From Certhia americana (lineage: Eukaryota > Chordata > Aves > Passeriformes > Certhiidae), in NCBI GenBank assembly GCA_018697195.1, contig CM031870.1, positions 2,180,079-2,244,078 of the forward strand: a stretch of DNA of 64,000 bases, in the 5' to 3' direction. A program made the translations under genes and the position numbers. Shown piece after piece: positions 1 to 64,000 of this stretch. The stretch's first letter is position 1. Each line of letters begins with the position of its first letter. Below the pieces are notes generated by a model, which saw nothing but the letters and a program-made list of their open reading frames with translations, ran no database searches and was not told where the DNA came from.

Positions 1-1042
1 TGCTTCTGTTTCACATCACCTTTTGTTGTGACAAGAAGTGAATAGATAGAGTTTATCTAATTAATACTGGAAATAAGGCAGGAAAGGAGAGACAACTCTC
101 CCCTCTCTTTCCCAGCTTCCATTTAACATCTCTCCTTACATGAAAAGGTATCAAATGGGGTTTAGATGCAAAGGTTTCATTCTGAAATAAGGAATGTAAT
201 AGTCAGTCCCACCTCCCCCTCCCACTCCTCTTCAGTCATTTTTAGTACACACTTTGAAGCTTAAAAATTGCCCTATTACATAAAGAATTTAAGAAAAGAA
301 GCTTTCATTATCATTCAAGGTACAAGTGATTAAGTCAATGTGGATTCAAGTCAGGCCCTGCAGACTCCCCGTGCAGACTTCCCTGCAGTGACCCCAATCA
401 CTCAGCACAGAGCACTTTGCAGGGCCCATCCCTCACGCTGGAATTTCACAATCACTTGCAAAGACTCCCCCATCCATCTCTCACACCAATCTGCCTTTAA
501 CAGCCTTTATTTTTTTTTTTTAAATGGTCTTGAAAAAATTTCTTCTATTGAGTTGGCTTCAATTCCTTGACTCTACTCCCCACAGGCAAAAGGGAGGATA
601 CAAGGAACTCAGGGAACAAAAAGCATGGGATAACACCTTTGGAAATGGTCAGTTACTGTGAATTTTGGAACTTCACCATTAGGATATTGCTTTTTAAACT
701 CTAACTAGCAGTGCTGGTGTTCTACAAGATGACACCTGCTAATCAAACTTCAGCCTAATGACCAGCTCTCAGCCTAAATGCTGTGTAATTCTGGCAAGGA
801 ACCCACCAATTCCCCAAATTCAGATGTGTCCCCCAGCAGATCCACGCTGGCTGTCCAAAGTCAGGACACAGCAGCACCAAAGCCGATGTTCCTCAAGGCA
901 GATATTTTATTTTGGTACACCATGAGCCACCTCTCATTCTAACAACAAGTGCAAATACCAACATGTACCAAAAATCAACAAGCTCAAGCTACTGATTTGA
1001 TCCAGTAACTCAAACTGTAAATAGATGTTTTAGTTTCTCTCA

Positions 1043-9790
<8,748 letters not shown>

Positions 9791-9831
9791 GCCACCCGCC
9801 CCACACAAAGGGCGGAGCGGCGCCTGCGCGG

Positions 9832-10215
9832 CCCCTCAGGGCGGGGAGGCTCGGGCTGGGCGGGGAGGGACTGGCAAAGCATGGAGAGAGATTTAAGGTC
9901 ATGAAATCGGCGCCGCCCCTCAGGGCGGGGAGGCTCGGGCTGGGCGATGAGGGGCTGGCAAAGCACGGAGAGAGATTTAAGGTCATGAAATCGGCGCCGC
10001 CCCTCAGGGCGGGGAGGCTCGGGCTGGGCGGGGAGGGAGTGGTAAAGCACCGAGACAGATTTAAGGTCATGAAATCGGCACCGCCCCTCAGGGCGGGGNN
10101 NNNNNNNNGAGACAGATTTAAGGTCATGAAATCGGCACCGCCCCTCAGGGCGGGGAGGCTAGGGCTGGGCGATGAGGGACTGGCGAGGCACGGAGAGAGA
10201 TTTAAGGTCATGAAA
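9832..10215. repeat. 84-bp tandem repeat (promoter minisatellite) with assembly gap
   Basis: Units begin CCCCTCAGGGCGGGG at 9832, 9916, 10000, 10084 and 10141. The first three steps are exactly 84 bp. Each unit has a GC box (GGGCGGGG), a CCCTCAGGG palindrome and TTAAGGTCA (at 9893, 9977, 10061, 10118, 10202). Because 84 is divisible by 3, long open frames run through it on both strands; these are repeat artefacts, not proteins. Ten Ns at 10099-10108 interrupt unit four. Confidence 0.95.
10099..10108. other. Assembly gap (10 N) inside the minisatellite
   Basis: The distance between unit starts across the gap is 57 instead of 84. The 10 Ns therefore stand for at least 37 bases, or 37 plus a multiple of 84. 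The array length is underestimated or unresolved. Confidence 0.9.
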
Positions 10216-10265
10216 TCCCGGCTGTCAGTCTCTGTGAGCCATAAACCGCAGCACACAAGCGCTTC

Positions 10266-10985
10266 TTAACCGCCTCCAGGGGTGGGGAGTCCACTACCTG
10301 CCTGGGAAAGCTGTTGCAATGTCTGACCACTCAAACAGTGAAAATAACATCTAACGTGACTCTCCAGTGCCTCAATTTAAGGCCGTTTCCTTCAGTCCTC
10401 TCGCTACAGACACGGTAAAAGAGGCTGGATCCCGCCTCAATACTCCCCTCTTTCAGATCTGCTACTGAAGCCAGCCTGGAGGACAAGGAAAGGGGGAAAA
10501 GAAGGAATTTCTCCCTGCCCAGTTGTTTCTCCGAGGAGCAACAAACAAAGGAGTGATTATTAATTGCTCCCGGTAGATGACTCCCAAAATACAGAGGTGC
10601 CACAATGCTGGACACATACATGATATTGGGGTCCCAAAGAGCAACACTCATAACCCATCCTACAGGATACATCACAGAGAATCTGTACTGTGAGTGAGGT
10701 ATCACCGGTATAATGCAGACAAAATACCACAAATATGAGAGTAAATAAATCCACAGTGAGTCTCCTTAAGACTAACCAAACCCAGTTCCTTCAGCCATGG
10801 CTCAGAAGGTTTCCCAGACCTTTTGTGAGCCTTTTGCCCTCCTCTGGACACACTCCAGCACCTCAATGTTCTTTTTGAAATGAGGGACCCGAAACTGAAC
10901 ACAGCACTCGAAGCATGGTGTCACCAATGCTGAGTACAGGGGGATGATCACTGCTCTGGTCCTGCTGGCCACATTACCCCTGAGA
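10266..10985 (-). mobile_element. CR1 LINE fragments, antisense orientation
   Basis: The block opens with the CR1 antisense text CTCCAGGGGTGGGGAGTCCA (10,275 on) and continues through the 'gcctgaccactc' and 'ggccgtttcc' landmarks to about 10,470. After a less clear stretch it resumes at about 10,800-10,985 ('cacactccagcacctcaatg', 'gagtacagggggatgatcac'). Open frames over it are CR1 shadows. Confidence 0.8.
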
Positions 10986-11420
10986 GAGGGAAGGATGCTG
11001 CTGGAGGGGATGGGGCTGCTCTGGAGCCACACTGGGAGAGCTGGGGATGTTCAACCTGGAGAAAATGCAGGGAGACCTTAAAGCCCCTCCCAGGACATAA
11101 AGGGGCTCCAAGAGAGCTGGAGAAGGACTTTGGACAAGGGTCTGGAGGGACAGGAAAAGGGGGAATGGCTTCAAACTGAAAGAGGGCAAGGTATGAGGGG
11201 ATATTGGGAAGAAATTCCTCTCTGTGAGGGTGGGGAGGCCCTGGCACAGATTCCCAGAGGAGCTGGGGCTGCCCCATCCCTGGAATGTTCAAGGCCAGGC
11301 TGGACAGGGCTTGGAGCACCCTGGGATAGTGGAAGGTGTCCCTGGCCATGGCAGAGGATGGAACTGGATAATCTTTAAAGTTCCCTCTAGCCCAAATCAT
11401 TCCATGATTATATGATTGAG
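10985..11420 (+). mobile_element. CR1 LINE 3' end, sense orientation
   Basis: Typical CR1 3' end: 'gggatgttcaacctggagaa', 'gaaagagggcaaggt', 'ctgtgagggtggggaggccc', ending in ATTCCATGATTATATGATT. It lies in the opposite orientation to the CR1 pieces directly to its left, so the two are separate insertions. Confidence 0.9.
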
Positions 11421-11689
11421 GGTTGGAATATCAAAATAAATTCGTGGGCAATAATTTTCCCTACTCTTAATCCCCTGAAGGAATTGCCTCCTCTTTGGGG
11501 TCTCATGATTTGTCTCCTTCAAACTTGTGAGATTTTGTGAGCTCAAGTACAACAACAACAAACAAAAAAGTCTGAGAGAATGGGGAGAGATAAATGACTC
11601 CCAGATATACTAAGGAGCAATAGAGTAGTGAGTTTAATTTCAAGTCTGAGAGAAAATAAACAATTTATAAGCATCTCAAAGGAAAAGAA

Positions 11690-11960
11690 GAAGGTGAATG
11701 CTGGACAGTATGGCTTTGTTAGGAATGAATTGAGCCAATCTAATTTCCTCTTCTGGCAGCATAACAAGGATTGCAGATAAGGGCGAAGCAATGTATGTCA
11801 TATATCTTGATTTTTAGTAGAGTTTCTGACACTGGCTTGTAGGATATTCTAATAATAAACTGGGAAACCAGTCTAGATGTTACTGCTTTAAGGGAGTTGC
11901 AAAACTGGTTGAGGGAAGAAGTACTCAACATCAGTGCTTGTACAGGGAATTACCTGTGCA
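11690..11960 (+). mobile_element. Fossil LINE reverse-transcriptase fragment (CR1-like)
   Basis: Plus-strand translation gives VNAGQYGFVRNELSQSN and, after a frame change, AMYVIYLDF followed by a decayed S-x-x-V-SDT segment. These resemble the QYGF and D-V-x-Y-LDFSKAFDTV motifs of CR1-type reverse transcriptases. Stops and shifts are present; it is inactive. Confidence 0.55.
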
Positions 11961-11989
11961 TTACTCATCTGTGATGCAATAATGCAATT

Positions 11990-14560
11990 ACTGCATCTGA
12001 AACTGAGATCAAGTTTAGAATAAACACAGTGGCAGAACCAGGATTCAAAATGAGAGCTCTGTGGTAAAAATGGGATGTGGTTGAGCAGCAGGTGTCCTTC
12101 TGTACACTTCAATACCATCAGCTTCAGATTTACACCACTGGGAACAGGGCAGGGAAGGGCAGAGAGGCTGCTGAGGGTCAAAAGTTGAACAGGAACAAAA
12201 AAAAATCTTTTCGAAGATGAGGTAAACACCACACAGGACCGTGTGGGTAAGAAAATCCAAGTAACACACGCAGAGGAATCCCACTCTGCTGAGCTGCATT
12301 AGAAGAACATGAGAGTCCTGTGGAGCAGAGAAATGTGGGTGATTTGGAGAAAAAGGTGGCAATAATGATCAGGGTCTTTGAATACATGACTTCTGCTGAG
12401 CCTGTTGAGAGGACAGAAAACTGAGGAAAGATGTGCGTAGTCTTTGAACAGATGAAAGGCTGCTGCTCTGAGGAAAAGAACAATTTGTTCTCTTATGTCC
12501 ACAGGGTAGGGCGAGAAGTCATAAGCTAAGATAACAACAAGGCAGATCTGGGTAAAAAATTGCCAGCGACTGCTTTGAAGTAGTGAAGCCCTGTGTTAGG
12601 AACTGATTTGACAGGATGTAGGGCTGCTCTGAGAAGTTCTTAAGAAGGGATCCGAAATATTTGTCAGGATGGCAAAAATGCAATGCAAGGTCTTATATTC
12701 AGGAAGGAGGTGAGAGTTGATGGCCTCTGTCAGTGGTCCTGTGGCTCTGTGGCTGCAAGATGTGTAATTTATTAGTTTAACAATAAAACTGCCTCAACTG
12801 CTGGGATTAAAGACACACAACTAGGCCGAGCAGAGTTACGTAACAGCAACAAAATTACATTTTTAAGTACGGTTTTATGTTTACAAAATGACTTTCACCA
12901 GATGGAGGGATAGCATCTAAATGAGGAGCTCTGCAGAGGTTTTAAGCATTATAAAAGCTAAGACCCTGTCTCCAATGAAGTTTCCTGAAGAATTTTCCAC
13001 CACTGCTCCTGCTGTAGTGCTGATACAATTGCGCTGTGCTAATCCAGGAAGGATGGTGATGTTTTTGAGATTAAAGCCTCCCAAGCAAGGCTGAACTGAT
13101 CGCAGTGGAAGTGGTTTAGATGCAATCTGGCCTTAAGGTATATATGAAAAAAGAGATTTAGGCTGCGACATCCTCATTCAGCTACAGGGTAGCAGCTAGT
13201 TGAAAGATCTTCTGGAAGCAGGTTGTTAGATACACAAATTGGTAATTGGGGATGAAAAGTCATGTTTTGAGTGCATTCTAGGTGTGCATTGCCACAGGAG
13301 CTGTTTTTGCTTCTCAGCTCATTTGAATTTGCTCTTTCTGTGCTTTCTTCCCTCCTCTTGTGATGCCTTACGTCTTGAGTTTGAGTAGAATACGATGTTC
13401 TGCTTTCTCACTGTGAAAAACACAAGTTTTTCCCCTACAATAAACCTTACTAAGACTATGAATAAAGGCTATTGATGAGAGGAATTATTTTCAAGAGATG
13501 ACCTGTATTACATCTCAAATCCTTGACTTGAAAAATCCTAAATCTCAGCACAGATCCTTCACATAGTGTTGGAAGTGTTCCATCATTCCAGATATACCAG
13601 GGATGTATTATTTGCAAGGTTTTGAGTCTGACACACAGATAATTCTTTTGTCTCCAGATTCTTTCACACTGTTTCTGTCTTCTGTTCTTTTAAGAAAAGA
13701 TTTAGCCCTTGCTGTGCATCCATTTGGGGAGTAGAAGGATGCTGCTCCTTTTCCCTTTCTGTTTTGCCATTAGTGAAAGCATCTGTACTATCCATTAGCT
13801 GTTCCAGGAGTACCTCTGTGCCTAGAGAGATTTGTGGAATGTCTATGTTCCCTTTTGCAGAGAACTATATGAGTCAGCTGCTGTTGAGAACACACCTATG
13901 TGTTTCTCATCTCCATCCCACACCCTTTTCTGCTCTAATAAATTCATGGCAGGTGGATTCAAACACGCGAGCTCCAGCTTCCCTGAGCCACTGGCACAGA
14001 GGAAGAGGATTGAGGCCTTGGATAACCTCCCCAGGAAGCAAAGGCTGAGACACAGTGCGTGGCGTGCAGTTTGTTTAGAGCCAATGGAGCCATTCCCATC
14101 TCCCTCTCCTCTGCATCTTCCTCTTTGTGGATGCACTTCTTTCATTGGCCAGACTCTGTTCCTTTACCAGAAATGGTTTGATTTAGCAAGAGAAATCTTT
14201 GCATGGGAAAAAAATTGACCTGGAACATGTCTGATATTTGTGCACAGTGACACCAAGGTGAGGAGAACGGGCACGACCTTGAAGAGTGGTAGTTAATAAG
14301 TATTTCATAAATTGGGTGTTCATGTCTGTGCACACATCAGAGACTGTGCTTGAGAGCAGGAAGTGGCTGCACAGAAGGCAGAGGAGAACAATCCTTTGTA
14401 GAGAGTGATGCACACATTCCAGGGACTGTCTCAAAGGGTGCATCCAAGTCTACAAAGGTCCACGTGTCTAGGGATGCTGTCAGTCTGAACTGAACATGTG
14501 CTTCCTGCAACAGGTATTTTGGAGAGAGAAAATGCCCCTGGTGTGTGTGCCCCAAGTGCC
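11990..14560. other. Intergenic stretch, no gene recognised
   Basis: AT-rich single-copy-looking DNA. Around 12,030-12,060 a MIR-tail-like phrase occurs (AGTGGCAGAACCAGGATTCA). Around 14,095-14,140 the minus strand reads EEDAEERE, at the place where the next myosin rod exon (AEEAEEQAN) would be expected, but the match is too short to call. No coding signal otherwise. Confidence 0.5.
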
Positions 14561-14562
14561 AT

Positions 14563-14640
14563 TGTGTGATCACAGAACACATCAAGCTGGCAGGGACCTG
14601 TAAGAATCATCCAATCAAACTCCCAAGTGATGAAACAGGG
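14563..14640 (-). mobile_element. Possible CR1 fragment, antisense
   Basis: GTGATCACAGAACACATCAA followed by 'gcagggacctgtaagaatcatccaatc' resembles the antisense CR1 3' end. Short and degraded. Confidence 0.4.
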
Positions 14641-14808
14641 AGCTGGGGCAGGGAAGACCTGCAGCCTCCTCATTTCCAGTTTCTTCTGCGTCTTTCCCTC
14701 TGGTTGGTTTTACAGCCACCAGCTCCTTTAGAGACCTCTTCTTGTGCAGAATTTTCAGTCTCCACACATTGTTTCTGTTTGGTGTCTGGCAGTTTCCAGT
14801 TCCTTCAT
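14640..14808 (-). pseudogene. MYH16: MYH16 remnant: late rod exon (VRELE...ERRxKEL)
   Basis: After a CTCTTCAG acceptor the minus strand reads KELETARHQTE, then in another frame RLKILHKKRSLKEL, then KKLEMRRLQ. These align to VRELENELEAEQK, GMRKxERRIKEL and KKNLLRLQD of the rod. At least two frame changes and several stops. Confidence 0.7.
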
Positions 14809-16419
14809 CTGAAGAGGAGCAGAAGGACAGTTGATGTGCCATTTTGAGGGTCAGAAACAGGATGATGGCATCAACCCCAGGAATTTGAAGTTACTTGTGC
14901 TCTAGAGTTTTGTTGCAGTTGAAAAATGAAAGTCATGCTGCTGATAACAGCACACCTTCCAAATTCTCCATTGTGGGTGTAGATCAGCTGCTGAGACCAG
15001 TGGCTTGTTACTGCTGCATTCAGGCACCATAAAGATTCTGATGGATGAGTTCTGCACAGGGTGAAAAGTGCTGAAATTCCCTTGCGCTCCAGTGGGTTCA
15101 GAGTAGCCCACATGCAGCTTTTCTGCCTAGCCTGGACTTCCTTGAATTACTGCATTCCTTTTGGGACTTTTTGGTTGTTAAATGAAAATGTTCCTTTTGA
15201 GCTATTTGTGCTGAATGTGGAAGCTCAGGTGCAGGAAAGAGTTTCATAGCTGCTCTGTTGGAATAATCTTTCTAATATATTTGTACATGTTTTTCTTGCC
15301 CTGGAGTTTTATAATGGTGTTTTTCCCCCCTCCTCTTGGGGCTAACTGTTCTGCCTATTCCATCTTGACTTACAGGTCTTTTATTGCAATTTAATAGTTG
15401 TTCTTAATCTTTTCCAGGTGCACATAATGATTCTGCTCCTGACACAGATCTTTTGCCACACAGGAAGCATGTGAGGAAGGTATGAAACAGATTGAGAGCA
15501 CAGCTATTTATACAGATCATGGAAAGCTAGGATATGTAGATTTGAAATCTGTGTGTTACTTTCTGAGGAATTTTGCCATGTCTTTAATTTTTATTGTGTA
15601 TGACAGGCTGCCTTTCTGAAGGCTGGATCCAGAGTTCACTGAAATAATTGGAAGTAATCCCTGACATTTTGGAGGACTCTAGATCAGACCATAAACCAGG
15701 TGGTGGGTGCTTGTTTTAAACCACTGGACTAGTCAAAGTTGTTATCCCCACCTGTTAATAAATCAATAGTTTTGATTCTAATGGCACTTCAGGCTTTTAT
15801 TTCCACCCTCCAGTGGAGAGGAGGTGGCTGAGGGTGTGCTGTAGGTGGAGGGTGAAGACATTGTCTGAGCACGCAGTAGCAGAAAGCACAAAGGTGGCAG
15901 AAGGCTCGGTGTCAGTCTGGGAGGAAATGCTGTGCATTAAATCCCCAGCTAGCTGTGATATTTGGGAAGTGCCAGTTGTCAGCACAGTGCCAAAGGAGCA
16001 ATCTGCTCAGTGCTGGCAGCTCTGCTCCCCTCTGCCAATTCCAAATGCCACTGGCTCGCTGGAGAGGGAACCCAGCCTACTCTTTGTTGGAGGGCTGGTA
16101 GGTGTGAGGAGTGGAGTTGTGTAATAAGTGAAAGAAAGGACAAATCAAGAGGAAATGGAGGAATTCCTCAGGGTGCCATCTGTGATGCAGATTACCAGAG
16201 AGGCAGAGTGAAAGTGAATTTCTTCTTTTGTGGATTAATTCTGCCAGGCTGCAATCAGTGAGCTAACATGCATCCTGCCTTTCAGGATCATAAAAAGCAG
16301 TGCAAGTGCTGACATCTATTATTAACACTGCTTTCAAATCAGCACTGGAGAGAAATAATGGAATATATACCTGAAAGTTTCCAGCTACCACCATAAAGGG
16401 CAGAAAGGTGGGGAGGTGG

Positions 16420-16525
16420 CTTACATCAGCCACTGCTTTCTTTGCTCCCTCATCACCTCCTCAGTGCTCGCTGATGATTTCCTCATGCTCATTAATAATG
16501 TGTTGAAGGTCAGGCCCCAGCTTTC
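16420..16525 (-). pseudogene. MYH16: MYH16 remnant: rod exon (QLQxEVEEAVQE...KAKKAITD)
   Basis: Minus strand reads KLGPDLQHIINEHEEII, then SEH, TGA, GGDEGAKKAVADVSHL. This follows KxExDLxQLQxEVEEAVQE and AEEKAKKAITDAAMM, with one stop in frame. Confidence 0.75.
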
Positions 16526-17944
16526 ATTTAGTAGTAAACAAACTGATTTTAGAGGGCAGAAAGAAGTCTTAGAGACCCAAAACATCTTTCTTATCTACTC
16601 CTCTCTTCCATTCATCTGACAGAGATGATTTGTGAATGATACAATGATACACCTCTGAGGCAAAACCAGACCCTGTTGTTTACCAAGGCCTGAAGTCTGC
16701 ATCCATTTTTCTGAATTTCTGTTGGATTTGAGTTTATATACCAATATTATTTATTCCAAAGCTCTGCTGCAGTAGCAGCAGCTGGCTTTAGACCTGACTG
16801 AAGCTGTATTTGATTGCTTTCTCAACAAACATACTCTCTGCTCCGCAGTTTATGATATGGATGTGTCTTTTTATCTCGTGGAAAATATGAGCCCCACAGC
16901 TCATTTAGCGCTTACTGTTTACTGATATGAATCATTTGAGGACTGTTGTTGTTGCTGCTGTAAAAATAATAATAATAAAAATAATAAAAACACTGTATGG
17001 AAGGAGAGCTCCAAAGGCTTTAATAGAAAAATTGCATTCTAGTAACAAAGGCTGCTCTTCAGCAAAACAGCATCATGTAAATGTGCCACAGTATTCCAGA
17101 ATGCTGCACAAGTTCAGTGCTATGTGGGTTTTATATAACAAATAAGTTTTAAACCCCCAATTTAGTATGGAGAAAGCAGCTCACCTGCTTAAAATGTATC
17201 CTTTTATTATCGGTCAATTGGAGGGGAATGCATTGGTTGTATTTTTTAGCCTATTCGAATAAAGGCTACATTTATGACTCAGTTTTTATAACCAATATTC
17301 CATAATTGCAGCTGAGAAGTGCTGCTTGGATTATCAGTCCTTTCCAGAAGTTACATTCTTCTCCTTGGAAATGTTATCATGGGTGGTCTTGATGGAAAAG
17401 CACTGTAGACTCTAATGGCGAATGTTAAAGTGGATTCATAAATCTGTGCACAAACTGAAGTGGCAGGTATGTTATTTCATTCTGCAGTCTGTAATGCAAG
17501 GAGGCTTCAAATTTCACTACAATGGATCTCACTGGGGGCTACAGTCCATGGAAGGAATCCAAGCACCATGGAAACGACTGTAAAACTCTGGTTTCAATGG
17601 AGGCAGAATTTTATGCTGTCCATTTTAGGGTGGCTTTTCCCTCAGCAGTGTCTTAACTGTTCCACCAAATTTGTTAAAAGTCTCTTCATAAGCCTTGCTA
17701 GGAGTAAAGCTGGGCCAAGATGGTGCTTTTGTGAAAGTCCTGCTATGAGTGTAATATTTTAAAAAAACTGAGCTCTTCATGTTCCATAGAGTTATCAAAC
17801 ACACCTTATAGACCACTGATATTTATCCATTATTTATCTAGTCCTGCATTTCTTACCCAGAGTTAAGATTTAATGTTAAACCACACACACATAAACTCTC
17901 TGATGAGGTAGCTGTTGCATGAATAGTTCTATTTTCTCTGTGTG

Positions 17945-18130
17945 TGGACGCTGAATTCACCGTGCCTTCTCCATGACCTCTGCCTGCTCCTAGAGTTTTC
18001 CAGAGTGCTCACTGCCCTCCAGGTCAGCCTGCACTTCTTCCAGTTCTCTCTGAGGTGGGCTGAGGCAGCTCCTGCAGGTTTACAGCTCCAGAAGCTCCTC
18101 ATGCTGGTGACCATCCTCATCCTTTTGGAT
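17945..18130 (-). pseudogene. MYH16: MYH16 remnant: rod exon (LLQAELEELRA)
   Basis: Minus strand reads DEDGHQHEELLEL, a stop, then RELEEVQADLEGSEHSGKL, a stop and EQAEVMEKAR. It aligns to DDLKExxAxVER, LLQAELEELRAxxEQTERSRKLAEQEL. Three stops in the aligned frame. Confidence 0.85.
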
Positions 18131-18322
18131 CCAAAGGTCCTGAAAGCAGGTGAAGGATTAATGTAAATAATGAAAGCAGAGGATTTTTTTTTTTTTAAAA
18201 GCAAAACTTAAAACCAAGCCCCAGCTCTCTCAGCATCATGTTTGCCTCTCATTTTAGCCACACCGACTTTAAGAGAATTGTTTCTGATTGAGACTGATGT
18301 AACTGAACACAAGTTAAGTTTG

Positions 18323-18353
18323 AGTGTGTGTATGTGTGTGTGTGTGTGTGTGT
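18323..18353. repeat. (TG)n microsatellite
   Basis: About 30 bp of mostly TG dinucleotide with one TA interruption. Confidence 0.95.
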
Positions 18354-18868
18354 ATAGATGTGTATAGGGAGATGGAATCTCTGTTGTTAGTCTTTAAGTT
18401 ACTGGAATTGGATTTTTGGCAGCAGTTGTATCACTTTATTCCAACAAAGAGACAGCTTTTTACTAATTTGCTTACTTAGTTTTATTTTAGCAATGAAGAG
18501 CTGAAGGAAGCTCTCTAGTTTTACATCTCTCTTAGTTTCCAGTCCATTTCTTGGCTATCCTATTCAAACAGCAATCACAATTTCTCTTAAACACAGAACT
18601 TTTTTGGTTTAATTACATATAAATAGTTCTTGCGTTTTCAGTTTGACAAAAGCTAATAGTAATGCTTGTCTTGTATAAGATTTATTGAAACTACTGCAGA
18701 TTGAAGTTGGTGTGAGTGGGAGAACCAGGGCTTTTGAATATAAATTCTCAGTGTGTTCAAGATTTCTGTCTAAACAAGAGCACATAATCTACTGCATTGT
18801 TGCCTAAGTATAAAATAGAACTGGAGTTATTTTCCATCCAGGAGCTGCATCCAGCCTCTCCAGTTTAC

Positions 18869-19044
18869 CTGGCCATGCTGTTGCAGTTTTTTCAGGCCTG
18901 GACAAGCTGACTGTTCTTCCTACTGGCACAATCCAGCTGCATTTCCATTCTGGTCAGGTCAGTGTCCATCATTCCCAGGCAGAGATCTTCAGCACTCCCC
19001 TTCACTTCAGTCTCCAGACTCGCCTGCAGAGACTCAATTGCATG
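18869..19044 (-). pseudogene. MYH16: MYH16 remnant: rod exon (DSLQTSLDAE...MEIQL)
   Basis: Begins after a TCACCAG acceptor and runs to a GTAAAC donor. Reads AIESLQASLETEVKGSAEDL and TRMEMQLDCASRK, matching xVDSLQTSLDAETRSRNExL and NEMEIQLSHANR. One stop near the 3' end. Confidence 0.88.
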
Positions 19045-19587
19045 CTGGTGAGTGTTTCTGTGGACTCCAGTGAAGCATATGGTACAGCAGTCTGTTATCT
19101 TGAGTCTGATCCAGCCCTTGTATCAAATTATTGCCCACCAAGTAATAAAAATATAGTAGCTTTTCAAATCTGTTAAAACTGAGATACCAGGACTTTGTAC
19201 CAAGCCATTCACAAATACCTTCTTTTAGAACAGGGCTGGAGAGATTTCAAGAGGTCACCCTAAAAATGTACTGCCTAAAATCTGGATCACCTCCTGCCAA
19301 ACGAGTCCCACTCGATGTAAGACCAGACTGCATTTAACTTCCAATAACAGAGACTGTAACCTCCAGACAATCTGGTCCAAGCAGTAATTCCCCTTAATGA
19401 TTATCAAACTTTCCTAATGTCTAACTTAAAACCTCCATGCTGCAGCCTGATTATGTACATAATGTAATTATGGCCTACGTGATTATACATACAAAATCAG
19501 TCCAGTTATACTTCAAAATCCATCTGGTGGTATGTGGGCAGCAGGCACCAGGCTGGCAGGAATCTCTCACATCTGCAGCATTGATAC

Positions 19588-19720
19588 CTCCAAGGAAGAC
19601 TCTGCTTCCTCCAGTGCCACCTGCAGTTCGTCCTTCTCAATCTCCAGCCTCACAATTTGCAGCTCCTGAGTGTTCTTCCCTCCCTTCCTCAGCTGATTGA
19701 TCAGATCCTTAATTTCCTCT
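19588..19720 (-). pseudogene. MYH16: MYH16 remnant: rod exon (EEISDLTEQ...LEEAEASLE), frame still open
   Basis: Reads [31 protein letters not shown] and [11 protein letters not shown] without a stop, matching EEISDLTEQ, EGGKNVHELEKxRKQLE and LQxALEEAEASLE. The exon ends exactly at SLE before GTATCA, a known myosin exon junction. About 44 clean codons. Confidence 0.92.
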
Positions 19721-20659
19721 AGGGAAGAAAAGAGATACTGCATGTGATATGTTTATTTCAGGACTATGAACTTTACTGAGCACACCAGACAGATCCTTTG
19801 ACTGGAAATAGCATGAAATGGTTTCAGTCACTTTATGTCAGCTGCCCTTTTCTTTCATTGCTAAATATTATCCTGGATTTCTGAATGAGCCCTGCTAGCT
19901 GCATGTGTTCACAGAGGTGGAAGAATGAAGCGCGCTAAATAAAGAGAATTTTTTTCCCAGTTTTTATCCAGCCTTCCCCTCTCCCTCTTTCAGATGGTTG
20001 CTTTCACAAAATGGGAACAGGACACCACATCATCTCCCTGCAACACAGAGGGGCTCTCTGCCAGCTGATGGAGGCTGGAGTAAAGGGCTGGGGGAAGAGC
20101 CCAGGAAATGTTGGGTGTGTGCCAGAGTGTCCATCACTGTTTCCTCTTGGCCAAAAGGACAGCAGACTGTAGCATCTTCTAAATGTTTACAGTGTCATCT
20201 TCCAGCCTCCTGTAAGAGATCAATTTTTGTAATTTACAGAAGTGTAAAACAGAAAAACTGGGGTGGGGGGTGGGGAAACTGGTATCACTGAACAACCAGT
20301 AGGGAGGAGGGATGCAAAGAGGGACATTGAGGGGAGTCTGACTGGCTTGCTCTGAACTGATTGCTGGAGATGCTGAATCCTCTCCACGGAGATTTAAGGG
20401 AATATCTTCTTCTCAGGGCAAAGCTGGATGTTGTTAAGCCCCCCCAGATGAATTGCTCAGAATTAGAGGATGCTGGTAGCCAGAACTGGCACTGCAGCCT
20501 CTCTTTTGTGGCACCAAATTAATGTCCTCAGAGACTTGAAAGCACTGCTAGGAATAAGGGAAGTGGAATTGGTGCTGGAAGGCACCCCAAGAGAGCATTC
20601 AGTAGAAATCAAGGGGCTTATGATGTGCAAAATTTTTGTACATCAAACCAGTACTTAAC

Positions 20660-20859
20660 CTTAAGGGCCTTGTTCTCTTTCTTCATAGAATCCAGGTGTT
20701 CCAAGGATTCTTCTCAGGCAGCCTTAAGCTCTACATTTGCAGTTGTGTACATTCCTTCTGTGAATTTACTTCACCCTGCAGCTCTTTGCCCTTTTTTTTA
20801 CCATTCCTTTTACCAAAGGCTCTGTGCTTCTTGTCCAGAGCAGCACAAGCAGCATTGGC
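20660..20859 (-). pseudogene. MYH16: MYH16 remnant: rod exon (NAACAALDKKQ...NLQ)
   Basis: Opens after TTTTTCCAG with ANAACAALDKKHRAFGK, the myosin SNAACAALDKKQRNFDK motif. A frame change follows, then NVELKAA, TGA, EESLEHLDSMKKENKALK, matching [28 protein letters not shown]. Ends at a GTTAAG donor. One indel and one stop. Confidence 0.93.
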
Positions 20860-22099
20860 CTGGAAAAATAAAACCAAGCATTCACTGGACACAGGTTTTC
20901 TTCACACTTCACTTCTCTGCGTGTCCTGCCAGCCAGTCACTGTTAAATTGGCTGCCATTCTAAAGGCTGGCAGCATTTCTCTTGGTCACTCTGAATGGAT
21001 GATTAAAATGTTTATGAGGCTGTCTTTCCTCACCATTAGGAATTTAACAAGATCACCCAGTTCCCATCAGTGTGATAGTCGTCCTTGCTCCTGTGGTTAT
21101 AATGATGCTGCTGTGGAGCAAATGTTTTCCACTTCAGATGTTCCTCGTGCAGATGTGCTGTTGGTAATTGCCTGGGTTGATCAGTGTGACTTTTTCTATT
21201 TCAAAGCAGATTCAGTTACAAACAAGTTGTTATTCAAGACTGTTTGAGACTGTTTAACTGCTTGTCATGAAGGGAAAGAATAAAGGTACATTTTTCTTTC
21301 CTAGGAGCTTTTAATCACAAATATTCTACATATCCTTATGATCTATACATGTGTTCAGATACCATGGTGACAAGCACACCACAGGAACCATAGAATAAAG
21401 AACTGCTTCATTAAAGATAGGGATGGGGAAACAGATTTTTTCAGCCCAGTAATGCAAAGCTGTATGTGGGATTTTCAGCTCTTGGGATCTGTTCTAAAGC
21501 CAACTGCAGGCATTGGCAGGTACCCAAGGACTTCAGTGGATTTGGAGCAGCCTTTGTGCCTATTTTAAGTAACATTTTTATTCAACTATCCCACAGTTGC
21601 ACTACTATTCATGCTCTTGCACTAACATGAGCAAGAGTAGAAATACTAATTTAGTGAAGGAGCTGGTGTTTAAACTGTGTTGTTTAGGTCTGCTTTGAGT
21701 TTGGTAGTTAATAACCAGTGGCCAACCCACCAGTACTGCAACACTGAAAAGTTCAAAGCAGGATATCATTATCCTTTAAAGGAAGATGAATACCTTGACT
21801 TGCAGTAAAGGAGGGCTTTTGCTTTAGCTGTACTCTTGTTTCTGGAAGTCTGCTAATGAGCTTATGAGGAGCATGCTGTGTGCTCCCAGGAATTAGCTGT
21901 GGCTCTCATCTGGGTTTTCTCTTGATGTGAGAAGTCTTAGCCTTGTTTCTCATAGCCATACAGATTGCTTGACGTTTAATAGAGAGACTTTAAGAAATAA
22001 GGGACTGGATCAAAGCTGACCTGAGTTAACAGAAAGACTCCCAGAGCCTCTGGTACCAGTTTTTAGATCTTGGTGGTCATGCTGAGTCCCCTCCTGGGG

Positions 22100-22245
22100 A
22101 GCTGGATTTCTGGCCTTCTCAAGTCAACAGTGAGTTTCTCCACTTCATTCAGAAGCCTCTGCTTAATTTTCTCCATGTTGGCAGCCCATGCTTGGACTGA
22201 TCCCACTGTCTCCTCTGCTTCCAGAGCCTCACAGCCAACTTTGTA
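22100..22245 (-). pseudogene. MYH16: MYH16 remnant: rod exon (YETDAIQ...KTKQRLQNEVEDL)
   Basis: After TTTTCTTCAG reads YKVGCEALEAEETVGSVQA, with a deletion, then NMEKIKQRLLNEVEKLTVDL. The second part is a close match to LEKTKxRLQNEVEDLxVD. The expected middle (TEELEEAKKKLAQR) is missing. Confidence 0.88.
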
Positions 22246-22721
22246 CTGAAGAAAAGATGGTAGAAATATCCTGGTGAGTAGTTCATGGATTTGAAGAGAG
22301 GTGGTATCAGCAGCCTTTGCCTACTGAACACCATCACCGTTTTCACCAGGGAAAAGATGGTAACTTGGCAGCAGTCTCAGAAAACAGATTGTAAAATCTT
22401 TGGTGTTTGCTTTAGCCTTAGGAAATTATAATGGCTTTTGTAGGGCTAATGGAAGAGTAAAGTTCTGTTGAAATTAAAAAAGGCTACCCAAATTCAAGCT
22501 TTAATCAGAAAGGTTTGTTTTCTGTTGTCAGTGTACCAATGTTAGGTCTCAATAGTCTCTGTTATTGCAAGTATTATTTTCCTTCTCTTGGCTGGAGCCC
22601 TTTGCTTTCTCTCTCTCTTACCAAATTACATCCCAACAGATCACATCCATAAGCTGTGACTCAGCAGCCAAACTAAATAATGAGACTGCCCTAAGCCCCA
22701 GACTCCCTGAAAGCTGAGTGC

Positions 22722-22915
22722 TCACTTGGTTTCCTGCAGCTTTTGCTTCTGTCAATGCCATCAATCCTCTGTTTGGTCCCCCAGTGACTTCAGTGTTCAG
22801 TTTAGAGACCTGAACTGCAGTTCAGCTTTGCTTTTCTCCTCCTCCTCCAGCTGCTTTTTCTTCAGGTCCAAATCCTGCTCGGTGTTGTCTGGGCCCCCAC
22901 AACAGCCGTGCAGGA
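22722..22915 (-). pseudogene. MYH16: MYH16 remnant: rod exon (SARHDCDLLREQYEEE)
   Basis: Nucleotides TCCTGCACGGCTGTTGTGG mirror the start of the SARHDCDL exon. Then LKKKQLEEEEKSKAELQ matches LREQYEEExEAKAELQ, and SKLNTEV matches SKANSEV. Several indels and stops. Confidence 0.8.
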
Positions 22916-23529
22916 CTCAAGGTAGCACAAATTCCACTTGAACCACTCAGTTCTGGACCATCTAGAAACATCTCAGCCTTCAAAATATCTTCCTGTTCAG
23001 GAGCCCAGATTTTTTTTTTTTTTCTTACCTATTTTTTTTCTGTATTGCAGTGAATTGGATTGAGCTCATACAACTGAAAACAGAACATGGCTTGTCACCA
23101 TCACTGTTTGCTCTCAAACAGTGTTTCAAAGAATTATGACAGTAAACCCATTTGGTGATTGTTCTGAACACAGAATCCTTGCCAGACTAGTGATATACAG
23201 GTGCAGCACTAGAATTATTCTTTGGAGGTAAGCAGAAATTTCCAACACACAGGTGTCAGATAGGGAGATGAAATGTTGATATATTTTGAGCCAGACTTTT
23301 GTGATCTCTACAAATAAACTGCTGCACAATCCACTGAATGGGCAGTGGACTGATAATCAGGAGGCTCTCTGTGTTTTGATCTGCTGCCTGCTCATGGGAT
23401 ACTTCCTATTTTATTTCCATATCCATACAAGGCTCATGTCCCCCACATCCCCTCCAAGACCCGCTGGTGACAAGCCCAGGCATTAACTTGGATGAGAAAG
23501 TTCTCCTTTGTGAGGGCTAACACAACAGA

Positions 23530-23658
23530 TTTGTTACTCTGAAGAGGACAATGTTCAAAGCAGCAGGCAGTGCATGACCCGTGACAGCAGCAGCCTCTGC
23601 AGGCAGCTGGTGCTCCCCAGCACCTTGGATTCCTCATCCAGCTGCCTCCTCAAGTCAT
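23530..23658 (-). pseudogene. MYH16: MYH16 remnant: rod exon (DLKRQLEEExKAKNALAHALQ)
   Basis: After CACACAG reads DLRRQLDEESKVLGST and, in a shifted frame, GHALPAALN, following DLKRQLEEExKAKNALAHALQSA. The following exon of the protein is at 22.9 kb, as expected. Confidence 0.82.
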
Positions 23659-23929
23659 CTGTGTGCAAGGTAAGAGAAATCTTTAGTGGACAGTCTGGTT
23701 AAGCCTGCTCTGAGCTTCCTGGAGCTCCCAACTCAGCTGTCTGGTTTTGGCTGTGCAACAACTGTATAAAGAAGCAGGAGAGGAACTAATTCAATGTATC
23801 TGGGGTGAGTGAGAAAGACTGGGCAGATCTGCAAGAGGAGACAGAGCAGGGCTGCCAGATCTGGATGAAATGTAGGGGAAGAGAAGGATCTAAGGGAGGT
23901 AACATTGCACAAAGCTGTCAAGAATCTAC

Positions 23930-24041
23930 CTTGGAGCCTGACTGCTTTATTTGCAGCTTGGCATTCCTCCATCACAGCCAGCTGGGCCTTGGCCTCAGCC
24001 AGGTTATCTTCCAGCCGGTGAACATGAGCATGGGAATTCAG
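23930..24041 (-). pseudogene. MYH16: MYH16 remnant: rod exon (LEDQxxEAxxK), frame open
   Basis: Between a CTTCCAG acceptor and a GTAGAT donor reads VHRLEDNLAEAKAQLAVM and EECQAANKAVRLQ with no stop. It follows CRTLEDQxSExxxK and xxTQRAKLQ of the rod. About 37 clean codons. Confidence 0.78.
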
Positions 24042-24384
24042 CTGGAAGAGAGAGGTCAGTCATATGATGCTGAGTAAGGCTTCAAGAGCCAAGATATCCT
24101 CCCTCCCTGGCAAACTCAGTTAATTCCAGTTGGTAATTGCACTGGGATGACTGTAGTAGCCTGGGGGAGTGCAGTGTCCTGACCTTTGTGAGGGAGATGC
24201 CTGCTCTATCAGCCAGGATGGGCAGTGTCCAGCATCAGCTGCCAGCAGCTGCTTCCTGGCATCAGCAGCTCCCACTGGAGAGCTGGATTCTGCTTTGCAC
24301 TCATGGCTACACCTGTGGCTGCATTGGTTTGGTGAGGAATTCCCTTCTGGTCTCTCCCCCTGGATTTCTGCAGAGATTCCATGC

Positions 24385-24480
24385 TTACATTCAGCTTACC
24401 CATTTCTGCTTTCATGAGCTACTTGTCCATCTCCAGCTTTGCTTTCACTCATCTCCATGAGCTCTGCTATCCCAGCCATG
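24385..24480 (-). pseudogene. MYH16: MYH16 remnant: rod exon (SVAELGEQ...KLEKEKSE)
   Basis: AGIAELMEMSE matches DSVAELGEQID; then in another frame KLEMDK, TAG, LMKAEMGKLNVSMESL matches KLEKEKSExKxEIDDLxSNMES. One stop and one shift. Confidence 0.72.
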
Positions 24481-24721
24481 GCAACTGTGTTCTTCCTGTG
24501 GCCCTGCCCTACTGGAACTGACCTTACTGCTTTCTGTGCCACTGGCCAAGCTCCTCTACCTGTTTTCCCCCTTGCAAGGTGTCTGACAACATGGACCTAT
24601 CTCCTGACGTGGATGAGAATTAATCTGATCACATTTCAAAAGTGAACCGAAATGGAAATGTTCCTTATTATTGATGCTGTCAATTTGTATTAGACATTAG
24701 AACATGTTCAGAGCATTCTAT

Positions 24722-24780
24722 TCAAATACAGCCTCAGCTTCCAGATCTTCTTCCAGCTCTTCACTATCTGGAGTGACTGG
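24722..24780 (-). pseudogene. MYH16: MYH16 remnant: short rod piece (RIEELEEELEAERA)
   Basis: Reads DSEELEEDLEAEA, close to RIEELEEELEAERA. Too short to identify alone; its place in the order supports it. Confidence 0.5.
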
Positions 24781-26294
24781 AGTACACATACGAGCACAGC
24801 AGTGAGTCTGTGAGCAGGAGATGTGAGAGAAATCTGTGGGAATATGAACAAGAATCTTAATTTCTTCACTCCCTTCTCTATATGTTTGTCAGCTCAACTG
24901 GGTTTCATTTCATGGGAGAGATCTATGGCTGGGAATACTGAGCCAAGAAAGCAGGAATGCCTGGCCAGGTGTCTCAACAGACAGCTGATGTTATCTGCAG
25001 CATGGTTGGCTTCCTGTATGATGTTGGAATTTGGCCTTCAGGAATATAATCAAGTTGATTTGATTACTTGAGGGAAATAGAGGCTTGTTCATAGATATAG
25101 CTGCAATCTAGGTCTGTATGTCATGTTTTTGTTGAAATGCTGAGTTTTAGTTAAATATTTGAACACTGAAATACTTGGATGAAATAAATATTTGAATTCA
25201 GAATGGTAATACTGCACATCCTGTGAACTGTGGCCTCATTTCTTGTTTGATTTATCACCTTTTCTTCCAGAGTGAAAGGGACAGTGCCTTGGAGGGCAGT
25301 AGAGTCCATGGAAAGGTCTATCAGACATCTTTGCTGACTGCCTGAGGAGGATCCTGGAACACATCACCTTTCTTCTGGTCAGAGCAGCATGGCAGGAGAT
25401 CTGCAGTGAGCACACAGTTACCCAGACTTCAAAGTGGAGTTTCCAGTAAGTGGATAATGCACAAGACAAGCTAGATTCAGAGCTGGCTGAACTGTTCAAT
25501 CACTGGAAACTAAAAGGCAAATGTTTCTAAGCCCAGGGGTTTCACAAGCTCATAGAGAAGTCAGAATCTGCTGTAGAAAAAACATCAGCATCTGCCTGGG
25601 GAAAAATAAATACGAGATCTCAACTGGTTCTGTTATTTAAGAGTTTAAAGAGTGATAGGCTCCAGACTCCTTTTTAACAGGGTAGGTTTAAAGGGCTGTA
25701 TTAATCTTTTATGCCAATTCAGTCTTATCAAAAAGTCAAAGCTGCACAAACTGCCTATTGTGGGATGGCAAAAGTAGGACATTAGAGCAAATGAATGAAG
25801 CCAAATTAGTGCTTGTGCTGCATAGTGAACAGCTGAGATTTAGTGTCCTGTCTCCTTAGTGGGACTGGCAGGGCACTTAAATCCCTTTTTCCTTTGTGGA
25901 AGCTCCTCTTACCCCATCATTAACTGGTTTGCACAGAAAGGCTCAAACAGCCTGGGAAGCTGAGCCTGTTTGCAGCTCTGAAGGACTAAACCACTTTTCT
26001 TCTATCACTTAAGTGTCCTTTGCTCTGAAGCACAAGGATCTTGTACTCCCTGTGGAGAACTTGAATTAGCAAAGCTTGAAGTATGTATTAATGATTGTAC
26101 ATGTTGCCTTTGCTACTTAGATCATTAACTAGGTAAATTAGTGGTTTGGATAATATAGAGTTGGATATTTGTATTCCAGGAAGTTAATTTCTAAGGGGAG
26201 GTTTCTCAGAACAGTGCTGGCAGACCCATCACTGAAGTAGTCAATAGTGACACTAAAATAAAGTTCTAATTTGTGATAATATTTTGCAATTCTA

Positions 26295-26470
26295 AAACAG
26301 TTTTTATCTGAGGATCAGAAGGCCTTACATAAACATGAATCATTTAAGCCTCATAACTTCCCAGTGATTATACACATTTTATATGTGGGTGAGTGTGGAA
26401 GATGAATTACAAATATCAGACAATGAGTCAGAGAAAGATTTAGGAAACAAAATCTTGTATTTCTGATCCT
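26295..26470. mobile_element. MIR-like ancient SINE fragment
   Basis: AATCATTTAAGCCTCATAAC, then 'acattttatatgtgggtgag' and 'aatgagtcagagaaagattt' follow the MIR core order. Strongly diverged. Confidence 0.5.
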
Positions 26471-26704
26471 GCCTGCCTAAATTACTGAACTTTACTTGTG
26501 TTTGTCATTGGGTTAATGCTGAAGAGATCTGAAATGACTGTGGATTTTCCCAGTGAATTTATGGTCAAGGGTCTTTTCAGCTGTAGCTGATGCTGTCAGA
26601 GCTGTGACGTAGCACAACTGCACCCAGTAGGATTTTGTACCATCCACTCCAATTGACACATAAAACCATGAAAATTCCTTAGAACATCTTCCAAGTTTCA
26701 CTCA

Positions 26705-26815
26705 TTTCATCTCATTGAGGTTGGGTGTTGTCATTTTGAGGTCACACTCTGCTTTAGGATAAGCCTTTTCCATCTTGCCATGGATTTTATTTTCTTCTTC
26801 AGAGTTGTCCTCCAG
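26705..26815 (-). pseudogene. MYH16: MYH16 remnant: rod exon (LEGSLEQEKK...), frame open
   Basis: Directly after an ACTAG acceptor reads LEDNSEEENKIHG, KMEKAYPKAECDLKM and TTPNLNE with no stop. It matches LEGSLEQEKKxR and xLERAKRKxExDLKLTQExxxxL. Joins in phase to the exon ending at 27,117. Confidence 0.9.
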
Positions 26816-26865
26816 CTAGTTGAAGAAAGGGAAATAAGCATGAAAAAAGACTTTGTAACAAACAT

Positions 26866-27018
26866 AAAATCATAGGATCATGGAATGATTGGGTTGGAAG
26901 GGACTTAAAGACCATCCCATTCAACTTCCCTGCCGTGGGCAGGGACACCTTCCACTATCCCAGGTTGCTCCAAGCACCATCCAAGCTGGCCTTGAACATT
27001 CCAGGGATGGGGCAGCAC
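26866..27018 (-). mobile_element. CR1 LINE 3' fragment, antisense, in MYH16 fossil intron
   Basis: Starts 'aatcataggatcatggaatg' and runs through 'cgtgggcagggacaccttcc' to 'ccagggatggggcagc'. It sits in the 300-bp intron between two myosin rod remnants. Confidence 0.92.
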
Positions 27019-27116
27019 AGCAAATATATAGATAATGTTTATCATAAGGGCCCAACATGCAGAAACCAGACTAAAGAGGGTTATCTAAAATAGAGACTGT
27101 GACAACTGCACCTCAC

Positions 27117-27210
27117 CTCAGGTATCCGAGTGGCAGGCTGGCTGCTGTTCTTGGGCAGGTGGTTCACCTTGTTCTCCTTACCTTGCAGTTTTCCAAGAAG
27201 GGAGAGGCCA
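27117..27210 (-). pseudogene. MYH16: MYH16 remnant: rod exon (LQxEEDKVNxLxKxxxKL)
   Basis: Reads KLQGKENKVNHLPKNSSQ then PATRIPE, ending exactly at GAG before a canonical GTGAGG donor. It matches DLQxEEDKVNxLxKxxxKL. The reading frame runs across the junction into the exon at 26,815. Confidence 0.85.
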
Positions 27211-28354
27211 AGACTAGTGCACAGAGTTGGGTGAGAAGTTAAACCCTGCCCTGGCAGCAGACTGAAAACCCAAAGAATTCATCCGAGGTGCTTCTGGAGT
27301 GCAGCCTGAGCTCTGTGTGTGGTTTGCAATGGCCCACAGGAGCTCGGTCCAGCACTGGCTCTTCCCAAAGCATCCTGCTCACCCTCAGAATTCACACAGC
27401 TCTTTTGGGCAGTGGCACAAGTTGGCAACACTTCAGTGTGCTGCCATGAGTTAATACCCAGAAAAGCACAGCCCCTTCCTGTTTGTGCAGTATGCTGGAG
27501 TCTCACAGCATTGAACCAAGTAGACAATGGGGGTTTTTTACCCTTTCCCCAGACCAGGAGAATGAGAATGGGAGAGAATAAAGAAAAATGAACAGTTATT
27601 TCTGCCTGCTGAACTCCCTGCAAAGCCCTCTTCTCCTTTTGGCATTTAGTGACTGAGTCATTCCAAGAAGAGAGATCTAAGTTTGAACCCTGTGGTCTAA
27701 TGCCTGCAGGCAGGAAAAAGTTTTTGTGGATCACACAAACCGTTAGCAGCAGCAGGACAAAATGTCACTGGAAACTTGTGCTTCTTTGGAAGGAATCTGA
27801 GATTCAGTTAATAAATTCTGAGGCATATGAGGCATCTGTGAGTTTAACATCCTGTGGAAGTTAACACTGACTTCAGAAGAAGCAGCAGACAACCACATGG
27901 CTGCTCTGGTGCAGATTTAAGACTTTTCCAATTACATTAAATAAAAAACAATTCAGGTGCAGGAGAGGGAGAAGCATTCCCCAAGGCTGGATGGAAGGAG
28001 TTACATGACTGCAGAGGGAGACATATTATAAGCAGAGGCCTACCAACATCATTATGTAAAAGTGGGTCTAATTAATAAAGAATGTCAAGGAAATACAATG
28101 ACTTTATGTAGAGAGATCCCTAAAAATTCCTGTGAAATGACTATTGCTATAAGGTGGGAGGGTGAAGTGAATAATTAAATCCATCCCAGGTTGTATGAGA
28201 TGCTGAAAGACAATATAAGAAACCGTGGGGGAGATGAGCTGAGTAAATCTGAGAATCCCAAAAGGTGCTCTGAGTGGAAGAGCTGTAATAGTTGGCTGGG
28301 TTCATTCCTTTGAAGAATAAGGCAGAAAAAACCTCTTGTTATGCTTCATACCCA

Positions 28355-28535
28355 CTTCTTCTCAGTTTTAGCCAGGGTATTCTCCAGCCCTTCCAAATGC
28401 CATTGCAAATGGCTGAGCTAGTCCTCCAGTATCCTCTTGCTGGCCCTCCTGTCATCCCCTTCACATCCAGGAGCTGCCTCAGGGGCCCATCCTTCATTTC
28501 TTCATTTGGGCCAGGCATTCCTCAGCATCCAGCAC
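28355..28535 (-). pseudogene. MYH16: MYH16 remnant: S2 exon (DAEERCDQLIK...LTLAKVEK)
   Basis: LDAEECLAQMKK matches DAEERCDQLIKNK. In a later frame DDRRASKRILED, TAG, LSHLQWHLEGLENTLAKTEK matches [34 protein letters not shown]. At least one indel and one stop. Confidence 0.85.
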
Positions 28536-29131
28536 GTTCCCTTGTTCCTAATGAAGGGATGGGGATCCAGTGTTCATCCTATGAAAGGCTGCTAATAAGA
28601 TTTCTTCAACATGCCTATGTTGCAGTTGATCTCTGTGACTCAGGCCGCAGCTTCTTAAAAGTTAAGCATCAAAAAATCTGTTTGTACACACACAGGTTCC
28701 TAAAGAAGAGTTTGCACTTCAAAAAGATGCCACCCCAACTTGCTGTGGCTCATACTGAATATCATTGGTGGACCAGGGGCAGAACTTGGGACTTGTGACA
28801 GCAGCTCCTTTGCTTTAACCAGGAGGCTTTTCAGTCTCCTTTGTTATCCAAGGACTTTATTTGAGTTGCAGTCAGGCTGCCTGTGAGGCTCATGCATCAT
28901 CCCCATGTGCTCTTTATTCATCCCATGTTCTGAAAAGGAGCCTCTTATGAGTCACCTGAGGGAGCTGATGCCCTGCCTCGATGAATCCTGAGCCTTTAAC
29001 CATTCCCTATGGATAACAGCCTGCAGTTCGATGGGGAGGTCATCCCTCTCCTAGCTCAGGGTGGCTTGTCAGCACCTCTGATCTTTTGTGAATGCTCTGA
29101 GCTCCCAAGCCTTTGACATGATGCTTCTCAC

Positions 29132-29191
29132 CTCCCATTCCTTCAGTTACATTTCCTCCTCCTGCTGGGCCACATTCAGCAGCAGCTTCAC
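29132..29191 (-). pseudogene. MYH16: MYH16 remnant: head-rod junction exon (IKPLLK)
   Basis: A 60-bp exon with intact AG (AATTCCAG) and GT (GTGAGA) reads VKLLLNVAQQEEEM, TAA, LKEWE. This is the KPLL start of the S2 rod just after the conserved head-rod proline. The single stop is at 29,147-29,149. Confidence 0.88.
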
Positions 29192-30228
29192 CTGGAATTA
29201 AGGAGTTCAAGCAATGAGGTTCCCAAAATAAGCCATTTCTATTATAATGGTTCCTGAAAGCCCTGAGGTGGTCATTTTGTTATCAGATCCTAGGGGGTTT
29301 TTCATACCAGTGGGAGGCCTGGTGTTTCCTGAAATGCCTGTTTCGTGCAGGGTTTCATATCTCTGGTGTGAGTAATACAGCTCCTAGAAAAGGTTGTTAT
29401 GGAGCACAGGAGCAGATCTGTGTGCCAGCACAGAAGTCAGGACTGTATGCCAAATTCTGAACTGATATAAATGCAGAATGATTCTTATCATGATCTAGAT
29501 TCACAACAGTCCAAATGGGACCAGAATCCTTTGAAAGCTTTTACTTTCTAAGGCTGTGGAAGTTCATTTGGCTCACACTGGAGCTGGGAAGGTGTGTTAC
29601 CCAGATAAAAAGGCAGATTTTGGTTCAACCATAGGTGGAAAATTGGCTTTAAAATTTTTTTGTTTCACTTAAACTTGTATTTCTTGGTCAGCACTTTCTT
29701 TCCCCTCTCACCAGAAACTCAATTGATTTGTCCATCCTGGGCCTAAGTGAAGAGATACTGAGCTGGAACTGCCCCTTCATGATGGCTGTGGTCCTGCTTA
29801 AGAGAAGTGAACCAAGCTTCTTTGTTTCATCTTTTAAATGTTAATGAATAGTGAAATCTTATATTCCCATGCTCATATCCTCACTCCTCCTCTCTGTGCT
29901 GGTTTGAGAAGTGGGAAATTCAGGCCTTGAGTTTTGAAGACATTCTCTTTCCACTCCCTAGAGGCAGCGGGCATAGACTCAGATTTCAGGATTTTCTCCA
30001 TTTACTAACTTTTCTGGCATTGATTTGGAAAGAAATTATTCAGGCCCCTTGCCCTATCAATAATTAACTAGAAAGTCACTGACTTTCTCAGTGTCTCTAA
30101 CTGAACATGGCTGTTATTTTTTCTCCCAGCCCTTATCTTTCCTGCCCAGACATCCCAAGTTTCTCAGTGCCTGTAATTGCCACTGTTTAATTCTGCAGAA
30201 CAGGACAACCTCAGGATTTTTTCCTCAC

Positions 30229-30304
30229 CCTAATGTTTGATTTCTCCCAGAAAAGCATCTGCAGAAACTTGTGGCCATTCCTCTGAATTGCCATCAGGCC
30301 AAGC
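30229..30304 (-). pseudogene. MYH16: MYH16 remnant: neck/IQ exon
   Basis: After TTGCCCCAG reads LGLMAIQRNGHKFLQM and LFW, aligning to DALLVIQWNIRAFMGVKNW. The Ile-Gln pair and the Phe and Trp are kept. Ends at GTGAGG. This would bind the light chain in an intact myosin. Confidence 0.78.
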
Positions 30305-31024
30305 CTGGGGCAAGCAGAACAAGTGGGGCTTAGAAACAACTGCAGGGGTAGAGGTTTTGTCCTTGATGAAAACAAAAGACACCTTGTGCTGTCCTGTAAC
30401 AGGAAATGCACTAAATAGTTTTAGTAGTAATGAAAAATAATAGTTGTAATCTTGCAGCTGTTGGCTTTAAAGTAATATTGAGGCAGTGATCTCCATCCAT
30501 AAGTTGAAATCTAAGGCTAGAGTAGGTTGGAGGAGTGATGACAATTGTGTAATTATTATAAAAGTTGGGAAATGCAGATTTTAGGTTCTTGGAAAGAACA
30601 GAATGCTCCCTTCTGCGTGGCTGTTACAATAGCTACTTTCATTATGTTATGACAAAAACATATGTGCAAAATTAATGATGCATGCTGCTAATATTAGATG
30701 ACTACAACAACCTCTCTACATTTCACTTTCCAGTCTTAAATTGGATAAATGATCAGTTAGAAGGATTTTTGCCTGACTAAGGAATAGTAAAGAGCAAGTG
30801 AGATTTATCACATAGCTGAAGGTGCACTTCATTTGCATTTTATTAACTGAGCTGCCTGATTAAAAATCAGTTTCAGGAGCGTGTGTAAGAGAGAGAATAT
30901 TATATGCATGAGGAAGTGGGTTGCTGTAGAAACTCAAACTCTGCAGTTCTATCTACCCCAAAGGCATCCTGAGTCATAACTGCCATCAGTTTAGTCAGCT
31001 CAGTTTGGTCAGAGTGAACAGTAC

Positions 31025-31145
31025 CCTTTAATATCCAATTCTGCTCTCCTTTTCCTCCAGGTCAGGAGAGCCAAGCAGCAACTCTTGTGCCTTCTTATTG
31101 TCCACAAACCCTGGAGGGATCAAGCTGGGATTCAGTTTTTGGTAG
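31025..31145 (-). pseudogene. MYH16: MYH16 remnant: converter exon (RYxxLNPxAIPxG...GHTK)
   Basis: After CATGTTAG reads YQKLNPSLIPPGFVDNKK, then AQELLLGSPDLEEKESRIGY and a stop. It matches RYxILNPxAIPxGxFIDSxKxxEKLLxSxDxDxxxYxxGHTK. Very clear family match. Confidence 0.93.
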
Positions 31146-31329
31146 CTAACATGGAAAGACAGGTATAATGATAGAAAAATTCAGCAGCAGCAATGCAGAA
31201 TTCTCATCACTGCCTAAGATCTTCTCTGGTGTATCTTCCCAGCCCCACGGGTACTGAAATATTGCTGTAAGGAAGCCTGTGGATATTCCTACCTGTAAAT
31301 GTTCTTGAAAGAAGCAAAAGCAATGGAAG

Positions 31330-31405
31330 CAGTAATTTCTAGCCACTCCCTCTGTGATTTCCCATCAAGGACAGGATTCCTGCACAGGATGTAGACCTCT
31401 GACAT
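31330..31405 (-). pseudogene. MYH16: MYH16 remnant: LEGIRICRKGFPNR exon
   Basis: After CACTTGCAG reads MSEVYILCRNPVLDGKSQRE, aligned to VLEGIRICRKGFPNR. The Glu and the Cys-Arg pair are kept. It lies between the actin-binding and converter remnants as expected. Confidence 0.65.
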
Positions 31406-31598
31406 CTGCAAGTGGAAGATGTGCATTCAATAATGGTGTTGGAATTCAAACAACACGAGTAACTGCCTATTCATAGCACATTTGTTTGCTGTTCACTGCT
31501 TTCCATTACTTGCCCTTCCACTTTATTATATATGTCATAGGTAAAAACTCACGTTGCTCTTCCCCCTCTGCAGCTCCCTGTTTCTGTGGTTATCCTGG

Positions 31599-31622
31599 AA
31601 AAAAAAAAGAAAAAAAAAAAGG
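31599..31622 (+). repeat. Poly(A) tract
   Basis: Two runs of about ten A separated by a G. No associated retroposon body recognised. Confidence 0.8.
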
Positions 31623-31854
31623 GTTGTAGGAGGTAATACAGCCCAATAAAAACTGGTGCCGATTTGTCTAGTTTCAGGTGGTGTATTTCCTAATTCTTTG
31701 TGCTTCTCTCACAAAATGAAAGGTTTATTAGACATCCTGTCTCTGGCCCTGGTGCTTGGAAGTGTCTGTCAGCCTGACATTCCCTTGGGCACAAGGCAAC
31801 CTGTGAAGGGATGACCCAAACTCTTTCATTCCTGAATGAGGATCTGCTTGGCCA

Positions 31855-31993
31855 GCCCCAGCTTGTGCAGAAAGCACTGTGTGCTTTGCCTGAGGGTTGC
31901 TGTACCAGACTGTTTGAATCCATTTGGAGCAATGCAGTGGGTGAAATGCAGGGATGTGCTCTGCAAAGCAACTCTCAGTTAGTCCAGCTGCTC
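31855..31993 (-). pseudogene. MYH16: MYH16 remnant: lower 50-kDa/SH region exon (ENLNKLMTxLR...HFVRCIxPN)
   Basis: After GTCTCATTCCAG reads EQLD, TAA, LRVALQSTSLHFTHCIAPNG then FKQSG. It aligns to ENLNKLMTNLRSTxPHFVRCIIPNExKxxG. Stop at 31,979-31,981. The Leu-His-x-Leu that follows is only vaguely kept. Confidence 0.93.
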
Positions 31994-32484
31994 CTGGAAT
32001 GAGACAAAGAAGAGTGGAGTGAATGAACTAACAGGAGTTACCAAGGCTGGAGAGAGAAAACCTTCTGTTTTATAAAGGCATTTGCATTTCCCAGCTGGAA
32101 TCATAGCCCCATATCGACTGGCATTAGCTTTGGATACACAGAAAAGTAACACAAGCCTTCCCCTGTAATGTATTTCCTATCTTCATTTGTGGCTTTCAAG
32201 GCAAAATACTAACAGGATTCTTTGGAGCTTTCCTGTCCTGTTTCTAGCACTGCTGAGAGTTACTGGAAGTGCTGTGACAGCAGCCTCAGAAAGAAACATC
32301 ACATCCTCCAGGTGCTGGACTTCATCTCAAGACTCAGTCTCCCCTTTTATGCTGGTGCTGCTTTATCAGTTTAGCAAAGCCCAGGAAGGAATTCCACAAG
32401 CAGGGAGCAGACATAAGATGCAAACCTGTCCATTTGATAGTTCAAAATCTGAAAAGCAGTTTCCCCGTCTCTCTCATTCACCTC

Positions 32485-32585
32485 TCTATAGCGAATTGCT
32501 GGGCTGAGCTGATGACAGTCCTGGTAGGCAGCGGGTTTTTCTGGTTGATCGAAACCTGACATTTGTCTGGGCAGCAGAAGGCCAC
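32485..32585 (-). pseudogene. MYH16: MYH16 remnant: [15 protein letters not shown] segment
   Basis: Reads VSINQKNPLPTRTVISS, aligned to [20 protein letters not shown]. The run before it (VHYAGTVDY) is displaced, suggesting an insertion of under 100 bp. Confidence 0.68.
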
Positions 32586-32689
32586 TGACTGCCAGGGGGA
32601 GATTATGTAGCCTGTCATTAATCCAGGACTGCACTCACGCTTCCATCTGTGCAGGAATGTTTCTGGAGCAGCGCTTGTGGTGCCTTCCC

Positions 32690-32800
32690 AGAGCGCACGA
32701 ACGCGGCGTGCACCGTCTGCCTCTCAGGCTGGAGGGGCAGAAACTTCAAGGTCAGAGCAAGATTGTCTTTCAGCACAAAAGAGAAGGACACAGGGGCAGA
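32690..32800 (-). pseudogene. MYH16: MYH16 remnant: KLYDNHLGK...EAHF segment
   Basis: An open frame reads SFSFVLKDNLALTLKFLP then PERQTVHAAFVRS. It aligns to TSFKxKLYDNHLGKSxNFQKP and EAHFxLVHYAG with Asp-Asn and the final Phe in register. Good in context, moderate alone. Confidence 0.6.
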
Positions 32801-34631
32801 CACAGGCTGTTACCTGAATGAAGGGAGTGTTACAGTCACAGGCTTTGTCCTTGCCACAAAGGAACAATGGGGAAGCGCTGGGCACCAGAACTGGTGACAT
32901 TTGTGTGCTGAAACACCGAGCTGACAGAATTGATGTTCACTCTACCTGCAGCCTCCTCTGCTTTAAGGAGGAGCCAGAGCAGGACACGCTAGATTTCTAA
33001 AGCAAATCCACCATTGCTTGGTGGGATCCTTGTTCTTCTACCACCCTGTGATGTTGTGTCACACCTGGAAGGGAGTAGAGGAGAAAAGACATAACCAGTT
33101 CAGATACAGCAGAACAGCCTGGTAGTGCATGAGAACACAGATTTATGATTGTTAACCTGTGCAGAAAGAAATCCTCCCTCTGAGTACAGGGAAAAGAAAT
33201 GAGTTAATGCTGGCATGGGAATAGCATTAAAGCAATCCTTAGAGTCTCAGTCCTCACAGGGGGTCCTTTCCATGGAAAACCCATTTTGCCCCGAATAAAT
33301 GATTCTGCAGCACTGCCAAAGGAAAGCGTGTTGTGGAGAGATTATATTTTTACCTTTTGGGCTCGTACTTTGATACACTGACAGAGAGGACAATGTGGCT
33401 TATAGGCTGCTATAACCAAGCACAATCAGAACATATTTTGGCACAGACAAATGTCACTTTCAAAAACCTGCTTGGTAGCAAAGAAAGGAAATAGTTGCTG
33501 AGTGTAAGAAAGATAGACCAAAGGGCCTGTGATTCATGCTCTGATCATGTTCTGTCAGTGTGTCTGTGCAGTGGAGTATATGAATAACTGGTGGAGTTTG
33601 ATAATATGCTTAAATACTGTTCCTGCTGCTAAGCATTAGCATGGCTGTGTGACAGCACAGCAGAGAGGCAAGGCACAGCCACCAGGAAAGGCGAGACAGG
33701 CTGCAGTGAGCTGCAGGGCTCTGGCTCTTCAGCAACACGCAAGCAAGGGAAGCAAAACTTGATTTAATCTTTGGTTGATGTGCCTTTTAGGTAGCTTTCC
33801 TATAGCTCTGTGTTACTAGAAACAAGCTGTGAGTTTTTGGGGGTTTGTTTCTTTTCAGAATATCTGTAAGGGTTATATCTTTAATCAAAGCTAGTGATGG
33901 GAAGTCATGGAACAGCCTTGCTGTTCTTTGTGTGTTAAAATGTCTAACTGTGGTGTCACAGGTCAGACATTTGCATAATCAGTGTTTTCAACTATTTGAA
34001 AGGATTTCTGAGATGCACATTTCTGTATGGCAGAGCCACTTCTGCCTTTATGGCAATGGGCACACGTTAATTTGGGACAAGCTTGTACTTTTCCCAGTGT
34101 CGCTGTACATGAAAAACCCATGGAAGTTTGGAGTGATCTATTCATGCAGAGGGCTTGAGCTCATCTCTGACTTTGCTAAGAGAATGTTCCAGCTTACACA
34201 GGGTTAGAGAAAGGGCATGGCAGAAACAGAACTGCTGTGCTGATGTTCCCCTTCTCCTCCCTTGGGCTGGAGGAGGTTGGGTGATTTGCCCAGAGGCTGT
34301 TAGAGTGGCAGCCTTTGATGGCCATCAGTGACCTGCTGGCCAAATCCTCCATTCTGGCACTATGATGCTGAGAGGATGCTCTTCCACTCCAGTTTGCTCC
34401 CTGCTTTTCCCCTGGGCCTGGTGGTGACCCCACTAGAATTCTCTAGACTACAGCTGAGTAACTTTGTCAGCCACTGTTGGAGGGAAGGTGAACATGTTAA
34501 TCTAAATAAAAGGGAGGAAATCCCTCATTGTCCCCATTCCCTTGCTGCATACTCAGCAAAATAGGTGCAGACCAGCCCTGCTGGGAACAAACTGGGAAGG
34601 ACAGAAGGGTAGCAGCTCTCAGCTCCATTCC

Positions 34632-34633
<2 letters not shown>

Positions 34634-34680
<47 letters not shown>

Positions 34681-34683
34681 ACT

Positions 34684-34720
<37 letters not shown>
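34634..34720. repeat. (CA)n microsatellite
   Basis: About 87 bp of CA dinucleotides interrupted by TCACACACTCTCAC. Frames over it (Thr-His or Cys-Val runs) are repeat artefacts. Confidence 0.98.
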
Positions 34721-34722
<2 letters not shown>

Positions 34723-35019
34723 TTCAGCACGGCTGGCTGGCTGGAGCAGAGCAATAATACCTCAAACAAGGTGCTGCTGCCCCTGGGCTTCCATAAACCC
34801 TGGAGGGTCAGTGCCTGTGCTCCAAACTCACTGGCAAGGCAGGGCTGTTGGTGAAAGCAGGATCAGGTCCTTAGCTGACAGCTCAGCCATCTGCTAGGCC
34901 CATTGCCCTGTGGCAGCTGTGGAGGCCAGCTCTGACTCTCAATAGCACATCTGTTCATTTAAAAAAAAAAAAAAAAATCAGTGTGTTTTTTAAGGTCATT
35001 CTATATTCCCCAGAAATAA

Positions 35020-35262
35020 GAGTCTGTTTTTAGCAGCTTTTTCAATCTCAGTATGAACATTGGATTCAATCTCAGTGAACTGGCTGAGCTGGTAGCACAC
35101 TGGCTTTGTCCTGGTTTGTGTCACCAAGTGTGAGATCTCAACCCAGGTCCATGTTGTCCACCTCTGCCTGCTTCTTCTTGCCTTCTGCTTGAATTTCTCC
35201 ATGGCATCCCAAGTCAGAAGTCTCTTCTGGATCAGAGCCCAGGACATCAAAGGACTGAAGGG
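35020..35262 (-). pseudogene. MYH16: MYH16 remnant: upper 50-kDa exon(s) (FDVLGFxxEEK...KFKQKxREEQAE)
   Basis: QSFDVLGSDPEETSDL matches xAFDVLGFxxEEK. Then, across frame changes, AMEKFKQKARR and KKKQAEVDNMD match GNMKFKQKQREEQAExDGTE, and DKASVLPAQ may match DKxAYLMGL. Several stops follow. Confidence 0.85.
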
Positions 35263-38200
35263 ACACAGACCCCCACAAGGGAATACTTAATCTGCACCAT
35301 AAGCTGGAAGTCAGGCCATGGTATCAAACATCTAAAATAGTTTTCCATCCCACTGAGATTTGAGCAGCCAGGTCCCATCAGACCAGCATTGTGCTTCGCT
35401 CTCCCATCCTGCCCGGAGCAGGGAGAGCACAGCTCCAAGCACACCAGAGAATTTTGCAGTGTGCTACTTGTGAGCCATGATTTGGGACTGCCTGTCTTTG
35501 TGGCCTATGAAAATCATATCTGCTTTGTACAAAAGGCTTGTTTGCAATGTATAAATCCTGGGAGCTGTAAAATACCAACAGCTGCTGGAAAGGGCGTTGG
35601 AAGTTCAGCAGCTGGAAACTGTTTGATCTCTCTGTAGCTCAAGTCCTGCTTATAATAATAGTCTCAGAAGCCAGCAGATATTCCCTATAAGCTCTGCTCA
35701 GCAACAGATACTCTTCAAAATGATATTAAAAAGGAAAATATGTGTCAAAACTAGACAAAGGGTCAAGTCTTCTTCTCACAAAAGCTGCTCCTTGAGATTA
35801 CACATGTATGTGAAATGAGCAGGTTTTAACCTGTGGTCTCTGCCTCAGCTTTCAGATCTGTCAGTTTTCAGGCTTCAAACAAACCCTGTTACAGCTCATC
35901 TGAAGTCCTGCAAACCTCAGGCCATTGAATGTTAACCAGACACTCCTACATCACACTCATTTGCTCTGGAGCAGATATTTTATCTTCAGGCTTCTGCTCA
36001 GAGACAATTGAACAAATCTTCAGGCTGTCCCAGCTGCTCCTCCGTTGCTTATTTATCCTCAGGTTGAAGAAACTGAATTTTATTCCTCCAGGAAGCTCAG
36101 ACCAGGGGGAGAGCATCCTGTTTGCTGTATTTCCACTTTCACTGATGTTCCTCCAGGCTTCCAGTGAGAAGTGGCTCTTCCCCACCATCTGTGTTTTTTG
36201 TTGTGATCACCTTGATGCACCCAGTGCTAAAAATTAGGATTGAGCACAAGCAGAAGTTTCTGCAGCAAGAGGCAGACCATGAGGTAACTACACAATTGCC
36301 ATCAGTCCAAACAAGGCATAACAAGAAGGTTTTGGACTGGAGGCTGAAGGATCTTCTAGGTTTCAATACATGAGCACATTTTGAGTGTTTCACAAAAAAA
36401 GAGCCCTTAGTAGGACGACTTGTTCAGGCCGCCCAGGAGATTTTGACATAGCAGCCACATTGAAGTAAGTGGGATTGAACACCCAAACCTTTTCAAGAGT
36501 ATTGAAAGGCTTGTCCTGGCTGTCTTCCCTGTCCTGAGGAGATTCAAGCAATTAGCATGAAGCTGCTCAACACTTCAGTTTGAAAATTATCATTTTTACC
36601 TTCATGGCAGTCCTGCCAGATCGAGGGGCACCTCACCATGCATTGATCAAGATAAGGGAAGACAGCTTTCCTTTCTCACTCTGGCCTGCCTAAGGAAAAG
36701 TCACTTGCAATCCTCTTCTTCCTGGATAATCAGTAACAACCCCCCCACTGCAGAGAACCTGTTTCAATCTCTGACCAAGCACAGATCTGGTGAGTACATT
36801 TTTTATCCTAGAAACAGGTGATTGAGCAGGGATGTGAGCATTAAAAGCAGTGAATAACACACACAAAGCACTGTACCAGTAAGTTCAAGGAAGAAATGTT
36901 AATATCTCTTGGTTCATTCCTGAGAAATGACATGTGACTTCTCCAGACAGGGAACATAGAGGGGAACATATCCAGATATATCCAGCAGCCAGAGATTGAA
37001 AAGTCACAGCCCTATGGATGTCAGTGACAATTTTGCTTTTGATATCAGTGAAAGCAGTGTTTCACCAATATCCTTTGGAAGTCCTGTGAGTGCAGCAAGA
37101 ACCACAGCATCCTTCAGTGATGCTCCCAGAATATGCCTTTAACTTTTACAATGTTCCCACTGACACAAGTTTTAGTAAAGATATTTTAGCAGCAAGTGAA
37201 AAAGAGGCAGAAAAGGACATTGCTTGTCCAATTATGTCATCGTTGGGTTCAGGAACAGCTTTCCAGAATAACTCATCCTGCTTCTGAGCATCCTCTGAAT
37301 TGCCAGTGCATGGTTTGTAAGGCTGTCCTGTGAATTGTGTCCTTACTGCCCTGTGTTTCAGTGAAGAGCTCTGGAGAAGGTGGTTTGTACCCTATAATCA
37401 CTCGGTCCATGCCTTCTGCCAAGCTCTAACACAGTTTGGCTCTTGGTCTCCACAAAGCCCATCCTCCTCTAGACCTCACTGCATCAATTCACTCCAAAAT
37501 CCCCAAAGGGATACCAAATCACCAGGAGTTCCTGCCTGGGCATTTTCACTGCTCCCTCTCAGCTGGAGTCTTCTCTCCATGTAAGTCTGCTGTGAGCTGC
37601 ATCATGTGAGTTCTTCTGGTGAGTTTAGGTTCACTCAATCACCTTTGTTGCCAATTTTGGTTAGACCAAGTGACTTTGAGGAGGACTCACAGTCCCTTCT
37701 GCCCACAGAGCTCTAGCCAAGGTGTAAGAGGACCTTGGCCAGTGCTACTGCCTGCCCAGCAAAGGTCTAGCCACACCAGGCAGGAGGCTGAAACCTGCCA
37801 GGAAACAACCTCAACTTGCCTTGGCCTTGAACTGTCCACAGAGGCAAATCCAACATATGGTTGTTGGGTGTGATGCAAATCTGGGATGAGTTGAAAGTCG
37901 GAGGGATGCAGACAATCCCACATTAAAGAATGACTGGTCCATATGTTTCCTCTCTCCTTTTTCTGTGTGTTGAAGGGCATTAGTCAGGAAACGTGGCGGG
38001 GTCTTTTCACCTTGACAGCTGAGCTTTGTGGCTCTCAATTTAACGTTGGATGCACGTGTGCAAGCACAGAACAATGCACCTTCCCTGCAGAGATATTTTT
38101 AGGGTCTTGGTTGCAAGACAATTACAGTGTTGTGCTGATGAGTGTTAGTAATGGTTGCAATATAATCATGGAGTGAAAAGTGTACAGCTTTGGGGGAGGC

Positions 38201-38455
38201 ATCGTGTCCTTTTTGTGTCACAGAGTCTCACAAGCAACTAAAGAAAGAGGAAATAAATTTGTCATCATCTAAAACATGTAACTTCGCTGTAGAAGAAGAG
38301 ACAGAGTGTGGTTTCATTTACAGCAGTGGAGATCCCTCCAGTTCACAGAATTAATTTCAGATTTGCTCACGTCTGATTTAATCAAAACAGGGTCCATTCA
38401 ACACAAGAAAAAAATCCAAAGTGAAGTTAATATGGAGAATTATCTACTTACTTAC

Positions 38456-38519
38456 AACTCCCAGTGTTAGCCCCAGCCAGCCTCCCTGTGCCACCACAGT
38501 GAATTCAGATAAATTTGCC
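38456..38519 (-). pseudogene. MYH16: MYH16 remnant: GKFIRIHFGxTGKLAxADIE exon, splice sites intact
   Basis: A 64-bp exon between acceptor TTTTCTCATCCAG and donor GTAAGT. Reads GKFI, TGA, IHCGGTGRLAGANTGS, matching GKFIRIHFGxTGKLAxADIE. The arginine codon has become TGA at 38,505-38,507. Exon ends fall exactly at known myosin junctions. Confidence 0.94.
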
Positions 38520-39184
38520 CTGGATGAGAAAATAAAAGATGAGTCTGTTAATCAAGATTGCAATATCTGTAGGAAAACAGAAAGTAGCTGAGAGGCTCTG
38601 AGCGTTCATCAGGGACAGACAGCGTTGCCTATAGGGGCAAATTTGCAAGTCAGTGAGAGGAAATTTAATCTTTTCAAAGATCAGATCTATAAAAAACCTC
38701 TTTCTTCTTGGATTCTGTATTAGAGCTTAAAGAAATTCTCCTTTCTCTGCAGCATATGGCAGAAGTATGTAGCACACAGAAACAGGAGTGAGGCTTCAGT
38801 TGAAACTCCCAATGTCTTACATGTTCACCAAGAACTACGAAACTAAAAATAAACTGGAGATAATCTGCAAAATAATCTGAAAAAATCTGTAAAATTAAAA
38901 ATAATCTGCATTTTGAAGCTTTGCAGCAGTGATTAGTTGAAAGGGCATTGATTTGAAGTGTTCTTCAAAGACATATAAAAAATTGATATCTAAAAATAGG
39001 AAGGCAAAATGATAGTGACAAGCTCAGTTCAAGAAAATAGGAAGCAATAATGCTCAGTGGGAAGTATTAGTAAATATAAATTAATTTTACTGCTTGAGGA
39101 GCATTTTAAGGTAGTTTTGGGGGGTTCTGAGGGAAGATTTTTGTATGATCTACAGTGACCTACCAGTGAAGAGCTGCTACTTGC

Positions 39185-39276
39185 AAATGGAAGGAATTGT
39201 TCTTCCTCCTATTTTTAGCATTCTTAAGGGTCTCCAGAAGAGAATTCATCTGGATGACTTGATCTTCCAGGGATTC
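39185..39276 (-). pseudogene. MYH16: MYH16 remnant: LEDQIIQANPVLEAFGNAK exon
   Basis: After TTTTTGCAG reads SLEDQVIQMNSLLETLKNAK then NRRKNNSFH, with no stop, matching TLEDQIIQANPxLEAFGNAKTxRNDNSSRF. The GN of the motif is KN. The original donor appears as GCAAGT at 39,184. Confidence 0.94.
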
Positions 39277-40009
39277 CTGCAAAAACCAGCAGGATGCTCA
39301 ATGCAGATGCCTTGGGCTTTCAGCATGACCTCTCACCACCCAAACCAACTCGGGGAATAGACTTTCTGTCAGTCAGCTCCCAGAAAAGCTGAATTACCGC
39401 TGTGAGCAGGAATGCCATTCAGGTTCAGCCCTGCCAGAGGCTCTCCACAGGGATCCAGCCGTGTGGATTTGGGGCAGGCAGGAGTCTGGCTAATCCCAGC
39501 TCCAAGAAGGAACGCCAGATGCGAAGTGCACTGCAGGGTTTAGTACATCAGTGTTGTAGGGAAGAGGGTTTGGGGTATTCCAGGATTGAGACACCCACAG
39601 GGAATGGTCGGGCTGGGATCTGCAGGCAGAAAGCTGGGAAAGAGAAATGAAATGAGGTTTGTTGCTTGGAGTAGGAGGAAGGTTATTCCAAGGGTAGAGG
39701 GCAGCATAAGACAGGCTAGGAATGCATGTGGGATCGGGAGAGCCTGGGGGGTGAAGTTGTGGAGGAGGAAACAGGCGCGCAGGGACAAGCTGGGACTTGA
39801 CAATCCAGAGGTCTGGCGGTGAGGAAGCTGGAAGGAGGAATAGGAAACCACCGAAGGAATCCCACAAGGCTTGAATAACAGGATTTCTGCTGCATGGCCA
39901 AATGTAGCTGCTATTCCTGTCTTTAAATTCAGAATTGCTTTACTGACCCCCACAGCAGAGTCTGAGGGGAGATGAAAAAGAAGAACAAAGAGGAAAGAAA
40001 AAAAAGGAA

Positions 40010-40148
40010 ATGGAGAGTGGAGAGAGGAGAGGAGAGGAGAGGAGAGGAGAGGAGAGGAGAGGAGAGGAGAGGAGAGGAGAGGAGAGGAGAGGAGAGGAGA
40101 GGGAGAGGAGAGGGAGAGGAGAGGGAGAGGAGAGGGAGAGGAGAGGAG
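40010..40148 (+). repeat. (GGAGA)n purine-rich tandem repeat
   Basis: Perfect GGAGA pentamers from about 40,021 grade into an 11-mer GGGAGAGGAGA. The strand is pure purine. It lies next to the decayed ATP-site exon. Confidence 0.97.
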
Positions 40149-40164
40149 CCATGAGCCTGGTGGA

Positions 40165-40262
40165 ATTTTTTCTTGTTGATGCTGAACAACTTTACTCATT
40201 GCTATCATGACCAAAAAAGACCAGGTCTCCCTCCCTGATTATTGATGCTTATGTCTCCTTCA
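40165..40262 (-). pseudogene. MYH16: MYH16 remnant: probable P-loop (ATP-binding) exon
   Basis: Reads GDISINNQGGRPGLFW, then after a shift AMSKVVQH, at the place of [26 protein letters not shown]. The Ser-Ile and one Gly of the loop align; the GKT is gone. Similarity is modest, and location between the initiator and LEDQ exons supports it. Confidence 0.5.
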
Positions 40263-40649
40263 TTATTTGGATAACATGCTCTCCACAATATTTTACCCAG
40301 ATAAAGCACTTTTTACTATGCTTTGGTTGTGCAGGTGGCAGGAAATAAAAGTGCTGGGAAATCCCACCTGGCTGAGGATCCCTGAGGCTGCTCTACAACA
40401 CTGTTCTCTCAGGAATCTCTGTGCTCTCTGCAAACACTGTGATTATTCCTCCCACTGCTATTTATTCCCATTTCCAGACCACCTGGGAGCCCCCAGAGCT
40501 CTGTGTGAGTGTGAATTCATTGCAGCCACAGATCAAGATTTCCCCCACCCTGTTTATGAATGGGCAAAAAAGAAATGCAGAGAATTAATTTGCAGAGAGG
40601 GGAAAGGAACGCAGAGAACTCAAACATTCTGGTGTTTTGCCATTTGCTT

Positions 40650-40796
40650 TTAACAAGGAAACCCTTTCTCTTCACCCAGAAGGAAAAATCTGTCCCAGGG
40701 CTTGTTCATGGCCTCAGGTTTCTCTTTCTCAGGCAGAGCCAGGAGCTGCATGGGGTCAGTGTCATCCACGCCCTCTTCCTTATAACCATCAGTCAT
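40650..40796 (-). pseudogene. MYH16: MYH16 remnant: first coding exon with start codon
   Basis: Opens MTDGYKEEGVDDTDPMQLLA then LPEKEKPEAMNKPWDRFFLL, an open frame of 48 codons ending at TAA near 40,650. It corresponds to the myosin N-terminus (xYLRKSEKERxEAQxxPFDxK). The long acidic lead and the PEKEKxEAMNKPWD form differ from the skeletal/cardiac isoforms. ATG at 40,796. Confidence 0.88.
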
Positions 40797-40829
40797 TTTG
40801 ACTTCTCTTTTAGAAGGTAAAACTAGAAG

Positions 40830-43800
40830 GAAAAGAGGACAGCAGTGTTTCCCACATTGTTGAGAAGCAGATTGAAGAAACCTGGAATTTCCTGTGGTAG
40901 TGTCCTCTTCACACCAGTGATACCTTCCAGTCCAACAGGAACCTGCAGCAGAAGGAAGATCCCAAATAAGGGTGGTAGCTCCTAAGAGGAGTCAGAAAAC
41001 GAGAGACTGACTGCGAAAAAATAGGGAGAATATTCCCACTTTTTCTTTGGCCTTCTTCCAAGCTGCCATGCCACTGGGAACCTGCCTACAGCTGAGAAGA
41101 GGGAGCTTTTCTTGAAAACTGTTAGACCAGTTCTGGAGAAGGCAGTTTTTAGATGGCTGTTCAGAGGAAACTGAAAGGGGGACCTAGTTCATCAGCTCCT
41201 GCTCTCAGCCAAACACTACCAGCAGAGTCCACAGCACATCCATTTCCCATGGCTCGTGGTGGTTTTCACTCTTGTCACAACCTGAGTTGTGGCAAAGCCA
41301 TTCCAGAGGAGGGAGCAGGGGAGTTCACGGGCGTGACTCATGTCCCAAGGCTTTGCATTTTTTGGGACCTGTTTCTGTGCTGGGACCAGACTGTGTCCCA
41401 CACTCCAGGCAGTTTTCCTTCCCCCACCCACACATCTGCACCAGCTTTAAAGCTGCCAAGGAAACAGCTGATGGTGAGCGCTGTGTCTGTGTCCAGCACC
41501 CAAAGATGTGCCCCCAGGGACCAGCCCGACCTGCTCAACTCGCTGCTCCCTGCAGAGACGAAGCTGGTTTCATCATTCCTATGATTAAAGGGAACAGGGG
41601 CTGTGCTGTGGCTTTCTTTGGCAGCAGGGACACACTGCCCAGGCTGAGGGCAGCTCTCTGTCCCACCTCTGCAGCCCCAAGCAATGCTGGGCGCCAGCCT
41701 GGTGACTCAGCTGGCTCAGGAGTCAGGATGGGCACAGTGGGAGAAGCCCCTGGGCTGGGGAGGAGACTTTTGGACACCAAGGTCTGGGTTTAGAAGCCAC
41801 TGCTTGGGCTGCAGTCAGTTCAGCTTGGCACTGGTCAGAGGCAGCAATGATGGCCTTGGCTGTCCTGGTGATCTCATTTCCCCACCATCCTCCTGAAAAC
41901 CTTGATGGGCTAAAAATATATATGTGTGCAAGGACTCCAAGGCAGCAGGGCTGCCCCCTTGGAAACCAGTTTCCCAGCTCCAAAAGATCCTGGTGTGACA
42001 CCCTCAGCTGCAATCTGCTGCTCTGGGGTGAATTTCACCCGCAAAGCAGGAAGGAGAAATTTCCTCCATCCATTTCCGCATTGATCAGGCAGAGATAAGG
42101 AATGTAACAGCTCAGCAATCATTTCCCCTCTCAATCTACACAGCTAAAGCTGTAGGCTGGCTGGGTTGAGATGCCTGGATTTGCAATGTATATTTGAGCC
42201 CTGGCTCAGGTCTGCACTTAATCCATCACCTCCCTGAAACACAGGGACTAACGTGTCTCCCTGAAAGAGATCAATGAAATGTCAAACCAAACGCCCACAG
42301 ATAATAAGTGTATGACACAAAATAGCTCATACTTGCATCAAACAGAGTTTCTTGGGTGTAAGGCTCAGACTCTTCTGGAACTTTAAATTCTTTATAGTCA
42401 TCATCCTTTCACAGCTGGGGAAACTGAGGCAGGATATGATGACAACTTACAACTTCAGAGTTGTCCACCCAGTGTCAGCCCATTTTTTGGCAGACAATCT
42501 ACCTACAAAAAGTCTATTTTGTTCTGACCTTTCAGTCTGAAGCCATAAGGAGTGACCTTTCTAAAAGCTTAGGTGTGAATGTAGACCCAAAACTCAAGGA
42601 AGGGGTAAGGCCATGCCAACAGCTGGGGGGGTGTTAAAGCTCTGAGATTTAATTTCCTCAAGATCACATGGAATTAAATAAACTTATGGTTAAAATACCT
42701 GTGAGTTCAAGTCTACCTGATGTAAAATGGTGAATATAAATCCAGATGGGCTCCACACACACCTCTGCAGTCACCATCCTTTTCTCTCTTTGCCTCTGCC
42801 TCCCATTGCTGCCACATGGTCCTTCCTGCTCTCCATCCCACACTTCTTCCCAGCCACCACACACAGCAGGTACCTACCAGGCTAAACCCAAGGTCCTGGA
42901 AGGTGTGTGCTTGCATGGGCTGGCTAGGCTCTTTCAGAGCTGTCTGAAGTGCCTGAACCAGGAATTACATTTTAAAAGAGACAACAAATTCCTTATCCAT
43001 AAATCCAGGGGGTGATAATGCTGGGAGCCTGATTGGGAAGCTTTAATCCCTCAGGAGACATCAAATAATGTTTTGATTTGTGGCAATTTCTTCTTGTCTT
43101 GCCTTGTAGAATGTTTTATAAACCCAGCTGCTGGGGGTAAGGGGACAAGAGGCTGAATTAGAATGACCATGTAAAGAAACTTGTGAGCAAAGTCACATCC
43201 TTGGCCGTATTTTCTTGCCAAGGTGGAACAGCAGATTTCATCAGAGCTGATCTCTGGCAGGCAAACCTCAGGCTGAATCCTTGGCAGGAGCAGCCACACT
43301 GGTGATGGAATTGAAGTTTCATTTTGAAATCATTTCTGTGTCCCATGTTTATGATGAATAAACCCTGTGTGTTTGCTGCAAGCAGAGAGGATAAAGCTGT
43401 TGTTGTGTTACCATCCTGCATGTTTCAGTCACTGTGGGTATGAACTGCCCTGAAAGACATGAAAGACAACAGCTCCTGTATCAGCCCTAAGTATTTCTCT
43501 GCTATATTTGCCTCAGCTGGAGCGTTTGGGATGTGGTTACCCTGCCAGGATTGCCATTGTGGGTGTTGTGGGTGAACACGCTTGGGATTGAGTTTCCAAG
43601 CAGGAAGATTCAGATAAACAACTGCTTTGAGGTGAAAATTAGAGAGTTCATGTTACACCCACCTCTTGAATTTGTAACTGACTATTCACCCTGAAAATCT
43701 GATTCTAGGAACTCAGCATGTCCCGTCAAGAGCAGAATAATACCACAGAAACCGTGGCCAGCTGGAGTCCTGAATGCTGAGAACTGTGATTAACTCCTCA

Positions 43801-44600
43801 GGAATCTCTCTGGAGCAAGTCATATTTTCTGGGATTTTCTAGGTAATTATTTCAAACCTTGAATCTGTGAATGGAAATTGTAAACAGTTCTCAGCCCAAC
43901 TTCTTAGGAAAGGATGTGAAATGCATCAAATAAATAACGGGTTCTGACCTGTTTGCTCATGTGTAACGAGAAAAAAAAAATGTTTTAACCACGCAGGAGC
44001 AGAGAGCTGCAAAGACAGGATCTCTCCACACAGTGATCCAGGGCAGAATGGTAAACCTGACATAGCTGCTGGCCCATCCAGCTCATAGACACACCAACAA
44101 GGGCCAGGACTCAGCCAAGCTGCTTTCTGCTTCCAAGGGTGCCTCTTGCTGAGTTTAATGATGTATTGTAGCCATACCCATAGCCCAGGCCCTGTCCTGC
44201 ATCTCGCTGGCCATGCTCTGCTCCAGCACATCACCACACTCAAAACCTGCAGGGACAGCCTGGGCTGGGCTGCAGCTGCTTCACCCAGCCATGTCCCTTT
44301 ATGATTACATTATCTGGGAAGGGGGGGGTTGGAAGGTTTCCTCAGAGAATAGAGGAGGGATTGTGGAGTGACGTGTCCCGATAGCAGAGCACAGCAAGCC
44401 CTGCAGACCACGGATTGTGGAGGGAGTTGTCTGCTAAGCAGGATGTTTGCCTTTGGTGTGGGCTCAGTTTCTTGCCCTGACACAGATTCCTTCATCATAT
44501 TAAAGTGAGACTGAGAGTCCAGCCCTCTTGCCAGAAGGGATGTGGGGCATAATTCTGTTTCAGGTTGGAAAATGGCCTTCAGATAAACGCAGGTCAGCCC
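40830..44600. other. Intergenic stretch with MIR-like fragment
   Basis: No gene seen. At 42,395-42,475 'ttcacagctggggaaactga' followed by GGCAGG is the hallmark of an old MIR/CORE-SINE. An AT-rich ATATTTTTAG element (minus strand) lies near 41,911-41,921 and CAGCTG E-boxes near 41,465, 41,708 and 42,005. Confidence 0.5.
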
Positions 44601-44607
44601 TTGTAGA

Positions 44608-44815
44608 AGCTCAGAATGGTTTGAGGTGGTAGGACCTTAAAGCCCATCCTGTTCCACCCTCTCTGCCATGGGCAGGGACACGTCCTACATTCCCAGGTTG
44701 CTCCAAGCCCTATCCAACCTGACCTTGGACACTTTCAGAGATGGGGCAGGTGCTCTGGGCAATCTGTGCCAGGACCTCCCCACCCTCACAGGGAAGAACT
44801 TCCTGCATATCTCTT
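44608..44815 (-). mobile_element. CR1 LINE 3' fragment, antisense
   Basis: CTCAGAATGGTTTGAGGTGG through 'gccatgggcagggacacgtc' to 'ctcacagggaagaacttcct'. Confidence 0.92.
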
Positions 44816-45571
44816 ACCTGCATTTCACCTATCCAATACACACCACACATAAGAAAGGATCTTGTTTCTTTCTCAGTGCTGCCAGGGATCCCAGGCTAAA
44901 CACACCAGCACAGGCGTCCATAGTGACATTCCCAATTAAAAAGAAGAAGAGTGTAAATGGAGGAGGACTAGGTGAGGAAGAGATAGTACAAAACCATTTA
45001 TGACTGTTGTTACAGAGCCATAGCCTTTGGGCTGTTGTGGCAAGCCTTGGAATAACAAGGAACTCAGTTTGATGCTGCATTTTGGGGTTGCATTTCAGCA
45101 GCAGAAGCAAACTGATCTCTGGTGGTTTGGGGAGGAATGGAATCCAGATCGGAAAGCTCTGCTGAAGGATCACAGGGTTATATAAAGATCTGCCTCAGGA
45201 GACTGCAAGATGTTTTTGCATTTATTAGTCATTTAGAAAATAATGAAAGCTGCAAGCTCATTCTCAGCTGTTGTCTGTGCTTGCTTGGGGAGGATCAGTG
45301 TATTCCTGTGAGGGCTGCAGGGATGTTGTCTCTACGGAGACAGGACCAGACTCTAACCAAACATGGGCAGATCACTGCTCGTGAGGCACAGAGGGTCTGA
45401 TGGGGACAATGCCAAGGCCTTCCAAATCCCACCAGGTGCTCAGTGAGTCACAGATCTGTGCATTGTGATCAAAAGCTTCAGGGAAGGGTACACACAGGAA
45501 AGCAAAGTTCAAGTCTGTCTTCCTGGTAACTTTTCAGTGTTACATTTTTAATTGTAGCACTCAATGCAAGG

Positions 45572-46035
45572 AATTATAGAATCAGAGAATCATGGAATGG
45601 TTTGGTTGGAAGGACACCCAAAGCTCATTTCTTTCTAAACCCCTGCCATGGGCAGGGACACCTTCCACTATCCCAGGCTGCTCCAAGCCTCATCCAGCCT
45701 GGTCTTGGGCACTTCCAGGGATCCAGAGGCAGCCACAGCTTCTCTGGGCACTCTGTGCCAGGGCCTCACCACCCTCGCAGGAAAAATTCCTTCCCAGTAT
45801 CCCATCTAACCCTGCCCTCTGTCAATGGGAAGCCATTCCCCCTTGTCCTGTCCCTCCATCCCTTGTTCAAAGTTCTTCTCCAGCTCTCTTGGAGCCCTTT
45901 TAGGCACTGGAAGGGGCTCTAAGGTCTCCCTGGAATCTTCTCCTTTCCAGGTGAATACCCCCAGCTTTCCCAGCCTGGCTCCAGAGCAGCCCTTGGAGCA
46001 TCTCCACAACATCCCCTGGGCTCACTCCAGCAGCT
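45572..46035 (-). mobile_element. CR1 LINE 3' fragment, antisense (long copy)
   Basis: Begins with TATAGAATCAGAGAATCATG, the inverted CR1 3' microsatellite, and runs about 460 bp to 'cccagcctggctccagagca'. The best-preserved CR1 in the window. Confidence 0.95.
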
Positions 46036-46123
46036 CTCATCCTTGTGATGATGGATGCCCCAGAGTTGGAAATACTGTCCCAAGTGGGGTCTCAGAAAGT
46101 GAAGCTGAGGTGCAGAATTCCTT

Positions 46124-46137
46124 CCCCCCCCCCCCCC
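46124..46137 (+). repeat. C14 homopolymer
   Basis: Fourteen consecutive C. Length is prone to sequencing error. Confidence 0.9.
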
Positions 46138-46139
46138 AG

Positions 46140-47640
46140 GATCAGCCCAGGACACGGGTGGGTCGTGCAGAATTTGGTTTACATTTTTACACACAATTTT
46201 TTACACTGTCCCATTTCCAGGACAAGCCTCAGAGCAGTAGAGTGACAGGAAGGACGTGGCACAAGGAGATGGAATTACTGGGGGGGGCTCCCCAAAAGCT
46301 CATTCCCAAATCAGTGTGTGTGAGATGTGAAGCAGTTGCAACAGAGAAGAACATCACCTCTGGGCTTAGCAAAAATTATCTGCAGCTCTTGGATCAGGTG
46401 AAATATGCATGTCCAATCCTCTTTTTAGCATTTCCTAAGCATGGCTTTCAAAGGAAGGCCCCTAAATACACATTTTAAACAAAGACACTAATTTCTGTTG
46501 AAATGCTGTCCTCAGCTGGGGTAATCAGAGGCGCTGGAGCAAGGTGAGCAGCATCTGGCAGCAGGAAAGCTCATCTCCTCCTCTAATTAAGCTGCTCATG
46601 GACTCCCTGACAGCAGAGGCACCCAGAGGCTCAAGACCCCATGATTTATCTGGATTTCCTGGTGTTTTCATGGAGTTTCTCTTTCCTGCATGGTTTACGA
46701 GGCACTCCACTCCTTTAGAGAGCCTTTCTCCTGGTAGGTGCTGTGGAGCAAGGCCGTGCATGATTTATACAAAATTATGTAGGTTTTTGATTAATTCCAA
46801 GGTTTCTTCAACACTCCATTGTGCCTCATCCCCAAATGCACTGTAGATTTCTCTATTTCAGTTCCTTGAGCTACAGAGTCAGGGACTAAAGGAATAAATA
46901 TTGCTGGGCTCTGCTAAGGAAAAAAAAAAAGTAAGATTTTGGCCATAGGTGATTATAGTTTCTGCAGCTGAATCAGTGTCCCATAACTGACAGAGGATAA
47001 TGGATTTAATAAATAACTCTGATTAAGTCTGATGTTATTTTTAAATAATTTCAAAAACTGTTACTCTAATCCCTCCGTGGCTGGCAGAAAGGAGGATGCT
47101 CAGAAGTTAAAATTAGTTCCTTAACGTTCAGCCTGGTGTGGAGTTACAGGCGCTCCAGGGCTGTCCTGGTTTTCTGGGGCATCTGCTTACAGTGGAGCTG
47201 AATGGACACAAGCAGCTGCCTTTGGAAAGTGGGAATGAGCTCCCACAACTCACACAGCCCTGCTGCTGCTCTCCTTCCCAATGCTCTGATAGCTCAGCAG
47301 GCGCTCCCAGCCCAGCTGATGGGATAATCAGTTGGTGTTATACTCCACAAGCTGTCTTCCTTCACATAAATCCCCTTTCTCTTGATTCCCAGGGAATTCC
47401 CAACTCTTCCAGGCCTCTTTATCGATAAATATAGATCTCTTCTGTATAATGTCAATATGATTCCTTTCCTTTTTGTTTTTAAGTGCCTACATTTCAGAGT
47501 GATCCCATTTCTTGGCAAGGGAAATGGACCTGAAGAACACTTTGCCTTGAAAGGCACCACAGAATCCCACTGCCACAGCAGGAGCTGTTTCAACTGAAAT
47601 GATGGAAAACCATACTTTCCTCCTCCTCTTTTTCCTCCTC
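46140..47640. other. Intergenic stretch, no gene recognised
   Basis: Unique-looking sequence without splice-bounded open frames or known repeat text. Confidence 0.5.
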
Positions 47641-48410
47641 CTTCTTTTCTCTCCCATGGAGATGGGCTGACAGAGCCTCTCAGCCTAGAGAAAATAAGAC
47701 TCCAGGGAGACCTTAGAGACCCTTCCAGTGCCAAGAGAGCTGCAGGGGAACTTTGGACAAGGGCCTGGAGGGACAGGACAACGGGGAATGGCTTCAAACT
47801 GAAAGAGGGCAAGGTTAGATGGGACATTGATGTGGGAAGTAAGGAACTTTTGACATAGAATTAATATGATTTTACAGAAGTTGATTTATTGTTTATATAA
47901 TACTCCAATTATACATTTCTATGATTACTGTTCACATGTGCACACTTGCTTGAGTCTTTCTTTTAACTACCACAAGGGTCTTAGGAATAAGTGATTGATC
48001 AAGGTTCAGATATTGCTTTATCTAGTGCTTGCATTATTGTAGTCATTTTTTTAGCATTTTCTTTCTCAATTTAACACACTTTTTGTTTCAGTAACCTTGA
48101 CGAATTCTAGACGATCTGAAAAGAACATCTAGAGATAATTTGGCTGGGGCATCCCAGGGACTAAATTGTTCAGATACATTGCAACAGGTTGGAGAGAAAT
48201 CCTTCCCTGTGAGGATGGGGAGGCCCTGGCACAGATTCCCAGAGAAGCTGGGGCTGCCTCTGGATCCCTTGAAGTTTCCAAGACCAGGCTGGACAGAGCT
48301 TGGAGCAACCTGGGAATGGGGAAGATGTCCCTGCCCATGGCAGAGGGTTGGAAAGAGACGAGCTTTAGGGTCCTTTCCAACTGAAAGAATTCCATGATTC
48401 TCTGAACTGA
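47640..48410 (+). mobile_element. CR1 LINE 3' end, sense, split by a ~350-bp insertion
   Basis: Left part 47,640-47,829 ends at 'aaggttagatgggacattg'. The right part resumes at about 48,188 with 'gagagaaatccttccctgtg' and ends 'attccatgattctctgaac'. The two halves join in the CR1 consensus order. The hexamer ACATTG occurs at 47,824-47,829 and again at 48,176-48,181. Confidence 0.85.
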
Positions 48411-48889
48411 CACATCCCCATGGCTCCCTGGCTGCAGAGGAACAGGGGCAGGAAAGCAGGACCACGTTTTTGAGGCTGCTCCACTAAATTAAAGGCAACC
48501 ACAAACTGAACCTTCAGCCTCAGAAAATCCAGCTGCAGTGCTCGGCTTTGCCTCTGGCTCAGCAGTAAGGCAGAGATAACAATAAATCCCTTCTCCCACC
48601 TTCTGCATGTCCTGATTAGACAGACTGTAGCAGATGGGGGCTGTCATTATTCCGTGCCTGTTCCGTGCCTGGCACAAAGTGGCTCTGATCCCGGCGGCTG
48701 CAGCAACAATAACTCTGACAAGGAGCTGGTGGCTGCTGCTGGGGGAGGTCACAATCTGCCCAACCTCTGCACCTCAGGAGGGACCAGTGCAGCCTGTGGA
48801 GCTAGCACTGCCTCTCTTGCAGATTGTGTGCCAGGAGGTTGCAATCCCGACTGAAAAAGGAGGAATTTCCAGGCTCCATCCCTGCCACA

Positions 48890-49165
48890 CTTAGGAGCGC
48901 CCCACATCCAAGAAGGCTTGAAGCTGTGTCAGGGAGATTTAGGCTGGATATCAGTGAAAGGTTCTTCCCCCAGAGGGTGGTGGGGCACCGACCAAGCTCC
49001 CCAGGGAATGGGCACAGCCCAAGGCTGCCAGAGCTCCAGGAGCCTTTGGACACTGCTCCCAGGCATGGGGTGGGATTGTTGGGGTGTCCTGGGCAGGACC
49101 AGGAGTTGGATTCTGATCCTTGTAGGTGCCTTCCAGCTCAGGACACATTATGATTCTATAATCCA
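48890..49165 (+). mobile_element. CR1 LINE 3' end, sense (another subfamily)
   Basis: GATTTAGGCTGGATATCAGT, 'ctccccagggaatgggcaca', 'ggattgttggggtgtcctgg', ending ATTATGATTCTATAAT. Differs in text from the copy at 48.2 kb. Confidence 0.9.
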
Positions 49166-49169
49166 CCAG

Positions 49170-51895
49170 CAGTTACATCATCAGCTGTTTCAGGAACCCA
49201 CAAGGCTATTTCCTTGGTGTTAGTGTAACTAATAAGTAAAATTAATTTGTTGATGTTCATTTAATGGAACTATGCTGTCACTGACAGAGAGGATGCTGTG
49301 TGAGAGCAGCTGTTTGGGGGCTGGCAGGGATCCCTCCCTCTGCTCCCCTTCCACCAGCTGAGGCTCTCCTCTCACAGAGGGGTTGCTCCAACCAGCTGCT
49401 GTGCCTGTGCAGCACCCCAGGATGGATCCCAGGCTGTTCCTGCCACGTCCCTCCCTGCCACAGAAATGCCACACGCTGACACCTTCCCTGACTGTGCCTT
49501 TCTCCACATGCAGGGAGGGTAAATCCGGGCAAGAAACGTGAAAAACACAGGAGAGGAAATCAGGAATTTGCTCTCAGGGCTTAAAATGAGTGTAGTAGTT
49601 TCAAATCTACCCGTCAGAGCCTCACTGAGGTGCAGTGGTGGGGTGAAGGGTGGCAGAGTGGGGAACAACAGCCTCAAAAAAAAAAACCCTACACTGGAAC
49701 CACAGCTTCTCATACCTGTCACAATGGGGATTTTCAGCTTGAGCACACAAGGCTGAGCTCAGGGGACGCTGTCATGTAGATTTAGGATTTTATCTCCTTT
49801 CCTCTCCATTAGCTGTGATACCTTCTTATTATGCTGAAACCCAAAACTTTTCTTTCCTTCAGTGGTTGTTCCCTTCCCCATTTGGCAAATATCGATCTCT
49901 CTGTGTCCTCAGCACGGGTTCAAATCCACCCCCCTCATCCTCAGCCTGCTCCTGGGGTCGATTGCGTGGTAGTGCCACCTCTCATGACATCAGGGACCAG
50001 AGTGAAGGACAAGGAGATGGATGTTCATCCTTTACAAGTGTTTTTCTCTCCCCGTCCTCCCCCTCTGTGTGCTGGAAGTGACAGGGAACTGAACAGGATG
50101 GGGCTGATTGTGCTTGGCAGGTGGAGAGGGAATGGAAGGAGCGGGGAGAAGAGCAGCCCAGGATAACCATGAACTTCTCCTGGCCTTGTTTCACATTCAC
50201 ATCCTGCAGCACCTTGGGCGAGAGCTCTCCAGGCAAAAGCTGGGGGCTGGCCTGTGCAGGAGGCTGCCCCCACTTACCTTGGGGTGTGATTTTAAGCCAA
50301 TTTAATTAAATTGCTTGGCAAGGTTGCGAGGACTCATCTTTTTCAGCTTGAGCCAGGCCTGTTTTGATTTAGTGTTGGCTGATTAGGAATTAGTGGAAAC
50401 AAACCGCTCAGAAAACAAAATTAGAGGGTGCACGCTAACTTTTGCACCAGATTAAGTTGAATTAAAAAGCAATTGAAATGTAATTTTCCTGTCTCAAGCA
50501 GCCAAGAAACAAGATAATGCAACCAGTGGCACTTGAAGCTTAAAATCACAGCAGCCAGGATTAGCACAACTGGCTTTTTAATGCCTACAAACAACAGATT
50601 TATCTGAAGGTCTTTTCTCAAACCTCCCCTATCACCTTCCACATAAAGCTGTGTACAACTCATTTTATTTGCCTTGAAATGCAGAGTTGGTGTGACCCCA
50701 GGACTTGAATCCAGGATTTAGAGCAGCCACGGTTTTTCACAGCATGTCTCCATAGGAATTTCCATGCTGGGCAATAGTAGTTGTTCCCTTAATTCCTAAA
50801 ATTTGGATTGGAGTGGCTCTGTGTGCACAGCTGGAAGGTGCAGAGGCCCAGGGGTGTGGAGGGTGCTGACCCCAGTGGTGGGTGTTGCTCCCATCTGCAT
50901 CCCAGCATCACCTTCCTGCAGCTCTGAGTGTCTTTGTTCCCCATCTCCCTCGTGGAAAAAAGATGTCAAGTAGTTTAAAGTCAGGTTTTAATGAAATATT
51001 TCAATTGCTGTTTTCCCTACCCATCTGGGAAAAACTGGTCCTCCTTTCCCCATCAGCTGGACCAGGCTGGCACCCCTGCACACACTGAGAGGGTTTTATG
51101 GGGCTTTGCTAAAAAGGGTGATGATGTGGAGGGGGTGCCAAGCCAGGCACCAATGCCTTCAGCACCTCAGAGTCCCCAGAACTGCCCACAGTGCTGCAGC
51201 CAAGCCCTGCTGCAGTGGCTGTTTGGGGGTCAGGGAGCTGCTGTCCCTGTTGGCCAGAGCAACAAGAGCAGGACTGGGGCAAGGGCTCCATAAATGAAAA
51301 TATCTCTTGACTGATGGAGTCTGTCATGAGCACAGAGCACAGCAGTTTGTGAACTGCCCAACAGCTCCTGGCCAAAAGCTAAAGGATTCATGGAAATGAT
51401 GGGTTCCTGCTGGGTTTCTCTCTTTGCCACCTCCCTCCTGTGCCAGCCAGCAGCTCAGTGCCTGATGATGCTCCAAGTTGCTCTGATCCTCTCTTGGCTC
51501 TCTTGCAACCTCTGTACAGCTGATTCTGCCTGGCTCCCTGGTCCTGGGCTCCACTGACTGGAGGAAGTGCTGGCCTGGCCTGCAGCAACACCCACAAACT
51601 ATCCAGACAAAAAAAAAACCCAAAGGGGCACCCCAGACTGCCTGTGCCCTGCACAGTGATGAGGTGGCAGAGCCCAAACTGTCCCCCACAGCCCAGGACA
51701 CTGCACACATACAGGCTGGCATCACCCACAAAGGATCTTGGCCAAAAACAAGGCCAAAAGCTGGCAGAGCATAAATGTGTAGAGGAGATCTGGGGGCTGA
51801 GTGGTGGCTCAGACATGAAGACAGCCACCACCATTAATCCTCCTCCAGGTGCATCCAAGTGAGGGGGCAGGTGCAGATAATGGGGGGGCTGTCCT
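49170..51895. other. Intergenic stretch upstream of KPNA7, nothing recognised
   Basis: GC content rises gradually toward KPNA7. Many overlapping short open frames on both strands but none with a family match or splice-bounded structure. Confidence 0.5.
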
Positions 51896-51899
51896 GGGA

Positions 51900-51992
51900 T
51901 GGGCCAATCGTGGATGGGAATTGGGGGTATGTGGCCACATGGGGGAAATAAAAGAGGCAGTTAGGGATACAGCCTATGAGGCAGAGTTAGAG
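51900..51992 (+). promoter_or_regulatory. KPNA7: Candidate KPNA7 promoter (CCAAT and TATA-like)
   Basis: CCAAT at 51,904-51,908, an inverted ATTGG at about 51,920, an E-box CACATG at 51,936-51,941 and a TATA-like AAATAAAAGAG at 51,946. A GTAAGTGA donor-like site follows at 51,992. This is about 1.4 kb upstream of the start-codon exon. Inferred only from motif spacing. Confidence 0.3.
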
Positions 51993-53349
51993 TAAGTGAT
52001 TTTTTTCCCTTTTTTTGTGGTGCTGTGTGGTTGTTTATGCTCTTATACCCCACTGTGAGGTTCCTGGCTGGGCTCTCCTAGCTCTTTGGGGGTGGGTTGT
52101 GGTGTCCTTCTGCTGGGATGAGGTGGAGAAAATTCCCCCAAAAGAAGAGGCTTTCTAGGGTGTTTGGCTCTGTTGGGGGAACAGAGGAGGGGAGGCTGGA
52201 GCAGACCTTGAGGTTTGAGAGTTAGGATTAAGGCTATGGGTGCTGTTGGATTGAGCCAAAGGGTGGCTCAGCCTGGCCCTCCTGGAAGCTGGAGGAGGTC
52301 TGCAGCTGGATGCAGGGGATAAGAGCTGATGCTGCTGGTGCTTGGCCTTGGTTACTGGGACAGGAAACAGGGAGAAAGGGGATGAAAAAAACCACCAAAA
52401 CTTTGAGCTTAAAGGATGGTGTGAGGGAGCCCTTGGAAGCTGCTCTGAGCTGCAGGTGTTAGCTGTAAGCCTGGAGGGGAGGAGAGGAGGTACCATCTGT
52501 GTGGGATCAGCCCCTGAGTGTGTTGAGGCACAGCCTGGGTTTAGGGGTCCCATGGTGGAGTCTGCTCTGAAAACACATCCCTTAATGCTGGTTGGAAATC
52601 TTATTTTCCTGACTAAAGCTGTCTGAAGGCCAGGTCTTGGTTTATTAGAGTATCTCTGGCTTTTGCTAGGACGTGCTTAGAAATTATTTTTACCTGTCCC
52701 TATTTCATGATGTTCACCTGGCAGCCTGTACTAGCTGCTGGGTTTCCAGAACTCTCTTTTTATCAGATGAACTTGGTCACTTTGTGTCCTTGCATGTGAC
52801 CATGGGTCTTTCCTCGTTGGGGGTGCAGGTGGAGGAAGCCAGGCTGGGCTCTGTGGTGGAGAGAGGCTTGAGTGTGGCTGCATGTCCTAAAATCAGACCT
52901 TGAGCTGCTCCTTTTGGAAGCAAAAGGCCTTACCAGGGTTGGATTGTGTGTCAGAGTAAATGTAAAAGCCCCAGGATCAGGGCTGGAGGAAGGGGGTGTT
53001 CCTGTCACCATGGGGTGTCTGTGAGGTGGCTTCCTCCTGGGATTGCAGGAGCTGTAATTTTTGTAGCCTGATATTAAGTGGTAGTTTGTGCTTGTATTTA
53101 GTTCAGTGGCTCAGCTGCAGGTGTGAGGATCCTACCAAGCCCTGCTTTGGGGCAGGGGATCTTCAGAGTCTCCCTTGCTGGGAGTGTGGGGTGGAAATGT
53201 GTGGCCCAGGCTGCTGGTGGGAGTGGAGGGTCCCAGCCCCCTCGGTGGCTGGCAGGGGAGGTTTTTGGGCAGCTGTGACCTGACTCTGCTCTGTGCTGAC
53301 CCCCCAAGAGTACGTGAGGGTCTGCAGCACCTCTCTCAACTCTGCCAAG

Positions 53350-53412
53350 ATGCCAGTCAGGAAGCACAGCCAGCACAGCAAGTTGTTCAAGAACAAGGGC
53401 AAGGATGAAACT
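53350..53412 (+). CDS. KPNA7: KPNA7 coding exon 1 (start)
   Basis: [21 protein letters not shown], then GTGAGT. AAG precedes the ATG (purine at -3). The exon extends upstream as 5' UTR to about 53,310. The basic residues start the IBB domain. Confidence 0.88.
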
Positions 53413-56400
53413 GTGAGTACCCAGCTGCCTGTGCCAGAATTTTGGACCCCAGCAGAGGCTGTTGGTGGAGAGGCTTCTCAAGGTCCATGGCCCCAAATCC
53501 ACCTGTGTGAGGGAGCAGGGGAATGGCTGTGGATACCTCCAGCTGGGATGTTTGGATGGCTTTTGGGATGTGGTGTGAGACTGGCTGGGCTGCAAGGATT
53601 GTGGTGGTACAGGCAAGGAGGATGTGAGTTTTGGGTGTGTGGCTGTGGGCTGGGGAAGGGAGCTGGCTCAGCCCCAGCCTGCTGAGCTCTCCACAGCAGT
53701 TATCCCTGCAGAGTTGGGGCTGGTATGGGATGTCAGATGTAGGATCTGTCAGCTTGATTAAAGCCAGTAGAGGAGGTATAGGTTTGCCTTTCAGGTTGAG
53801 AAAATCTGCTTTTAAGAACACCCACTGGTGGCTGGTTCATCCAGCAGCCCATGTCCTTGGGAGGCACCGAGGGAGAGGCTTGCTCTGTCCCATCTCCTAC
53901 ATCACCCTCCTGGCCATTGTGAGGAGATGCTGGCTCTGCATTCCTGTGGGAAATGTGGGGCAGAGGGCTGCAGGGATGAACTCCCTGGGGAATGGGGCAA
54001 TGCAGATATGAGTGAGATGTGTTGTTCTTCCCCCCCAGACCCTGCGGAGGCAGAGGGTGGAGGTGAGTGTTGAGCTGAGAAAGGCCAAGAAGGATGAGCA
54101 GATCCTGAAGCGCAGAAACATTTCCATTCATTTGAAGGACGACAATCCCTTGCTGGGACAATACAGAGCAGATGAGGTGGTGAGTGCTTGGTGCTCTGCA
54201 CCTGGGCAGGATCAGTGCAGCAGGAATCATCCCCTGCTGGCGCCCCTTCCAACTCCAGCTGGGGTGACCTGGGTTAAGTAGCTGGTGCCATTCCTGATCT
54301 CCATGTCCAGTCCTGGGGAGTGTTTCAGACTGCCTGGCCTTCCTCTGTGCAATTTTTCATGGTGATGATGTCCTGCTGGCCTCCCTTGATGGCAGGTAGA
54401 ACAGGCTGCTGCTCTGGCTGGCTGAGAGCTGCTCCTGTCTGGCTCCCTGCACAGCCAGGGGTAATTACTGAGCTCGCAGACCCATTATGGTGTCAGTGAC
54501 TCTTTCACTGCTTGATTACAAGCATTAACTGCCTTGAAGGCTTTTGTGGATTCTCTTCCTCTGCCTCATCTCGAAACTGCATTGCATAAAGAATAGACAC
54601 TACTTAGATATGAAGTGGTGACTGAGCTGGGTCTAGACGGCTGATTGACTGCCGAGATTAAACCGGAGGGAGTCCCGGCTCCCCGGCTGACTCTGAATCA
54701 TTCCCTGTGACACAGATTATCCAGCCGTCCTTGGAGGAGATCGTGGAAGCCGTGAATGGGGAAGACACCCAGCTGCAGCTGCTCGCCACCCAGGCCACCA
54801 GGTACACGCCTGGCTGCTGGAACTGCACTGGGATCTGGGGGCAAAAGGCTGCAAGTTCCTGTTTGAGGAGCTCTCTGGACAGATGGCAAAGGGAGAAGGA
54901 GCCTGGGAACCCAAACTGCCCATGGGAATCCCTGCTGGTGTCTGTTCTGTGGCCTGTGTGCTGTGCTTGGCTCACAGTCCTCTGTAACCCAACCAAGGGG
55001 TTGGCTGTGCTGCCCCTTCCTGTGCTGTGCCAGGAATTGTGTTGCGTCCCACAAGAAATCAAGTGCCACATTCTTGGGCAGGAAAAGGACTGGAGAGCCT
55101 GGCTCTGCAAAGGGTCAGTGCCAAGCAGGGCTGTCCCCACAAGGGTGGGGACACCACAGGGTGCCATCATCACCCAGCTGGCAGCAGGGATGTCTCCTGA
55201 AGGTCCAGGAGGGGCTGCATCCCTGCTGATGCTTCCCTGGCTGGCTCAAACTGTTGTACCAGTGATCTGGGACCAGCCCCTTTCCCAGTGAGTACAGCTG
55301 TGAGGATGTCAGGGCTTTACTTCCAGCAGGCACCCTGCTCCTGCTTCAGCATTTTTAGCTGTCTTCCCTCTGTATGTCAACCCTTCTTCGAGGGTTTGTT
55401 GTAGTGGGATGCTGAACCATTGATGCTTCCCCTACAGGCCACAACCTCATGGATTGTGGTGGCATCATGCAGGGTTCCTCATGGCTGGCTGTGCTGTGTC
55501 CTCTCTCACAGGAGAATTCTGTCCAGGCACAAGGACCCCCCCATCAATCAGATCATCGAGCTGGGGATCATCCCCAGGATGGTGGAGTTCCTGGGCTGTG
55601 CTGACAATGCTGCCCTGCAGTTTGAGGCAGCCTGGGCACTGACCAACATCGCCTCTGGCACCTCAGAACACACCAGGGCCGTGGTGGATGGAGGAGCCAT
55701 CCCAGCCTTCATCTCCCTGCTGTCCTCCCCACATATGCACATCAGTGAGCAGTCAGTGTGGGCCCTCGGCAACATTGCAGGTGAGGGGGCCTGGAGGGGC
55801 ATTTGGAGGTCCCTGACTGAACCAGGGACTTGATGATCCTTGTGGGTCCCTTCCAACTTGGAATATTCTGTGATTCTGCTGGGGAGATAAAGCATTGGTG
55901 CTCCCCTACCTGCAGCTTGGTTTCCAAGCTGCTGCACCTCTGAACCCCATAAACCTTCATCCCTGGCAGCTTGTGATGATGTCCTGTGTTGGCTCTGCAA
56001 GAGGATTTTGGCCAAAACCAAGGGCAGGACTCTTCCTGCTGGGGGGGTTTAACCCACTAATGTCACCATATTGAGAACAAAATGGGTCATGTCTGGTTGG
56101 CCTGCTGGCACTCCAGTCTGGCCAGTAAATCCTTCCCACCTAGAAATGCCTAATGGTGTGTGGCTGGTGGGTCACCCACCTGCAGGTCTGATTGCTCTTT
56201 GATGTTGACTGTGTTGTGACTTGGGCAGATGAAATGACCAACCCTTTTTATCTGTCCAGGGGATGGCCCTCTCTACAGGGATGCTCTTATTGCTTGTGAT
56301 GTGATTCCTCCCCTGCTGGCTCTGGTGTCACCTGCAACTCCAGTAAATAACCTTCATTTTCTTGACTTAACAGCTCTTAATCCCTTGGGTGATGGGTGAG

Positions 56401-59400
56401 TCCCCTGTCTGCCTTGTACACAACAAACTAACTGTATAATTGAATGAGACCCTGCTCTAAACTGCTTTTGTGGCCCTGCCTATGCACAAAGCTGGGGATG
56501 ACAAGCAAATTCTCCAAGTCAATGTGATCTTTTTCCATCCTTGGCTTTCTTATCCAGTTCTGACTATCTCAAGCCAGGAATAAGATTAAACTGGTGCAAA
56601 GCAGACTTGCATATGCATGTGGAAGGGCTGAACTTGCCCTTCAAGCTTCCTGCTGTTGCTCTGTGGTTTGTCTCTTCCTTTCTGCTCTGTCTCTGGGGTG
56701 TAAGAACCTTCACAGGATAACCCAGACTGAGAGGTCTTGGGGGCAGTGAGGATCTTACACCTGCTTTGTGTTTCAGGTTGGGTTTCTGAGGAACATCACC
56801 TGGACACTGTCAAACCTGTGCAGGAACAAGAACCCCTGCCCTCCCTTGCATGCTGTGCAGAAGATTCTGCCAGTCCTCATCATCCTCCTGCAGCACGAGG
56901 ACAAGGATGTCATCTCTGACTCCTGCTGGGCTATTTCCTACCTGACTGACGGCTGCAATGATCGCATCCAAGTTGTGGTGGAGACTGGGATTCTCCCAAG
57001 GCTTGTGGAACTCATGGGCAGCCCAGATTTGATTGTTATGGTAGGGAACAATCAGCAATTTCCACCCTCTGGTCCCTTAGTGTAGAAAGGGCTGAGGAGA
57101 GGGAAGGCATGTGCCCTTGTTCTGTGTGACAGCTGTGGTGTGCTGTCCCCTCAGCCTGCAGAATTTGACTGCCTGCTTGTCAAGGCACTGCTCTGCTCTG
57201 CTGGCTGAGGCTGGAGGCTGGATAGAGACTCTAAAGCTGCTTAGAGAAAATGAGAGACGACAAGGCTGTAAATAAACAGCCATCACCCACAATGCTCTCC
57301 TCGTGTGAAGGATCAAGCACTTAGGGAGGGATCTTGCTGGGCTTTCTGACATGTATCCCTTGAGGTAAGGACTCTCCTCATCTCCTCTAATCTCTGTCTA
57401 GACTCCAGCCCTCCGTGCCATTGGGAATGTGGTCACAGGCACAGACCAGCAGACCCAGGAAGCCATCGATGCTGGTGTCCTGACTGTCCTGCCCTGGCTG
57501 CTGAGACACACAAAGCCAGTGATCCAGAAGGAAGCAGCATGGACCCTCAGCAACGTTGCAGCAGGCCCTTCCCAGCAGATCCAAAAGATCATCACCTGTG
57601 GGTTATTGCCACCTTTGGTGGAGCTGCTCGACAAGGTAAGGGATGGGCACAGTGCTGCTGCAGGAGGAACATGGGGCTCAGGAGGCCAGAAATGGCTTGT
57701 TTGTGAGGCACTTGGTCCCACAGCCACCTGAGCAGGCTGTTTCAGAGCTGTCAAGATCCTTGGGACAGCCTGAGCATCCCAATTTGTCAGTACACCTGCA
57801 TGGAAACCTATCCTGGAACTGCTCTTGGCAGCTCTGCCAGGTGTCTGTGCATCACCCAAAGGGCTGGGAAAAGGGGTCTGTTGATTTGATCTTCTAAAGT
57901 TTTTCTAAGCCTTCTGATGTTTACATTTTTGTAATGGAGTTTCTCATGCATTTTCATGTAAATAATGATTGTTTTGCATTCTTTTCTGGAAGAAGAGAAA
58001 ATTGATGGACTCTTGGTTTGACCAGTGTAGTTGGAGAGGTGGCAACATCACCCTCCAATCCCTGGCTGCTTTTTGAATTCTATATATAACTAGGTCATGA
58101 AATAAAAGTTCTCTTTCTCGCCCTGAACTTCCAGTGAGTGCTTGTAGTTCACCTCATGTCATATTGTGACAGGGGTCAGCCCAAGATGTGTAAAAGGGAA
58201 ATATTATCCTCACCTCACACTGATCCTAGAGGGATACTAAAGCTTGGGAATGCCTTTGCTGTGCTTCTTTTCCAGGGTGACTTCAAGGCTCAGAAGGAGG
58301 CTGTGTGGGTAGTGGCCAATTTCACAACTGGAGGAACAGTGGATCAGGTGGTGGAGCTCGTCCGTTCCGGGGTCCTCAAACCTCTGCTCAACCTGCTCTT
58401 GGCCAAGGACAGCAAAACCATCCTGATCATCCTGGACACCATTTCAAATCTCTTCCTGGTGAGATCTGCTCATCCTGGATGCCATTTTTTAATCTCTTCC
58501 TGATAAGAACTCATCTTTTGACTTCCTTCTCCCAAAGAGCAGCAAGTAGTGAGCCAACTGCTTGTATTATGTGGTTAGAACAATGACTTTTCATTTTTGG
58601 TGTAAGAGAGACTTCATGCTGTCTAAATTTTTCTTGGATATCCTTGGGTTATCTAAAGGGCTTGGCAAGATTAAGTTCCCAAAGTGTAGCTCTTCATCCC
58701 CCACTCACCTGTTTGGTTGGCAGCCTCCAGCAGAGACTGGTATTCCATAGGCACCACAGTCACATCCCTGGCATCAGGAAGGGTCCATAAATTCAGGGAC
58801 TGTGAGCCTTTGACTTGTAGATCAAGGTTGTAATTACAGAAAAGACCATCTCAGACCTGTTACTGATGTTTTGTTTTCCTGCCTGGCTTTCCAATGTTGC
58901 AGGCAGCTGAGAAGTTGGGAGAGACAGAGAAGTTGTGTCTGCTGGTGGAAGAACTTGATGGTCTGGAGAAAATTGAGGACTTGCAAAACCATGAGAATGA
59001 CATGGTCTACAGAGCTGCCCTGAACATCATAGAGAAATATTTTTCTGGTGAGGTATGTGAGCCCTTTACTGTTTCCCAGCTGAAAATGTGAAGCTGTTGC
59101 ACACTGGAATGAAACACAGAGTTTAAGGAAGAGGTTTTAGGAGGAACCTCCACATGACCAGAGTAGTCCTTGGAGCTTCTTTCAGCTGCTTTTAAAGGTC
59201 TGTAAAGCTCCAAGTTGTCAGCCAATGAGTTGCACAACAGACATGGATGCCTTGATAGCATCTTGCTGCTGGAATTTAAACTGGCATCAGCTGGAGTTAC
59301 TGCAGTTACTGATATGAATACCAAATGTGGAGAAGTTTCCTCCTTCAGAGCTGAGCTGGCTTGTCACTATGAATGGCAGCCTCCTACTCAGCTGATAACA

Positions 59401-60150
59401 GTTCTCAGGTTGCATTTGGATTACTTGACCCTTCTCATGGTAAGGGATCTATGGAAAAAGAGGATAGGACACCAGCTAGGAGCTGCAAGAGTCTAATGAC
59501 TGTCACAGATGCCATGTTTGGTCCTAGCCTTAGACTTGCAGATGGAAAAACATCAGGGAAGAGGCTTCGAGGTCTGGCAGGCCTTGGGACTGTGGCTCAG
59601 TTTGGGTGTGAACTGCAGTAGGGGGCAAAGGTCTGGTTTGCTCCTTTGCCAGAGCAGGGTCTGTGGGGTGTCCCTGTGAGAGGGTGTAGAGAAAGTTTTC
59701 CACACTTTCTGCTGGAGGGGCTGGATGCCAGGGGAACACCTCCCTGAGCAGTTCTGGCTTGTTGCTGTTTCAAGCAGGCCATTTAATTTCAGTGAGCTCT
59801 ATCACTGCAGCCGCTTCTTTTTTCCTTTTGCTTCTGGTGTCTGAGCCCAAAGGCTTTGGCTGCTTTTTTTTGTGGGCTGCAGGGACATTGCAGCTTCAGG
59901 GTGCTGCAAGGATCAGGAAGGCTTGGCCTGGTCTCCAGGAGTTCTGTTATAGCCAAGCTGAGCTTAACAGCTGGACTTTTAAAACAAGAATAAAAACAGA
60001 GTTGCTGGGAAAAGCCTAGGTTTATTTGAATGTAGACTCTGTAAGTGACTGCTCTCACTTTCCTCCTAGGAGAATACAGATCTGGAGCCACAGACTGGCC
60101 AAGATGGGCTGTATGATTTCTCAGTGGAGAAGCAAGACTTCAACTTCTGA
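53350..60150 (+). CDS. KPNA7: KPNA7, importin subunit alpha-8 (karyopherin alpha 7)
   Basis: Importin-alpha adaptor: its ARM-repeat groove binds classical nuclear localisation signals and its N-terminus binds importin-beta for nuclear import. Ten coding exons (53350-53412, 54039-54179, 54716-54801, 55512-55780, 56260-56342, 56777-57040, 57402-57635, 58276-58458, 58903-59052, 60070-60150) total 1554 nt, 517 codons plus stop, in phase throughout. The IBB domain shows [19 protein letters not shown] signature pairs are kept: AWALTN, VWALGN, TWTLSN, CWAISY, RAIGN, AWTLSN, VWVVAN. The C-terminus ends DFNF. Sequence is of the KPNA2/KPNA7 type; the neighbour ARPC1A and the intervening myosin locus identify KPNA7. 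In mammals KPNA7 is the oocyte/early-embryo importin-alpha; expression here is inferred. The gene looks intact. Confidence 0.93.
54039..54179 (+). CDS. KPNA7: KPNA7 coding exon 2 (IBB domain)
   Basis: After CCCCCCAG reads [20 protein letters not shown] then QILKRRNIS, the core of the importin-beta-binding helix. I chose the donor GTGAGT after GAG GTG; using GTGGTG three bases earlier would also keep frame. Confidence 0.93.
54716..54801 (+). CDS. KPNA7: KPNA7 coding exon 3
   Basis: [17 protein letters not shown] then [12 protein letters not shown], the first helix pair of ARM 1. Acceptor CACAG, donor GTACAC. Confidence 0.93.
55512..55780 (+). CDS. KPNA7: KPNA7 coding exon 4 (ARM 1-3)
   Basis: Contains [52 protein letters not shown] and [12 protein letters not shown]: the major NLS-binding Trp/Asn ladder. 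Ends in GTGAGG. Confidence 0.97.
55788..55885 (+). mobile_element. CR1 3' tail, sense, in KPNA7 intron
   Basis: 'gatgatccttgtgggtccct' TCCAACTTGGAATATTCTGTGATTCT is the terminal part of a CR1 just downstream of the exon 4 donor. Confidence 0.85.
56260..56342 (+). CDS. KPNA7: KPNA7 coding exon 5
   Basis: [20 protein letters not shown] then ALVSPATP. Acceptor CTGTCCAG, donor GTAAAT. Confidence 0.92.
56777..57040 (+). CDS. KPNA7: KPNA7 coding exon 6
   Basis: [52 protein letters not shown]. Acceptor GTTTCAG, donor GTAGGG. Confidence 0.97.
57402..57635 (+). CDS. KPNA7: KPNA7 coding exon 7
   Basis: [40 protein letters not shown] and [11 protein letters not shown]. Carries the minor NLS-site ladder. 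Donor GTAAGG. Confidence 0.97.
58276..58458 (+). CDS. KPNA7: KPNA7 coding exon 8
   Basis: [54 protein letters not shown]. Acceptor TTTTCCAG, donor GTGAGA. Confidence 0.97.
58903..59052 (+). CDS. KPNA7: KPNA7 coding exon 9
   Basis: [35 protein letters not shown] 10 with the C-terminal export-factor (CAS) region. Donor GTATGT. Confidence 0.96.
60070..60150 (+). CDS. KPNA7: KPNA7 last coding exon with stop
   Basis: [26 protein letters not shown] then TGA at 60,148. The acidic tail ending in FNF resembles KPNA2. Acceptor TCCTCCTAG. Confidence 0.92.
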   Translation, partial: ENTDLEPQTGQDGLYDFSVEKQDFNF

Positions 60151-60251
60151 AGAAGAAGCACAACTAAGCTGGTGGGTGGAGGTTGGAAGAGCTCAGACAT
60201 CCAAACCATGAGGAGCAGAGATGCTGAGCCTTTTTACTTCCGAAACATGTC

Positions 60252-60257
60252 AATAAA
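60252..60257 (+). terminator. KPNA7: KPNA7 poly(A) signal
   Basis: AATAAA 102 bases after the stop codon, followed by a T-rich stretch at about 60,275. Short 3' UTR. Confidence 0.85.
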
Positions 60258-60279
60258 TTGCACTTTTGGCTTTGTACCT

Positions 60280-62120
60280 CTTGCCTTTAATTATTTCCCC
60301 CCTCTGTTAAGCTGCTGTTGCAAATGCCATGGCTTGTTTTTTTCCCAATAGCATCTTAAGGCCTTGCTGGAGTGTGTTGGAGCCCCAGGCACATTTTCCA
60401 AGTGAGATCTTTCTTCTAAATACATTAAACTGCAGGAGGACAGCATCCTGCCACCAACTCCTTGTGCTCAAACTCCTAGGCTTGACTTAGAGTGGCTGAA
60501 GTAGCTCTGAAAAACTGTGTGAGAAGTGTTTCACCGTTCTGCAGGCACCATCATTGCTGTGGGAAGGGAGGTGCTTCCAGCAGGGAAGGAGCTGAGCCAG
60601 GGGCAGTGTCCTTGCTGTTTGTTACTTTACCTGGAAGCACTGGAGTGTGGATGTGGGAGCTGCTGAGGAAATGGTGGTCCTTTGGAAGGAAAGTTGTTGG
60701 AGGCAGTGCAGGAGCAATGATTCACCTCTGCTGCAGCTTCCCTGTTGCTCTCCATCAGCCTGGAGCCCATCGATCTGGCTCTGCCCTTTAATTCCAAGGA
60801 CCTGTATTTCAGGTTTCCGTGGTGTGTCCCTGGCTCTTGTTCTCCTTCTCTCCAAGCCCTCCAAGTGTGGTCTCCAGCAGGAGGTGAGGATGGAGTTGAG
60901 CCCATGGCACAAACCTCTCATGCTGTGGGTTCTCAGTGATCTGCTGGACACTGCTCCATCCTTGCAGTGTTGATGATTCCCGGCAGACCCTTCCCCAATC
61001 CTTTGCTCCCCAGGGCTTGAAGCATCTCAAAGGCTTTGCTTAAGACAGGATGAGGGAGCAGTTTTCCTTCCCTGCTTTTGGGGGGTTTGGCTCTTCAAAA
61101 TGAGCCTGGGTGGGCTCCTTAAGTGCAGTAGAAGGTGATGGGACAGGCACCATAATCTGGAGGGAAAATCTCTTCAGGAAACAGAGATTCTTCCTCTGCC
61201 CTGGGTCTGTTCATCAGATGATTTATGCATTTCTCCTGCAGGCCACCCAGGGAACAGGGAGTTGGTAGTAAATGTGTTCTCTGGGAGGAGCTGTGCAGCC
61301 CCAACCAGAGGTAGCAGGGTTGAGTATCACTCATTTAATATTCAAATACTGAGATCTGATGAAATGCAAAGTGCTTGTTACATCCAGAACTATGGACTTA
61401 AAAACATGATACAGCACTGTCTGAACATGCACCTGAAGCAGAGGTGGTGCTGCCTGGGCTCTGTGGGCTTCCCACTGCTGCCAGGGCTGATGGGGCACCT
61501 GGCACTGACCACAGTTCCCTGGGTAAAATGAATGTGAGAGGCACAGTCCTGTGTGCACCACCCCAGAGTTGGCTTTTCCCAGGGCCAGGCAGGGGCTGCC
61601 CCTTACAGCTGCTCTTTGCTGATGCTCTGATTAAAAAAAAAAAAGCAGGATAAAAAGAGAAATGGGAAGTCTCTTGGGCACAAACTCGGGGTTGGTGGTG
61701 TTACACAGAGCTAGGAGCAGAGCTGTTCTTTTCCACCTCTGTGTATAACTTATAATAAAATAATGTCCTGAAGGCAGGGGACAGGACCAGAGTGCTGGGA
61801 TGTGCCTGCTGTCTCCCCTGGCAGCTGGAGAGCTGGGCCCAGTGCCTGGAGGATCATCAGGCTGCTGTGTGGGTGTGTGAGCAACCTGCAGGCAGCCACC
61901 TGCCTTCCCCTGCTCCCTGCCAGCCCCAGCATTCCTGCCCCAGGCACAGGCAGCTGCCACCATAGCAATTTTAGCTCTGGGGCAGTGGAGGTATCCCCTT
62001 CTCCCAGTGGGATGGGATGGGGGATCCAGGGGCACCAGCCAAGGGGAGATGCTGCTGTGTCCCTCAGAGATGCACAAAAAAGTAGTTTTTCTAGTTAAAA
62101 CCTTTCCTGTCCTGGCCCCA
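60280..62120. other. Downstream of KPNA7, no gene recognised
   Basis: Moderately GC-rich sequence without recognisable protein similarity. Short poly(A) run at about 61,632. Confidence 0.5.
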
Positions 62121-62124
62121 GAGG

Positions 62125-62440
62125 AGTAGAGAGAGGCTCATTCAGGCTGGAAAACACCTCTGAGATCACCCACTGACTTCTATCAGCCCCCTACCCCTTT
62201 AGTGCCACCTCTACTCCTCTGAACATGCTCAGGAGTGTGGACTCCACTGCTGCCCTGGAAATGCTTGAGCAGTAAGGAAATCTTCCCTAATCTCTAACCC
62301 TGGCACACTCCAGGGCTGTCTCCTTTGTGTGGTCACTTGGGAGAAAAGCCCATTCTCTACCTGGCACCTCCCCTCAGGGAGCTGTAGACAGTGAGAAGGT
62401 GCCTCTCCATTCCTGGAGATGGAAAAGCCACTGCCTGTAG
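62125..62440 (-). mobile_element. CR1-like LINE fragment, antisense
   Basis: TTCAGGCTGGAAAACACCTC TGAGATCACC, then 'ggagtgtggactccactgct' and 'ggtgcctctccattcctgga'. A diverged older CR1 copy. Confidence 0.75.
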
Positions 62441-62459
62441 TGGTGTTTGCCTCAAATTA

Positions 62460-64000
62460 AGACCCCTTTACATTCCTGTGCTACCTCCAATGTCACCTTT
62501 GGGCATCCCTGTGCTCCCTCCATGTCCCCCCATGCATCCTCCATGCCACTGTGAGAGCCCCCTGTCACCCTCATGCTACCCTGCATGGCACCCCTGAGGT
62601 CACCCATTCACCCCCAGGCACCTCTGTTTGCCCCTTTTCATCCCAAGACAGCCCTTGGCACCTCTATTCCCCCCATTCCACCTCTATTTCCCCCTCTGCC
62701 ACTCCCCAGGCATCCCTGTTCCCCCTCATTTGCCACATCCTGCTCCAGTTCTGCTCTATTCCTCCATCCCCCACTATTCACTCCTATTCCCCCATTGCCC
62801 CTATCCCATTCCTTTCCTCGTTCCCCATGGATTCCCTCATTTTACCCCCATCCCACTCTTATTCCCTCATCCCCCTCAATTCCACCCATTCCCCCTCTAT
62901 TTCCCCTATTCCCCCCATTCCCATTATTCATTCCCATTCCCCCCATCCCACTCCGATTCCCTATTCCCCCCAGTCCTTCCATTCCCATTCCTCTCCATTT
63001 CCCCAGCCCATTCCTCCATCCCCATTCCCCCCATGTCATTCCATAGTCCCCCATTCTCACTACCATGCCCCCATTCCATTCCCCCATTCCATGCCCCCCA
63101 TCCCATTCCCAGTCCCCCATTCCCCCATTCCCCATTTCACCTTCTCCCATTCCCCAATTCCCCATCCCATTTCCCATTCCCCAGTCCCATTGTTCCCAAT
63201 TTTCCCCCACTCCATCCCCACTCACATTCACCCACCTTCCATGGTCCCCCACTCCATTCCCCAACGTCACATTCCAACTCCCATTTCCCCACGCCCATTC
63301 CCCACTCCATTCCCCCAATTCCCAGTCCCCCAATCCCAATTCCCATCCCCCATTACCAGTCCACATTCCCTATTGCCCATTCCCACAATGCCCCAATTTC
63401 CACCATTCCATCACCATTCCCATCCCCCATTCCAATTCCCCATTACCCATTCCCCATTCCCATTCCCCATTACACATTACACATCCATTCCCATCCCCAT
63501 TCCCATTCCAATTCCCTTTCCCATTACCGTTCCACAGTCCATTTCCCCCCTTTACACCATTCCCACCCCATTACCATTACCCTTACCATTCCCATTCCAC
63601 CATTACACATTCCCCCATTCCCATTCCACCCATGTAACATCCCTTTCCCATCCCATTACCATTACACATTACCATTCCCATGTAACGTCTCCTATACACA
63701 AGTCCTATACCACATGCCCCAGTCCAATTCCAATTACCCCATACCCATTCCCATTCCCATTTCCCATTCCCATTCCCCATTCCCATGCCCATTCCCATCC
63801 CCATTCCCCATTACCATCCCATTCCCTATTCCACATCCCCATTCCCTTCCACTTCCCCATCCCCATTCCATTCCCTTCCATTTCCCCAATCCCCCATTCC
63901 CATTCCCATTCCCATTCCCATTCCCATCCCAATTCCATTCCATTCCAGTCCCCATTCCCATTCCATTCCATTCCCATTCCCATTCCCCCACCTCTCCCCT
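62460..64000. repeat. C-rich ATTCCC satellite, continues past right edge
   Basis: From a decayed left margin (Met-Pro-Pro frames, 'ccatgccccc', 'cctctattcc') the array becomes a degenerate hexamer/heptamer of CCCATT and CCATTCCC. The purest hexamer run is at about 63,894-63,928. The long frames here are artefacts of the repeat (Pro/Ser/His on one strand, Gly/Met/Trp/Glu on the other). Confidence 0.96.

Follow-up and report, generated by a model that had tools for sequence, protein, structure and literature searches.

MYH16 is the masticatory (jaw-closer) myosin heavy chain, of the strong-bite type, and its loss has hitherto been considered in connection with human jaws and mammalian diets. 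The gene named for the masticatory light chain is MYL5 (PMC11050549). The window analysed here, a 64,000-nucleotide stretch of contig CM031870.1 of the bird Certhia americana, contains a decayed, intron-bearing sarcomeric myosin gene on the minus strand (40796–13995), raising the question of which myosin it encoded, whether it died in place, and how often birds lost it. We regard it, with a probability of about 0.94, as a unitary MYH16 pseudogene between KPNA7 and ARPC1A, silenced once, in an ancestor common to the Neoaves compared here or earlier, and in neutral decay since.

Gene order and exon structure

The pseudogene extends from a start codon at 40796 to the C-terminal tail at 13995. The 5′ limit given by the first-pass annotation, 40796, is exactly the first base of the start codon, but its 3′ limit (14640) falls ~650 bases short of the end of the tail. 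On one side lies ARPC1A (1043–6489, minus strand; best PDB match ARPC1A), whose exons for residues 1–167 are intact, with the remainder beyond the window. Three weak model pieces past residue 167, two of them with a frameshift, are taken as spurious because the rest of this gene is off the window. On the other side, an importin alpha gene (53383–59052, plus strand) is resolved by the splice-aware model into segments free of stops and frameshifts, and is assigned to KPNA7 rather than KPNA2 on the basis of position and divergence. The importin alpha model also has weak end pieces at 46000–46044 and 56374–56406. The order ARPC1A, dead myosin, importin alpha reproduces that of human 7q (SMURF1, KPNA7, MYH16, ARPC1A in published gene lists), in agreement with the initial claim that neighbours and orientation are those of mammalian MYH16.

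Splice-aware alignment resolves the myosin into 33 segments, dispersed across 27 kb, their splice sites coinciding with conserved intron positions. The earlier count was ~27 fragments; some of the 33 segments are weak and possibly spurious (e.g., those at 39.3–39.5, 37.7, 34.2–35.3, and 25.8 kb). Fifteen of the 32 model junctions lie within two residues of paralog introns, with 3.1 expected, bearing out the claimed splice sites at myosin exon junctions; consensus splice letters are missing at eight. Three well-flanked junctions, at residues 831, 1000, and 1430, are respectively 15, 29, and 17 residues away from the closest intron in five paralogs. Human MYH16 possesses five introns beyond those of other sarcomeric MYH genes (PMC6402096).

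All exons described below are on the minus strand. The first coding exon (40659–40796) encodes an MYH16-type N-terminus matching alligator residues 1–49 (tblastn, 55% identity, E 4e-8). The motor is represented by an exon for residues ~213–243 with acceptor and donor sites (39181–39276; tblastn and splice-aware model), an exon for residues 244–264 interrupted by a stop at 38505–38507 (38456–38519; splice-aware model), a fragment for residues ~292–332 carrying a stop and a frameshift (36160–36271; model and bird-query tblastn), and an exon for residues 648–690 with a stop at 31979 (31859–31999; model and tblastn). The converter region exon, residues 712–761, contains a stop at 31028 (31016–31165; model and tblastn). 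It is followed by a neck exon for residues ~803–831, ending at the 831/832 junction that is without counterpart in the five intact paralogs (30223–30306; model and bird-query tblastn), and a neck/rod exon for residues 831–889 with three stops (29018–29194; model and tblastn).

The rod begins with an exon for residues 890–965 bearing two stops and two frameshifts (28352–28547; model and bird-query tblastn). Model and tblastn together delineate three segments for residues 966–1072 (26686–27703), exons for residues ~1122–1320 that include in-frame deletion A, common with other birds (23624–24555), and exons for residues 1321–1430 (22114–22915). Three exons contain further shared deletions recognized by tblastn and bird comparison: residues 1431–1502 with a 7-base frameshift deletion at site B (20660–20862), residues 1503–1561 with in-frame deletion C (19549–19719), and residues 1581–1647 with in-frame deletion E (18869–19064; also in the model). 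The distal rod, again located by model and tblastn, comprises exons for residues 1647–1717 with a stop and frameshifts (17938–18142), 1718–1761 with two stops (16413–16544), and 1756–1814 with three stops (15295–15474), and terminates in the last rod and tail exons for residues 1815–1943 (13995–14808).

Assignment to MYH16 and disruption of the gene

The top match in a protein search (3,156 matches) is Alligator sinensis MYH16, and each of the best 120 of these matches is nearest to MYH16 rather than to five other bird myosins. With alligator MYH16 as the query against the whole window (tblastn, E ≤ 1e-3), 19 HSPs are obtained. All lie on the minus strand, and their N-to-C succession is uninterrupted between 40796 (residue 1) and 14043 (residue 1924), as the first-pass annotation had described for its fragments. 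Bird MYH16 fragments from six species yield 86 HSPs by tblastn, all on the minus strand within the interval, with one break in order (Aegotheles query). A splice-aware MYH16 profile scores 2364 on the minus strand, compared with 430 on the plus strand, 366–390 on three shuffles, and 459 on the reversed sequence; chance coiled-coil matches are rejected on these shuffled and reversed controls. Under looser alignment settings, random sequence scored 889–969 with many spurious exons, and penalties were tightened. In the tree, the window gene is placed inside MYH16 and inside the bird MYH16 clade with support of 100/100, its grouping with alligator and turtle receiving only 88/87. Top match, profile, and tree uphold the original assignment to MYH16.

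The paralogs used are five of nine models from the same genome, C2a, C2b, FSK, MYH7B, and MYH15 (the last two being our labels); F2, F4, F7, and X10 were dropped for frameshifts, runs of N, or non-sarcomeric character. These five are only 55%–62% identical to alligator MYH16, and therefore none is MYH16; a working MYH16 copy elsewhere in the Certhia americana genome is likely absent. A search for full-length MYH16 names no bird among its sequences, clustered at 90% identity, a level at which a cluster could hide one.

The splice-aware model contains 29 stops and 50 frameshifts, and entire exons are missing, in line with the lesions first noted. Eighteen of the stops fall within stretches found independently by tblastn (15 in alligator HSPs and 3 in bird HSPs).

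Three other origins for this locus were weighed. That a decayed copy of a different sarcomeric myosin (cardiac, fast skeletal, MYH7B, or MYH15 type) lies here by chance is highly improbable: the fragments match other sarcomeric myosins too, all being alike, but a profile of the five other MYH genes scores 1100 at the locus against 2364 with MYH16, so that this set fits far less well; the tree placement refutes such an origin, and both the low paralog identities and the three junctions distant from any paralog intron speak against it. An origin by retrocopying (a processed copy) or by another kind of insertion is scarcely conceivable, given exons that are spread over the interval, have splice sites where introns are conserved, and occupy the place of MYH16 in the human order; the earlier reading of an in-place loss with introns stands. 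Errors do occur in this assembly, as models of the fast-myosin cluster on C17 carry 33–80 frameshifts; nevertheless, the probability that assembly or sequencing error has broken an intact gene is negligible, since the flanking ARPC1A and importin alpha genes are both clean, whole exons are gone, and the window gene is 54% identical to alligator MYH16, compared with 91% for turtle MYH16.

Lesions apparently shared among birds

Low-quality MYH16 models are present in six other birds: ibis, razorbill, flamingo, seriema, owlet-nightjar, and cuckoo-roller. Both sequence and tree identify these NCBI records, named "LOW QUALITY PROTEIN: uncharacterized protein MYH16" (P0138, P0148, P0175, P0218, P0234, and P0248), as this same decayed gene, but their names are machine-given to frame-corrected proteins, and the records do not mention gene death or shared lesions.

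At site B, the 7-base frame-breaking deletion, seen directly in the DNA of the window, fits all seven birds, six of them known from machine-corrected proteins only, and none of 136 other proteins. After this site the ibis model stays in the wrong reading frame that the window also shows, and razorbill and owlet-nightjar fit only with an additional upstream frame change. In-frame deletions C and E are present in all seven birds, and deletion A is plain in six and present by reading in flamingo. Sites D and F were left uncounted, D not being preserved in the window and F aligning plainly only in razorbill, seriema, and the window. Moreover, 35 of 304 sites invariant in ten non-avian vertebrates carry changes common to these birds, and selection was therefore relaxed before their lineages parted. 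The apparently shared 7-base deletion indicates that there was probably one MYH16 death, no later than the last ancestor that these Neoaves had in common.

The alternative of separate losses in several bird lineages, with the likeness of lesions due to chance or to NCBI automatic correction, is unlikely. Mammals have lost MYH16 on many occasions (PMC12906968), and the comparison for shared lesions proposed at the outset succeeds only in part: one frameshift deletion appears common to seven bird lineages, but most stops and frameshifts of the window are invisible in the other, machine-corrected proteins. Site B, the ibis reading frame, the two or three further common deletions, and the shared changes at invariant sites all argue for a single loss. 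Very unlikely, too, is a locus that still functions as a rod-only protein or non-coding RNA: preservation is better in the rod exons than in those of the motor, but stops and frameshifts occur throughout the rod as well, and since the ancestor of these birds changes have arisen at 25% of the invariant sites in the Certhia lineage and at 10%–16% of them in the six other birds.

Age of the loss and its relation to teeth, diet, and beak

A rough clock, using 67 Mya for crown Neoaves, places the loss at 109–127 Mya (bootstrap extremes 92–143). Omitting ancestral R shifts the age from 122 to 113 Mya; it becomes 110 Mya when A is omitted too, and 109 Mya when P, S, and T are left out in addition. 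With other column filters the ratios are 0.68 and 0.89, equivalent to 113 and 127 Mya. The estimate is subject to fast change at CpG-prone sites and to the preference of NCBI models for well-preserved sequence, a bias that shortens crown distances and makes the loss look older. It lies near the published timing of bird tooth loss, for which dates back to c. 116 Ma have been given (PMC5034473).

We propose that MYH16 would have been silenced once, at the latest in the ancestor common to these Neoaves and perhaps already on the stem lineage of living birds as a whole, as jaw closers switched to other sarcomeric myosins. Neutral decay by point changes, small indels, and exon loss may have followed, running perhaps ~2-fold faster in the Certhia lineage than in the six other birds; judged from its sequence, the locus would yield no motor today. 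A single death on the stem of all living birds ~110–125 Mya, alongside the tooth genes and before the crown radiation, is slightly favoured over a later one. If so, the same 7-base deletion is to be expected in chicken and ostrich, and other myosins may have powered jaw closing as early as in toothed stem birds such as Ichthyornis. The short deletion renders the single-loss reading checkable in any bird genome.

The human MYH16 pseudogene is the same gene, dead in place between the same neighbours, but is otherwise whole, with a two-base frameshift in exon 18 dated to 2.4 or 5.3 Mya (PMC6402096); the bird pseudogene, with tens of lesions and exons gone, is far older. Pangolin, armadillo, anteater, and echidna MYH16 pseudogenes are likewise unitary, with clade-shared lesions and dating by relaxed selection, and are tied to ant-eating, the pangolin loss being placed at 63.7 Mya (PMC12906968); the bird loss concerns another class and is probably older. 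Bird enamel and tooth pseudogenes resemble it as mouth-related dead genes with frameshifts common across orders (PMC3562159), but involve other genes and another tissue, teeth rather than jaw muscle. A report of avian MYH16 loss was not found in the literature searched. A single ancient bird loss, if true, would extend MYH16 loss to a whole class and provide a datable molecular mark of a change in jaw mechanics on the bird line, comparable with dated tooth loss.

The first-pass annotation also suggested a link between this loss and the beak, a link that is now weakened. The beaked snapping turtle possesses a full-length MYH16 (P0005), and having a beak is therefore not in itself a sufficient explanation of the loss; the turtle provides a natural case in which beak and bite can be contrasted.

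Identity of the decayed gene

A purpose-written splice-aware aligner was used to model five sarcomeric myosin genes that are intact in this genome, and the models were combined into one mean profile, which scores 1100 on the minus strand of the window, versus 262 on the plus strand, 200-215 on four shuffles and 282 on the reversed sequence; the window therefore holds a decayed, collinear sarcomeric myosin. A profile of ten MYH16 (masticatory myosin) proteins, with alligator and turtle upweighted, scores 2364 (controls 366-459), extending from an ATG at 40796 to the MYH16 tail near 13995; alligator MYH16 has the identical residue at 864 of the 1596 aligned positions. Alligator MYH16 by tblastn (E <= 1e-3) gives 19 HSPs, all minus-strand and collinear.

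Of 37 segments, the 29 that could be read were linked, with X placed at stops and frameshifts, and searched against 5.8 billion proteins. The search returned 3156 matches, led by Alligator sinensis myosin-16 (787 bits) and followed by Komodo dragon, sand lizard, bat, snapping turtle and lynx. The best 120 listed are mostly named MYH16, superfast or masticatory myosin, with some myosin-7, myosin-4 or unnamed; compared with alligator MYH16 and with the five bird paralogs, all 120 are closest to the alligator protein, and none bears a bird name. A maximum-likelihood tree (456 columns, 22 rows) places the window inside MYH16 and inside birds, both at 100/100, with bird MYH16 joined to alligator and turtle at only 88/87.

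The flanking genes, ARPC1A (residues 1-167) and importin alpha (most of the gene), read cleanly, and both identities are backed by PDB matches. Two human 7q gene lists (PMC4263743, PMC3038855) give the order SMURF1, KPNA7, MYH16, ARPC1A.

In the fast skeletal myosin cluster (contig C17, ~2.03-4.28 Mb), gene models carry 33-80 frameshifts and N runs; misassembly of tandem copies looks likelier than death of the genes. At ~3.3, 5.9, 11.2, 26.9, 44.7, 45.7, 47.8 and 48.2 kb the window shows both-strand matches to a fast myosin intron stretch and to another near the MYH15 3' end, which most likely represent an interspersed repeat. The right edge (62600-64000) is a long degenerate C-rich repeat array with units near CCATTC and strong GC skew.

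Exon-intron organization and damage

Fifteen of 32 model junctions lie within two residues of introns common to at least three of the five paralogs (3.1 expected). Consensus splice letters occur at 24 of 32, letters that the aligner itself favours, and clear splice sites still flank exons at 39.2, 38.5, 20.8 and 19.7 kb. Junctions at residues 831, 1000 and 1430, without counterpart in the paralogs, are broadly in keeping with the five additional introns reported for human MYH16 (PMC6402096, section 14). The model carries 29 stops and 50 frameshifts, and the motor is largely lost or unreadable at about residues 50-210 and 335-640.

Fragments and apparently shared deletions in other birds

A search with full-length alligator MYH16 named no bird among the 120 matches listed, where 90% clusters could conceal one. 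A second search with 750 rod residues, admitting partial proteins, found 473 and includes, among the 120 listed, six birds that NCBI names "LOW QUALITY PROTEIN: uncharacterized protein MYH16": Theristicus caerulescens (ibis), Alca torda (razorbill), Phoenicopterus ruber (flamingo), Cariama cristata (seriema), Aegotheles albertisi (owlet-nightjar) and Leptosomus discolor (cuckoo-roller), all members of Neoaves. Used as queries, the six give 86 HSPs on the window, all minus-strand and within the MYH16 interval.

In the rod exon at 20660-20862, the ten non-avian MYH16s read QK(E/D)CR(I/M/T)Y at site B; the window DNA there is GAATGTACACAACTG, seven bases short relative to the non-avian protein, with the frame altered. 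The ibis model follows the window's wrong frame (ECTQL...SLRLP in both), flamingo and cuckoo-roller resume at YTTEN and seriema at TTEN, and razorbill and owlet-nightjar, already in a wrong frame further upstream, come in at MYTTEN and MYMTEN. One deletion fits all seven birds, read as DNA in the window and inferred from corrected proteins in the other six. It occurs in none of 136 other proteins, three of which have some other gap there. In-frame deletions C and E, also in rod exons, are present in all seven birds; A is clear-cut in six and can also be read in flamingo; gaps outside birds number 7/135 (A), 0/135 (C) and 1/136 (E).

At 17965-17990, the flamingo model runs in the window's shifted frame just upstream of HNEL/HGEF, perhaps a second shared frameshift; ibis seems different. 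Low-quality MYH16 models also in the sirenians Dugong dugon (P0069) and Trichechus inunguis (P0085) and the whale Megaptera novaeangliae (P0081) hint at further mammal losses; close to site B the two sirenians have a one-residue gap and residue changes in common.

Significance and age of the loss

Masticatory myosin, restricted to jaw closers and of high force, has been reported in sharks, crocodiles, turtles and many mammals, with birds unmentioned in PMC12906968 (section 16) and the available part of PMC11050549. The first-pass annotation had tentatively linked the loss to a beaked lineage; the beak alone cannot be the cause, because the snapping turtle, also beaked, retains MYH16 at full length (P0005). 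The NCBI pipeline already labels fragments in some birds as MYH16. The accessible portions of literature treating MYH16 and birds hold no mention of the loss, which may be in print elsewhere, because subscription journals and preprints lie outside this coverage.

At 304 columns invariant across ten non-avian vertebrates, birds have 35 changes in common, with later changes of their own at 10-16% in the six other birds and 25% in the window. The stem-to-crown ratio comes to 0.82, with a bootstrap range of 0.53-1.14; it is 0.62-0.69 when CpG-prone residues are left out and 0.68 or 0.89 with other filters. Given a crown Neoaves age of 67 Mya and even rates, this rough clock dates the loss to 109-127 Mya (bootstrap extremes 92-143). 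Tree branch lengths (bird stem 0.15 vs alligator 0.037) agree in kind with the ratio estimate. Genomic evidence puts the loss of teeth as far back as c. 116 Ma (Meredith 2014, quoted in PMC5034473).
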